Source: Cryoendolithus antarcticus
Taxonomy: Eukaryota > Ascomycota > Dothideomycetes > Cladosporiales > Cladosporiaceae
NCBI GenBank assembly: GCA_002077065.1
Contig: NAJO01000033.1
Coordinates: 248,001-312,000 of the forward strand
DNA: 64,000 bases
Reading direction: 5' to 3'
This document shows positions 1 through 64,000 of this stretch, piece by piece. The position numbers and the translations under genes are program-made. How positions within the stretch are numbered: position 1 is the stretch's first letter; every line of letters starts with the position of its first letter. The notes under the pieces were generated by a model. It was given only the letters and a program-made list of their open reading frames with translations, made no database searches and was not told the origin of the DNA.

Positions 1-2334
1 ATTGACGCGATCCTTTTCGCGTTCACGTTCGGCTTGCTTCCGCTTCCCGCGGCCGCGCATGTCGGTCTCGGCTTTGTCGAGGACTACCTTGGCGATGCGC
101 TCGAATTCGGCGCAGACCGACAACATGCGTCTCACGTTGCCGTTCGACTCTTGCACATTTTGTTCGAGCATCTGGAGAAATGCGACCACTGATGACATCA
201 GTTTCAGGTCGCTGCGTGCGCGTGCATCTTGCGGGTTCTGGAGGATGTTGGCGAATAGTGTGACGAGCGAGGAGACAGGATAGTACAGGACGAGCCTATG
301 AGATGTCAGTAGGTCGTTCGTTGAGTAATTGGTACAAATCACTTACCAAACACATGCATAGTCGCCCTGTGGGATGTATCGAATAAGCCCAATGCTGGTC
401 CTCGCAGCGTTGACGCAGAGCGCTGCACTCATGAACACCCTCGGATTCAATGGTCTCGCGTTCAGCCCTTGTAGTGCATAGTCACTCAGTCGACTCGTCC
501 AGTATCCGTGGTGTACACTCATGCGGTGGATCGTAGTCAAGCAGTTGTAGTACGCAAAGTGTAAGCATACGACATGCAGAATCAGTGGCGTATGACTTGC
601 GCGTATTTCGTGCTCCGGCCTGAAGTCGATGGGTATGCTGTCTTTCCAGTCTTCGAGTGCCTGGTCCAGTTCGCCTATGGTATTTAGCAGCTCGCCATCG
701 GATTGCCGACTGGCTTTCACACTGTACAGCTGCTTGTAGACTCGACTTTGAATCTGCGCAAACATGCACATCTGGCGGAACAGATTCATCGTAGTAGCAC
801 CCTCAGCTGTAGGCTTCGATAGCGGAATGTTGCCCACGTGATCTGGCGGGTTGGCTGCTGGCAGCTCGACGTTCATGTCATCATCGTCTTGTACCGGAGG
901 TCGACCAGACCGTAAGCAAATGTCCTTGTCTAGCAAGTAACCGATCCAGAACACTCTTCTTCGCTGCTCATTCTCGACTTCGTTGAAATTGAAGCCCGAG
1001 CCACGCTTGTGCAAGCCAATCGAGTGACTCAGTCTGATAGCTGCAGCAGTGAGGAAAAACGAAGGCTGTGGATTTGGCGTGCCTTGCAGGAACAATGCCA
1101 TTCCCAGCAGTGCCTGCACGGACAGCAGATCAGTATTTCGCATTGTCAGCTCGGACATCACAGCCATGGCGTTCTTCAAGTAGCCCCAGGCGTGATCATC
1201 TTCCTCCTGATCAACCACATTGCTCATAACACGCAGCCGATGCGCAATTGCCAACGCCACGTTTAGCGAAGCCCACCATCCGCTTCCCTCGTACGGGTCC
1301 TGTGAGTAATGCTTCTCGACCAGGTGCATGAACGTAGGTTCGTGGTAGAGTGGGAACATGCCGTTGAAGTTCTCGAAGAAGTCCTTGAGCAGATTCAGAC
1401 ATTCCTGCTTGGGCGGCATGCTCTTGAAAACTCGCCGGCTGAATAAATCATCGAACACCTCAGGTTTCCAGTGATCGAATTTCGACCCATCCTCTGCTGC
1501 TGCTGAGATCATGTGCTGGAATGATGCATCGCCAGTCTTCTCATTCACCCACTGTATGCCCTTCGGACTGAAGATTGAGAAGCCAGACGCACTGCCGATA
1601 TACCTCGTCTCACCACACTGATTGGTAATGAGACTACACATCTGATCCGCCAGCGCATCAACATTTTCTGGCTTCTTATCGTCCTGCTGCTGCGCAGGCG
1701 ACTCATTCGATCCTATCGTCAGCTCCGGACTCAACATCTGCTGAGTCTGCGGCGTGCTATGTTTCGGCGTCAAGACTGCACCAGCTCCGCTCGAGATCTG
1801 CCTCCCTAGCCCCACCGCTGCCGGACTCGCAACCCCATCCGCCGGACTAGTCCCGTTGCTCCTTCCCCCTCGTTCCTTCAGCTGTGTCTCCAGCGTCCCC
1901 AAATCAGTCCTCCCATCATCTTCCGCCAACAACCCACTCAACCTTAACAAACTCTCCATCCTACCAAGCCGGTTTTCCAATCCTTCAATATACTTCGCGC
2001 CCTTTGGCGGTGCGCGCTTCTTCTCCACCATAGTGAAGATACACTCTGTTTTGTAATTCTCGCAGTGCCCACATTTCGGCATCTTGCCATCGCACTTGAT
2101 CTTCTTCTTGCGACACATATCGCACGCGCGAGCAATGCGCCGCCGTTTGGCGTCGCGGGAGTTGCCATCGCCGCCGTCGTCTGCGTTACCTCCATCGGCG
2201 TCGTCGTCGTAGCCGTACTCTTCGGCTGGAGGGTACCACTGGGGTTGAGGTGCGTAGTATGGCTGCTGATTCGAGTTTGGGGAGTCATTGGAGCGGTAGG
2301 GGCCGCCGTTGCCAGACGGCGGAGGCGCATTCAT
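1..2334 (-). CDS. Zn2Cys6 fungal transcription factor (3' partial)
   Basis: Nuclear DNA-binding regulator, target unknown. Exon 1 is 2334-347 and exon 2 starts at 295 after a 51 bp intron (296-346, GTAAGT...ATAG); the frame stays open to base 1, so the C-terminus is off the window. The ATG at 2334 opens an Asp/Gly/Pro-rich leader. Six cysteines (C71, C74, C81, C88, C91, C98) form the binuclear zinc cluster, CX2CX6CX6CX2CX6C. A short linker and a dimerisation-like helix (about residues 115-140) follow, then a Ser/Gln-rich spacer and the fungal-specific 'Fungal_trans' region (about 310-560, with the family's RRRVFW-type and GRP motifs). The basic, Glu/Arg-rich end at 1-60 probably lies near the true C-terminus. 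The class is certain; I cannot assign an orthologue. Confidence 0.92.
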
Positions 2335-2930
2335 CGTCGCTGCCTATATTGGAGAACGACTCTACAGTTCATGTGCGCTCATAGATACTATATCATACGT
2401 GAACTGGGGCATGACCTCACTTTCATCGAATCCTCCGCAAAGCGGCAGCGTTTTCCCCCGCCTCCGTTTCTACCCTCACCTAATGTTGCTGTTGTGACAC
2501 TGACCAGATGTGAGTTCAAGACTACAACATGTGATCTACCTGGCACCTGACGCTGTAGTCGATAAGTCGTCTCCCGACTCACCGATCCTACCTTGTGAAG
2601 ATCCATGCCATGGAATGAACCGTCACCCTCTGTTCTGGCTCGGAAGCGTCAGCGGCCGTGGCCGGATCACGGCTTTCGTCTCATCCGAGGTCTGTCGCAG
2701 GTCTGGGAGTTGTGTACGTAAGCACTGATGATGGCCTCATTTGGTCGTTCGTTGTACACCGACGTTTCTCGACCGGTAAGACTGATAGATGCGCAGCGTA
2801 TTTGGTAGCAAAGTGAATACATTGACTAATCATACATGTACCTCAACGCCCAGAAAATGCCTTCGGCCGAGCCTTGAACCCCATTAATGATCCAAGCATT
2901 CAGTGTACAGTCCAGCTGCCAACGTCCTGC
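2335..2930. other. Intergenic, 5' side of the Zn2Cys6 gene
   Basis: This 596 bp stretch lies between the start of the Zn2Cys6 gene (minus) and the end of the small secreted protein gene (minus). It must hold the promoter and 5' UTR of the former. No convincing TATA box, RNA gene or repeat was seen. Confidence 0.6.
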
Positions 2931-3770
2931 TCACTTCCAGTGCCTCCCATAGCCATACGTGGGCGGCGTAGTCGGCGTGGTCCAGCTTGTGTTCATTGTC
3001 GAGCCGCATCCATAACCCCCAGTAGTTGCACCGCCCGTCCAACAGGGCGGCAGTGTCATGCTCCCAGTCGGCGGAACCGTCGAGTTGCCTGAGGTCGTGG
3101 CACTCGTAGGCATACTAGCCGTGCTCGAATCTGTGCCAGTCGCCGTGCTCCTCGCAGTACCACTCGCAGTCCCAGTCGCCGTCCCGCTCCACGTCGCATT
3201 TCCTGTATCAGGGTAGCAGATATGATTAAGAATGTCTTTAGCGTTCAGCTGCGCTTGCATGAGCGTCCCGATATCGAGAAAGCTACAGTAGACCGCTCTA
3301 GCTGGTCCACCAGGGTTGTCACGAGACTGCTTGAGACCTTCAGTCGCAATATTGAGGTTGCTACTTGCTTGATCGAGGGTTCGAGGTGGGAAGAGCTCGT
3401 CGCCTGCGGCCGCTGCGCAGCTGAGGAGCTGTCAGTGACAAAGTGGTCACCAGTCTGGACGAAATACTTACACCCATGCTTCGACATAGTCGCCATCGTA
3501 GCCCATCGCGTCGAAGGACGGAATTCTGCTTGGGTCGCACCATTGCGCGATGTCTTCTGCGTTTTGCGCAAGGTGGACAGCGTAGAGTGCGCTCGAGAGC
3601 TCTTTGACGTAAGCGTTTATTTTCTCGACGCGATCTGTGCGCTTGTATATCCATGGACGCGGTCGTGGGACACGCTTGACCTGGTTCGACTCCCCAGGAT
3701 CTGCTGCAGCTACCCGGTCGATGAAGCAGACGCACGAGAGAACATGGATCAGGAAATTCGAGAGATACAT
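2931..3770 (-). CDS. Small secreted Cys- and Thr/Ser-rich protein
   Basis: Predicted secreted protein of 262 residues with no family I recognise. Exon 1 is 3770-3472 and exon 2 is 3420-2931, with a 51 bp intron (3421-3471, GTAAGT...TCAG). The ATG at 3770 is chosen because it opens directly onto a hydrophobic signal peptide (about residues 1-22, ending near VAAA). The mature part has a basic, proline-rich segment, a helical central region with four cysteines, and a C-terminal third made of Thr/Ser/Gly repeats (GTATGTASGTA-like). This is followed by PPC and YGC segments, giving six cysteines after the signal peptide. No hydrophobic tail for a GPI anchor is visible. It could be a cell-wall or apoplastic protein; an effector role is only a guess. 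Confidence 0.7.
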
Positions 3771-4553
3771 CTTGAAAGACAGACTAGATAATGACAAATC
3801 TGAAAGGTACTTACAGAAGCAGATGCGACGGGTACTGGCATCTCAGCACTCTTGTAGGAGAACCTGGGAAATCAACACGCACGCCTGGCAACACGGTGGC
3901 GGCCATGGCGTCGCTCTGTGGGATGCTGCGCGCAGGAGGAAATGTGAGAGGCTACTCAGCTCGTAGCAGACCAAGACAATGAGGTCATGGTTGCTGTAAG
4001 AGGTTGACATGCCGGAAGCGTGCTGACGCTCGTGCTTGTGCCTGAACGTGGCGAAGCTTCGGCGAAGACGAAAGAGCAGCGCTCATCTTCGGATGAGGCA
4101 AAGGCGGGGACATCCGAGGAGTATGGCGTAGCACAGGACCGGTGGGACGAGCGCACCAAGTGTGCCATTGTCGTACTCGAGGAAGCGATGCCACAAACCA
4201 GGATGCACGAGTGGAAGCCAAGGTGCATTCGCCGCTGTTGGGCGTCGCCAGCCCAGCTGCAATACATTCGTGGTGCGAGCATCCTCCGCATAAGCTGGCG
4301 CGAGGTGGCGCTTTCAGATGATAGTTCAGATATGTGAATGTAATTGATACATGATGAAGAAGTAGAAACGGAGCGTCGTGAAGGGCAGGAAGCAGGAAGC
4401 TGCGAAGCTTAGTCCACGTGTTCGAGCCAACGACTCCGAGGCTGGAGGCTGACGTCGATTGCTCGGTCCAACCTCACAACCCAGACAAAAGCTCTGAAAT
4501 TTCTCAATGTTGGGCTACCAAGGAGTCGTCAATCCTTAGAGTGAAGTGCAGCA
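3771..4553. other. Intergenic, divergent promoter region
   Basis: This 783 bp stretch lies between the divergent starts of the small secreted protein gene (minus) and the alpha/beta hydrolase gene (plus). Open frames of about 100 codons overlap here on both strands, but none has splice support or a recognisable domain, so I call it non-coding. Confidence 0.55.
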
Positions 4554-5901
4554 ATGCTCCGTGAATCGGCGTAAGCAACAACATTCCCAAGAAAGCGTTC
4601 ATCGACAACTCGATGCTGATCTAGGCCAGGCCTCTCACGGTTGCGGAAGTTAAAGCCCATCCAGAGTATGCCCATGTAGACTGGAATCTCCAGCCGAGCA
4701 AGAGAGCCGACGTAACAGTCGCACAATCCCGTGGCGGGCCCTTCAAGTTAGCCTACGAAATCCACGGCCATGGACCCCGTAAGATCCTCGTACGTCCCAC
4801 ACCGCTCGTGCTATCTGGTCACCGCGACATGCTGAAATAGTCTAGTGGATCATGGGCCTTGGAGGCTGGATGAGAGCCTGGCAACGCCAGACAAAGGACT
4901 TCGGCCATCTCCAGGCTGACAAGTACACGTGTCTCATATTCGACAATCGAGGTATTGGCGCCAGCGATAAGCCACTGCTGCGGTATACGACTTCGGAGAT
5001 GGCAAAGGATGTTGTGGAGTTGCTGGAGCATGTTGGCTGGACTGAGGAGAGGAGTGTACATGTCTGTGGGATTAGTATGGGCGGCATGATTGCACAAGAA
5101 TTGGTAAGTGCTTGCAGTCCATTCTTTTCTGTCGTGACAATTTCAACGCTCCTCAATCGAATCCCTACAATCCATTACCGTACATCGCGGGAGGATACTG
5201 TGTCCGCACTCTAGCGAAGTCTGGACTTCACTGGACGAATCTTTCTCTGGCTTTCCATCCCCTCGAACGTCCCGGTGTAGCCCGTGAGAGCAGACCGTGT
5301 GTAACTGAGCTGACTTTGCAGCCAGGCTCTCCAGATCCCAAACCGCATAAGTAGTCTCAACCTCATCTCTACCGCGCCCCGGATAGTTCGCACACTCCCC
5401 TATCTCGAAAATCTCCGCAACCGCATCAATCTCATGATCCCAAAATCCCTCGACGTACAAATCGACAACCTCAAACACGATTGCTACTCCGACACCTGGC
5501 TCGCTCAGCCCGACGAGTCTGAGCATACAGTCTCCGCGTTCCCCACAAACGGCGATCGCATTTGCGCAGGCGAGATTGACAAACGGACCACGCCTGGCGC
5601 ACTAACGAGGACCGGCTTCCTGTGTCAGCTGGCGGCTGCCGGGTTCCACTACAAGAGTGCTGAGCAGTTGAAGCAGTTGGGTGATGCGGTGGGGAGGGAG
5701 AGGATCTTGATTGTGCATGGGAAGCAGGATCGAATGATTGGGTTTGTGCATGGCGAGATGTTGTTACGGGAGCTTGGGAGCGAGGAGACAGGCGTGACGA
5801 AGAGTTTTCACGAGGGGCTGGGCCATGTGATGCCGATTGAGATGAGGAAGGAGTTCCGTGAGCTCATCGAGGGCAGAATAGAAAAGTGTGCTGGTTTGTG
5901 A
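4554..5901 (+). CDS. Alpha/beta hydrolase fold protein
   Basis: Probable esterase, lipase or hydrolase of 336 residues, substrate unknown. Four exons: 4554-4570, 4630-4789, 4846-5103, 5326-5901. The first exon is only 17 nt, yet joining it to 4630 keeps the frame and gives a continuous N-terminus ending in the HPEYAHVDWNLQP segment common in this fungal family. Intron 2 removal restores KILWIMGLGGW, the oxyanion-hole strand. The nucleophile elbow is GISMGG just before intron 3; the acid is in VHGKQD and the histidine in GLGHV, so the catalytic triad is complete. Intron 3 is 222 bp, long for this window, but the splice gives an uninterrupted QEL-ALQIPNRI. No signal peptide, so probably cytosolic. 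Confidence 0.85.
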
Positions 5902-5965
5902 CAGACTTGGGGCATGCTGATGATGATGTACGACCCAGTATTCATGTACAGGATATTACAGAGAT

Positions 5966-7753
5966 TCATTGACTTCCTTTCCACTCACGTATGACCTTCG
6001 TTACCCGGCTGTGTCCCTTGTCCTTCGCCATCTCGGCAGCGCTACCCTCGACACCGTCCCAAACAGCATCCAAGATATCCGTCCTCGCACCCTTGTCCAG
6101 CAACGATCGCACAACCGCGAGGTGCCCCCGATTAGCGCCGAGATGCAATGGCGTCGCGCCTTCCTCAGCCCTCGCGTTGATCGATGCGCCATACTCTAGC
6201 AGAAGCGCCAGCACTTCCACATGTCCCTTGTGCGCCGCCCAATGCAGCGAGGTCAGTCCTTGTGCTTGCTTGGCTTGGACATCAGCACCGCCTCGAAGTA
6301 ATATTCGCACCGAGGAGACAGAGCCAGACACGGCAGCGTAGTGTAGCGGCGTATTTATGTCATCGTCCGTGGTGTCCACCTGTGCGCCACGCTCGAGTAG
6401 GAGCTCGCACATGGCGCTCTGCCCCGTGACGGCCGCTTGATGCAGTGGCGAGAGACCTGTACCGGAACGCAGACTGACCCGGGCACCGTGTTTGAGCAGT
6501 AGTCGTGCGACGTCGATGTGATAGGCTGTTATGGCGCACCAAAGCGGACTGTATCCATCACGGCCACTGAGGTGATCCACATCTGCGCCATGTGCGAGGA
6601 GCGATGACAAAGCTTCGACATTGCCAGCCCAGGCGGCAAGATGAAGCGCCGTATCACCTTTTGTGTCTTCGAGTGACATATCTGAGCCATGGCGTAGGAG
6701 CACGGATAGCGACGCCGTGTGATTCAGATGTGCGGCCTGGTGTAAGGCTGTGCGTTGAAGGTCGCCGAAAGTGTCATTGGCTTGAAGACCAGCTTCAAGC
6801 AAAGATGACAGCGTCTCGATGTCGTTCTCGGTCGCAGCTTGGTACAAAGCTTCGGTGTTGACGTCGCCCGTGCCAGCCTCAATCTCTGGTTCCACAGCAT
6901 GAGCAGACTTGGAGTCTGACTTCTCCGCGACAGGGAAGACGGATGAGCTCGATGGCGGACTGTACTCAGGTGGCGGTTCGAACCAGCCTCTGCCGTCAAG
7001 CCCGGGTGTGATGCCGGTGGGTGCCTGCGTAGACTCGAACGGCAGCCGAAGGGCGTCTGATGGCTTTAGCATGTCTGCACCTTCATCGCTGGCAGGTGGT
7101 GTTGGCGGGAGCTCATTCTGGCTCATCGTCTCCAGCAAGTAATCTAGTGCACTTCTCTGTGCGCGCAATTGCTGCAGTGCGTCGTTCAGCAGGCTGGGGC
7201 TGTTGGACTCCGAAGTCGCTGACCGTGGATTGTCGATGAGGCCGTACGTAGCATTCAGAGAGCTGGTCGAGGCGGTGAAACAAGCGCCGAGTCCAGTGCC
7301 GGATCTGATGGCTTGCACATCGCGACAGACGACGGCCTGCAATCGGCACAAGCTGCCTGTCACCAACGCCAGCTCACTCAGTACAGCGGTCGCGAGATGA
7401 CCTCCCGACGAGCGCCGCAAGCGCTCTGATAGTCTCGCGCTCCATGCGATCAGATCCGCAAGCACAGTCAATGCAGACTCGGGTTGCGCATTGGCGCCTG
7501 CTGTGTCTGCCGCGTACAGACTATCAACGGCAATGCGCCGGCGTGGCTTTGGTCGCGATTCTGGTGCGCGTATTTCCGATTTTGCGCTTGTTGATCGCCA
7601 GATACCAGTCAGAGCTATCACTGAGAATGCGACACAGGCGACGCCGAAGTAAGTCGATGGTTGAAACAAGGAGTGTTGGGTGTCCATCAGGACATGTATC
7701 GGCGCGGCGCAGTCGAAATCGTTGATGCTGATGTCGAACATGTGCCAGAACAT
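5966..7753 (-). CDS. Ankyrin-repeat protein with N-terminal hydrophobic segment
   Basis: Single-exon protein of 595 residues from ATG 7753 (another in-frame ATG at 7687 is possible). One hydrophobic segment lies near residues 35-53. A helical region at about 75-210 resembles the N-terminal domain seen in fungal STAND and ankyrin proteins. A Pro/Ser-rich linker follows, then eight to nine ankyrin repeats from about residue 300 to the end, with the usual TPLH.AA...G and LLL..GA signatures. No NACHT/NB-ARC or kinase motif is present, so it is not a complete NLR-like receptor. Ankyrins bind proteins; the partner is unknown. It may sit on a membrane with the repeats in the cytosol. Function unassigned. 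Confidence 0.85.
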   Translation of the reverse strand: MFWHMFDISINDFDCAAPIHVLMDTQHSLFQPSTYFGVACVAFSVIALTGIWRSTSAKSEIRAPESRPKPRRRIAVDSLYAADTAGANAQPESALTVLADLIAWSARLSERLRRSSGGHLATAVLSELALVTGSLCRLQAVVCRDVQAIRSGTGLGACFTASTSSLNATYGLIDNPRSATSESNSPSLLNDALQQLRAQRSALDYLLETMSQNELPPTPPASDEGADMLKPSDALRLPFESTQAPTGITPGLDGRGWFEPPPEYSPPSSSSVFPVAEKSDSKSAHAVEPEIEAGTGDVNTEALYQAATENDIETLSSLLEAGLQANDTFGDLQRTALHQAAHLNHTASLSVLLRHGSDMSLEDTKGDTALHLAAWAGNVEALSSLLAHGADVDHLSGRDGYSPLWCAITAYHIDVARLLLKHGARVSLRSGTGLSPLHQAAVTGQSAMCELLLERGAQVDTTDDDINTPLHYAAVSGSVSSVRILLRGGADVQAKQAQGLTSLHWAAHKGHVEVLALLLEYGASINARAEEGATPLHLGANRGHLAVVRSLLDKGARTDILDAVWDGVEGSAAEMAKDKGHSRVTKVIREWKGSQ

Positions 7754-8110
7754 TTCAGAATTGTATTGTGTAGCGGATGATGAGCATCAGCTGAGGCATT
7801 GAAGACGTGCTGCGACACGGGAATCATATATCGGATCGCGTCGTCGAGGTGTTTACCTTTTACCGCTGGCGGGTTGTCAAGCGCGACCAACGATTGTCAT
7901 AAGTCGTGACTAAGATCGTTGGCACTTTTGGCCCCACGACCTCCACTCTTAGCAGGTCGCGTTTCGACCGAACGTGTGCGTGTCCCTCGCACAGGGAAGA
8001 ACATGGTGTGCAATCTCAATATTGGGTCTACAAGGCGGATGTCGCACGTGCAGAATGTCGAAGCGTATAGGCCCAGAGAATGTCGCGACGGAAGCTGCCA
8101 GAGCCGTGCT
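7754..8110. other. Intergenic between ankyrin and acyltransferase genes
   Basis: This 357 bp gap separates the start of the ankyrin gene from the end of the sterol acyltransferase gene, both on the minus strand. It presumably holds the ankyrin promoter and the acyltransferase terminator. Nothing else was recognised. Confidence 0.55.
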
Positions 8111-9890
8111 CATACCAGTACGTAGAGTGCGCACATCTACCAAGAAGTCAGTACAAGTCGCGGGCACTGTGAAGCGTGCAAATTGTATGCATCTCACCAG
8201 ACTCAGCCCCAAGATCATGCTCACCCAAAACAGCACATTACTGTGACCACGTTAGCACTCGAGAAGCCTTCAAGCCTTCCTTGGGAAGCACTCACTTCAA
8301 GAGCGTCCTCTCCCTCACCCAAGGTAGCCTCTGAAGCCAAACGATAGGCATCTGCATCATCATCATTCCAAACCCATACCCCCTGAACTTCCTCGTAATG
8401 CACCCCATGACGAGCTCATGCGCCAGCGCACTGACCAAAAACGTCAAACCCGTCGCCGCAGGCCCGCTGAAGCTTCCCCGACTTGCTGAGTAGACATGCC
8501 GCCGAAAGAAGTGATGCACAGGGATGTTCCACTCTCGCGAGAATTCCAGCCAGTCCAACGAGTTCCACCAGTCGCTGTAAAAGCGGCGGTCTGCGAAGCG
8601 AGTAATCTCCGCGAAGGCGCCAAGCGTGTACTCGAAGATCGAAAGGAAGACTAGGAGGAAGGTTACCATGAAGGGGAAGAGGAGGCGGGACACTGTCTCG
8701 GCGAAGATGAGGCCTTTGTCGAGCAGTGAAGGAGGTGGCGAAGTGGCTTGAAGTAGCTGCTGCGACTCGTGGAGGACTGGAAGGATGAACTCCTCTGAAG
8801 TGACGGTCATCAGATAGACGCAACCGAAGACTGCCAGGCTCTTGTAGAAGAGCTCTAGAGGGTTCGTGCGCTCCGTGCGAGGGTACTCGAGTTCGTAGCA
8901 CAGCGTCGGGCAGAAGAGGTAGTCCACGAAATTTGCCACGGTCATGTTCTGCGGGTAAGTCACGTTTCCCAGCGGCGACACGAGCTCCTTCGCTAAATCG
9001 TCGCGCAATTGCATGATCGACCCAGCCGAATCCTCGTCTCCGCTATCCTTCTCTCTCATCTCCTTTGCCGTCAACAGCCCATAGGAGCTCGGATACCTCA
9101 CCACTCTACTCGTCGGCGTGGCAGGCGTGATCGGCCGATCTAACGCCTCCAGCCTCGCGAGCGCAACGCTCAAATGCCCGTTATAGAACGCATAGCTATG
9201 CATCTTCATCAGAATAGCGAGTAAGTGCAACGTGAAGAACACCTGAGCAGTCCAGGCCCACTCACGCGCGAACGGTAATCCGCACCAGCCCACGAGCCAG
9301 AGAAGTTGATACAGACTCTGCACCACGATGCCACCGCGATTCCACGCCAACACTCCACCTTTACTGTTCCTGTACAGCACTCCCAACGGCAGACTCAGCC
9401 CCGCAGAAACGCACATCAACGCATCGCTCACAGCCAGCTCGTAGATATCCTTCGTGAAAAGCGGCCATTGCGTAATACTAAAGAAACTCCCCGTTTCCTT
9501 CAGCGTCCTTAATCCCGCTGTAATCGCCATGATCGCCAGGCCGATCCAGAAGAGCACGAAGAAGCCGCGGAAATTCGCATAATCGCTATCAGGGTCGAAG
9601 TAAGACAATCGCGCCTCGTAGACCACGGTGGGATATCTTCGACGCTGGGAGCGGATCTGGCGGCGCGCGGAGGAAGTTGCGATCACGGACGGAGGAGCGG
9701 TGGAAGGCGGAAGTGGTGTGTGGGCTGGGGTTGGGACCTCGGAGCTGCGCTTTGGTTCGTTGTCGCGCATGGCTGTGGCGAGGGCTTTCCTTTGAGGTGA
9801 AGATGGTGCTACTCTCCTCGCGCGCGGCTGCAGAATCTCTGGTGCGTCCATGTTGGAAGCGTGGCCGTTCGGGGTATTGTTGGTCGTCAT
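8111..9890 (-). CDS. Sterol O-acyltransferase (ARE/ACAT, MBOAT family)
   Basis: Endoplasmic-reticulum multipass enzyme that esterifies ergosterol with fatty acyl-CoA for storage in lipid droplets. Exons 9890-8296, 8240-8198 and 8137-8111; introns of 55 and 60 bp. The last exon is only 27 nt (ATG TGC ... GTA TGA) and restores the CALYVLV-type end typical of the family. The 554-residue protein has a Ser/Pro/Arg-rich cytosolic N-terminus, the FYSDWWNS motif for acyl-CoA use, the NIPVH motif and a downstream ALAHELVMG helix carrying the conserved catalytic histidine. The FADRRFYSDWWNS context fits yeast Are1/Are2 better than DGAT1, but DGAT activity cannot be excluded. Confidence 0.9.
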
Positions 9891-10452
9891 GTTTGCATGT
9901 GAAGTGAAAGCTATTGCCAGAAGATCTTTTGTCGAAGTGGAGCCTGCTTCATTGACGATCTGGTGTTCTCATTACTATTGCACGATGTGTCGCTTTCCAA
10001 GGAAGTGAGTGATGCTTTCCAGGTCGTGATGCTCGCAGTCGTGAAGCACAAGTAGCGTCGTGAGATTCCGATCGGCGAAGAGTGATTACCTGCCTACTTC
10101 AGAGATCATTAGGCATCTCGATAGCAAACCGGTACACGCGACTTTCACGCGACGTTGAAAAGTGACGTCGCAAACCTCGTGGGGGTGTCTCAGCCCTACG
10201 GGTATGCGCTGTCGTGGATGGGCGTCCACAGTACCACGGGAGATGAAGTGAGTAATGGAGGTATTGTCTTCGCTTAGCAGTATATATGCTCATAAAGTAC
10301 GCTTCACCGCTCAATGCCTTACGACGCAAATCGCCACCCAGTATCCCCACAAATCTCGTCCTCCATAAAGGCCTGCTCCCATCATCAAAATCAAAGGGTG
10401 TCATATCACATCATCCCGCATTCCCCGAAAACGCATTCCCTCCCTTCATCCC
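9891..10452. other. Intergenic between acyltransferase and MED15
   Basis: This 562 bp stretch holds the acyltransferase promoter (minus) and the 3' flank of MED15. A TATATAT stretch at 10281-10287 lies about 170 bp past the MED15 stop and may be a 3'-processing element rather than a promoter. No gene seen. Confidence 0.5.
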
Positions 10453-13400
10453 TCACAGCGCCATCTCACTCCCAAACAACTCCTCCCAGCTCGGCCCCCC
10501 GGCGCCATCCTCAGCCCCAGAACTCCAATCCCACATCTCCTTATCGCCCTCAACTTCCCCGTCGCCCAATCCCAGACTCTCGAGCCCAGCGCCCAATCCC
10601 TCAGGCACAGCCGTGTCCCCATTTCCAAAAGCATCCCACTCGAAATTGATCTTCAGCATATCGTTAACGCTCACGTCGCTCCCTCGACTGCTCGAGCCAG
10701 GCGTGGTTTCAGGCGAGCTGGGGATGCCCGTCGCCTTGCCCAGATCGTTGAGGTGGAAATGCCAGTCCTCTGCGGTCAGACTGTCGAAATCGTCGAGGAA
10801 GGCTGGTGGTGAGAGCGCAGGCGCCAGATCATCCCATAGCGAGGTGTTCTCGGGCATCGGAGGTGTGGTCAGGGGTACAGTGGCGGCTGGAGGCGGCAGG
10901 GTGTAGCCTGCCTTCTCGGCCATGACTTCGCGGAGAGTCTTGACTCTCTCGGGTGCAGCGGCCGGGACTGGCGTCTTGCTGCCAGCTTCTCGCTTGACCA
11001 TGGCTTTGTTCGCAGCGGCGCCTTGTGGCGTGCCAGCCGAGATTCCCAAGCCGTTCGGTGTGCGAGCCTCTTGCTTGATCGGCCTGGGTACAGTAGCTGC
11101 CATCTTACGGACAGGCAGTGCGTTGCCCTCAGAATCCACGCCTAAGCTCAACGCTGCAGAGTCAAGCAAGAACTGCAGCGGATCGTCAATCACCGCATGC
11201 TCACTCTCAACATGCCCCTTTAAGCCTTCCTCGGTCTCGAAACCTTCGATCGAAGCCCGGCAGTCACCATGCTCACAGCGCCACTTCCGCTGCGGCTCAG
11301 CCACCGCTGGCGCGACCTGCTGCTGTGCCTTTCGCATTGCCTCTGGACTGCTCGTCTTGACCCCATCGCTTGCGGGCGTGCCAACTAGCGCCGCTGGTGT
11401 CGTAGCTGGACTGTCCGCCTGCCCAGTCTTGCGACGCTTGGAAGGTGGCATCTTGAGCTTGTCTGGCGTGAGCTGGTTGCCAATCTGATCGTACTTTGGT
11501 ATGCCATGTGGATTTGGCGAACCAAAGTCGAAGGTCTTGTACTCGGTCGGAGCAGCGGGAGCCTTGTTGTGAGATGCTTTCCGATTGTGCTTCGACACTG
11601 GTGGTGCGCCCGGAGTAGTCTGATTTGGTGGTGGCTTGATTGCAGCGGCCGCCGGTGGCGGAAGCTGCGACGGTTGCTGCTGAAGCTGCTCTTGTGACTG
11701 CGCACGCTGCAGGGACTCACCAGCAGCCTTCGCTTGCGCCTTGAGGTTCTTCATATCATTCAAGTAAGTCATCAGGAGCTGTCGGTAGCCCACCAGCTCC
11801 TGCAGACTCAAGCTGAGATGGTCCTTGATATCGTCCGTGTTCTCCTCCCAGTTGTAGAAGACCTGGAACTTCGCTCTGATGATCTCCTTGATGCGATCGG
11901 GCGAGAAACGCGGAAACTTCAGCGCAAAGGGGAAAGTGGTGTCGACCTGCTGGAAGGGCTTGTAGATACTACGCAGCATCTGCCTTGCGTTCTCCGTATC
12001 CGTGGCGTTGAGGTTGACAGGGTTGCCCTTTTTGGTCTCACGCCTGCCTTCCGCCAGTAAGCGCTTGACATTGGCGAGCTCGGGCTCTGTAGCTTGGCTG
12101 AGCAATGCCTTCAGACTGTCGTTCTGAGCTTGAGTGGGCATCTTCATGGCGCCCGGCTTAACGTTATTAGGATGCTGCTGTTGACCAACGGATGGCTGTA
12201 CATTGTCGCTGAGGCCTTGGTTGACCTGTCGCAACGTAGCCATGCGCCGCTCAACAGAGTCCTTATCTTCTGGCTTCATGTCTTTGCCCGGCTGTGTAAC
12301 GAAATTGTACTGCTGTTGTTTCGGCGTTGCCTTCGGTCCTCCGAGACCAGCAGCGTTCGGGTTCGGAATCTCCATCACATCATCACTCACCGCCGACTGC
12401 GGGACCTGTGGCGATGGGCGCTTGCCCGGCAACTGCTGATGTTGCTGTGGCGGCTGCTGTTGACCATTGGCGTGCATACCATTACCCATCTGGGCACGGT
12501 TCTGCATCTGCGCGGCGTTGAGCCCACCTGAATTCGCATTACGCAGATTCTGTGTCTTCTGCGCCCAAGCCTCGCGTTTCCTCTTATCAATCATTGCTTT
12601 GGCCTGCTCGACGGGCCAGTTCTGAGCTGGAGGAAACCTCTCACGGAACATTGCTACTTCGGCGTCAGTGATGGGCTTGTTCGGCGGCATGGGCACCTGC
12701 GCCGACAACTGGCCTGGTCTCATGTTGGGAGGTAGCTGCTGCTGCTGCTGCTGCTGCTGTTGCTGCTGATGTCGTTGTGCTTGCGACATCTGCGGTGGCT
12801 GTGTCATTTGCGCGGTAGGTGCTCCACCAGACTGCCCTCCATTCGCATTGGGTGTACCTCCTTGCCCGGGCATGTTGTTCTGCCCCTGGGTCTGCTGCAT
12901 TTGGTTATTGTGCGCGTTCTGCAGAGCTTGTAAGCCCAACTGCACCTCCTCAGGCTTGCTCCTGAACCACGACTGCAAAAGCTGATTAAACTTCTGCATG
13001 ATTCCCGGTTGCAAGACACTTTGATTCTGATGCAGATGTTGTCGCAGTCCACCCCAAGTGGTTACATTTGGTGGCACCGAAGACAGATTCAGAGCCTGTG
13101 GCGCAAGTACATCTTGAGGAAAGGGTCTAACCATCATCGCGGTGTACTGCGCACGTTGCTGCTTCTGAGCCGGGTTCATCTGCCCAGGATTGCCAGTTGG
13201 CTGTTGCTGGTCTTGCGGTTGCTGCATCTGCTGCTGCTGCTGTTGTAGATGCTGTTGCCGCAGCTGTTGCTGCTGTTGCATGTGCTGCTGTTGCTGAAGC
13301 ATTCGGGCCTGGAGTTCGGCCTGCGTCATACCCGGTGGTAGCTGCGGAAGTCCTTGACCCGCCGCCTTTTGAGGCATGCCCATCTGCTGCATGCCATTGC

Positions 13401-15271
13401 CCATGCCGTTCATGGTGACCTGCCCGTTGAGTCCTTGCGCGCCGCCAATATTTGGCATGTTGTTGCGGGCGTTCTGCGGAGGATTTCCGAACTTTTGCGC
13501 CGCATACATCCTCAGGAACTGCGCCATCTGATCTCGCGGCATTTGCTGTAGCTTAGCCTGGGCACCGGGGTCTAGGGTAGCCATTAGCTCCACGACGTTG
13601 GTCGGTGCTCGGGGTTGTTGAGTATTGCCCGATGGGCCGTTCTGCAGACCCTGAGCATTGTTGCGATTCATCATCTGATGATGTTGTAGCAATGCGTTGA
13701 CATTGTTAGCTTGTAGATTTTGCTGATTGGCCTGTGCAGTCTGGTTCATGTTAGCAGCGCGATTCGGCTGCTGTGGCGTACCCGTCGGTGGTCCTCCCGG
13801 AGGCTGCATGGGTCTGTTCAGCATCGGCATTGCAGGGCTGCCGCCAGCAGGACCAGTCAAAGCATTAGGCGTTGCCAAATGATTCGTCTGATTGTGCATT
13901 GCAGCCTGCTGAAGGGCCTGCTGCTGTTGCTGAATAGCACTTTGCATCCTGAGCTGCTCCTGCTGCTCTTGACGTTTCTTCTCCATTGCCATCATCTGAA
14001 TACCCATCTGCTGCTCCTTCGAAAGGTTGGCCTGAGGCTGCGACATTGCGTTGCCGTTATTCGCGTTCAGCATGGCCGGGTTGATACCACTGTTGCCACC
14101 TTGCATGTTCGATGCATTCATCTGTTGTGGGTTGACGAAAGGCAGGTTTGCATTGTTGCTCGCTGGGACGACTTGCTCACCCGACTTTTGCATCTCCAAC
14201 GCGCTAGCCTGCTTTGCCATGATGGAAGAAAAGTCGAACTCTTGCCCACCCAACATACCCATCTGGTTCTGCTGCAAGCTACCCCCAGCGACGCCCTGGC
14301 CTGCCATACCCTGTTGGATCATCTGCAGTTTCATCTGGTGCTGCTTGAACAGATCGTTCCTAGCTTTGTTGACCAGTAGGTGCATTGCTGGATCTTGACC
14401 GGATGCTTGGGCTTGCTGTCGTTGTTGATCGTTTAAGTTTCGAGTAGCCTGCATTCGCAGCTCGAGTCGCTTCTGATCGCCCATACTTTGAAACCATCGC
14501 TGCGCCAAGGCAAAGATCTGCTGCTGAGTGGGAGCTTGTAGCTGTTGCTGCGGATTCATGCCTGTGCCATTCTGCATCATGTTTTGCTGTGTGTCGGCAT
14601 TCTGTGAGTTCTGCTGTTGCATCGGTGGCGCCATGAGATTCTGCGGATTCATTGTGTCGTTGCCTAGCTGCTGAAGCTGTTGCAAATTCACATTCTGCAT
14701 AGGCGCATTCATTGGGAAACTGTTGTTCATGTTGCCGCTGCCCATCATGTTGTTGCCATTGCCGTTCATGCCCATATTGAGATTGGCAGGATTGATGTTC
14801 ATCTGCTGTGGTACTTGCTGAGGCTGCGGCAGCATGTTCTGAGACGCAGCATTCTGTTGACGGCGAAGGTGGATATCATTGAGCTTCTTCTGAATTTGTT
14901 GCATATACATCTCTTTGTTGGGTGACGAGCGGACGGTCTGGATCTCAAAGTTCTGTGCCGTGCTAAGACATTTGGTGATGTTGGGTTCCAGTTGTCTCAG
15001 CTGTGTGATCCTATCATCCGACTATGTCAGCACGTGCCATATCAAGTCAAAGTGAAGTGAGGACGTACAACTGCATCGTTCGGTTCGCCCGCTGCGCGAT
15101 ATCAAACGTCGACTGCCATGACCCTTGAAATTCAGGCAAACCAATCTTGAGGTCGTGCATGATCTTGGCGTAGAGCTGTTGTTGCTGATTGCCAGGCTGC
15201 GGCTGTTGCATTGTGTTCATTCCCTGCCCTTGACCCGGCATGCCGTTCGGCATCATCTTGATCTGTTCCAT
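10453..15271 (-). CDS. MED15: Mediator complex subunit 15 (Gal11/MED15)
   Basis: Tail-module subunit of Mediator, the nuclear coactivator that links activators to RNA polymerase II. Exon 1 is 15271-15069 and exon 2 is 15010-10453; the 58 bp intron (GTACGT...ATAG) falls inside the N-terminal KIX-like domain. That domain runs from QQQLYAKIMHDLK through WQSTFDIAQRANRTM to the TVRSSPNKEMYMQQ helix (about residues 30-110). The 1586-residue protein is then extremely Gln/Asn/Met-rich, with several poly-Gln runs. A conserved helical block lies near residues 1020-1160. At about residue 1310 there is a C-X4-C-X15-H-X4-H segment that looks like a single C2H2 zinc finger. An acidic, aromatic C-terminus follows. 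The KIX plus Q-rich layout makes the assignment good; similarity to yeast Gal11 is low by nature. Confidence 0.85.
12735..12768. repeat. CTG/CAG microsatellite inside MED15
   Basis: About eleven CTG units (CAG on the coding strand) with one TTG interruption, coding for a run of Gln in MED15. Likely length-variable between strains. Other shorter Gln tracts occur at about 13220-13300 and 13915-13930. Confidence 0.9.
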
Positions 15272-16739
15272 CCTCTCTTGCGCCCTGTCGAGTGAAGGTA
15301 GTTGTGTAGGTAAAGCAAAGAGGCAGACCGCGAGGGTCGCTTGGGTGCCGTAAGGCTAAGTCATGCGTGTGCAGTGTCTGTGGCAGGACGATCCTCGTTG
15401 AATGCCGTCTGATCTACCGCACCACCTTATATCATCCAGGTGAAGGAGTGAGGAGTGCAGCAGTCGAGTAAGGGCGAATGTGTGCTGAGATCAGAGTCGG
15501 TAGTACAGGCCCTGCAGGTAGCCTTCCGGTCACCAGTTGGCGTGCACAAAGCCGGTGCGCGATGCCGCCTCGCTCGTGCGCCTCGGACCAGACGAAGCAG
15601 TATATCGATATCGAGGGTCTATGTGGCTGACCAAGGGTGGCATATGCGACCACAGACGATGATCGACGTCGTGACGAGGTGAGTAAGGTTCCAAACAATG
15701 CTCGCATGTAGAGTGATGGGTCAGTCAAAGAAACGTGAGCAGTGAGATCTGAGTGGTGCAGGTCGTAGAGCTTGTCAAGGTTGTGTGACTGTGGAGCCTG
15801 TCAGATGCTGAGAGGCCGCTCCACGTCGATGCCTTTCCGAGGCAATTCGGTATATGATATTGTATAGTCGCCTCGTCGACTTCCACGACTTCACTGAGGG
15901 AAGGCGTGAGGTGCACGGGAACCATTTGCGCCCACTGGCAAAGTGATTAGATGGAGGACTCGCGCGAAGCGCTACTAGCGCAGCACACAGATCAGCAGGG
16001 CCAGGTTATCCCTGCGCAGCCTGTCTCGCTTTCTACCGGATCTGCACGCCCTGCTTTCGCACGGTCTTATGGAGTACTTCAGATCATCCCAGCATCTACA
16101 ATATTGCGTTCCATTCCCAGTAGTATCTCCCTAGGGCTCGCTCAGTCATATATCAGATCGATGGTCTGCATGCAAAGCACGCATAACATCATACACTCCG
16201 AGCGCCACCATGTACGAATCACAACCGCACAAGCCAAATCCAGAGCCGCCCAGTCCCTTCTCCAAGATCCCTGTCCAGCGCGGTTGTCTCACAGGTGGGG
16301 AGCAAATTACCTTGAGAGAGTCTTACCCAGACAATGAGATTTGATGGTTAAGCTACGCGACGAAGGTACGCGACAAGATTGCCCATCCATCTGCCTGGCC
16401 GAGCACTTCGAACACGACCATCTACAACAGTTGTTGGCATTCTCGGTCACGCTGATCGACGGTCGGACACACGTGATAAAGCATCCACTCGGCTCCTGCA
16501 CCGCAGCCGCCGCAAGCCATGTTTTCTCCCCGCAACTCAAAGGAGTTGGCGCGAACCGTGAGCCGCTGACATAACGCTGTCGTCTGGACTTTCCACTCCA
16601 CCTCATGCCTCGGACTATATATGACCCGAAGACTCGACATATCCTCTATCACAGTGTCCACTCAACCCGAAGCCATCTTTGAAGATGTAGAAAACCATCT
16701 CGAGTCGTCGGTCAACGACAAGCAGGCTTTTCCTCTCCA
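15272..16739. other. Intergenic, divergent promoter region of MED15 and galactonate dehydratase
   Basis: This 1468 bp stretch separates two divergent genes. An ATG-led frame of 128 codons at 15951-16337 (plus) has no recognisable domain or splice context, so I do not call it a gene. The right end holds the TATA-like site listed separately. Confidence 0.5.
16616..16622 (+). promoter_or_regulatory. TATA-like element of the galactonate dehydratase gene
   Basis: TATATAT, 118 bp before the ATG at 16740 and followed by pyrimidine-rich sequence. Spacing fits a fungal core promoter with a short 5' UTR. Called by inspection only. Confidence 0.35.
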
Positions 16740-17948
16740 ATGGCGCCAATAGCAAAGATCGAGTACTTCCGCGTCCCGCCTCGAGTACGATATCGCATCC
16801 TCTATCTCATCTATTTCCATCACTAACAGCTTCGCCAGTGGCTCTTTGTGAAAATCACTGACGCGCTCGGTAACACCGGCTGGGGCGAGGCAACCCTCGA
16901 AGGCCACACGCAATCCATCGAAGGCACGCTAGACGCCTACACAACCCGATTCACCGGCTACGAAGCCGACAATATCGAAGCGCTCTGGCAAGATGCGTAC
17001 CGCAGGTCCTTCTACCGCGGCGGACCAGTCTTCATGTCCGCTCTAGCAGGTCTAGATATCGCGCTCTGGGATCTCAAGGCTCGTAAATTCGGCATTCCAG
17101 TCTGGGAGCTTCTCGGCGGCAAAGTGCGCGACCGCGTCCAAGTCTACGCTTGGATCGGTGGCGATCGACCCGCGGATGTGGAAGCGCAGGCGCTCGAGCG
17201 GAAATCTCAAGGCTTCACGGCGGTCAAGATGAACGCTACCGAAGACGTCGGCTGGCTTGACTCGCCCACAGTCCTAACCAGCGCCGTCGAACGGCTGAAG
17301 ACCGTAAAGGCCCTAGGCATGGACGCTGCCGTAGACTTCCACGGCCGTCTGCACAAACCCATGGCCAAGCAGCTCGCTAAGCTGCTCGAACCACACGCTC
17401 CTTTATTCATCGAAGAACCTCTGCTGTCCGAGCACCCGGAGGGCATTGCCCAGCTCTCGAACCTGACCACGACTCCCATCGCGCTCGGAGAGAGGCTATA
17501 CACGCGCTGGGACTTCAAGCCCTATTTCGAGAACCGCAGCGTCGACGTAATCCAACCGGACATATCTCACTGCGGCGGCATCTCCGAGATGCGGCGCATA
17601 GCTTCCATGGCTGAAGCCTACGACGTCGCGCTCGCACCGCATTGTCCCTTAGGTCCCATCGCGCTGGCGGCATGTCTACAGATCGGTGCGAGTGTGCCGA
17701 ATCACCAGATCCAGGAGATGAGCGTTGGTATGCATTACAACACCGACGTGGCAGGGGGTTATGACTTGCACTCCTTCGTCACGAACCCGGAGGTCTTCAC
17801 CGTGAGAGAAGGGTACGTGAATGTGCTGCAAGGACCTGGGCTGGGGATCGAAGTGAATGAGGAGGTAGTCCGAGAGGCGAGCAAAACCGCCAAGCCATGG
17901 GAGATCAAGGGATTCGTAGGCTCCGACGGGGGGCTCCGAGAGTGGTAA
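16740..17948 (+). CDS. D-galactonate dehydratase (enolase superfamily)
   Basis: Mandelate racemase/muconate lactonising enzyme-like protein of 384 residues. It probably removes water from a sugar acid (D- or L-galactonate) to give a 2-keto-3-deoxy acid in the cytosol. Exon 1 (16740-16784) codes the first 15 residues; after a 54 bp intron (GTACGA...CCAG) exon 2 is 16839-17948. Family landmarks: the N-terminal capping domain with the GWGEAT strand, AVKMNA (catalytic Lys region), DFHG, IEEP and GERL as the three metal-binding positions, then PDISHCGG and APHCPLGP with the catalytic His. Homologues include bacterial DgoD and the fungal L-galactonate dehydratase Lgd1/GaaB of pectin breakdown; the DFHG/APHCPLGP pattern is closer to DgoD. 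There are no other galacturonate genes nearby. Confidence 0.88.
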
Positions 17949-18221
17949 ATCTACATTCTCAGTCTTTCCGTGCACACGAACGACAAAAGAAGCGGACCAC
18001 TCGGAGGAAACCACGCGAGTGACACTGCTAGCATATAATACACTGCGACGACGAATTGCTGCCAGTCCTAGCTAGGAGAGGGCCTAGAGGACCATCACTC
18101 TCCCCGACAGCGTGCATACTAATGCGCTGCTGCGGTGCTGCGTATATCAGCGTTCTCGAACATACTAGGTAGTAAATCCCTGAGTGGTTTGCTTTCTCTG
18201 TCAGGCATGTGCTGTGCTAAT

Positions 18222-20300
18222 TCATGACGCTTTGCTCTCAGTGCTCCCTCTACTCCGTCCACTTCCCGCCCTCTGCCTCCCCTTCCCCTCCCCACCCTCC
18301 TCTCTCAACTTTCTCAAAATCTCCTTCCCGCCATCCGCCCTCCCCAACCCAAGCACAAGATTCGTGTTCTCCTTCTGCAGTTCTCCTAGCCTCTCAAGCA
18401 GCACCTCCCGTTCCCTGCGCAGCGTGCCAACTTGCTCCCTAAACTCATCCCGTTCCCTACTAACACGCGACAACTGATCGCGATCCTCCCGCTTCTTGGT
18501 CTTCGCTTCGGTTTTGCGGGAGAGCTTTTCTTCCTTTGCGGTGAGGCGCTCAAGGTCGCGCGTATGCTTTGCTTCAGCCTTGCCGACCTCGCGATCGAAT
18601 CGATCCTGCGCCTTACCCAGTGCATCCGGCTCGGCGTCTTTGGACTTGTCAAGCCGTGTCTGCTCGGCCTCGCGCTTCTCGGCCAACTTCCGCGAAAGTT
18701 GCGAGCGTTGCTGCGCCAGCTTCCGCAGATCTTTCTCCTGCCCACTCGCGTCCTTGCGACTCTCCGGACGTTCTAGCGATGTCAGGCTCACATTGGACTC
18801 CGCTGCTGCCTCCAGCTGGCCGGTCGTGGATTTGCGGCGCATGGATGTGGCGCTCTGGAAGGAGGCGTCTGAGATCGAGGAGTCGGACGATGAGTCCGAG
18901 TCGGAGTCGGCTTCCGCAGCCTGACCGTCAGGTTGACCGTGTAGATAAGAGGAGACCATTGAGGGCGCATATTGATCTATACCAGATCCTAGGGCTTGGG
19001 TGAGGTGGGCGAAGACGCCGGCTGGTTGTGGTGGGGCTTCGTTGGGAAGGGGCAGGGTCATGGATTTTCGGGGAGGGGCGATGGGAGGATCGTTTTGTGT
19101 CATGGTGGTCGTGGCAGGCTGTACTGGTGGTTGCTCAGACTTGGTGACCCCGTCAGACGGTGCTTCAGTCTCTGGTGCCGGGTCTTGTTGTTCGCCATCC
19201 TCGCGAAGCTGTGCCGCCCAATCAAGCCATTTATGCAAGTCACTGATGAGCGCACTGGGCGTTCCTCTGTCGACCATGAACCTGGGTATGCCTCCACCAG
19301 GATCACTCCGCGTGATCATTATCCATTCCACTGGATTCAGCTCAGGATCCTGGGATGTGCCCTTCGACCCTCTCTGCAAGTCTCGCTGCTCTCCTTTCGC
19401 CTCCGGGCCTCTCGATTCCGTGAACGCGATCGTCGAGGCCCGATCTCTCCCCGCCTTTGCTCCCTCTCCACTGTTGTTGAGCAGATTCGAGGTTGACTTG
19501 GCCTTTGATGGCGTGATTGGAATCTCTCGTATCAACTCCACACTCTCGTACTGTCCACGGATATACCCCTGCCGATCTGGCGCGCCAGGATGCCTCACTG
19601 GCTTTGACACAATCATGAAACTCCTCGGCACATGTCTCTCCCCGCCCTTCAGCTCCGCGGCACTCTTATCGCTCATCCCATTCCCGGTAGTCAAAAGCAA
19701 CGTGACAAACTCCCTCGGCGTCGTCGGGCCAGGGAACTGCGCACTCAATTGATAGACCTCCACCTTTCCCACACCCTCAATCTCCTTCATCTCCAGTTTC
19801 TGATCACCTCCGATACCCCTCACGTTCCCCTCACCAGGCCCGCCTTGCACTTTCAGACTCTCGGGAAACTCCCTCACCATGCCTCGCTTGAACTTCTCAA
19901 ACCCCATGCCCTCGTGCACACTTCTTCGCGCAAACCATGCACCATGTCTGTCGTGACCTGCCATCTTGTAGACCGCGATGTTGAGCGGGTTTTCTTTCTG
20001 GCTGAACTTCATCGCTTTGCCCCAGTTCTTTTGCAGGCTCTCGTGCTCGTCGTGGGCTGGGTGGGAGCGGGCGGAGGACTGCAGCATGTCTTTCCATCCT
20101 GTGGCTGTGTTCGGTGAGGTGTACTGGGGTGTAGAGTCGTGGAAGGGCGTGCCTGAGAGTGGTGGGGGAATGGAGTTGCAGATAAGCTCCGAGTTGGAGA
20201 AGACGTCGGTCATGTAGGTGGAGAGGGAGGCATCCTCGGTTGGCACTTCGTCCCAGCTGGTAGTTGAGAGCGTCTTGAGAGCTTCGTGTAGCTCAGCCAT
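18222..20300 (-). CDS. DUF3074 (START-like) protein with C-terminal coiled coil
   Basis: Single-exon protein of 692 residues starting at ATG 20300. Residues about 85-350 form the fungal DUF3074 region (HGAWFARRS, then PGPTTPREFVTLL, SFMIVSKPV and an EWIMITRSDPGG strand), which is related to START/Bet v1-like lipid-binding folds. A Pro/Ser-rich linker follows, then a long charged coiled coil at about 525-660 rich in Lys, Glu and Arg. No membrane segment. By fold it may bind a lipid or other hydrophobic ligand, but no member with a known substrate comes to mind. It is divergent from the TPR-SET gene, 941 bp away. Confidence 0.85.
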   Translation of the reverse strand: MAELHEALKTLSTTSWDEVPTEDASLSTYMTDVFSNSELICNSIPPPLSGTPFHDSTPQYTSPNTATGWKDMLQSSARSHPAHDEHESLQKNWGKAMKFSQKENPLNIAVYKMAGHDRHGAWFARRSVHEGMGFEKFKRGMVREFPESLKVQGGPGEGNVRGIGGDQKLEMKEIEGVGKVEVYQLSAQFPGPTTPREFVTLLLTTGNGMSDKSAAELKGGERHVPRSFMIVSKPVRHPGAPDRQGYIRGQYESVELIREIPITPSKAKSTSNLLNNSGEGAKAGRDRASTIAFTESRGPEAKGEQRDLQRGSKGTSQDPELNPVEWIMITRSDPGGGIPRFMVDRGTPSALISDLHKWLDWAAQLREDGEQQDPAPETEAPSDGVTKSEQPPVQPATTTMTQNDPPIAPPRKSMTLPLPNEAPPQPAGVFAHLTQALGSGIDQYAPSMVSSYLHGQPDGQAAEADSDSDSSSDSSISDASFQSATSMRRKSTTGQLEAAAESNVSLTSLERPESRKDASGQEKDLRKLAQQRSQLSRKLAEKREAEQTRLDKSKDAEPDALGKAQDRFDREVGKAEAKHTRDLERLTAKEEKLSRKTEAKTKKREDRDQLSRVSRERDEFREQVGTLRREREVLLERLGELQKENTNLVLGLGRADGGKEILRKLREEGGEGKGRQRAGSGRSRGSTESKAS

Positions 20301-21241
20301 ATTGGCTGCAGTTGCACTGGGTGATGTGATCGCCTGTCGTGGTACTATGTGCGATACTGTGGATGTGTTCCGTGCTGTAAACGGAGGAGTGTCTCAATCC
20401 TTCTCAATCACAACAAATGCGAGTTCCGAGTATGAAATGTATGAGATAGAAAGCGATGTTGGTAGTACAAACCTGCTTGCGCCGCGCAGCTGCTAGAACA
20501 CCTCACGCATCATCATCATCCGGAGTGGCTGCCAACTACTCTCCGCACCATTCCGTCAGCATTGCACGGTGGTCTGCCTCATGGGAGTGACATGACTCGG
20601 ATATTTGGCGCACTCCAAGTCACTCTGTGATGCCCTCGCAAGATCCATTCCAAATGAATTTGACACAGCGTCGTGGCATGGATGTTGTTGGTGGGAGGAG
20701 CAAACGCGTGATGGCATTGGTGTCCATGGTGCCTGAGCTTGGACCCTGCACAGACATTACGCCCGTCTGCTCTGCTCTATTGGGATATCATCGTTCTGGT
20801 CTACACCGTGCACGCCCTTCAACCTCTCAGTGCTAGATCTCCGAGCCATTGCAGTCGCGAGGTAACGCTACTGACTACTGACTGCTCGATGCCCGTGTCG
20901 AGAAGCAGCGAGCAGCAGTGTCATCAGTTGTGGGCATCCTGCACTTGTGATGAACTCGAGCATAGAGGCCTCCTGTTCGCCACCGACTTCCCGACAGTGT
21001 GATAGAGAAGTAGCCCATCTCCTTGCCTCTGACTGTCCTCTTTGATCGCGATAAGTTCCCTGCCGCTCAGCGGGTGGCTGCGTAACACTTTCCGTTTGTA
21101 TTGCTCGTTTGCATATGAGCCACCGTGCGAGAGCCTTCCATACACTTCATTTTCATTCACTTGTACCTCATGGTCGAAAGTATGCCATGCTCCAGATTGA
21201 CAACCATCTAACCTCTCTAATAGGAGGACACCTCGTCAATC
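20301..21241. other. Intergenic, divergent promoter region
   Basis: This 941 bp stretch lies between the divergent DUF3074 and TPR-SET genes. Only short overlapping frames on both strands; nothing recognised. Confidence 0.55.
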
Positions 21242-23419
21242 ATGGCGGAGGATTACGTCAAGCTGTTGAAGCAGCAAGAGGCACTTCTCGCGACAGCCAA
21301 GAAGCGTCAGGGTCAGCTACCGCAGCCGCGAACAACCAGGCGTGAGCTGGAACAGGAATACGAGCGGACGGGAGTGAGTGATGTACATGCATGAAGAGAA
21401 GTCGATTTGCGCTGATCGCTCCACAGCTCTCAGACCTACGTGCACGAAATGGCAACCACCTCGTCAAGCAGACCTTCATCGGAGAAGCGTACAAGCCATC
21501 CATAGCCGACATCAACGACTTGAAGCCAATCCATCTCCGCGAGCTTCGCCTAGAAACCCATCATCTCGGACGCATCCTCATCGTGCCAATTTCCTGCAAC
21601 GCTGTCCGCATCACAGCCGTGCAGACCGGCATCGAAGACGAGCATGACCGTGTCGAGCGCCTTGCAGTTTGCAACACTGATCTCGGCATCTCGCCTTCCC
21701 AGACACTACCTCGTGGGTCAGTGCTCGCCATCAAGGAGCCATACTACAAGGCTACGAGCGATGGAGGGGTGATCGTCCGCGTCGATCATCCTTCTGACTT
21801 CCTCATCTTGAATGAATACGACCCCATCATCCCGCTTTCACTGCGGCCTAGAGTGCAAGCTGTCGAAGAGGAAAGGTCGGCCGAGGAGGTGAAGAAGGAA
21901 GGCAATGTGGCAGTCGGGTTGAAGCAGTACCGCAAGGCCACGAGGCTTTACACGGTAGCGATCGCTCTGTGTGGAGATGACGATGCAATGCTAGGTCGAG
22001 CCTTACACCGGAACCGCGCGCTTTCGAACCATTACATTGGCCACTACGAGGCTGCCCACGCCGACGCCATCGCGGCCATTATACCAGATGTCCAAGCAGA
22101 TGACACGAAGAGTGTGGAGCTGAACACGAAAGCTCATCTACGCGCTGGCAGAGCGTCCTACGAGCTTGGCCACTTCGAGGATGCGGCGCGCATGTTCACA
22201 GAGGCTATACGCACGCATACCGACAACGACGTCAACATAGAGCTCGCACGCGCGCTAGACCGCCTGAGAGAGGCGAAGACTGGCTTGTTTAGCTTCTTGA
22301 GCGACAGATTCCTAGGTGGTCTCCCACCACGCCTCGACTGCGCTTCAATCGTCAAGAACACCGAAGTTCGCGCATCTCTTGGCCGTCGCAAAGGTCTGTT
22401 CGCCGTTAAGTCCTTTAGTGCGGGCGACTTGATACTGTGTGAGAAAGCTTTCTGTTCCTCCCTCGGCTCCGACGACAATCAGATGACGAACATCACCATC
22501 AACCTTAACACCAAGCGCATGTCCGTCGGCACTCACGCCAGTCTGCACACCAAGCTCGTCACCCAACTCCAACGCAATCCCAAACAAGCTTCGGCCTACC
22601 TTGAGCTATACGATGGCACCAAGAGCTCGTCAACCCCTCCAGCCACCACTGCCAATCCCCCAATCGACGTCTTCCGCGTGCAAAGCATCCTCGAGCTCAA
22701 CGCCTTCGGCCTTCAAGACGCGCCTCCTCCTTCTTCCCCAAAGAAAGCCGCCAAGAAAGCCCTCCGCCCTGCCAACGACTCCACAGCCATCTTCCTCCGC
22801 GCTTCCTACATGAATCATGCCTGCGATGCCAACGCGTACCGCACATTCATCTCAGACATGCTCGTCCTCCGCGCAACACGCGCCATAGCCATGGACGAGG
22901 AGCTCACAATCGCGTACACCCGCGCGGATCCAGCTTCGGCAGACTACGGCACCACTTTCTCGCACTGGGGCTTTACGTGTGAGTGTGTGGTTTGTAAGGC
23001 GGAGACGCATCCCAAAGGCTCGATCTCGCATCGTAGGAAGGTCGTGAGAGAGGCGGATGAGTCTGCTAACGATCCGGCGAATGAGGCTTCGGACAAGGTG
23101 ACGCCTAGTAAGGCGCAGGTGGCGGCGGCGGAGAAGCTTTTGAAGCGGGTGGAGGGCGCATACAGGCAGCCTGGCTTTGAGCCCGGTGTGCCGAAGTTGG
23201 GCGCCACGGCTATTGCGTTCTGGCTCATGCGTGCGCATATGCTTGATAGCTGCGACCCGGAGAAGGTGAATTACATCCCCTCCTACCCGCTCCGCACCCT
23301 AGCTAATGGTACCTTCATAGTGCATCAAGCTCGGTACCACCGTCCTCGCATCGCTCGGCTTCGTGCCTTCGATTGTGTATGGGGAGTCGGTGGTGGATCG
23401 CACGCACTGTGTGATTTAG
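21242..23419 (+). CDS. TPR and SET domain protein, ending at an in-frame TAG
   Basis: Putative lysine methyltransferase of the SMYD-like, TPR-containing fungal group; substrate unknown. Exons 21242-21373, 21427-23265, 23321-23419 (introns 53 and 55 bp). TPR-like helices span about residues 195-310. The split SET domain starts near 355 (GRRKGLFAVKSF), with the SYMNHACDAN motif at about 505 and the EELTIAY strand. A CECVVC post-SET cysteine cluster lies at about 561. The intron 2 splice restores PEK-CIKLGTTVLASLGF. The frame then meets TAG at 23417, but the same frame stays open for 52 more codons to TGA 23576 with a protein-like sequence (AVYLSQLHEVVEG, AVWAEEMWAVC). Either the tail has been lost, the stop is an error, or a 45 bp intron (23375-23419, GTGTAT...TTTAG, phase 0) removes it. 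The product is 689 residues as called. Confidence 0.8.
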
Positions 23420-23578
23420 GACGTGGTGGTCGATACGGCTGTGTACCTTTCGCAGCTGCATGAGGTTGTGGAGGGGAAGGAGAGCATAGTCAGTGCGCAG
23501 TATGCTGTGTGGGCGGAGGAGATGTGGGCAGTTTGTAGGGGGAGTAAGAGAGGGTTCGGGGAGAGGTATGGGGTGTGA

Positions 23579-23946
23579 TGATGGTGGAGGGAATCTGGAC
23601 GACAGCGAGAAAACTGGAGTGGAGAGGTGGGGGCCCTACGTAAAGTGCGTTCAGCACACTGAGACGATAGGCTGCTTGCGATCTCAAACACTGTGATCAA
23701 TGGGCTTCCTGCGACCGTGTATGTCGTCGTCGAGACATATCTACAATGTCCCCCCACCTGAAAGACCTGCCGCATTGAGCGCATGTGTGTACGCCCCACT
23801 GTGCATGACCGAAGCTTGGAGCTCTTCCCAGCGTGCTGCAGCTACGTCAAGTCATATGCTCAGTTCGTGCATACCTTAGTCTTCTGATCTTAAGTCCTTC
23901 AACATGTCTTCCTGCTAACGAAATCTCCCCTCGTCGCTGCCTCGTC
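23579..23946. other. Intergenic upstream of Pff1
   Basis: This 368 bp stretch between the TPR-SET gene and Pff1 is partly in an open frame that runs into Pff1 from 23833, but it has no ATG before 23947 and no conserved sequence. Taken as promoter and 5' UTR. Confidence 0.55.
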
Positions 23947-26883
23947 ATGGCGCGCAAATCCTCCTGGAACCCGATTGCCTTCGTGCCGGCTCAGGTCACG
24001 ATCATCTCTACGGCCGTTTACATCGCGCTCTTCTCCATCCTCATCTACATCCACAACAACGTCCCGGCGTTACCTTCGAGTCCAACACCAGCAAATGGCA
24101 TCAACCTGACCACCGCATGGCTGGACTTGGAAGAGATCAGCTCGCAGTATCACCCGTTCAACAGTAGGCGGAATGTGGAGGTCAAAGAATATATGCTGGA
24201 GAAAGTCCTCGATGTCGCTAGAGGATTGAAGAAGGACGGCAGAGAAGGCGACATTACCATCTGGGATGGAGCAGACGAGAACGTCACGTTCGTCGACACC
24301 TGGTCTCAGAAGCCATACACGCTCTACGTCGAGAACGAGAACATCGTCATCTATATCCGCGGCACCGACGACGAGCCCGGCCCGTGGTGGACGAGTCACG
24401 AGCCATACAAAGGTCCCAAAGGCGGCGTGCTGCTGAATGCACATTATGACAGCGTCTCCACCGGTTTTGGCGCGACAGATGACGGCGTGGGAGTTGTGAC
24501 AGTCCTGCAGCTGATCTCCTACTTCACACACCCAGACCACAAGCCTAAACGCGGCATCATCGCGCTGCTGAATAATGGTGAGGAGGATGGGCTATATGGC
24601 GCTCACGCTTACGTCAAGCACCCTAGTGCCTCCTTCCCACGCACATTCCTGAATCTCGAAGGCGCTGGAGCCGGCGGACGCGCAGCGTTGTTCCGCAGCA
24701 CGGATGCTGAAGTCACGAAGTTCTACGCCAGCGCTCCGCACCCCTTCGGCACGGTCGTCAGTGGTGATGGCTTCAAGCGCGGCTTTGTAAGGAGTGGTAC
24801 AGACTACTCCGTCTTCAACGGCGAGCTCGGGCTGCGAGGATTGGATGTCGCGTTCATGGCGCCGAGAGCGAGGTATCATACCGATCAGGACGATGCCAGG
24901 GACACGAGCCCAGAAAGCGTGTGGCACATGCTGTCTTCCTCATTAGAGACGATGAAGGCTATGACTGAGTATGACGGCGATGAATTCTCTGGCGGAAAGA
25001 GGGAAAGGAGTGGCAAGAATCGGTATGGCAAGGGCAGCGATGGAGTCTGGTTCGACTTGCTAGGCTTGACGTTCGCAGTGCTGAAGTTGTCGGATCTGTT
25101 CGCCATTTCGGTGACGCTGTTGACTGCGGCGCCGATACTGCTTATTGTTGTGCAAGTCATTATCACGAAATCGGACAAGTGGTATCCGTTCTCGAGGAAG
25201 CAGTATCTGCACAATGCCGATGATGACGAGCCGGTGTACTTCAATGGCTTCCGAGGCTTCTTCCGATTCCCGCTGGCCTTTGTTGTGGCTACAGCGGGAG
25301 TGGTGGCTCTGGCATATTTGCAGACGAAGATCAATCCCTACATTGTGTACAGCTCGGAATATGCGGTCTGGGCTATGATGCTGGGTGCTTGGTTTGGGAT
25401 CGCTTGGTTCTTGCTCACCATGGCTGATCGAGTGCGGCCGACCGCTCTCAGTCGCTTCTACACCCTGCTGTGGATGTATAGCTTTAGCTGGCTTGCTATG
25501 GTGCTCACGACGATCAGTGAGAACAACATGAAAGTCGCATCCGGCTACTTCATCGTCATATACAATGGCAGTATCTTCGTGGCTCTACTAATCTCGTATC
25601 TCGAGCTCCTCGGTCTGCCGAAGCACAAGGTCTTCGTCGAGCATGTCGTGGATGTTGCTTCGCCGCAGTCGACACGACCAGGTAGCGTGTCATCGCGCAG
25701 GCTGCTTGATCACAGCGAAGACCTACCTCGCATCAACGAGGACGACGAGGACGCTCATGAGCGGACTGGACTGCTGCGAGGGGGTGATAGTCGGACTCAG
25801 AACACTTTCTCGAACTTCGGCCGCGGGAGAAACCGAGATGTCAATAAGCCGCTGGACGAGAACGACGACATCTACCTTGCGAAAGCTTACGGAGATGAGC
25901 AAGCTTGGAGCGGATCGTTGCCACAGTGGACTTGGATCCTGCAGTTCCTCATCCTGGCTGTGCTCAATACGATCGTGATTGGCCAGATCGCGCTGTTCAC
26001 GACATCTGCGCTACACCAGACGCCCGCAGACGGCAACAGCGTCTTCCCGATCTACCTCATCATGGCCGTGCTCTCGATACTTCTTCTCCTACCCCTCACG
26101 CCTTTCCTGCATCGCTTCACATTCCACTTCCCAACGCTCTTCTTCCTGATCTTCATCGGCTGCCTGGTCTACAATCTCCTCGCCTTCCCCTTTTCCCGCG
26201 ACGCCAGACTCAAGACCTACTTCATCCAGACCATGGATCTCGATACCGGCATCAACCAGGTCATCCTCACAGGCCTCGACGGCTACATCCAAGACATCAT
26301 AGCCGAGCTCCCCAGCGCAGCAGGCCAGAAGCTGAACTGCACTGAGACATCCCTTTCCCTGCGCACGGGTCTTCGAAGCTGCAGCTGGACTGGCCTTACA
26401 CCCAACGTCGTTCCTGAAGCCACCAGCAAACACGCACTGGCGCCTTACGGCAACCACACCCACTCATCGTACAAGGACTGGGTCTCCTACAGCATCTCCA
26501 CCCCAAACACAACCCACAACTCCGCTCTTTTCACCCTCCGTGGCCTCAACTCCCGCGCCTGCCGCCTCACCTTCACATCTCCCGTCTCGGGAGTTCACAT
26601 TTCCAACATCACTTTCTCCTCCACCCCCACTGTCGCACCAAACGGCAGCACCGAAGTCCGGCTCTTCGGCCGCGAGTTCGGGGGCCAGTTTGAGGTGAAT
26701 GTCACTTGGGCTGATGGGAAGAGTAAGGGAAAGAAAGGGAAGGTGGGTTGTTTGTGGAGCGATGGGAATGGCGTTGGGGAGGTGCCGGCGTTGGACGAGA
26801 TCAAGCGGTTTGCGCCCGTGTGGAGTAGTGTGACGAAGGGGGATGTGGGGTTGGTTGAGGGGTGGAAGGAGTGGAAGATATGA
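23947..26883 (+). CDS. PFF1: Vacuolar membrane protease, M28 family (Pff1)
   Basis: Multipass vacuolar-membrane aminopeptidase-like zinc protease of 978 residues in a single exon. The ATG at 23947 is preferred because it gives the usual start with a membrane segment at about residues 13-38. The lumenal peptidase domain (about 110-370) carries the two-zinc ligands of family M28: NAHYDS, the GATDDG aspartate, the NGEED pair, NLEGAG and the HTDQDD histidine. Eight or so membrane segments follow between about 380 and 760, interrupted by a charged cytosolic loop, then a C-terminal lumenal domain with several N-glycosylation sequons. Domain order and length match Pff1 of yeast and other ascomycetes. 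The gene converges on gtb3. Confidence 0.93.
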   Translation: MARKSSWNPIAFVPAQVTIISTAVYIALFSILIYIHNNVPALPSSPTPANGINLTTAWLDLEEISSQYHPFNSRRNVEVKEYMLEKVLDVARGLKKDGREGDITIWDGADENVTFVDTWSQKPYTLYVENENIVIYIRGTDDEPGPWWTSHEPYKGPKGGVLLNAHYDSVSTGFGATDDGVGVVTVLQLISYFTHPDHKPKRGIIALLNNGEEDGLYGAHAYVKHPSASFPRTFLNLEGAGAGGRAALFRSTDAEVTKFYASAPHPFGTVVSGDGFKRGFVRSGTDYSVFNGELGLRGLDVAFMAPRARYHTDQDDARDTSPESVWHMLSSSLETMKAMTEYDGDEFSGGKRERSGKNRYGKGSDGVWFDLLGLTFAVLKLSDLFAISVTLLTAAPILLIVVQVIITKSDKWYPFSRKQYLHNADDDEPVYFNGFRGFFRFPLAFVVATAGVVALAYLQTKINPYIVYSSEYAVWAMMLGAWFGIAWFLLTMADRVRPTALSRFYTLLWMYSFSWLAMVLTTISENNMKVASGYFIVIYNGSIFVALLISYLELLGLPKHKVFVEHVVDVASPQSTRPGSVSSRRLLDHSEDLPRINEDDEDAHERTGLLRGGDSRTQNTFSNFGRGRNRDVNKPLDENDDIYLAKAYGDEQAWSGSLPQWTWILQFLILAVLNTIVIGQIALFTTSALHQTPADGNSVFPIYLIMAVLSILLLLPLTPFLHRFTFHFPTLFFLIFIGCLVYNLLAFPFSRDARLKTYFIQTMDLDTGINQVILTGLDGYIQDIIAELPSAAGQKLNCTETSLSLRTGLRSCSWTGLTPNVVPEATSKHALAPYGNHTHSSYKDWVSYSISTPNTTHNSALFTLRGLNSRACRLTFTSPVSGVHISNITFSSTPTVAPNGSTEVRLFGREFGGQFEVNVTWADGKSKGKKGKVGCLWSDGNGVGEVPALDEIKRFAPVWSSVTKGDVGLVEGWKEWKI

Positions 26884-27232
26884 GCAAGGAAGTCGTCGCG
26901 CTCTTGCGGAGACTTTCAAGGTCCTCATGATACGGTCGACTGCACCGCATTTCTCGTTCTACTACGACCGCCCAGGTGAGAGGCCATCACAGCGAACACA
27001 CTCAGACATTTTGCATCTGCGGAGACGGCGATCACAGCATAGAATGGAATCGTATGTTGTGGAAGTGTGTTCAATCACACTAGGGTAATATATATGTACA
27101 TACACGTCAAGGCACAGCTAATGCTGACTACACTCCAACCCGGCCATCGCTTCCATGTCCATTTCCCCCATTTTCCCATTTTATCCCGAAACGCCGCGGA
27201 GAACCAATCTCAAATCAAATATCCTACACTCC
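26884..27232. other. Intergenic between convergent Pff1 and gtb3 genes
   Basis: This 349 bp stretch between two convergent stops must contain both 3' UTRs. A TATATATGTACATA run near 27088-27101 resembles fungal 3'-end efficiency elements. No gene. Confidence 0.5.
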
Positions 27233-30200
27233 TCACACCATATCCTGCGCATCCACCCTCTGGTATCGCGCGTTCTTCGCCCCCGTCGCACTCGCAGCCT
27301 CAATCTTGAAACTATACGCGCTCGGCGCCCGGATACTGCCACCCCTCGGCGTGCTTCTTCCGCTCCGAGCCATAAGACTCGGGCTATCGCTCTCCCGCTT
27401 CAGACTCCAGCGGCTGAAGATCGGCACAGCCTTGCGACTACGCTCCAAGTAGCGAGGCGATTGCAGTTTGCCGACCCACAACATTTGCTCGTGCTCGCGC
27501 AAGTAGCGCTCTGAGGAGAAGGAGTCGAGCACGTTCTTGCGGCCCATCATTCCGAGCTTGCGGCGGGAGGGCGCTTTGTCGTACATGCGTTGCTGGATTG
27601 CGGCGACTTCCTCTTTGGAAGGATGGAGCGAGAGCTTTGGTTTATAGCCCGGTGGATCCCCGTCGGCGTACTCAGCCCACTCGTCTAGCAGACCCATGAC
27701 GTTCACTTGCGCTTTCGCCAGCGAGTAACTGTCGTTGGGTGCCACAACAGCGGAGAACTTTTTCCATGTCACGGGGTCGGTGACGACGCGGAAGGAGGCG
27801 CCGACGTCTGTGCACACGACTGGCACACCGGTCAAGGCTGCTTCGCCCATAGCTAGCGGCAGGCCTTCGGAAATGGAGCTGTTGAGGAAGATCCACGCTT
27901 CTTCTAGCACCTTTGAGGGATTGCCGAGACCTTTCAGCGCGACGTGGTCGCGCAGACCCTTCGAGGCGAGAATCTCCTTGCACTCGACGGAATATGAGGG
28001 CGCTTTCTCCATGTCGCCGTAGATGTCTAGCTGATAGTCCGTGAAGCCCCATTCGTTAACGATGATATCCGCGGCCAGAATGGCGTTCTTGATGTCCTTC
28101 ACGAAGCGGACGTGGGACAACATGACCACGGTGGGGATCTTCGACTTGATCTTCTCGATCGGCTGGAACTTCTCCATGTTGCAGATACCGTTCACCACGG
28201 GGTCGATCTTGCGCGCGTATTGGCGACGATGGCACAGAGTGTTCTCTTGACTGCCGATCTCGACTTCCCAGCCGGGGTTGAAGAAATCCGCACAAGGCAG
28301 CACGACGTCGGCGTAGTGCAGGATTAGTGTGGACGTCATGCGTGAGAGCGAGATGAGCGATGTGCAGACGAAGGGCGCGTCGAACGACATAGCCGAGGAC
28401 AAGAAGACCGTCACCTCGCGCCAGGAAATACAGTGATCCCAGACGTGGAAGGTGCAGTTGCGCTTGAGCTTGCAGAGCACGCCAAAAGACGCGCCCGCGA
28501 AGTGATGCGAGGCTTGGAAGACATCTGGGATGCGCTCTGGCACGGGCAGCGAGAAGATGAAGAGGTAGCGATGCCACATGTCCAAGGCGTTGTCGAGATG
28601 GGCGAGCGTTGGGCGTTCAGCGTCGAGCCATTGGGAGATCGGCCGTGCGTTCTCGACGTCTTCCGAGAGCCACAGTTCTTGCCACTTTTCTTTGACGGTC
28701 TGAGACATCCAGACATCACCCCAGTGACGATCTTGGAAGTAATTGTTCAAATCTATCAGCGCGCGGGAGGACTCCTCGATGTGTGCGTGCGTGAACTTGA
28801 TGGCGCGGGCGCATTTCACGAGGCTGGTGAGGATGGGGAAGAAGTGCTTCTTGATATCCTCATCGCGGGTATCGTAAGATCTGCGTTGTGCGGCCGAGTC
28901 TAGGGAATCTTGGAAGATGCCGTGGATGGGCGTGAGGTAGTCTAGACCCCAGAGCGGCAGGATCGAAAGTGACTGGACGTTCTTCTCGATCTGGAACTTC
29001 GGCACGCTGTAGTCATTTGCGGACTCGGCGACGACGTGCCAGCGAATGGTCTTGAGATCGTTGACCATGTCTCTGCGGCAGGCGGAGACACCACCACCTT
29101 CTATTGGCCAGGTACCGGTATCCATGGCGAGGATGTGCAGGACGTCGTCGCTGTCTTGCATTTGCGACTCTTGGGTTCTGGTGTTGATTCGTGAATCACC
29201 GCCTTGACCAAAAGTGCAGAGATCACTGTACTTGTAGGCGATGGAGGACCAGGATGCGATCTCGGGGTCCATGTCAGTCCTTGCGATGATGGCGTCGACT
29301 TGCGAGTCGAGGTACTCTCCTGCAGCTCTGAGCTGGCCGAGATCGCGGCCGGCCCAGTATGGTCGCAGCACGCTGTCAGCACGCATCGACATCTCGTCGA
29401 GCCATCGGACAGTGACTGCATCGATATCCTTAGTGCCCTTCCACGTCTGCCACAGATGTGTACGGGCGAGCGAGGTCGAGACAGGGTAGATCTTCGAGCT
29501 GAGCCCGAGCGATCTAGTGATGACGTTCGATGAAGCAGAGCGGAAGGTGAAGAGTGGGTTGTCGGCGATGAAACTACAGTTGGTCGGCTTCTTGAGCACA
29601 CCGAACCAGTCAAAAGTGATCATGTCTGGCGTAGCACTAGGCCTGCCGTTGAACTGCGTGATGATTTCCGGATGCTGCCTGTGCTCGTACACCCAAGTGC
29701 AGTGGTACGTGTCTTCGCCTTGCTGGAACGTCGCCTCCGTGACCTTCGGGTTCGGGATCCACTTATTCAGCTTGTCGGGATTCTTCGTGGGCGGCACACA
29801 CCAAGCTACGTTCATCTTGATATGAGCAAGGACGAACTCAGCTCGAAGCAGCTCGTCGTCGAAACGGGCGTTTTTGCGGTAGAAGAGCTTGAACTCCACA
29901 GTGTTGCCGTCCTTGAGGTATGATCCTGATTCGAGATAACCGCGCTCATCGTACTGGATGGTGTGACCAGATCGGTCGCCCTTGATGCATTCGCGTGATA
30001 TAGGCAGATCGCTGCCAGTAGCCTTGCTTCCTTCTGCGTACTCGTAAGCGTAGATGTTGGAGACAGATTCCTTCTGGTACTCCTCTCGTCGCTTCAGCAT
30101 CATGCGCTTCGAATAAGTATTGACCGCGATGAGCTGCCCAAGAGCTGTAGGCTGTGTAGCATGTCGTCCGGAGTAGTGATGGAACTCGATCTCGCCGTTG

Positions 30201-33200
30201 CCGGTAGGCTTGAAGAAACCAGTCGAAGGGCCTTTCAAACCCTCGACAGTGACTTTGCCCTTCTTCTGCAAGCTAGTCTTGATACCTTTCATGTTCGACT
30301 GAAGCATGTGGATTTTCTCCCTACGATGGAACATGAATATCGGCAGGATAGCACGTTGCATGGTTTTGCAGTAAACCCATAGTCCGTTCAGGGCAATGCG
30401 TGCAGGCCAACGGAGAATCGCCGGCTTGCCGGTGATGACATAGTCCAACTCGCGTTGAAATTCTGGGTCTGCGACGATGGCTACCACGAAGAACTTGATC
30501 GTGAAGCGAATGGACTGAACAATGCGCATGACCGGCCACATGAGCTTAACGATCAGCCCCGAGTCGGCAGAAGGTCGCACATCGGGCATGGCCGCAGCAA
30601 TGAAGCGCTGGTACTCTGATTCTGATGGTGCCGCGCGATCTTGGTAGTGGAAGTCGGCCTCCACAGCCTTTGCGTACTCGTTCGTCATGGCAGCAAGCGT
30701 GGCGCCGAAGTTACATCGGGCAACGTGTGCTTCGAGATCAACACCGGTGTTCTTGATGCTGTTGCGGATCCAGGCAGCTTGATCGGTGTTAATGTCACAT
30801 TGCTCGCCACAACATCTCTTCAGCAGCGCAGTGCGAACCTTCTCGGGCAAGCGGTCCCACTCTATGTCGCAGTTTACCCCGAGTAGCAGGTAGCGCAGGC
30901 ACTCATCATCACCGCTCTTCAAGATACGAGTGCGCTCGGACGCCGACCACTCGAGCTGTCGCTTCACACCTTCCGGCAAAGTGAGATCGTTGCCGTTGAA
31001 CTCGACAGCAAACAGCTCGGACATGTTGGAGTGGTCCCTGGAGAACGCAAACCGCGCCTCGGCGGCAGCTTGGACAATCGACTCGGCAATGACCTTGCAG
31101 TTACGACGAATGTCAGCCACCCACTCGTCACCAGACACATCCAGTCCGACAAGCACAAGAATGTGTAAGTGGCCGTCGGAAAGTCGGGAGACAGCTCTGA
31201 TCTTCTGCTCTTGCTGCAAGAAATGGCGCGCTGGAACAAGATCGATGGTGATATTGCCGCTAGCCCACAACGAAGCAGCTTCTGAGACGAGGCGGTCTGC
31301 AGAAGGGAAGGCGACATACAAAGCTTCGGGTTTCTCGGCAGTGGCTTGTGTGTTGAGGATCTGCATGACCTCTACGCCGGGATGTGTCTTCGGATCGATC
31401 TTGAAGCGGTACTCGCCCGGTAGAGCACACAGGGCATCGTACGTCTCTAACAGCGTGCGCTGAGAGAAGCCGGCATCGGGTCCGAGTGCGCTGTAGTAGA
31501 ATTTCGATGGCGCTGCTTTGGCCTCGTGCTTCTGCTTTTTGAATTTACCCCAGCCAACGTCGGCAGTGCGGAGGGACAGAATCGCCGCCATCCAGGTAGA
31601 TACAGCAAGAGCGACAACGCCGCTGTAGGTGAAGTCGCCGTGGTAGGTGATCAACAGGGGACCGAGCACCAATCCAGTAAATGCGGAAATCATCAGGTCG
31701 CCCATCGCGAGTGAGCCTGTGTAGATTCTGTTGTACTGGTAAGTGAGCAGTCCAGTGTAGGCACCCATGTATGACAAGAACATGATGGTTCCGGAGCGTG
31801 TGCCATCGAATGTCCACATCAGCGCAGCGCACACCGCAATACCCCAGGTGTGGGTAAAGAAGAACTTTGAGTAGTTCGTCCAGTACAGAGATCTTCGCGC
31901 TTTCGCGTCATTGATGGCAACTTGTTTTAGGTAAGCGAGCGAGGAGATGGGCTGACTCGTCTTCTTGTTTGCCCTTGCCCACAGTGGTGTAGCGACTGCA
32001 TCCAAGCACACGGCGGCGATCAGGTAATAGGCTAGACCGAAACCAACAGGCAGGCGGAAGTCACCTGTATCGCCACTGGGCTTGCCGGTGGTGGTGTCTC
32101 CGGCACCGACAGATACTCCGGAGAGACCGACGAGCTTACCGCCAGAAAGCATAGAGACCCACTTGTCCATGAGGGCGATAATGAAGTAGAGAACACCACA
32201 CCAGACCTCATTGCCTCCAGCACGCCAGTGCACGAAAGCGTTATGGAGCTTCAGTCCCTTTTGCATCTCCTTGAGTGTATCGATCGCAGTCTTGCATTGC
32301 AAATTCCATGTTGGGCTGTACGGGTAGGGCATTTTTGTCCTGGAGTATTTGCAGTACCAGTCCATGAGGAAGCAGGTAGCTTCATATCCTTGTGCCAGCT
32401 TCTGAACCATCTCATCGGCTGTGGATTTCTCCCAACGCTTCAATGCGAGCTCTTTCTGCACAGCGACAAAAATCGCTGTTCGGGGCAGGGGAGTAGGCGC
32501 CAGATCAGCGATGCCCTTGGGCAAGTCCTCGGCTGGTGTTATCTTCATGTACCAGTTGACGATGTCGCTGTCTGAGTAGACTGGCACGCTGAGGTACCAT
32601 GAACCCCATCTGAAGACGATGTTGCGGGAATTGTACATCAAGATGCTCAGGAATCCGACGAGCACGCAGGGATAGACAACGTTGTCATGGCCAGTCCAGC
32701 GCGTGATGATGGGAGGAATAGCCAGAAGGGGAATGCAGGCGACCACGGTGACACGTCCTGACTGGAACATGAATCCAGGGAATTGGTACATTGCTAGCGT
32801 GGCCAGCAGGGTGAGGTATGTCGACATGATCAGCAGGTAGAACGCGAAGAAGAACCCAGCGTAGGGACTGTGGATGATTGAGATGACGATGAAGCCACCC
32901 AGAGCAACCACAAGGCCCACGCAGACGCCCGCGATGAAGCGCGTGAGCACGAACATGTTCATTACCGGGAATGCCATGGAGTGTAGGTAGTAGCTGCCGC
33001 CGTGGCCAATCCATGTTCCAAAGGCACCAGTGAGTAGCAGTCCGAACATAAGCCCGGCAGTGGCGTGCGATACCTCAACCTTGCTCATGAAGGCGCTCAA
33101 GTACAGTCCGCGGCCAGTGGTCGTCAAGAGAAGGATATCGATCAAGGCAGGCACAGCGAAGATACCCAGGAACGTGACTTGGTAGTACCATGGTAGATCG

Positions 33201-35826
33201 GCGGTAGCTGCGTTAGGATCTTCGTCAACCAAGGTGGAGGCATAAGCAGTCGGCACCTCGGTGGACTTATCGTCACGGATGGGAGGCTGATGCTCCATGT
33301 AGTACGCCTGGTACTTGTCTGCCATGATGCGGCCGATGACGTTGGAAGTCATGTCAAAGTAGGTCTCGCATTGAGAGCCAAGAGCGAACATCTCAGAGAA
33401 ACAGGCTGCTTGATCGGGATGAGAATTCGGCAGCGGATTGCGGTCGAGAATCTCCAGATACACTTCCTCGGTGGCGACCCTTCGGAAAGCACAGAAGATG
33501 GCCATGGCGAAAATGTCGACACTTGCATCGATCTTGCCGTGTTGAATGACAGCAAGCATGACGGTCTCCAGCTTCGCAAGATGATCGGCCTCGGAGTTGA
33601 TGAGAACATTGGCCAGCTTCGATTCGACTTCGAGGAAGAGTGCAAGAGCGCTCTGCGCATCAGGATGTGCTACACCGCGATCTTTGTACCATGCGATGCG
33701 GTTGTCGATGAGCTTCTGTGCCGAGATCTCATTGCGCAGAAACATCGCTGTATTCTGCTCTCGCAATTGTGCCAGAGTGGGAATGTCCACAAGCTGATGT
33801 TCACAGCAAGCTTGGACTTGCTGCCGAAGATGAGCGCAGCCCTCGTCTTTAGAGAACACCATGCGCTGAAGAAGCAGCATCAGCTCTCGCGAGGTAAGGC
33901 CCTCAACATCTTTCACGATGCGGTTGGGCAGCTGCCAGCGTTCATGCACGGTTTCATGTTGCTCCGCCAAAGCGATCTCAGCCATGAAGCACTGCGCTCG
34001 AGTGTACTGTCTGCTCGAAAGGAACGTATGCAGGATTGTTCCGAGGCGGTCTGTTGTCTTTGCAGAGAGATAGATCTCAGTTTGGCCAATGTGAGAGTCG
34101 TAGTCGTACAAGCCCCAGAACTGCTTGTCAGTGCCATGATGATAACCTGAGTGTATCCCGACATAGATCTTGATCGTGTCGTCGTCCGTTCCCGTCGCGG
34201 CGTTCAACTGCTCGACCAAGTCACGAACCGCTGTTGAATCGTACGCGGATAGCTCCAAAGAGTTAGATTGCTCAAACAGTGTTTTTAACTTATTTGCAAA
34301 TCCACGTAGCTGTTCCGGCTTGAGTCTCTCTAACAGTTCGAGATCGCGCAATCGTCGCTGACCTTCGGTGAGCTCTCCGAAGTCTTCGGGAGTCACATCA
34401 AGTCCTATCTGGAAGCAGCCAAGTCCAGTGTAGTCCTCCCCGCGCGCGGAGTAGGAGAAAGGCGGTTTCTGCGACTGTGCCGGGATGTCACCATCGTAGT
34501 CTCCGTTGAGCACCATCTCGCTCTCCCTGTCCACGAAAGGATCCATACCCGTGACAGCCAACTTCGCAGAGAGATCTGGGATGAAGGCATGGAGCGAGTC
34601 GAACATGGCTTCATGACCAACCGGCTGCTTCTGTATTTGATCATTCTGTCGCCAGATGTCATGTACCGCCATTGTCTCATTGCTCTTTAACCACATCATA
34701 GCACCCAGTGGCTCGCCCTTGACCGTCCGCCTTTCAGCGATGTCCGCATCTACGAGTGCAGAATCGGGGCCGATCCAGGATACTGTAGTATTGAAGCGGC
34801 ACCAATTGAAGCTGCGCTTGATGATGGAATAGTGTAGGTCGATGCTATCGTCGAAGCTTTCCCACATCATCAAGGTCTTCCCACCCATTGACATGTGCTT
34901 TGCCAATGCACGTTGCGTCCGTCGCATGTCCGCCATCTGGAAGTAATTTCGGCGGTCGCCGTTGTGCAATATCGTGCCATTACGGCAGATGATGCCTCGA
35001 ACGAGGCTGAGATCGATGGTCGAGCATTCTGTGGGTGTAAGGTAGTTGGGTGGGGATGTCTCAAGCCAGACATCGAAGTTGAGTGATTTGAGGTACTTCA
35101 GTAGCTCATTGAGGACGAGAGGCGATATCTCGGCGTGCCAGTTGGCCAACAGTATCCCAGTGAAGGGCGACTGCGAGTCGGTTGGTCGCTTCCATCGCGT
35201 GGCTATCGTCTGGTCCACCATGCTCAAAACTCTTGTCTCGTCTGCATCGCCGGAGCTCTTATCATGCGCCGCTAGAGCGCCCACATCCAATCGCCCTACT
35301 CGTTGTGATGCCGAACACTCCGAAGCGCTCAGTGCCTCCAAAGCTCCCACTTGCAAGGGATCCAGTATGACAAGATCCCATCGCGTCAGAAGTCGGGCTT
35401 GACTCGGAGTGGGCGGATTCGAGAATGCCCCAAGAAATGCACCAAATGATGTCGGTGCTTTGGAAGAGTCGTGTACTGGGCCGTAGGCTTGGGTTCGCGC
35501 TTTCACATCCTCGAAGTATCGGGCTACAGGCTTTGGTATGCGCTGTACTTGCTGCTCTTTGTTTTGCCGCCGTCTTCTTATCTTCAAGACTATGATCACC
35601 GCCAGATATACCAAGCTCGAGACCACACCGAACAATGCCAATCCCGCAACGACCTAGGATGGGATCAGTATGTCGCCCTACTAGGGATCCAGTAATACAG
35701 CTGGGCACTCACTATTGACCACCAGCTGCTGGTCATGCGTTCCCATCCTATGGCATCGAGACCCGTAGCTGGATTGCCCGGCGTCGTATCGGTGACCGGG
35801 GCAGTTCCATCCGTAGGCGTCGCCAT
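27233..35826 (-). CDS. gtb3: Giant membrane glycosyltransferase, GT4 (Gtb3-like GAG synthase)
   Basis: Putative polymerase/exporter of galactosaminogalactan. Exon 1 (35826-35713) and exon 2 (35653-27233) are joined across a 59 bp intron (GTGAGT...CTAG), giving 2844 residues. The N-terminus has one membrane segment (about 39-62). A long soluble part follows (about 190-860). A polytopic block of about a dozen membrane helices spans roughly 860-1400, then more soluble sequence with one or two hydrophobic segments near 1770-1800. The C-terminal GT4 (GT-B fold, PelF-like) domain spans about 2230-2700, with VVMLSHVRFVKDI near 2535 and the EX7E motif EGLPLAMGE near 2637. Size and architecture match Gtb3 of the A. 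fumigatus GAG cluster, and the neighbours (Sph3, Uge3, Ega3, Agd3) support this. It is divergent from sph3-A. Confidence 0.9.
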
Positions 35827-37028
35827 CGTGAATGTGTAGAAATGAAAATGCTAAAACGAGTAAACTGCAACAAAATGAAAGACCTTCAAAGCCAGAGGCT
35901 ACGAATCGAGAAACGAAGGTATGGGTCAGTACCCGCAGTGACAGCGAGTATGATGTGGTGCATATACCATGACAAGCTTGTCAAACCTTCACTCAACGGA
36001 CGGGCTCCTCAGCTAGCTCCACGAATAAAGGTGATAAGTCTTGGCCGCCATGTGCAAACATGGCTACGGCACCCAAAGTAGGCGGACCATGCGATGTAGC
36101 CTCTTTAGGATAGCCCCGTGGGCACCCTCGTGGCGATCACCGCCCAAGGCGCCTCGTCTTGCTCGTGGAGTGCTTACCGGACTTGTGCGCACATTTCGTG
36201 TTGCACACGTGATCCCAGCAGGCGTGCCCAGTCGTCGCTTGCGGCACCGGCTAGAGCGATGTGAGAGGCCGTGCTTGCATAGCTTGCAACGCTCACCGGA
36301 TGGACGTTCCCCGTGAAGACGAATCAGCCGGCGAAACAAGAATACTCGAGGTGGAGTCCAGTCTTCGCCCCTGGCCCCTGGCTGGCGATGACCCGCAACC
36401 CAAAATTACCACCAACTGCAGTAGTCGCACCACCCATACGAGCTTATATTCTGCCGGATTCAGGGTTCCCCGCTCGAGTCACGCAATGCTACCCTTGCAT
36501 GCCAAGTTCATCCGCACCCGAACGATGCGTTTTGCTATGTTTCGTTTTGTACAGGAATAGACGCTGCAAGTCCAAGGAGCGACAGGAGTTGCCATGTTGT
36601 CACATCACGGCGAGTGCGAGACGCACGACCAGTCGTACCAGAGCTCCACCGCATATGTACCAGGATGGAGAGGCTTGCACCACAACCTAGGACCACATCC
36701 GAGGAGATGGAAGGCGTCCCCACCTTTGCGGCCTTCTGGAAGCCCAGACGGATGGGTGGCCCGTCTCACGGTTGAGGTGACTGCGCCACAACGATGACAT
36801 GCTTACCTCACGGCTTGACTCTCGGTTCTGCAGAAAAAGATTGCTCGCTGGGGATGCCTGCTCATGGGTGCGCTCCGTGACGCACCGTGCACATGGTGCT
36901 GAGCGCTACGCATTGCCGGGTCTCGCCGCGTCTCATGCCCCTTACGATGCACTACACTGTCACCCGTACTTGAGCCTACTGTACCAAACAAGGCCGGTAG
37001 ACGCCGTCACAAAAGATCCTCCGACGCC
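35827..37028. promoter_or_regulatory. Divergent promoter region of gtb3 and sph3-A
   Basis: These 1202 bp lie between the ATGs of gtb3 (minus) and sph3-A (plus), so both promoters must be here. Open frames exist on both strands, but none starts with ATG and carries a recognisable domain. No clear TATA box found. Confidence 0.55.
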
Positions 37029-38007
37029 ATGGAGGCACCTCGACGAAACCTGAACAGACAGAGGCAACGATCTCGAAAGACCTGGGTGATCATTGCTGCT
37101 GTCCTGCTTGTTGTGATACTCGCAGTAGTGATTCCTGTGGCTGTGGTCATCTCGAGAAGGCATCACTCGACTGGCCTACCGTCAGAGATACTACTCCCAC
37201 TTTACATATATCCACTCGCAGGAGCATGGGAGCCTCTGTACAATGCGTAAGTTGTTTGTCACATCGAAGGGAGATCCGTACTGACTGCAAATGTAGATTG
37301 AACGCGACCACAGATCTCACGTACACCGTAGTAATCAATCCGGATAGTGGCCCTGGGAACTCCACGACACCCAACAGTGACTTCTTGCCAGCGATTCAGC
37401 GACTCAATTCATACCCCAATGCGAAGACTGTTGGGTACGTCCGCACGGGCTATGGCAATCGGTCCATCGAGGATGTCCTCCAAGACGTTGAGACGTACTC
37501 TGGATGGGCTACCAGCGCCACGGGCATCCAGATGCACGGCATCTTCTTCGACGAAGCTCCGTATCAGTACTCGGCAGAGACTTTGGACTACATGACTCGT
37601 TGCAACGAGGCTGTAGCCAGCGCTAGTGGCATTGGAGGCAATAAGACTGTATGTCGATGTTTGAATAGCCCGACGATGATCTCATCGCTGACTTGCTACA
37701 GATAATCCACAACCCCGGCGTCATTCCTGACAGCCAATTGATGCAGGACTCGACAGACATCACAGTGGTCTTTGAGCAGTCCTGGGGCAACTATAGCGCT
37801 CAGGAGCCCGCATTGAAAGCACTTTCTGGTGATCGCTCGAGGTATAGTTACATGATGCATTCTGTGCCATCGTCGACGAATCTGGGCAACCTTGTGGACG
37901 ACATGAGCCGCCATAGTTCGCATCTTTTTGTCACGAACAGTGACTCTGAATACTATGCGTCGTTTGGATCGAATTGGAGAAGCTTCACTGAGCTTGTGCC
38001 CACATGA
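37029..38007 (+). CDS. sph3: Spherulin-4/GH135 galactosaminogalactan hydrolase, membrane-anchored (Sph3-A)
   Basis: Predicted endo-acting GAG hydrolase of 291 residues. Exons 37029-37246, 37297-37648, 37702-38007; introns of 50 and 53 bp. An N-terminal basic stretch precedes a strong hydrophobic helix at about residues 18-42 and then RRHH, typical of a type II membrane anchor; the catalytic part would face outward. Spherulin-4 landmarks: LPLYIYPLAGAWEPLYNA, VVINPDSGPG, VGYVRTGYG, the acidic pair in FFDEAP (D158-E159), IHNPG, VFEQSW and LFVTNSD. A. fumigatus Sph3 has the same anchored layout and is needed for GAG production, perhaps by trimming chains during export. It shares its promoter region with gtb3 and is in tandem with the next copy. 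Confidence 0.92.
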
Positions 38008-38344
38008 GAGGCGATTGTTCAGTACGCAGCGTTGAGCGGCGGAGTTTGGTGGAGCATTAAATAGCATATATTCCATAATAGACTGCATCTGCTCTTCGCC
38101 TGCCACATTATCTCGGTTCTGCATATAGTCTCATTACGAAGCACTCAGAAATTTTGAAAGAGGCGTCGTACCCTGTAGGCGCTCGGGCACACACGCTCCC
38201 GCGTCGAACGATAAGGTACAAGTAACCTCGCGAAGGTCCCAACGCGATGGCAATTAGTCTGCTGGACGTCACGCGACCACACATGAACGACTCAAGAAGC
38301 ACACATCGCGCAAGCGCGCCGAAGTAAAACTTGCACTACCAATT
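38008..38344. other. Intergenic between tandem sph3 genes
   Basis: This 337 bp stretch between the two tandem spherulin genes holds the sph3-A terminator and sph3-B promoter. Six CGCG tetranucleotides crowd into about 38195-38325, including ACGCGACC at 38271-38278, which fits an APSES/StuA-type consensus. No upstream exon with a signal peptide for sph3-B is visible. Confidence 0.5.
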
Positions 38345-39347
38345 ATGGGTCGGTTCAAACAATTCCTGCGCATCATCGCGAACAAAAACCCTGCCCCCGA
38401 ATCTCAAGGCAATACGCCACGAGTCACACCTGACCCCAGTGCACGACCAGCAACGCCAGACACGCCGTCCATACAGCTTCCGCCCCGCTCAGGTGTGATT
38501 GTACCGTTGTACATATACCCATTGAACGCGGGCACATGGGAGCCGTTACACAAAGCGTGAGTATTCAGTGGCAGCGCATTGATTTTCCACCAGTTGGCAG
38601 AGGCTGATTGATGTCCCATGTATCAGTATCGCCGACCACCCTGACTTGCAATTTATCGTGGTCATCAATCCGAACAGCGGACCTGGCAAGCCGCCTGCTC
38701 CTGATGAGAGTTATGCGCAGGAGCTGCCTAAGCTGAATGCGCGGCCAAATGTCACGACGGTCGGCTATGTGCGAACGAAGTATTGCAAGCGTACGATAGA
38801 TGAGGTGTACGAGGAAGTCAAGGTGTACGCTGGCTGGTCAGAGGATGGTGAGCAATCTGGCATCTTCGTGCAAGGAGTCTTCATGGACGAAGTGCCCAAC
38901 CACCACTCAGAGCATGTTGAGAATTACCTGAACGACCTCACGACGAAGATCAAGGAGAACCCGGGGATCTTGGGTAAGAAGCTGGTAGGTCGTCCGTCCT
39001 GCTCCTATACGTATTCGTGGCTGACGTTACTTCAGGTCATCCACAATCCAGGCACCATACCGGACGAGGCGTTAACCAACACTCGTCCTGACTTGACCGC
39101 TGTCTTCGAGGAAAGCTATGCACGATACAATGCATGTGGGCCGAACGAAGACAATGCCCTCGCAATCTATGCCCGGGAAGGATGCACCTACATCCTGCAT
39201 TCTGTGCCGAAGGAGAAGATCAGACACGTCGTAAAGGAGCTCCGCTTTCGCGCAGAGTACTTATTCGTCACAAGCCTGAAGTCACACTTCTACGAAAGTT
39301 TCGGCGAGAGCTGGCCCGCTTTCATTGAGGCGATGGTGGAGGAGTGA
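38345..39347 (+). CDS. Spherulin-4/GH135 paralogue without visible targeting signal (Sph3-B)
   Basis: Second tandem GH135-like protein, 293 residues. Exons 38345-38556, 38627-38984, 39036-39347; introns of 70 and 51 bp at exactly the same positions and phases as in sph3-A, which shows tandem duplication. The catalytic region is well kept: VPLYIYPL, VVINPNSGPG, VGYVRTKY, FMDEVP, IHNPG, VFEESY, HSVP, LFVTS. The N-terminus (MGRFKQFLRIIANK followed by a Pro/Ser/Thr-rich linker) has neither a signal peptide nor a membrane helix. No ATG upstream in the 337 bp gap adds one. It may therefore be intracellular, use an unconventional route, or have an unseen upstream exon. Intron 2 is free of in-frame stops, so its retention would still give a protein. 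Confidence 0.87.
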
Positions 39348-40563
39348 TTGTGCGTCCATGGGTATTGAGCCGGGCGCTGGAAGGGGAACTGAAGCCGGTG
39401 TTCTGCCGTTAATATTGCACTTTGTCTATACCAAACGGCGAGGCTGCATTGCTTGTTTGTGGAGTCAGGGCTTTCATCTACTACTGTATGTTCAACCGCA
39501 CCGTGGAAGAGGATGGGATTTGCCGTCATCCCTACATGCCGTGGAAGTACCTCTCAGCGTGCGTGATTGGGCTATAGATTCAGCATGGCGAGAGGTAGTG
39601 GTTGAGCTGTTGGGCACAGCCCCGTCTTACAGACTCGACTGCAAGATCACAGCGTTTGCTTGCCTGCGTCGCCTCTTCTAGTCATACCACTTGTTACAGC
39701 GCGCATAACAGCTGCCAGCGACCATGCTCATCCGACACACCTCGTCAGCTGTAACACGCTCGGGTGATCGCACAGCGTGCCAGCATTTGACCATCGTCGG
39801 ATCACCGCATGGCGCTGATGTAAGTGAAATGATAGTGCGCAAACGGATCTTCGAACCTCTCGTCGAGGCGTTACGAGAGAGCCACAACCGCCGACTACGG
39901 CAACATGCATGAAGCTGCTGCAAGGTACCGCCGAGCTATTGAGGTCTCGATAGGGTTGTACAGTGGCTTGCGTGTACCACGGTTCCTAAATTTGCAAACC
40001 GTGATCCAACGGCTCTCGAGGTCGATGACCATAAGGTTGAGCCTGGGATGGCATCGAAAGCTTGAGACACATGGTTATTCTTCGTAGACCTGAGGAACGC
40101 GTGATGGTGTGTCGTTCAAGGCTAGTGATGCACGCGCACAGCAAGGAAGAAGCTCCGACATGCCTGCCAACTACTGCCTATATCACGATCTCACATATTC
40201 GCGCATATTGCAAGGTAATTCACCACAAGAAGCGAAGCAGGGGATGGGCCTAGATTCGATCCGAATGTAGAGAGCACTGACAACAGATCACAGTCCATGC
40301 GTTCGAGCCATGGTGACTGCAATTGCAACCAGGAAAGGCGATACGGTTCACTCCACCCGAAAATTACCATGTAATCGTGCGCACGGTGAAAGTCATGTCG
40401 TGGCCGTGACTTGAATGAGATTTCATATGGTTCGATGCTTACAAACCCGCGCCATGCTGCACGTCCTTTTTATGTGCTCATGCCTCTTTTGCCAGGCCCA
40501 CAACGCCGTACCAGAAAGCAATGCTGGCGAAGTTTGTCTTCTGCCAGGTCCCATGACAGTACC
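39348..40563. other. Intergenic between sph3-B and uge3 (convergent)
   Basis: This 1216 bp stretch lies between convergent stops, unusually long for two 3' ends. Short frames on both strands carry no recognisable domain. Its length suggests a lost gene or an untranslated RNA, but the sequence shows neither. Confidence 0.45.
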
Positions 40564-41835
40564 CTACTTGCCGTTATCCGCCATCGTCAATGCGTTCCAC
40601 GTATCCCTCGAGCACTCATCCACGCCCTTCTCGGCTCTCCAGCCAAGCTCGGTCTCAGCCCGTTGCGTAGCAGCCACACAGGCACCTACATCTCCAGCCC
40701 GTCTCGGAGCAAGCACAGCCGGCACCTTCTGCCCGCATGCCTTCTCAAAGCTAGCTACAACCTCGGCGACGGTCATTCCGTTGCCAGTGCCCAAGTTGAA
40801 AGCTCTGAAAGCCTCGCGCTTGGTGTTGGACTTGGCTGCTGCGAGAGCCGCGACGTGACCTTGTGCAAGATCCATGACGTGGATGAAGTCGCGCACAGCG
40901 GTGCCGTCCCGGGTGTCCCAGTCCGAGCCAAAGATCTCAAGCTGAGGCTTCTTGCCTTGCATGACAGAAGCGACGACAGGGAAGAGATTGGTGGGCTTCT
41001 GGCGAGGGTCTTCTCGAAGGATGCCTGAAGGGTGGCAGCCAACGGGGTTGAAGTACCGGAGAGCGGTGATGCGGAGTGTAGGGTCAGCGCGAGCAACGTC
41101 GGCGAGAATGGCCTCGGCGAAGTATTTGCTGCGACCGTAGGGCGATGTGAGGCCCTTAGAGCCGTTGATGCGGAGAGCTTGTTGCCCTTGCTCGTCAGTG
41201 TAGACCTCGTCAAAGTGGACCAGGTCGTCCTCCTTAAGGGGAGCGCCCTCGTTTGCCTTAGCACCATAGACTGTGGCCGAGGAGGAGAAGACGAAGTTCT
41301 TGACACCGTTCTCTTGCAGAGTGACGAGAAGCTCGATCAGACCGCAGATGTTGTTCTGGTAGTATGCCAGAGGTCGCTCGATGGACTCCGAGACTGATTT
41401 GAAAGCAGCGAAATGGATCACACCAGAGATGCAGAACCGTGCAGCAGCGTACTTGGGAAAAAGTCCACGGAACTCAGCACTTCGGTAATCCATCTTGTGG
41501 AATCTGAGTGTTGGAGTCATAATGCCGTTGGAACGGCAATAGTCATCGGCCAGCGTTCGGATGCGGGTCAGGACGTTGTCGAAGCAATTGCTCAGGTCGT
41601 CAACTACAACCACGTTGTAGCCATCCTTCAGAAGCTCTAGCGTTGTATGGGATCCGATGTAGCCCAGGCCGCCGCAGACCATGGTGTAGTGCTTGCCGTC
41701 ATCAGCTGGGAGAACATTGTTGGCAACGGCAGGCACATCATCTCCGTGAAGAGAGGCTGCGCCAGGTGTTGTCGGTGCCGAGTCTTCGAGGGAGAGGGTT
41801 GAGTGCGATGACGCTGATCGTATTGATTGAGGCAT
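40564..41835 (-). CDS. uge3: UDP-glucose/UDP-N-acetylglucosamine 4-epimerase (Uge3-like)
   Basis: Cytosolic NAD-dependent epimerase making UDP-Gal and UDP-GalNAc, the two donors for GAG. Single exon, 423 residues from ATG 41835; the frame upstream lacks another ATG. A 50-residue Ser/Thr-rich extension precedes the Rossmann domain (GGLGYIG at 55-61). The active site has the SSSATVYG strand (184-191) and YxxxK (Y233, K237). The downstream NPVGCHPSG and FGSDWDTRDGT segments are typical of GalE enzymes. The gatekeeper position, aligned by eye, is Cys386 (DVGAC), like the Cys of human GALE that accepts N-acetylated sugars, where E. coli GalE has Tyr. This supports a bifunctional enzyme like A. fumigatus Uge3 rather than the galactose-only Uge5. 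Confidence 0.92.
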   Translation of the reverse strand: MPQSIRSASSHSTLSLEDSAPTTPGAASLHGDDVPAVANNVLPADDGKHYTMVCGGLGYIGSHTTLELLKDGYNVVVVDDLSNCFDNVLTRIRTLADDYCRSNGIMTPTLRFHKMDYRSAEFRGLFPKYAAARFCISGVIHFAAFKSVSESIERPLAYYQNNICGLIELLVTLQENGVKNFVFSSSATVYGAKANEGAPLKEDDLVHFDEVYTDEQGQQALRINGSKGLTSPYGRSKYFAEAILADVARADPTLRITALRYFNPVGCHPSGILREDPRQKPTNLFPVVASVMQGKKPQLEIFGSDWDTRDGTAVRDFIHVMDLAQGHVAALAAAKSNTKREAFRAFNLGTGNGMTVAEVVASFEKACGQKVPAVLAPRRAGDVGACVAATQRAETELGWRAEKGVDECSRDTWNALTMADNGK

Positions 41836-44034
41836 GATGCTGGTCGTTGGAAAGATGTCGATGTACAGTAGTGCTGGTCGCTGATGTTGAAGTGTGCAAT
41901 GAATTGGGGATGCAGCGCTCGTCGTATACAAGACAGTGACTACTTCACTTTGCTAGCGGAGGTTATGCGTTATGACCAAGGCTATGATTGAGGCTATGAT
42001 CGGGGCTAGGATGAGGGCTAAGAACCTTTAAGAAACGGGGATACTCCACCAGGTACTCACCAGTGCGATGAGCCGGTGACGCGATGCGGGAGAGCCCACA
42101 TGGCATGTCGTGCAGCATGTGCGCTACGTCCCACCTAGAGTCGAACGAGCCAGGGCGGTAAGCAGCTGGACCCAACGCAAGGTCCCCATTCCCTTTGCGG
42201 CGAGGCAGGAGAGTGCCGCCAGCGAAGTAGGCGAGCGCACAGATGAATTCGGAGCACAGACCGGACGGTAGTAGGCAGAGTTGCAGCAGACTGCAAGGCG
42301 CCCCTGCCGGTCGTATGGGATCTTCCAAGTGACCAATTTGCATTCGACAAAAGCTGGGCACACTGCGCGCTGGGACGGCATCGCTTCGACACAAATGGGG
42401 CCACGGCAGCCGACTCGCTTGGAACGTCCAGCTGAGGATGTATTTCCATGTTGCGTCGACAAACTGTCTCACCGACCGGAACCATGTGGTGGCCAAGAAG
42501 GTTGAGCAGTGCCCAGTGGCTCGTTCGAACCCGTACGCCTCATGCGCCCAAGCTTCCAGTTGCAGCGCTCGCTCGCATCGGATCCTCGGCAGCATGATTT
42601 GCAGGGCTTGAACGACAAGTCACGGTACTGCTGACGGCGGAGATGCATTTCAAGGCTAACACGGACTGTGGAGACGTTGCGTGATCTTTCACGTTGAATC
42701 ATATGGTAGTGAATGACGAACAGGTGAGACTCACGTCGAAACTCTACGATAGTGATTATGGATTGAAGCCCGCTGCGCTGGACGACCATAGCTAAAAGCA
42801 TGGGGAGATACCTCCGTACCGTGACGTCGGCCGGTGCAGGTGCCAAGCGCCCAAATTCCCATTTCTCCCTCGCCCCTGCCAAGTGGCTCTAGAGCGCCAA
42901 GCTGACTGCTTAGGCAAACTATCGATTCGGCCACCCCTCGAGTCAGACCACGCAGGAACATCTCCTGAGAAACCAGCAGTACCCGATGATCCTGTCAGCA
43001 CTGCTGTGAGGACCCGTCAGGTACCGATCTGCAAATTTCGCCATGAACGCCCGACCAACTACCGGCTCTTCGACTCGTTTACCCAAATTGCACTCCCATC
43101 AGCGCTAGGCCGCACCTCTGCCGAAGGATCTTCATCAAGCTGCCGTGAAAAAGTGTCATTAAAATCCACTCATCGGCGATAATGTCGGCTACTCAGCAGA
43201 ACAGCTGCTGCTTCTCGAAATAGAGAGGCAACAAAGCCAAGGCACGTCGTCTGTCGGATGTCGCAAGCAACCGAAAATTCCACCCGTGTGGAACCTTTCC
43301 CCGCCAACGCCAACAAAGAGGGCAAATGCGGGATACGATCGCCAGGAACCCAGGGCAGGATCTCTGCACGATGACCGTTAACGCCTCAGCCGCTAGCTAC
43401 TATGCCGTGCGCCAAGAGCGCTGGCCGTAAGCAGCAGGCGGTGTAGATGGACTCACCCGCTTTCCGATTCACTCGGTTTTGTGAAGCGGCCGTATGCGCT
43501 GGAGTGACTCGGCCTGGGCTTCTTGCTGCATGTCGTGTCGAGCGTACTCGAATCAAAAGTCTGCGCGTCCACATGTGCGGTTTCTATGGCTGGCAGGCGA
43601 GCAGACAAGGCCTGCAGCACATTCTGTACCGCTGATGGAAATAGAGTGATGCGTATTCGCGTTACACGCTTGCATTCGAGTGAGGGCATTACGGCCTGTG
43701 TATCCACTACGCTGCGACATTGCAAGACTGTCTCATTGCTGTCATTTGACCAGTTCCCGCTTGCACTCCGATGGACACCGATACAGAGACATGCAGGCAT
43801 CGGGCAAAGCGGAAGCACGTTCAGCATCCACGCGCCACCTGCAAGGCAATGCATGCACCAAACAGAGTTCAATGAAGCGCGCAGCGCATAATAAGCAAGT
43901 ACATGCAGACTTGGAGTGGGCATTTCCGCACGATCTAGATCTTGCAAGTGACGTTTTCAAGCTTCGCAGGGAACAGTATGATCAGCTGGTTTAAGCATGC
44001 GTTTCGGTGTCTCACACCGCCAGGTCTACCCTGA
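41836..44034. other. Intergenic, uge3 promoter and ega3 3' flank
   Basis: This 2199 bp stretch is the longest non-coding one in the cluster. It contains the uge3 promoter (minus), the 12-bp repeat at 41978-42025 and an APSES-like site (TCGCGTCA on the minus strand, 42077-42084, 242 bp before the uge3 ATG). Several overlapping frames of 70-210 codons occur at 41963-43994 on both strands, but none has a recognisable domain, so no gene is called. Confidence 0.5.
41978..42025. repeat. Imperfect 12-bp tandem repeat, four units, upstream of uge3
   Basis: Four 12-bp units at 41978, 41990, 42002 and 42014, each built around GGCTA(T/G/A)GA. Units 1 and 2 differ at two positions; units 3 and 4 are more degenerate. 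The repeat lies 143-190 bp before the uge3 ATG, in its promoter or 5' UTR, so copy number could affect expression. That effect is a guess. Confidence 0.6.
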
Positions 44035-45108
44035 TCATGGATCTGAGACCACCAGAGTAGTGTTTGCCGTGACCTGATCACAGAACTCTACCCAACCATC
44101 TAGGTCCATGTTCTTCATCACTGCGCTGAACGATGCGCTGCCGTCTGCATCGCCACTCCTGGAGCAGAAGTCTGATGCGACCTTGCTCGCCACTTGTCCA
44201 ATGGCAGACTTGGGATACTCGATGTGGAAGACTGGCTTGCCTGCTTCCACCATTGGTGCGAACTTCCCGCATTCACTGAACTGTACGCACTGCTCGTTCA
44301 CCGAGAACTGTACAGTGGATGTGAGGTTCGACAGCACTTCGCCAGCATTCTTCAGTCCGATGGACATGTTACGAGACATCGCCTCGGAGGACAGGAACTC
44401 CATGTAGTTGATTGTGTCTGCCTGTGTGAGGCCTAAGCCGTTATCGTTGTTGTACGCATCAACGTTATCCGGGTCCAGGCCGTCGCAGCCTTTGGAGCTG
44501 GCGAGCTCGATGCGTTTTGTCATGATGTTTCGGACGTTCTGAGAACGGAGGTCTATCCAGTGCTCGTCAGGCCAGCCATCCAGAGCCTTGCCAATGACGT
44601 TCGAAGCAAAGTCTCCAGAGTCTGGTCGATATGGCTCGTATGACCCGCCACTGAAGTAGCAGATGACCTTCTTGCCGAGGCCGTGAAGTAGCTCGATGGT
44701 GGTGTTTGAGTTTGTGAAGAGGTCGATGTCAAACACCTCCACATCCGGGTCCGTGGTCTTGTTATCTGCCGTAATCAAGACAGGGTTCTGGAGCGCGATC
44801 TGCCATGACGCTGCTACGCCAGGTTGCCAGTAGGTCCCGTTGCTAGTCGCGTTCGCTGTGGGTGATGGGCCTACTGGCGAGGAGGAAGATGGTGATGAGC
44901 CTTCGTCGCCGCCTCCGTTATTCCGAGTGAGTCCGACACCAAGTCCTACAGCGAGCGCGATGATCAGGACTGAGGCCAGAACTCCAACAATGATGAGAGT
45001 TCTTCGAGTAAAGCGTCCAGGCCGCTTTCGAGGTGGCAGCTCATTGCGGCTGCCTCCGAGTTCCTTCATCCTGATGGAGTCACCGTTGCTCGACTGCATG
45101 CTTGCCAT
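44035..45108 (-). CDS. ega3: GH114 endo-alpha-1,4-galactosaminidase, membrane-anchored (Ega3-like)
   Basis: Single-exon protein of 357 residues predicted to cut alpha-1,4-linked galactosamine stretches of GAG at the cell surface. A short cytosolic N-terminus with KRPGRFTRR precedes a hydrophobic helix (about residues 36-58), so it is a type II membrane protein. A Gly/Ser/Pro-rich spacer follows. The catalytic barrel has GH114 landmarks: WQPGVAASWQIAL, VFDIDLF, KVICYFSGGSYE, WIDLRS, the aspartate of GLDPDN (D212, likely nucleophile), GLKNA, and the EQC/ECGKF segment. Ega3 of A. fumigatus is also membrane-anchored and lies in the GAG cluster. It is divergent from agd3 across 1352 bp, suggesting shared control. 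Confidence 0.92.
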   Translation of the reverse strand: MASMQSSNGDSIRMKELGGSRNELPPRKRPGRFTRRTLIIVGVLASVLIIALAVGLGVGLTRNNGGGDEGSSPSSSSPVGPSPTANATSNGTYWQPGVAASWQIALQNPVLITADNKTTDPDVEVFDIDLFTNSNTTIELLHGLGKKVICYFSGGSYEPYRPDSGDFASNVIGKALDGWPDEHWIDLRSQNVRNIMTKRIELASSKGCDGLDPDNVDAYNNDNGLGLTQADTINYMEFLSSEAMSRNMSIGLKNAGEVLSNLTSTVQFSVNEQCVQFSECGKFAPMVEAGKPVFHIEYPKSAIGQVASKVASDFCSRSGDADGSASFSAVMKNMDLDGWVEFCDQVTANTTLVVSDP

Positions 45109-46460
45109 CTTCGCAGGTTCGCGTGAGTCGTTTCCGACCGATGGTGCGACACTCCGGTGCTATTGCGTGAACTAGGGAAGTGACCTGTCCGTTCGCACCT
45201 GTGATGAACTGCGACAAGGACACGAATGATGAAGCTGCCGTTCTCTGCTACCTTGACAGGATGTTGAAGGTCGCAGTGGATGCTGTATAGATTCGAGCAC
45301 GACTCATGACCTCCGTCGAACGTGCTGAAGTCTAGATCCTGAGAACGCTAATACCAAAAGGCCAATCAACGCGCGGCCGCTGACTGTAGTCTGTCGCTCT
45401 CAGGTATCTGACCACCTCAACTGTAATATCCAAGGCGTGAATTGCCTCTGCACGGCAACGCTGAGACGCAGTCTGAGAGGTCGTTGGTCACCTGTACGAT
45501 CACTCACGAATGTCAACCTTGGCGGTTGTCGACAAATACTGTTCGCTAATGGCTGTCGAGTCAGGACAAACGCGGCAGAACACGGGGCGTACTGTAGCAA
45601 TAATTGGGCGAAGGCGCTGCCGTCAGTGTGCCGTGCAGAGGCTAGCGCCTTTGACAAGCACTGCATACGAGCCAGTCTCATCCCTGCCAAGCGTGACTGA
45701 AATTGGATTGCCACTGCGTTCTGATGCTGCGCTGGGGCTCGGAGTAAGGTGACTCTGAAGCTCACGCGGCAAACTGTTCAAGTCGGCTGATGAGCACCTG
45801 CGCGCAGCTTCGGCAACGGTACCGAGTGTAGAGTCTGGAGTCAAAATGCGCAGCCTGACTGGACCCATGCAACGACTAAGGCGTCACCAAGACCGTAGAG
45901 TGACAAGCTGACGGGTAGGACAGATCCACAGGCCACATGCGTCGGGGAACTTTAAAGTGGTGTTATTTTGGGTCTGCCCTGGCTCTGGCAACGCTGGGAC
46001 CCAAACAAGAACTCGCTGCCGGTCTGCTATACACGAGCATCGCATACATCCGCCTCATCATTGAGACACGTCATGAGGCCCAGGCGAATGATTGAAGCTG
46101 GTATCCATGCAAGGGACAAGACATTGTGGTGCCAGCACCAGCCTTTTCACAATAGCGTTTGGTCGTTGCGTGATGCACTGATGTTGCCTCCACCGTCGAT
46201 GCCCAGACCGCCTAGTACCATCGTTCTCTTTGTGGCTGCCACATCCGGGAGCATGGGCTCGACTCGCTTGACGGCTCTATTAAAGCACGCCGCATATTTG
46301 GCATCGGATCGACCGGTTACCACCATATTCGCCAAGCATCCCTCTTCACATATAGCATACCTCGCTGGGGCACTCACCCACAGCACCTCACCTTCTCCTA
46401 CACGGCTCTTCATTTTCTCTACTTTCGCTTATTCCGCGTGTCTACGCACCTACTTTCGTT
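45109..46460. promoter_or_regulatory. Divergent promoter region of ega3 and agd3
   Basis: These 1352 bp hold the promoters of both genes. A weak TATAGC near 46351, 110 bp before the agd3 ATG, could be a core element. Frames on both strands have no recognisable product. Confidence 0.55.
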
Positions 46461-48945
46461 ATGGCATCGTTATTATGCCAGATGCTAGCAGCCATTGGGC
46501 TTGCATCTTCAATCGCCAGCTGCCAAACCAGCACCACGCCAGTGGCGACGACTTCGACCACAAGCTCAACGAGCGTGGCCACCACCAGCGCAGTCGTCTC
46601 CAGCTCAACCACTCCCGTTGTAACCACACCGACTAGCTCTGCTGCGACCAGTGCAGCCACGACCAGCAGCACAGTCGTCATCAGCTCTTCCGCCAGCTCA
46701 GCACCCACCTCCAGCAGCACAGATGGTACGATCGTAGTCTCTGAGACGGTCCCTGCTGGAACCACAGTCACTGGCACGACCTCTGCCGCGCCACCACCAG
46801 CCTCGGCGACCACCGATAACGCCGTGACCACAGCGCCTGCATCGTCAGCAGCCCCTCCAGTCGCGTCTGCGACACCAGCTGGTAACATCAATGTCGCCCA
46901 AACCATCCTGGTCCTCGTCCGCACTGCAGATGACCCGTACGCTGTGATCTCGGGCCTCCAAGGCTACGGCATCCCCTACCAAGTCGTCCAGGTCCCACAG
47001 ACTGGTTTCACCCTGCCAGCACTGAACTCGTCGGCCACGCAAGGCAACTACGGTGGTATCATCTCGCTAAGCGAGCTGGCCTACGAGTACTCGACTGGCT
47101 GGGCTGCCGGTATCTCGACTGACCAGTACAACCAACTCTACGCGTACCAGACTGCCTTTGGTGTGCGCTTCGTTCGTATCGATGCCTACCCCCAACCGGC
47201 TTTCGGTGTGTCCACGGCGGCACAAGGTGTCGGCTGCTGTGGACAGGATGTCGAGCAGTTGATCAGCATCTCAAACGCTACAGGTTTCCCGGGCGCGAAC
47301 ATCAAGACCGGTGCCACCATGTCGACCAAGAACATGTACCATTACCCGGCTACCATCACGGATCCGCTTACCACATGGGAGGTGGCGAAGTACGCGCCCG
47401 ATGCCAACGGCGTGTTCAATACTGACACTACCGCTGCTGTGATCAACAACTTCGCTGGCCGCCAACAAATGGTGTGGTTCGGCTCATGGGCCACCCAATG
47501 GTCGCCAACATCCAACTTCTTGCAGCATGCATACATCCACTGGATGACTCGTGGTCTGTTCGTCGGTGCTCGCAAAGTGTACTTGAGCACCCAGATTGAC
47601 GACGTGCATCTCAACAGCGAGATCTACTACCCAGGCAACACCACATACCGCATCAACACCAACGATCTGGTCAACCACGTGGCATGGACTAAGGCTATTA
47701 ACTCCCGCATGCCAGCTGGATCCAATTACTTCATCGAGCTTGGCCACAACGGCAACGGAGACATCATCGAAGCCACAGCTGCTGCCAACACTGCCTGCAA
47801 CCCGGCAGATGCCATCTTTTACGACTTCCCGCCTGACACTCCTCTTGAGTTCCAGAAGCCTCTCGGCTCTGGTGTCAACAAGTGGCCCAGCACCCCGGCC
47901 TCGTACAGCTGGAGCATTGCATGCGCGAAGCGGGACTCTCTAGCCAACTGGTTCACAACCGCTGCCAACCGTGATGCGTTTGCTCACATCTCGCACACGT
48001 TCACGCATCTTCCTCAGAACAACATCACCTACAGTGACGCAAACAAGGAGATCGTGTTCAACCAGGCTTGGCTGAAGCAGATCACCATCTCTGCTGGCAA
48101 CAAGTTCTCTAGCAAGGGCCTCATCCCACCTGCCATCACTGGTCTCCACAACGGCGATGCTCTCCGCGCTTGGGTTACGAACGGCATCACGAACGCTGTC
48201 GGCGATAACAGTCGCCCTGTGCTCTTGAGCCCATACAACCAGCACTGGCCGTTGATCTCCAACGTGTCGGCTAACGGCTACGCTGGCGTGACAATTGTGC
48301 CTCGCTGGCCCACGACCATCTACTTCAACTGCGACACTCCTGCCTGCACGACCCAAGAGTGGATCAACACTGCTTCCGGCAAGGGTGGCTTCAGTGATCT
48401 GTTGAACTTTGAGAAGACGACCACCATGCGCTACCTCTTTGGTCTGCGCCATGACGGGTACATGTTCCACCAGGCCAACCTTCGTGTGGCGGATCAGCCC
48501 ACTTCGACCATCGGCTCGCAGACCGCCAAGCTCAGTATCTTCGAGTCGTGGGTCGAGACTATGGTGCAGGAACTTGGTCGCTTGTCAAACTGGCCTTTGA
48601 CCTCGCTCAAGCAGGACGATCTTGCTGCGCAGTTCGTAAGTCATCCACTATCTACCACTATTTTCTACCACAGTGACTAACGTCTCATCTCAGACCAGCC
48701 GCATGACCCGTGACAACTGCAAGCCTTCTCTGTCGAACACCCTGTCCTCCGACGGCAAGACTATCACAGCCGTCACCGTCACAGCCACGAACAACAAGTG
48801 CGGCACCACGATCCCGGTGACCCTCCCTGGCAACGCACCATCAGGCTACACAGCAGACAAGGTCGGCTCTGAGCCCAACATCGTCTGGGTGTCGCTGACC
48901 GGCAGCGCTGTCAAGCTCACGCTACCGACGCCGGTCGCTTTGTAA
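46461..48945 (+). CDS. agd3: Secreted polysaccharide deacetylase (Agd3-like, CE18)
   Basis: Predicted extracellular enzyme that partly deacetylates GalNAc residues of GAG, giving the positive charge needed for adhesion. Exons 46461-48635 and 48694-48945, joined across a 58 bp intron with a GTGACTAAC branch site; 808 residues. A signal peptide (about 1-20) is followed by a very Ser/Thr/Val-rich stretch (about 21-140), probably O-glycosylated. The Agd3-type region then starts at NVAQTILVLVRT. The likely metal site is the aspartate pair of STQIDDVH (D380/D381) and HTFTH (H512, H516), the arrangement of deacetylases. A C-terminal beta-rich part with paired cysteines ends the protein; there is no GPI signal. 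Length and Ser-rich layout agree with A. fumigatus Agd3. Confidence 0.93.
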
Positions 48946-50212
48946 GAGATTGATCTTGCTGCATGTGTGTGTAAGCATGGCGAGGGCGTCGGGGAAACAG
49001 CCACACAATGGGCAGGGCATAATGATGAAACAAAAAGCTGTATCGCTTTCTCTTATTTCTTGTACCTTACTTTAAGCAGGCTACTGCGATGCCTCTGCGT
49101 ACGATAGTGTAACTCAGACATCCACCTCTAAATATACGACTCACATTGATTCTTTTGCCACTTGCGACACCTTATAAGCACGTCGCGTGTAGGGCATGCT
49201 ATCACTCCGGCACGGGGCTAGTGTTGTCGCACAGTGCCCGTTTACAATGCTGGCAGACAGATGCTGCTGCATACGCTGTGCCACCACTGCGCACGCCTCA
49301 TACCACTGCAATACCTCATCGCTCAGCTCCGCAGGATCCATCAGCCTAGAGCGTGAGCATGAACGGGTCTAGCGACTTGGCCATGGGAGATTGGTGCTTT
49401 TTGACGAGCAAAAGTCCCACTCATCGTCGCGTATTCTCTCCGCGCCGCGCAGTAGTCTAAGCCTGACTCGGGGCCAAGTCGATAAACTGATGATCTAGCC
49501 AAAGCAGGCGCTTGCAGATCGAGTCAGGCCACCGCTCCCTACGCAAATTGCATACCGTAACAGATTCTGCACTGCACACTTCGGTCGCTCAGTCGTCACG
49601 CACACGAGGTCTGCAGGTCTTGTCATTGTCCGCATCCTTTCTCGGTCCACGCGCCTTGCAAGGCTATCACGCGAAGTTGAAATGACACGGAGTGTTTCAG
49701 TATCAGATCATGCGAGTCTGGGCCCTGACCTGCAGGTACCCGTCGCTTCCCGCACCTCTGGCCAACCTCACTCGCGCCCCAACCCCTGCATCCTCCGCAT
49801 TACTGCTTGCATAAGTGTCTTGGACACCTTGGACGTGAGGATCACTTCATTTGCGCAACCGCGGACCGCCCACTTGCCAACATGTGTTTGGTCCACTTCT
49901 TCCGTTTCATACCGCGCCATGTGGGGATCACAAGGCGTGATGAATGATCGCCCGGCAGTAGGTAAGTGGCTTTTCCGCTCATGGTTGGTCCCGAGCAATG
50001 CCTATAAGGCTCGTCCAGCCGCCCACCTGGTGACGACCTTTCTTTGTCGTCCAAACCCACAACGAGCCGCTCTTGAAGACGCGCATCACGGTCATTACCA
50101 GTTCATTGATTGAACATAGCCTTGACGGCTCCCACATTCCTTTACCCAACTTCATTCACTCTTTCCGAAACGAAACGCAAAGCACCAGCGCCGAACCACA
50201 CCCGAAATCGCA
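48946..50212. other. Intergenic between agd3 and sph3-C
   Basis: This 1267 bp stretch holds the agd3 terminator and sph3-C promoter. It contains a TATAAG site (listed separately) and an APSES-like TCGCGTGA on the minus strand at 49667-49674. Frames of 60-140 codons on either strand look random. Confidence 0.5.
50003..50008 (+). promoter_or_regulatory. TATA-like element of sph3-C
   Basis: TATAAG about 205 bp before the ATG at 50213. The intervening sequence has no in-frame ATG reaching the gene, and its last 100 bp is pyrimidine- and A-rich, as in fungal 5' UTRs. Called by inspection. Confidence 0.35.
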
Positions 50213-51025
50213 ATGGCCATCTTCAAGAACCTCATCATCTCGAGCGTGCTCGCTACTTTGGCAGCCGCTGCGCCCATCCAGAAGCGCATCGCTCCCAACC
50301 CAAACCTCCATGTAGCCCTTCCGCTGTACAGCTATCCCCTCGCTGGCGTCTGGGACCCCACCTACAACACCATCGCCTCCAATCCTTCGACGACGTTCGA
50401 TGTGATTATCAACCCTTCCTCCGGTCCTGGCTCGTACCCACCTGAAAGCGATTACCTTTCAGGCGTTCACAAGCTTCAGACGTACTCCAACGTCAACGTC
50501 TACGCTTACGTCCGCACTGGCTTCACTGAGCGCAGCGTCTCTGACGTCGCGGACGACATCAACACCTACAAGAAATGGACCACCGAACTCAACACTCCTC
50601 TCGCAGGTTTCTTCGTTGACGAGGCACCCAATACTGTCGGTGACGGCAACTCCAATGTCAACTACATGAAAGACGTTCACTCCTCCATCGGCTCCAGCTT
50701 CCAGACTTGGACCAACCCAGGCAGCACGGTCGACGCCGCCTTCTACGACTACGCCGATACCGTCACAGCTTTCGAGACAGACTACAGCACGTGGGTTGAT
50801 CCCGCACGTACTGCTATCCCATGGGACCTTCACTCAAAGACCTCTGTCATGATCATGAGGTACGATGGTGCAGCGAGCGGCGCCGCGGACCAGGCGAAGG
50901 TTTTGATCGAGCGTGGCTTCAAGTCTGGGTTCGTTTGGGGTAACGAGGACTACCAGGAGTTCTCGCAAGCGTGGGCAACTTTCAGCGATTCTTGCGCACA
51001 GCATGCTGGGTCCTACAGGGTATAG
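50213..51025 (+). CDS. Spherulin-4/GH135-like protein, secreted (Sph3-C)
   Basis: Third spherulin-4 protein of the cluster, 270 residues, intronless. A clear signal peptide (residues 1-20, MAIFKNL... to AAAA) is followed by QKR, a likely Kex2-type site at residues 23-25. The domain has LPLYSYPLAGVWDP, VIINPSSGPG, AYVRTGF, the acidic pair in FFVDEAP (D136-E137), TNPG, FETDYSTW and a final FVWGNEDY strand. It is clearly more distant from Sph3-A and Sph3-B than these are from each other and lacks their two introns, so it is an older or independently acquired copy. It should be freely secreted. It may degrade released polymer, or have another target. Confidence 0.88.
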   Translation: MAIFKNLIISSVLATLAAAAPIQKRIAPNPNLHVALPLYSYPLAGVWDPTYNTIASNPSTTFDVIINPSSGPGSYPPESDYLSGVHKLQTYSNVNVYAYVRTGFTERSVSDVADDINTYKKWTTELNTPLAGFFVDEAPNTVGDGNSNVNYMKDVHSSIGSSFQTWTNPGSTVDAAFYDYADTVTAFETDYSTWVDPARTAIPWDLHSKTSVMIMRYDGAASGAADQAKVLIERGFKSGFVWGNEDYQEFSQAWATFSDSCAQHAGSYRV

Positions 51026-52460
51026 ATGGATTTGCCACTGCTCTGCGAGCAGGCATCTCGGGCGAGAATGCGGCTTTCGCCTTCTTGGATCGGCATTGGA
51101 AACGAGCTGGTGGGTTGTGGGACGATGTAACGACATTCATGTAGACTTGTACTGGAAGACGCATAGCTGTACGCCAGACGGCCATGCTTGCTTTGCCACC
51201 TGATCCTCGCCCCGTTGCTCAGATTAAAAGTTCCTCCAGTGTTGGTCGTATGCACAGAGTCCTTCACTACTGACGACCCCGTTTCAATCTGCGGTCTGGA
51301 TTATGACGCTTCATCGGCAAGCTGATCCGAATTTTCGACGTCGCTTCAGCACACTTCTCAGCCCCTACTCTCTCCTGTCAGCTGCAGGTACATCGTAAGC
51401 GCTAATGCTCTCCGTGTACACTGCATCCTTCAATCTACTTCCAACACTCCTTCCAATAGCTTTTCCTTCGCGTCGAGTAGCGCTGAGATGCACTTTGGCC
51501 GGATGCTGCGTACGACATCGACAGCGCGAACTACTGTAAGCGCGCGGGAGCAGCACGTTTTGCCTGCAAGCGACGGGAGTCCAGGCCACATGAATTCTCT
51601 ATCTGTCGCCATAAGAATTTGCTATGGTGTGATCGATGGCGCTGGCTCACAACCATAGTGTCACACCGAGATGCACAAGCAGAGGCAAGTAGAGCAAGAG
51701 AGATCGGCCTGCTGTCTTGGCTAGTAGACTGTCGACATCAGCTTGATGAACGTGATTTAATGACTTGCTTCGGTCACGTGTAGAATGCCCGTTGTCTGGT
51801 ATACTCGTGACATGTCGTTGTCTTCACTTGAGCCCTGGTCGCGCTGACTAAACAAAGAGAGGGCACTGAGGCCGGAACATGATTTGCTGCATGTTCAAGT
51901 ACTCGGCGTAAATGGCGAGTCCTCTTCCGATGCGACTCCAGAATTCCGTTGCGTCGCGGAGTCATGCCATCCCGCTTTCAAAATCACGGAGGTAATGAGG
52001 CCTCGACGTGAGGTAGTCGAGCACAATGGACAACTCAGCACGTTAGATGACTTTCGCCAGATCACGCCTCACTGGGTCTTCTGATATGATGGCAGAAACA
52101 TGGCGTCGTCACAAATCCAAGCGACGCACACCACCCGGCAGTGATCCCCATCTTTTCTGCGCTCTTCGTTCAAGCACCTTCACGACGCACGAAGCAACGA
52201 GCGGTATCTCAAGCGAGTGAAGCTTTTTCTACGTCATCTAGATCGAAGCTGCCAACTTGGCTTGCATGTGACGGAAACCACTTGCCAGTGACCACGCGTC
52301 TCAAGCTCCGAACATTGAATTTCGAGCATATTATTAGTAGGTCAAGTACCATTTCGACTCCGCTCTTCGCCTTCGACAGTTTTCAACATCATATTTCCTG
52401 CAATATACATCGAGCCTCATCCTACCATACCAAGGCCGGGCTTCCTGGACTCTTCCTAGC
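51026..52460. other. Intergenic between sph3-C and GH5 gene
   Basis: This 1435 bp stretch has only short frames on both strands. The last 150 bp before 52461 is A/T- and C-rich without ATG, as expected of a 5' UTR. Nothing else recognised. Confidence 0.5.
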
Positions 52461-54050
52461 ATGAAGAAATTCCTCAACAAAGCCAAGGACTTCGGCCAGC
52501 AACAGGTCCAGCAGCGTCAAGGCAACAACCAGCAACCTATGGCCAGTCAGCCTGATGGACAGAACAGGATCCAGCCACCTACGAAGCAGGACGTCGATCG
52601 CTACCGCTACCACCATGGCACAAACATAGGCACTCTATTCATCTTGGAGAAGTGGCTCACTGGGTCGATGTTCCCGGACAACGCCAACGGAAGTGCTGAG
52701 CTCGCCGCGGCTCAGGGCTGGGTGAAGAAGGAAGGGCTTGATAACGCTCGGCAGCGGTTCGAGAAGCATTGGCGAGAGTATGTCAGTGATGCCGACATGG
52801 ACTGGCTGCGAGATGTGGCAAAGTGCACGTCTGTGCGGTTGCCCATCGGTTGGTTCACCCTTGGCTCAGAATGGTGCAAAGGCACTGCCTTCAAAAATGT
52901 CGCAGGCGTGTACCAGAATGCCTGGCCAGCCGTGAAGGACCTTGTCGCCCGCTTGAATCAACGCGGCATCGCCACTCTAATCGATCTGCACGGTCTTCCT
53001 GGTGGAGCCAACGCGCAAGAGCACTCCGGCACCAACAGCGGCAAGACGGAGTTTTGGTCGAGCAGCAGCGACCGAGACATCGCCACGCACGCCCTTTGCC
53101 ACATCGCAACGGAAGCGCGCAACATGGATGGTGTCCTCGGCCTCCAACTGGTGAACGAATCCGAAGCAAACGCAAAGGGAATGTACGACTGGTACACTCG
53201 CGTCATCAACGAGATCTCCCGCGTAGACTCCACCCTACCCCTGTACATCTCCGACGCCTGGGACTTCTCGCAATGCATCAACTGGACACTCTCCCACAAT
53301 AACGCCACAGCCCAGACAAACCCAATCGTCATCGACACGCATCTGTACTGGGCCTTTTCCGACGCCGACAAAGCCAAGACACCTCAACAGATCACCGGAG
53401 AAGCTTCGAATTCTCTCAAGGCCTTAGACAACAAAGACGGTTCTGTTCTCGACCGCGGCGCCGTCCAAGCAATTGTCGGCGAATATTCTTGCGTCCTGAC
53501 CGAAGACTCCTGGGCCAAATCTGCAGGCACACCAAAGGACCAACTAGTCCACGGCTTCGGCAACGCAGAGTCTTCCCGCTTCCAGTCCCGTGCCGGAGGC
53601 TCCTTCTTCTGGACGTACAGAATGGACTGGATGGAAGGCGGCGAATGGGGCTTCAAGCAAATGATCAAGGCCGGCGCTATTACGCCGCCCATTGGCCTGA
53701 CTCTTAGTGTTCAAGACGTGCAGTCCCGCATCTCCCACGCGCAGCAGGGTCAGCAGTCCGCTCGCTCGCAGGCGATCAGCCAGCATTGTCAGTATTGGGA
53801 CAACAATCATCCGGGACAGTACGAGCACTGGCGTTTCGAGCAGGGTTGGGATGTAGGGTTCTCGGACGCGATGGTTTTCTTTAGAATGCGGAGCCAGAGG
53901 AATCTGAATGGCGGGGATCGGATTGGGATGTTGGAGTTGTGGGTGCTGAAGCGGGTGAGGGAGAGTGGGATGGGAGGGAAGTTTGTTTGGGAGTTCGAGC
54001 AGGGTGTCCGGAAGGGGGTGGCGGATTGGTATCAGCTGGCTGGGATCTGA
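52461..54050 (+). CDS. GH5 family glycanase (exo-beta-1,3-glucanase-like)
   Basis: Single-exon protein of 529 residues starting at ATG 52461. The N-terminal 50 residues are Gln-rich and basic, with no signal peptide, so it is probably intracellular or unconventionally secreted. The TIM barrel follows: TNIGTLFILEKWL, SVRLPIGWF, TLIDLHGLPGG, then LQLVNES with the acid/base Glu, IDTHLYWAF, and VGEYSC with the nucleophile Glu, and a WTYRMDW strand. Both catalytic Glu residues are present. The C-terminal 130 residues form an extra aromatic-rich part (YWDNNHPGQYEHWRFEQGW). The substrate is uncertain; beta-1,3- or beta-1,6-glucan is the usual one. Standing beside the GAG cluster it could be an accessory wall-remodelling gene, but nothing proves co-regulation. 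Confidence 0.85.
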   Translation: MKKFLNKAKDFGQQQVQQRQGNNQQPMASQPDGQNRIQPPTKQDVDRYRYHHGTNIGTLFILEKWLTGSMFPDNANGSAELAAAQGWVKKEGLDNARQRFEKHWREYVSDADMDWLRDVAKCTSVRLPIGWFTLGSEWCKGTAFKNVAGVYQNAWPAVKDLVARLNQRGIATLIDLHGLPGGANAQEHSGTNSGKTEFWSSSSDRDIATHALCHIATEARNMDGVLGLQLVNESEANAKGMYDWYTRVINEISRVDSTLPLYISDAWDFSQCINWTLSHNNATAQTNPIVIDTHLYWAFSDADKAKTPQQITGEASNSLKALDNKDGSVLDRGAVQAIVGEYSCVLTEDSWAKSAGTPKDQLVHGFGNAESSRFQSRAGGSFFWTYRMDWMEGGEWGFKQMIKAGAITPPIGLTLSVQDVQSRISHAQQGQQSARSQAISQHCQYWDNNHPGQYEHWRFEQGWDVGFSDAMVFFRMRSQRNLNGGDRIGMLELWVLKRVRESGMGGKFVWEFEQGVRKGVADWYQLAGI

Positions 54051-54174
54051 TCGGGAGTGACCTACAATAGGGACCTGGAAACTGACAAAGAACGAACGAC
54101 CTAACGAGTTGCGGACCACGAGCTTGCGGACGAACCATCCATAAACATCTACATACACTACATAGACATCCAAC

Positions 54175-55222
54175 CTACTTCCCACCCCTCTTGGCCTCTT
54201 TCTCGGCATCCTCCCTCATTCCCTTCTGCACCCACTCCCGACTCTTCGCAGCATGTTCCTCCATCTTCGCCTTATCAGCGAGCAGCTCCTTCATGCGGTA
54301 CGGGTCAGGCACATTCGCGCCCTTCTGCACCGCAGGCCGAGCCCACATCCGCTCTTCCCAGGCTTTGAGCGTGGGAAAGGAGTCGATGTCGATGCCTGCC
54401 CAACCCGCAGCGGAGATCCAGCCCCAGTGGGCGATGTCGGCGATGGTGCACTTGTCGCCTACGATGTAAGGCGTCTTGGACTCGGAAAGATGTTTGTCCA
54501 GGACGCCGTAGAGGCGGCGGGTCTCGTTTTGGTAGCGGTTGATGCCGTAGACGATCGACTCTGGAGCGTAGCCTGCGACCTCATTAGCGTCTGGATATTA
54601 TACCGAGATATCATCGACGGCACTTACGAGTAAAATGGTTCGCCTGTCCCTGCATCGGTCCAACACCAGAATTCATGAAGAACAGCCAATTCGCCACTTC
54701 AATCGCCTCCCGACTTCCTTCCGGGTACGAGAGCTTATGCTCGGTATCGTAGCGAGCGACAAGGTACTGCATTATCGAGCCACTCTCGAAGAGGCGGATC
54801 GGCTTGCCATCGGTGAACTTGTCGGTCAAAGCTGGGATGCGGCCATTGGGATTGATGGCCAAGAACCATGTCTCTTTTTGAGTGTCTTTGCTGATATCGA
54901 TCTTGGTGTGCTTGTAGGGAATGCTGTGAGTATCTCGTCAGAACGATTGCCAAGATATGCTTCTCCGTCTCGTAGAGCAATGATGATCACGAGGACGGAT
55001 TCTACGATCATGGACCCATTTCTCGGTAAGTCTCAATCGAGATCGAGTCGTAGTTGGGGACGGTGCTCTGACATAGTATGATAGCAAATGGCATCTTGCG
55101 AGGAATAGATCACTTCGCAAGAAAGGGAGCGTCACTAACCCCAGTTCCTCTAACAGTATCGAGATCTTCACGCCATTGGGTGTCTGCGTGGTGTACAAGT
55201 GGATATCGGACTCTGAAGCCAT
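54175..55222 (-). CDS. Glutathione S-transferase, Ure2-type
   Basis: Cytosolic GST of 258 residues that probably detoxifies electrophiles or acts as a glutathione-dependent reductase. Exons 55222-55140, 54923-54628, 54572-54175. Intron 2 (55 bp) is typical; intron 1 is 216 bp, long for this window, with a GTTAGT donor. The thioredoxin-like N-terminal domain runs LYTTQTPNGVKISILLEELG to LAINPNGRIPALTD and ESGSIMQYL, where glutathione binds. The C-terminal helical domain has NWLFFMNSGVGPMQGQANHF and RYAPESIVYGINRY, then DIAHWGW. This pattern is that of the fungal Ure2/GstA/YghU-like group. The lysine-rich end (about residues 225-258) is an extra tail. It converges with the GH5 gene, stop to stop 124 bp apart. 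Confidence 0.9.
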
Positions 55223-56291
55223 TACTGCGATGCAATCTTGAGGCAGCGTTTTTCGGGAGGAGATGCGTAGACCCAGGAACTCAAGCTGCGTCGGAAAAAA
55301 GAGTAAATGATCGAAGTCTTATTGATCAAGAGCGATCGGCATGAAGTGTATTCGGATACTATTGAGACACTCATATGACGTTGCTCCTGCCCCGCTTGGT
55401 GCAGATGCTTGCAAATCACCTACTAGCCTTAAGTGTGCAAAAGTTCTGCAGGTAAGTGTGCAGGTCGTCGAGCTGATGCCCGGGACGAACTGTGTGAGGA
55501 AGTCGTGATGTACCTGGTGTTTGGTGAGCTACAGAAACCTGGAGTCCTCATACGCATGAGGTCTGCATCCACTCCAGGTACACAACAGCATCGACTTCTC
55601 CCCTCTCATGCTAGACTTTCCTATCCCTATCTCAGCCCTAACAATACTGAACGAATTTACGAGGATCCGTTACCACCATTGTGGCTAGGCCAGCTGCAAG
55701 CCCCACTGGCGACGATGTAGCAGCAGCGACCATTAGCCCTTCGCCGCGGCAATGTTATCAAGAGCAACCACGCCACTGACCGCAGGCGTGCCGCAGCTTT
55801 GACAACGAACGCTCCGCGATGGCTAGAGACGTGCGTGCTGTGAGTCTCGGTCCCAGATCGAGGGGCCATGGCCAACGTTACAAGTGGTGAGAGGCAGCGT
55901 TGGGAACGCTCAGATTTCCCTAATCTGGACGGAAATGTTGTGGATATGGCGCTGCTCTGAGAGAGCACCTTATGCGCCTGCACAGCGCCCGTCCGGCTCT
56001 GGCACGTCGGCGCTCTGCATCGATATCGTGAAAGCGCTTCTCACGCGCAGCAGCGTCGGCCAGTCTTTAAGGTGTCGTCAATGTGATCACCTGAGTACCA
56101 TCGATCAGCGACAAGTGAAGCTCATCAGCATAGCGAGTGTACCACTGCTGTAAGTCTTGTACGAGCACACGTCCCACAAATCTACTTCGCCCTCGCCACA
56201 GTGATCACGAGTCAGTCTCGACCCTGCAATAACCTATTTCGCTTCGAATGCGGGCCACGCTCTGTTCGTTGAAATGCGCATAGAACGCTAA
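55223..56291. other. Intergenic upstream of the GST gene
   Basis: This 1069 bp stretch lies between the GST start (minus) and the end of the hypothetical gene (minus). Only short scattered frames; nothing recognised. Confidence 0.5.
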
Positions 56292-57056
56292 TTACTCTTC
56301 CAATGTATCGTAGACGTCGCTTGCCCATTCATCAGCATGAGCAGCATACTTCCACGCGTACTGCTCATCGGGCGCCTTCCGACACCAAAGGACATACGAA
56401 CCACCCCAGCTATGCTCCTCGTTGCGGCCGATCTTGATGCACAGAGCAATGTCGAGCTCGATATCCCATTGACCGGGAAGCTCATCCTCACCTACGGTTA
56501 CAGTGTCATCGCGATAGGGGCTCGAGCGCTCTGCCAGATCCAACATGCTGCACTGATGGATGAACTGATATCGCGGCAGCCCAGACCCGCCGATGCCATC
56601 TACTAGGCTGGAGAGGTACTCGAGGTCTGGTGGCGGGAATCTCCCAGCTGCGACATCTCACCTTTCGATCAGGGCTCGAACTCGTGCGTACCAGGCACCT
56701 CTATCTAGTGGAAAGTCATCGGGAAGGTGGTAGATACCGTCGAGATCGCACGTCTCGATCAGCTTTAGGCGTACTGCTGGATCAAGCAGACTGCGAGGTG
56801 AAGTGGCGATGTTGGTGATTTCATGTCGCATGACCTGCTCTCTGAGATGGGACATGCTGGCTCGCCATCCACAGGGCTGCGATTCGATGCTGTTTACGAT
56901 GGCGCGCAGATTCGAGAGGTTGTGATCAAGGACGGTGTTCCGGTACGATCCCAGAGCGGCTTTGATGCTCTGGCGGCGGGCCTCGTTCAGTTCTTCAGGA
57001 GCGGTGATGGACATGCTGGCGATGTCTCGCTGTGCGCCCTCGACCGCGAGAGACAT
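56292..57056 (-). CDS. Hypothetical protein, two exons
   Basis: Unrecognised 236-residue protein. Exon 1 is 57056-56662 and exon 2 is 56607-56292; a 54 bp intron (GTGAGA...CCAG) joins IES to LVDG in frame. An in-frame TAG lies four codons before the ATG, so the start is well bounded. No signal peptide, membrane segment or known motif is seen. The N-terminal half is helical and charged (EELNEARRQSIKAALGSYR, SPRSLLDPAVRLKLIETCD); the C-terminal half is rich in Trp, Tyr and acidic residues (WDIELDIALCIKIG, WCRKAPDEQYAWKYAAH). The acidic, Trp-rich end resembles small lineage-specific proteins of filamentous fungi, but I can give no role. Confidence 0.6.
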
Positions 57057-57824
57057 AGCAACGGAGTACTAGAGACCGATGGTGGTATCCTGTCCAACGT
57101 GGATGTATATTGTGCTAGGATGGAGAACGCTTTTGTGGACACCTACCACGCATGTTTGGAGGGAGCCTTGTACACGGAGTCACATAGGCGACGAGAAACG
57201 AACCCTTGGAAGCACTCGGAAGACGCAAAGTCGACGCCGAACGAAGACACAGGCGATATGTCTGATTTGTTCTCTGGTGGTCAAGCTTGATGCATACCTC
57301 ATGTGTCATACTATGCGAATCTGAGGTTGATGTCTATGCCAATCTGGTGTTGATGTTTAGGTATGCCAATCTGGTGTTGTCGACATTCGGGGCTAGTTGC
57401 TACATGTGCCTTGGGCTCAAAGTTGCCGTTTGGGTGTGAATGATGGATTCTGGTTCCGAAAGGGAGGAGTCTCGCCGCGCTCTCCCGGGTTTGTCAATGT
57501 ACTTTCATGAGCTCGGCACCCAGAGGATCGAGACATGCAAAGGGAATGACCGTGGAGCGACCAGATGAAGGTACGTGTCAGGCAGGGTCGAGCCACCACA
57601 TCGAGGCTATATGGAAGAGCATACGAGGAAGGATCGCGGGTAGTAAGTGATTCGCGCAGCGAAAGAACGCAGCTTGTTATCGCCGTTTTAGTAGAGCCTG
57701 ATGTGGGTATGCCGCACCATTACGCCCTCCACTCCAGTTCGCAACACCGTAGTAATCCAATCTATGTCCCACAAAAGAGATGGACAAAGTCTCCCGCAGC
57801 CACCATCCTTTCCCTTTCGATTGC
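57057..57824. other. Intergenic between the hypothetical gene and Pal1
   Basis: This 768 bp stretch carries the promoter of the hypothetical gene and the Pal1 3' flank. A plus-strand frame at 56823-57290 is an antisense shadow of the hypothetical gene and its upstream region. Contains the tandem repeat listed next. Confidence 0.5.
57312..57380. repeat. Imperfect tandem repeat, about 23-27 bp, three units
   Basis: Units start at 57312, 57335 and 57362, each beginning TATG(C/G)(C/G)AATCTG and ending in GTTG(A/T)TGT-like sequence. Units 2 and 3 are identical over their first 18 bases. Non-coding, possibly variable between strains. Confidence 0.65.
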
Positions 57825-59807
57825 CTACTCGCCCCTGTCTGGTCGTGCCCTACGGCCACCCTTCAGACTCTTCATCCTATTCAGGAACCCTCCACCTCCG
57901 CTACTCTTCCCCTCGTCTCCATTCCCACTCCCCGGCCTCAACGCCCCACTATCAGCAGTCACACTCCTAGTCAACACACTCGCACCTCCCAGCCTTGGCG
58001 GACTGTTCTTCGCGACCAAAGGCCGGCTCTCACTCTCAGCGATCTTGATCTGCGCTCCCTTCTTCTCGTACGCGTTCTCGTAGTCATTATCGAAAGGGTT
58101 AATCTCGTTGTCCCGAGTGTACTTTGCCCTGACCGGCCCACCGGCACTCTGCGCACCCAAATGGTTCATCTGCCCATCCTGCAACTCATAGCGTGCATCA
58201 GGCGAGCGGTAGTTGTCTCCCACAGGCGTACGGCGGGTATTCGACATCCCGCGGAAGCGCTGGGCGATGGACTTCTTCCTTGAAAGTCCACCTCCCATAG
58301 CACCGCCAGTCATCTGGGATACGTCCTCGGACTCTCGGCGCTGTAGATCGCGGCGGCTAGCAGGCGCGCCTTCCAAGAAGGTGCTGGTGCCCAGGCCAAC
58401 TGTCTCCTCGCCGTGGACTGGCTCTGCGCGGGCTGTGGGGTCTACCACTGCAGGTTGGGGTTTACGGGTCGTGGTGAAGGCTTCGAACGCTTCTTCGCCG
58501 CGACCGTGGAAGCGGTCAAGGTCGATGCGGGAGTTGAGTGGGCCGGAGCCGCCGAGAGCCATGTTGGCGCTGTTAGCTGGGAAAGCTTGCATCGGTGCTG
58601 GGCCGCGGGCTTTGTGGTGATTGCGATGGGGGTTGCACGCATCGAAGGGTCCGTCGTGGTGGAAGACTGGCTTGGTATTAGTACTTTTGAAGTGCAAGCA
58701 TCACGAAAGTCCAACACTCACGTCCTTGCCCATAAATGCCAGTCACATCAAGCTGATCAATGATGTCCAATCCTTGCGGCTTCTTCATGCGTGCGCCGCC
58801 TGCTCCCGCGCGGACCTTTTCCTTCTCACGCTTGTGTCGCTCTTCACGCTCTCTGCGCCTCTCACGTCTGCGGCGCTCCTCTGACTCTGTGCGAGGTGGG
58901 CGATCAGCGCGCTCGCGCTCTCTACGGATGTCACGCTCCTTGTCCATCACTGATGACTCAGACATGCCGCGTGGTCTGCGTGGAGGCTCGCGTTTGTCTG
59001 GGCTGCGGGGTGCGCCAGCGTAAGGTGGTGGTGGTCCGTTTGGTCGGCTGCTAGATCCTGATGGTGCAGCTTGTCGTGAGCCATTGACTGGGAGTGTGCC
59101 TGCTCTTGGTGGTGGTGCGCGTGTCACTGAGGCTCCTGTCATTCAATCAGTCTGCTGCCTAGACAGAACAGTGAACGCCGTCCCTTACCGTTGCCATTCT
59201 TATCAAGCAGCGAAAGATCATTCTGCGGGGAGTAAAAGTCAGCAAACGCCTCGCGCCACCGTTGAAAACGCTCCATCGCCATATCGCCCTCCGCTTGCCA
59301 CTCCGCTTGCCAGTCTCTATGCTAGACAATGCCGCGAACAGAATGGCATTGCAAATTTAGCACCCCTCGTATGCTCAAATGTGATACATCACAGTTCCAC
59401 CACCCCCGCGGCCGCCTGCATACACCGCAATCTCCCGCTCAACTCATCACAAGGAATCCAGTGCAACTTACGAATATCTCGCTCGTCAGCCCATTCACAT
59501 CTCCCTTTGGTAGCGACAGCTCACTCGCATCCAGAAATGGATTACGCGACATCCTATTATCGCGAGACGGCGGTGCGGCAGGGGGTTCGAGACTTCGCGG
59601 TGAAGTTGAGGCGACAGCGGCGGGCGAAGCGGCGCGGTTGCGGAAGGGGTTGTTGGATGACAGGTTGAGGGCGGATTTGTCTGCTGTTGTGGTGGAAAGT
59701 GTGGTGTTAGTGGTATGTTGTGTGGTGTGCAAGTCGGGTAAATTGTTGGTGGGCGGGCTGATGTCAGTGATCGGCGGAGGGTGAAACAGGAGAGCGCGCG
59801 CTTGCAT
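57825..59807 (-). CDS. pal1: Pal1 family cell-morphology protein
   Basis: Peripheral protein of endocytic and growth sites that helps keep cylindrical cell shape; fission yeast Pal1 works with Sla2. Four exons: 59807-59472, 59222-59189, 59135-58722, 58666-57825; 541 residues. Exon 2 is a 34 nt micro-exon coding NDLSLLDKNGN between a 249 bp and a 53 bp intron; the joins keep the frame. The N-terminus has two NPF motifs (NNPFRNR and SRNPFLD), which bind EH-domain endocytic proteins. A basic Arg/Glu-rich helix follows. The Pal1 core runs LDIIDQLDVTGIYGQGLFHHDGPFDACNPHRN in three conserved pieces, then APMQAFPANSANMALGG and IDLDRFHG. The rest is disordered. Start ATG 59807 gives the best N-terminus. 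Confidence 0.9.
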
Positions 59808-60882
59808 TGGCCAGCTGGGGATGCTTTGCTCGCAGTGTTCGACGGCGTGGACAGCAGCAGCAGTGTGGTGAGAAATACACACACAACGCAGGTCAGGGGA
59901 GTGGGGATCGCAGACGCGTACCTGGCATGACGGCGGCCATGGCGCTTGGCCCTGACAGAAGTTGGCGCCGTGCAGTTTGCTGTGTGTGGTATGCGGCCCT
60001 TATCTCTCCTTATCGTTGTGACGTCTGTGTTGTTGTGTGCAAATGCGCGGTATACTAAAGCTGCTGGGTATAGAACGAGGATCCAGGGACAGAAGTCTTG
60101 CGTTTTGCACGCTCGCGCAGTGCCAGGGGGTGGGGTTCGTGAAGTGCGGATACACGCAGCGGTGACGATGGCGGCTGTCGGAGCGGGTCTGGTAATATGG
60201 GAAGTAGAGTGGAAAAATGCACCTGCGGCTGGCTGATGTTGCGCTTGCCGTGAATCAGGTACTGGTGAGGTGGTGAAGACAAGATCAAGTATTGCGCGGT
60301 ACAATGGAGATGTCAACACGCAACGTGACGATATTAGCCTTTCGCCATGCCTTTTGCTTGCATCTCATGTGCCTGTCTTCATCGCCAGGGTCCCTCGTGA
60401 CCGACAACCTTCTCCCTTCACTAGCGGCCGGTACATGGGCCTCAGATCGAGCCACTTCTTGCAATTCTAGCACCATCTGTGCCGAGTTCCACCGCAAATT
60501 GCTATCTTCACGTACGTGCACTGATGGGCTTCTCCGTCGCGTGATTACACGCTCACGTCGAACCAAATCCTTCTCATCGCTGCACCACACCTGTCAAAAT
60601 CTCATCAACCCTTCACTTCAAGCGATCTCGGCTCCCTCCCGAAGCCAGAGTGCGGAGAAACCAACGCCACCACAGACCAAAGCACGCGCGCGGGTCTCCC
60701 GTTCTAGCCCGTTGCGGTAGTTGCTAGCTGCCTGACTATCATTGGTAGCGTGAACCGCGGTTCGACTTCATCCGAAGCACCTTGTCGTCGAGGGTGCCAA
60801 GCCAGACTTTGAAGCAGTGGTCGGTGAAGTCACTGAGGTAGGAACGCCTGGCCAGCGAGAGGAGACTTTCCGCTCAAGCACC
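59808..60882. other. Intergenic, divergent promoter region of Pal1 and MED31
   Basis: This 1075 bp stretch separates two divergent genes. A minus-strand open frame overlapping Pal1 exon 1 continues to 60319, but without conserved sequence. Nothing else recognised. Confidence 0.55.
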
Positions 60883-61428
60883 ATGGCGGCACCGAGGACG
60901 AACGGCGTTGCTGCTGTCCAGGAAGCAGAGACCTTCAACAGTGCAACGAGGTTCGAGATCGAGCTCGAAGTGAGTCTACCTCTTTCAAGATACTCAATTC
61001 TCGCGTTCCGCGCTGTCTCTCGAGACCGATAGCTTTACCTCTCCCACACAGCACTCACAGCTAAGTACAAACCTCCAGTTCGTCCAGTCCCTCTCTTCCC
61101 CCCTGTACCTCCACCACCTCGCAACGCAGCAATACTTCGCCTCTCCCGAGTTCATCGCATACTTGAAGTACCTGCTCTACTTCACTCAGCCGGAGTACCT
61201 GGTCTACCTAACGTGACTTTGACCTGGTCTTGTCCCAATTTGCTTGCGCAGACTGACAGACTTCATAGATACCCCGGCCCAACGCTCAAGAATCTCGAAC
61301 TATTGCAAACGGAGGAGTTCAGGAGGGACCTGCTGAATCCTGGCCTGATCGAACGAATGGTGAACGAGGGCATCGCTGCTGCTTATGAGGGCGGCCAAGC
61401 AGCGGCTGAGGGTGCATCGGCTACGTGA
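60883..61428 (+). CDS. MED31: Mediator complex subunit 31 (Soh1/MED31)
   Basis: Small middle-module subunit of Mediator in the nucleus, 126 residues. Exons 60883-60969, 61079-61212, 61269-61428; introns of 109 and 56 bp. The core has the near-invariant Soh1 pattern: RFEIELEFVQSLSSPLYL, LATQQYFASPEFIAYLKYL, FTQPEYLVYLTYPGPTLKNLELLQ, then a helix EEFRRDLLNPGLIERM. Both splice joins fall inside this pattern and restore it, which fixes them well (GAA-TTC at the first, AC-A at the second). An Ala/Gly-rich tail ends the protein. With MED15 this is the second Mediator gene in the window, almost certainly by chance. Confidence 0.95.
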
Positions 61429-61949
61429 GACTGTAGCGCGCCCTTAAAGCATTCTGCGTCATGAAGCTGCATCGTATTGCGCGCCGGATCGCAGACCACG
61501 ATCTCGCAGGGAACTCATTCCACACAGCCGATAACGCGAACAGGGAGCAGCAAAGCTGTTTAGCCCGAACCGACAAAAAGCACGCTGCGGAACTTACGCC
61601 ATGCGTTCGATCCCGAGTGCTCGCGATTCGTATCACGGATAAGGAATGGACCTCAGCAAACGTGGATGAAAATCATGTGAGCCTGACGCGGGCAGCAGAG
61701 CCGCGAGCCACTGTGCCAGTAGCGAGCGAGCAGCAGCTGGCGACTGGTGAAGCGACGTCCCGCTCATCCAGCGGATTGGGGGGGCATGTTGCCTGAAGTG
61801 GGCACAGAGTGCGAACCGTAGACCTTTGAGGGAAGAACTCGAGACACGAGATCCATGCAGTCATCGCTCATTATGCACTATACACTCATGCTCAATATGC
61901 AAAATCACACACATCTCCCCCGACCCCATCTCACGCTATCTACTACTCC
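61429..61949. other. Intergenic between convergent MED31 and lipase genes
   Basis: This 521 bp stretch between convergent stops contains short frames only; 3' flanks of both genes. Nothing recognised. Confidence 0.5.
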
Positions 61950-64000
61950 TTACGATCCCCTGACCCACCCCTCTACCCGCTCCGCCGTCTCCCCGACCAG
62001 TCGTTCGTACCTCTCATCCACGAAAAACAGCCCACAATGCGCCCCAACCTCATCCACATTCTTCATGAACACCCTCACCCAGCAAGGATCCAGCTGACCA
62101 GCTGAGTCTTTAGGCGGTAGAGAGCAGAATTTACGGTCTTTAGGCGGGCCAGTGTGTTTGGGCTTGTTCCCCTTGGGAGGTTTGGCGGACTTGCTGGTTG
62201 TGGTGGAGGTATTGGTAGTGGAAGGGGCGAGTGAGGCATTCGTCGTAGAGGGTGCGAGAGAAGTGGTGCGCGTGACTGGCTGACCGGTAGATGTTTGTCG
62301 CGAGAGCTCGTCTTCTGTAGTATAGCCGGAGGACATGCTAGATCCCCTGGTAGGTGCAGGCTCGGGCTCGCCGCGCATGCGACGGCCTTCGCGATTCATG
62401 CGCTCTTTCTCGTCAGCTAGCCGCTTCAGCTCTCGCTCGGAGTGTGTGAGCTCTCGCTTGCTCTCAGTCTCTTTCTTCGCCTGCTTTTCTGCAGCCTTCT
62501 TGGCTTTCTCAGCTTCCTTGTCTGCTTTCTCTGCACGCCGCTTCTCGAGCTTCTCCCGCTCCTTGATCATCTTTTCCCGGTCTGCAACGGCTTTCTCGTA
62601 CGCTTTCACACTGCGCGCATGCTCTTTCTCGACTAGCTTCTTGGTGTCTTTGTCGGAGATGAAGCTTGTGTTCAGTGGTGGAGGTGCAGGTGGGAGATCG
62701 GGTATGGGGGGCAGTGAAGCTGTCAACGATAAAGAGGCGGTGCGAGAGTCAAGCGTCTGCATTGTGTCTGTCGGCGATATGGGAGTGGGCTCAGGGGAGA
62801 GATCGCGCTCGGGCTCGGGATGAGGATCCATGTGCTGCATTTCGTTGAGCGAAGCTGTCTCGGCTGTGCTGTGGTAACCTTCGAAGTCGTCGTCATCGGA
62901 AGGTATCTCAGGAGGTTTCCGCTCAAGCGTACCATCTGCGCGGTACTCCTCGAGCGAAATACGAGGACTGGGCGTTCTCGAGCCCTTGGCCGAAGCATTC
63001 GAGGAAGGCTGCACGTCCAGCGAAGCATCTCCGCCTACACCCACAGGCAGAGTCTTCTCCTCTTCTTCTTCCTTCTTCTCCACCTTCGGCCGACCGTGGC
63101 AAGCAGTGTAGTAGTTTACGAAGCGCACTCTCGCAGGTGGCACATTCTGCTGATACTCCACCACACTCTTCCGCACCCTGCCGTCCTCCTCCTCAAGAGC
63201 GCGAATCTTCCCATACCTCGCTTTCAGCTCCCCGTAGTTTGCCATCGCCCCACCGAACTCCATGTGCGAGGTCACCAGCTGCTTCGTGGCTTTGCCCAGG
63301 CTGTCTGAGTGCTTGTGCACGAAGTGCAGCGCATTGGCCCATCCCTTTCTGACAGGGAGTAGCTGATCGTTCGGGAAAGCTGCGTTATAGTTCGGATCTG
63401 GGTTCGGCGGCTGCCAGAATGTGTCGGCGTGGGCCAGAGACGGCGAAGTGGGACCCGAGCTCGATGCACTCTCCGATGGTGCCAGCGCCGTACCACTCCA
63501 CTTGTCTGTCGGCGCCTCTGGTGCTGCAGCGAAGAGCGACGCTAGTCCGCTCTTCACGACACCTGGATGCATGCCCAAGAACGGCACGTCATAATTCACA
63601 GTCCCGAGTATGCGATGCTTCAGCGGCTGACTCGCAGGCGGCGCTGGAGGCATGATGGCAACCTCGGCCGACACCAGCCCGCCCATGCTATGCCCTAGAA
63701 GCACAACATCGACATCGCTCCCCTCGTGCGGCTCCAGCCAGCTACTGAAGTCGTCCCGCGCAAAGCGAATATTCCGTTTTGACCGATACCGAGGGTATAA
63801 CTTGGAGTGCACGACATGCGTCTCAGCCAGCAAGACAGTGAGCAAGTTATGCACATGCGCTGGGAAAGAGCGGAACGACGTCTCGTTGCCCATGAATCCG
63901 TGGATGTAGATCATGAGTAATTTCCGCCGGCCGCCTTGCTCATTGGACTCGTGAGGTGTGAGTGAGTCTGTGGAAAGGCGGCGCGGGTCCTGATCTGCCC
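61950..64000 (-). CDS. DUF676-like alpha/beta hydrolase (lipase), 5' partial
   Basis: Large alpha/beta hydrolase; the frame is open to the window edge, so the N-terminus is missing (683 codons visible). The start of the fold is KLLMIYIHGFMGNETSF, with the oxyanion HG, then the nucleophile elbow GHSMGG in VVLLGHSMGGLVSAEV, as in DUF676/lipase proteins. The acid and His of the triad are not obvious to me. About residues 270-460 of the visible part are disordered. A long charged coiled coil follows (about 450-560, EKLEKRRAEKADKEAEKAKKAAEKQ-like, Lys/Glu/Ala-rich). The C-terminal segment has FCSLPPKDSAGQLDPCWVRVFMKNVDEVGAHC, which is conserved-looking and distinctive. Substrate and location unknown; no membrane segment seen in the visible part. 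Confidence 0.85.
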   Translation of the reverse strand, partial: ADQDPRRLSTDSLTPHESNEQGGRRKLLMIYIHGFMGNETSFRSFPAHVHNLLTVLLAETHVVHSKLYPRYRSKRNIRFARDDFSSWLEPHEGSDVDVVLLGHSMGGLVSAEVAIMPPAPPASQPLKHRILGTVNYDVPFLGMHPGVVKSGLASLFAAAPEAPTDKWSGTALAPSESASSSGPTSPSLAHADTFWQPPNPDPNYNAAFPNDQLLPVRKGWANALHFVHKHSDSLGKATKQLVTSHMEFGGAMANYGELKARYGKIRALEEEDGRVRKSVVEYQQNVPPARVRFVNYYTACHGRPKVEKKEEEEEKTLPVGVGGDASLDVQPSSNASAKGSRTPSPRISLEEYRADGTLERKPPEIPSDDDDFEGYHSTAETASLNEMQHMDPHPEPERDLSPEPTPISPTDTMQTLDSRTASLSLTASLPPIPDLPPAPPPLNTSFISDKDTKKLVEKEHARSVKAYEKAVADREKMIKEREKLEKRRAEKADKEAEKAKKAAEKQAKKETESKRELTHSERELKRLADEKERMNREGRRMRGEPEPAPTRGSSMSSGYTTEDELSRQTSTGQPVTRTTSLAPSTTNASLAPSTTNTSTTTSKSAKPPKGNKPKHTGPPKDRKFCSLPPKDSAGQLDPCWVRVFMKNVDEVGAHCGLFFVDERYERLVGETAERVEGWVRGS

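What the first reader, a model, noticed from the sequence alone, without database searches (positions are those of the whole stretch)
27233..51025. Complete, rearranged and expanded galactosaminogalactan (GAG) cluster
Five functions known from the A. fumigatus GAG cluster (Gtb3, Sph3, Uge3, Ega3, Agd3) sit together in 24 kb with no unrelated gene between them. Each call rests on visible motifs: EX7E in GT4, the spherulin DE pair, YxxxK, GLDPDN and HTFTH. The order here (gtb3, sph3-A, sph3-B, uge3, ega3, agd3, sph3-C) and the three spherulins differ from the five-gene Aspergillus set. The organism probably makes a cationic, partly deacetylated GalNAc/Gal adhesive polymer.
Basis: partly seen in the sequence, partly recalled or inferred. 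Interest (0 to 1): 0.9.

Follow-up and report, generated by a model that had tools for sequence, protein, structure and literature searches.

The report
GAG cluster with predicted cytosolic hydrolase
An Antarctic rock fungus carries two diverged copies of the gene cluster for a sticky sugar polymer, and the cluster includes a widespread, little-noticed hydrolase that seems to stay inside the cell, where the polymer is made.

Summary
Window 27.2-51.0 kb holds a complete galactosaminogalactan (GAG) cluster: Gtb3, three Spherulin4/GH135 genes, Uge3, Ega3 and Agd3. Contig lengths and database proteins identify the genome as Cryoendolithus antarcticus. A second whole cluster lies on contig C68 (95-97% protein identity, dN/dS 0.03-0.09), within a block matching window 9-64 kb. 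Another gene order is ordinary for GAG clusters. The "expansion" is the interesting part. Sph3-A is the known membrane-anchored Sph3; Sph3-C has a signal-peptide-like start. Sph3-B has neither, and is not a local duplicate: it belongs to a clade of 124 GH135 domains (support 0.957) that keep the catalytic D-E pair, and none of the 83 single-domain members with a complete start shows a signal or anchor. In 33 of 124 rows compared it shares a contig with Gtb3, in four classes of Pezizomycotina; in at least three genomes it does not. The papers I read in part describe five genes, or six in Neurospora, and the passages seen do not mention it. Gtb3 is also predicted to begin with a barrel resembling GAG/Pel galactosaminidases, with the usual catalytic positions apparently replaced. 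Mechanism (inferred): Sph3-B trims, clears or primes nascent GAG in the cytosol, as AmyG serves alpha-glucan.

The parts
27233..35826 (-). gtb3: GAG synthase, about 2844 aa; exon 1 35713-35826, exon 2 27233-35653 (terminal stop included)
   Evidence: splice agrees with database protein P0001 of the C68 copy
34706..35476 (-). N-terminal (beta/alpha)8 barrel of Gtb3 (model residues about 31-287), galactosaminidase-like fold
27701..28174 (-). GT4 catalytic domain of Gtb3; DUF3492 just upstream is a sub-threshold match
   Evidence: DUF3492 22.2 bits, curated cut-off 23.3
37029..38007 (+). sph3-A: membrane-anchored GH135, exons 37029-37246, 37297-37648, 37702-38007
   Evidence: N-terminal Kyte-Doolittle maximum 3.56
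38345..39347 (+). sph3-B: GH135 without detectable signal peptide or anchor, predicted cytosolic; exons 38345-38556, 38627-38984, 39036-39347; equals B0A48_13577
40564..41835 (-). uge3: UDP-glucose/UDP-GlcNAc 4-epimerase, 423 aa; SPYGRSK motif; Cys in RRAGDVGACVA
44035..45108 (-). ega3: GH114 endo-galactosaminidase with N-terminal membrane segment; DPDN and VNE catalytic motifs intact
46461..48945 (+). agd3: CE18 deacetylase with CBM87; main exon to about 48.66 kb, probable second exon about 48.69-48.945 kb (limits approximate)
   Evidence: the residues named in PMC7229062 can be read in the alignment
50213..51025 (+). sph3-C: probably secreted GH135, single exon, signal-peptide-like start and KR site (read by eye)

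Best explanation
This is a working GAG cluster of Cryoendolithus antarcticus, present twice as diverged homeologs, with three GH135 hydrolases predicted in three places: membrane-anchored (Sph3-A), cytosolic (Sph3-B) and secreted (Sph3-C). Uge3 supplies UDP-Gal and UDP-GalNAc; the cytosolic GT4 domain of Gtb3 polymerises them and its membrane part exports the chain; Agd3 partly deacetylates it outside; Sph3-A and Sph3-C cut acetylated chain and Ega3 cuts deacetylated chain. New here: Sph3-B is an ancient paralogue, linked to Gtb3 in many Pezizomycotina, that most likely works on the cytosolic side of Gtb3, trimming, clearing or priming nascent acetylated GAG. The Gtb3 N-terminal barrel, predicted cytosolic, probably holds the chain without cutting it in the usual way. 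Shown by computation: gene content, duplication, constraint, the Sph3-B clade, its catalytic residues, its lack of detectable targeting signals and its linkage. Inferred: where the proteins sit, what Sph3-B does, and what the Gtb3 barrel does.
For: Gene content and residues. A. fumigatus Gtb3-like P0053 50% identical over 98%. Second cluster on C68: blocks at 73-91% nucleotide identity from window 9.1 to 64 kb; dN/dS 0.028-0.088 for all seven genes (with Ega3 and the Agd3 main exon recounted from the first Met). Sph3-B clade of 124 domains, support 0.957: 93 single-domain proteins and 31 second domains of longer models; of the 93, 83 have a complete barrel start and none of these shows an anchor or signal (highest 17-residue hydropathy 1.18), while the 32 anchored GH135 domains fall outside the clade. 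62 of those 83 have 10 or fewer residues before the profile start. Catalytic residues: D 124 of 124, E 124 of 124, third E 123 of 124 with one gap. Linkage: of 136 GH135 proteins in hand I entered 124 with contig length; 33 share an exact contig length with one of the 120 listed Gtb3 rows, and all 33 carry a Sph3-B domain. 30 two-domain models place a domain from outside the clade before a B-clade domain. The Sph3-B model fits A. clavatus Sph3 (E 2.4e-26, rmsd 2.2, 38% identity). Residues after the first Gtb3 membrane segment are more positive than those before in 80 of 83 rows with a detectable segment, of 120, which puts the barrel in the cytosol. Precedent: agsB is clustered with intracellular AmyG and GPI-anchored AmyD (PMC7329490 passages), and AmyG promotes alpha-glucan synthesis (PMC8592254 abstract).
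Confidence: 0.72

Rival explanations
1. Sph3-B is simply a redundant copy of Sph3 by tandem duplication; it reaches the cell surface by an unconventional route and does the same job as Sph3-A.
For: A and B are adjacent, head to tail, with introns at matching sites; same fold and catalytic residues.
Against: B forms its own clade across four classes, so it is old, and both copies are under strong constraint (dN/dS 0.05). An old redundant enzyme would be expected to keep or regain a signal somewhere among the 83 single-domain members with a complete start; none was detected.
Confidence: 0.2
2. Sph3-B acts on a different intracellular glycan or in spore differentiation; its neighbourhood with Gtb3 is inherited but not functional.
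For: Some genomes have B-type genes away from Gtb3. The family name comes from Physarum spherulation (recalled).
Against: The PF12138 matches found in this genome are all in the two GAG clusters (11 of 11); 33 contig matches with Gtb3.
Confidence: 0.2
3. The two clusters are the two haplotypes of a highly heterozygous or hybrid diploid rather than a fixed whole-genome duplication.
For: Syntenic blocks at 73-91% identity with two local inversions. The published assembly is 47.4 Mb with 18,781 genes (PMC5502844, main text part 1 of 2), against 24.6 Mb and 10,933 genes for Rachicladosporium sp. CGMCC 3.30118 (PMC12560822 passages).
Against: Synonymous divergence of 0.26-0.87 is high for alleles; inversions and about 1.5 kb of extra sequence differ between copies.
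Confidence: 0.45
4. The clusters are decaying relics that no longer make GAG.
Against: The seven genes are open in both copies under the gene models used (the second exon of agd3 was not compared), with dN/dS 0.028-0.088 and catalytic residues kept. Part of this constraint may predate the joining of the two subgenomes.
Confidence: 0.05

Closest known systems
Aspergillus fumigatus GAG cluster (gtb3, agd3, ega3, sph3, uge3)
   Same: All five functions, with homologous proteins and catalytic residues
   Different: Other gene order (the A. fumigatus locus numbers are), three GH135 genes instead of one, whole cluster present twice in the genome
Neurospora crassa GAG cluster (NCU05132-05137)
   Same: Same five functions; also carries a sixth gene
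   Different: Its sixth gene is a small signal-peptide protein of unknown function (PMC11356417, section 3.1), not a second GH135
Sph3 of A. clavatus (PDB 5c5g), founding GH135
   Same: Catalytic D-E pair and third E in Sph3-A, -B and -C; fold shown for Sph3-B
   Different: Sph3-B lacks the membrane anchor; Sph3-C has a signal-peptide-like start and matches 5c5g by sequence only over the first two thirds of the chain
agsB-amyD-amyG alpha-glucan cluster of Aspergillus
   Same: Works alike: a large synthase clustered with an intracellular and an anchored hydrolase (PMC7329490 passages)
   Different: Unrelated enzymes (amylases) and polymer; an analogy, not membership
Bacterial Pel system (PelF GT4, PelA GH166)
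   Same: Alpha-1,4 GalN/GalNAc polymer; the GT4 region of Gtb3 has a near-threshold DUF3492 match (that DUF3492 is the PelF N-terminal domain is recalled); the Gtb3 barrel resembles PelA's hydrolase domain
   Different: Gtb3 is a single protein; its barrel lacks the two usual catalytic residues by strand alignment and is predicted cytosolic

Membership tests
GAG biosynthetic cluster | Glycosyltransferase, epimerase, deacetylase and a hydrolase or spherulin at one locus (criterion of PMC4817252, passages) | tested here: met
GAG biosynthetic cluster | Co-regulation and production of a GalNAc/Gal polymer | not testable with these tools
   no RNA or chemistry
GH135 (Sph3-B) | Spherulin4 domain, barrel fold of Sph3 | tested here: met
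   9.2e-64; E 2.4e-26, rmsd 2.2
GH135 (Sph3-B) | Catalytic D-E pair and third E | tested here: met
   124 of 124, 124 of 124, 123 of 124 (one gap)
Sph3 orthologue proper (Sph3-B) | N-terminal membrane anchor | tested here: not met
   Sph3-B is therefore not filed as an Sph3 orthologue, while Sph3-A is
GH135 (Sph3-B) | Cuts acetylated GAG | not testable with these tools
   needs purified enzyme
GH114 (Ega3) | Catalytic Asp and Glu (D189/E247 of A. fumigatus Ega3) | tested here: met
   DPDN and VNE invariant in 3 of 3 rows (both copies here and A. fumigatus)
CE18 Agd3 | DD, HxxxH, R, M and H catalytic residues | tested here: met
   alignment read by hand against the residues named
Galactosaminidase barrels GH114/GH166/GH191 (Gtb3 N-terminal domain) | Barrel fold | tested here: met
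Galactosaminidase barrels GH114/GH166/GH191 (Gtb3 N-terminal domain) | Catalytic Asp after strand 4 and Glu after strand 6 | tested here: not met
   Ala in 50 of 53 and Asn in 53 of 53 rows at the positions I matched by strand order, by eye; no residue-level structure alignment was available
Galactosaminidase barrels GH114/GH166/GH191 (Gtb3 N-terminal domain) | Sequence homology | tested here: inconclusive
   no significant profile match to GH114 (3 rows) or GH135 (49 rows)
Bifunctional Uge3 epimerase | Small residue (Cys) at the gatekeeper position (recalled from human GALE) | tested here: met
   Window protein reads RRAGDVGACVA; the paralogue on C2 reads RRAGDVLNLTA

The most novel reading that the evidence does not exclude
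GAG synthesis in much of the Pezizomycotina includes a conserved cytosolic GH135 (Sph3-B), the sixth core function of the pathway, which acts at the cytosolic face of Gtb3 to prime or clear the growing chain. Gtb3 is itself a fusion of a PelF-like GT4, an export channel and an inactivated galactosaminidase barrel that guides the chain. Fungal GAG and alpha-glucan systems would then have converged on the same design: synthase, intracellular hydrolase and surface hydrolase.
Probability: 0.3. Interest if true: 0.75.

Novelty: new variant of a known kind. Interest (0 to 1): 0.58.

Why it matters
Why an exopolysaccharide pathway needs hydrolases is open: Sph3 is essential for GAG in A. fumigatus, yet the reason remains unclear (PMC6753227 and PMC7329490, passages); a published suggestion is that it prevents clogging on the outer side of Gtb3 (PMC12054363, passages). 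A second, conserved, apparently intracellular GH135 gives the question a new handle that can be tested in ordinary laboratory fungi. It also suggests that five-gene definitions taken from A. fumigatus miss a part of the pathway, and that many database gene models (27 of 30 two-domain ones here) may merge two tandem genes. The structural hint that the uncharacterised Gtb3 begins with a galactosaminidase-like barrel is a domain-level reading that my literature searches (12 of 82 and 10 of 58 papers listed) did not show.

Tried and rejected
Rejected: sph3-B as a recent local duplicate. Rejected for most cases: the two-domain database models as true fusions; in 27 of 30 the second domain begins at profile position 26 or later, near the first intron of sph3-B, so it lacks the first strand. 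Three of 30 keep it and could be real fusions. Corrected: the first dN/dS count for Ega3 (0.099) and Agd3 (0.126) included 17 and 35 codons upstream of the first Met; from the Met they are 0.051 and 0.088. Led nowhere: profile-profile comparison of Gtb3 with GH114 and GH135; Pfam on Gtb3 pieces 1-3 (nothing above cut-offs). Viral and prokaryote collections were not used, being irrelevant to a fungal genome. GH135 Sph3 does not appear in the 50 VIA rows for Gtb3; this is no evidence either way. Whether A. fumigatus itself has an Sph3-B gene was not settled: only 120 of 251 hits were listed. Supplements of PMC4817252, where its synteny figure lies, could not be read, so a second spherulin drawn there cannot be excluded.
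Full report
WHAT IS THERE. Pfam assigns GT4, Spherulin4 three times, epimerase, GH114, and Agd3_CE with CBM87. PDB sequence matches are Agd3, Ega3 and Sph3. Gene models were refined by hand: sph3-A and sph3-B have three exons each, interrupted at matching sites; sph3-C has one. No further conserved gene was found in the gaps. That test covered frames of 50 aa or more and would miss short or multi-exon genes.

WHOSE GENOME. The window is C77:248001-312000 of a 46.97-Mb assembly. C68 is 738,956 bases long and C77 is 510,084. Database proteins of Cryoendolithus antarcticus sit on contigs of exactly these lengths. This is the Antarctic endolithic black fungus formerly called Rachicladosporium antarcticum (that the two names are one species is recalled); the published assembly of that name is 47.4 Mb with 18,781 genes (PMC5502844, main text part 1 of 2).

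TWO CLUSTERS. From window 9.1 to 64 kb, blocks align to C68:252-312 kb at 73-91% identity, with two inverted segments at window 16.7-23.6 kb and 57.7-64.0 kb (window 1-9 kb was not tested because no C68 sequence before 252 kb was fetched). Both clusters have all seven genes. Protein identity is 95-97% and dN/dS is 0.033 (Gtb3, exon 2), 0.050 (Sph3-A), 0.050 (Sph3-B), 0.036 (Uge3), 0.028 (Sph3-C), 0.051 (Ega3) and 0.088 (Agd3 main exon) (counted from the first Met). Part of that constraint may predate the joining of two genomes. Synonymous divergence differs widely between genes (0.26-0.87), which might mean patchy gene conversion; this was not tested. The matches found for PF12138 (11 of 11 rows), GH114 (2 of 2) and Gtb3 (2 of 2) in the genome are all in these two clusters. 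Agd3-type deacetylase domains also occur on C76, C64 and C140.

THE EXTRA SPHERULINS. Sph3-A starts with an anchor like that of the other anchored GH135s (hydropathy 3.56). Sph3-C starts like a secreted protein (1.81). Sph3-B starts MGRFKQFLRIIANK... with nothing hydrophobic (-0.32). A search with Sph3-B (41 hits) and then with an alignment of 14 sequences (251 hits, 120 listed) showed that it is not a local oddity. I classified the 136 GH135 proteins then in hand plus Sph3-A, Sph3-C and A. clavatus Sph3 by profile domain and tree, keeping domains that cover 150 or more profile positions. Sph3-B falls in a clade of 124 domains with FastTree support 0.957: 93 single-domain proteins and 31 second domains of longer models. 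Of the 93, 83 have a complete barrel start, and none of these has a detectable anchor or signal; the other 10 are cut and cannot be judged. The 32 anchored domains lie outside the clade; their own common ancestor is weakly supported (0.695). Rooting used Sph3-C, a distant relative, so the branching order of A and B is less certain than the separateness of B. The catalytic D and E are present in 124 of 124 and the third E in 123 of 124, with one gap. AlphaFold gives a barrel (pLDDT 88.4) whose best PDB matches are the two A. clavatus Sph3 entries.

LINKAGE. 33 rows, on 33 contigs of 22 kb to 5.4 Mb, share an exact length with a Gtb3 contig, and all 33 contain a B-clade domain. By my recalled taxonomy they come from Dothideo-, Euro-, Leotio- and Sordariomycetes. 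Near or adjacent locus tags support closeness in several: Cryomyces minteri B0A49_05479/05480, Conoideocrella QQS21_001475/001476, Chaetothyriales DV736_g4461/g4460, Cercospora zeina g6822/g6824 (names). Against: Drepanopeziza, Dendryphion and Dothidotthia have the two on different contigs; Neocucurbitaria, Amniculicola and Clohesyomyces have a second B-type gene elsewhere; cases from different assemblies could not be judged. In 30 two-domain models a domain from outside the clade precedes a B-clade domain; in 27 of them the B part starts at profile position 26 or later, near its first intron, as expected if tandem A and B genes were merged by gene prediction. The Naganishia vaughanmartiniae Gtb3 model also ends in a Spherulin4 domain that begins beyond that first exon.

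HOW IT PROBABLY WORKS. The published scheme is Uge3, then Gtb3 polymerisation and export, then Agd3 deacetylation, with Sph3 and Ega3 as remodelling hydrolases (PMC4817252, PMC7329490 passages); Sph3 has been proposed to prevent clogging at the outer side of Gtb3 (PMC12054363 passages). Into this I place Sph3-B on the cytosolic side. Three roles are possible: making short GalNAc primers, clearing chains that fail to enter the channel, or setting length. The nearest precedent is AmyG, an intracellular amylase whose gene, outside section Fumigati, is clustered with the alpha-glucan synthase agsB and the anchored AmyD, and whose loss lowers alpha-glucan and its size (PMC7329490 passages; PMC8592254 abstract). 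I favour trimming or clearing slightly over priming, because I know of no separate primer for GAG; this is judgement, not result.

WHAT IS KNOWN. GAG clusters, with shuffled order in some species, are known from many ascomycetes and one basidiomycete (PMC4817252 section read; PMC8224951 passages). Papers read in passages describe five genes in A. fumigatus, A. oryzae, Metarhizium and Verticillium, and a section of the Neurospora paper six, the sixth unrelated. Searches for an intracellular or second spherulin in this context (15 of 31 papers listed, 8 of 18) and for GAG in this fungus (10 of 21) listed nothing whose title or abstract start reports it; this covers open-licence papers only. Bamford 2015 on Sph3 is not held.

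SIDE RESULT. In a tree of 74 Gtb3 proteins chosen from the 120 listed, the two Naganishia (basidiomycete) proteins sit inside the Dothideomycetes (supports 0.978 and 1.0 for the two enclosing nodes; class labels recalled). This suggests horizontal transfer, a second case beside Trichosporon asahii, though FastTree with an arbitrary root is only a first look and contamination of the assemblies is not excluded.

On re-reading, the dN/dS range and identities were mended, the claim about signals was narrowed to the 83 judgeable proteins, the dropped rows were named, and the structural tie was stated.

Noticed in passing
P0029, P0076: Two Naganishia (basidiomycete) Gtb3 proteins nest inside Dothideomycetes in the tree: possible second horizontal transfer of GAG genes into basidiomycetes. 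One gene model also carries a Sph3-B domain at its end.
   Followed up: partly
window 16740-23571 and 57704-64000 against C68: Two local inversions between the homeologous segments, and about 1.5 kb of extra sequence on C68 between agd3 and sph3-C.
   Followed up: no
window 27.2-51 kb: Synonymous divergence between homeologs ranges from 0.26 (agd3) and 0.27 (sph3-B) to 0.87 (gtb3) within one cluster; patchy gene conversion is one possible cause.
   Followed up: no
C76:224907-226061, C64:493126-494280, C140:15277-16500: Further Agd3-type (CE18) deacetylase genes outside the GAG clusters; their role is unknown.
   Followed up: no
window 38345-38380: Sph3-B begins with a predicted helix (MGRFKQFLRII, model helix 2-12, low confidence), basic and amphipathic by eye, which could dock on the inner membrane face.
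   Followed up: no
window 52341-54050: A GH5-family gene (Cellulase Pfam) lies just beyond sph3-C and falls in a block also present on C68; whether it belongs to the pathway was not tested.
   Followed up: no
L032 sph3-B copy (C68:284222-285221): The second intron of the C68 sph3-B copy appears to use a GC-AG splice pair; the database model P0122 is spliced differently and drops conserved residues.
   Followed up: partly
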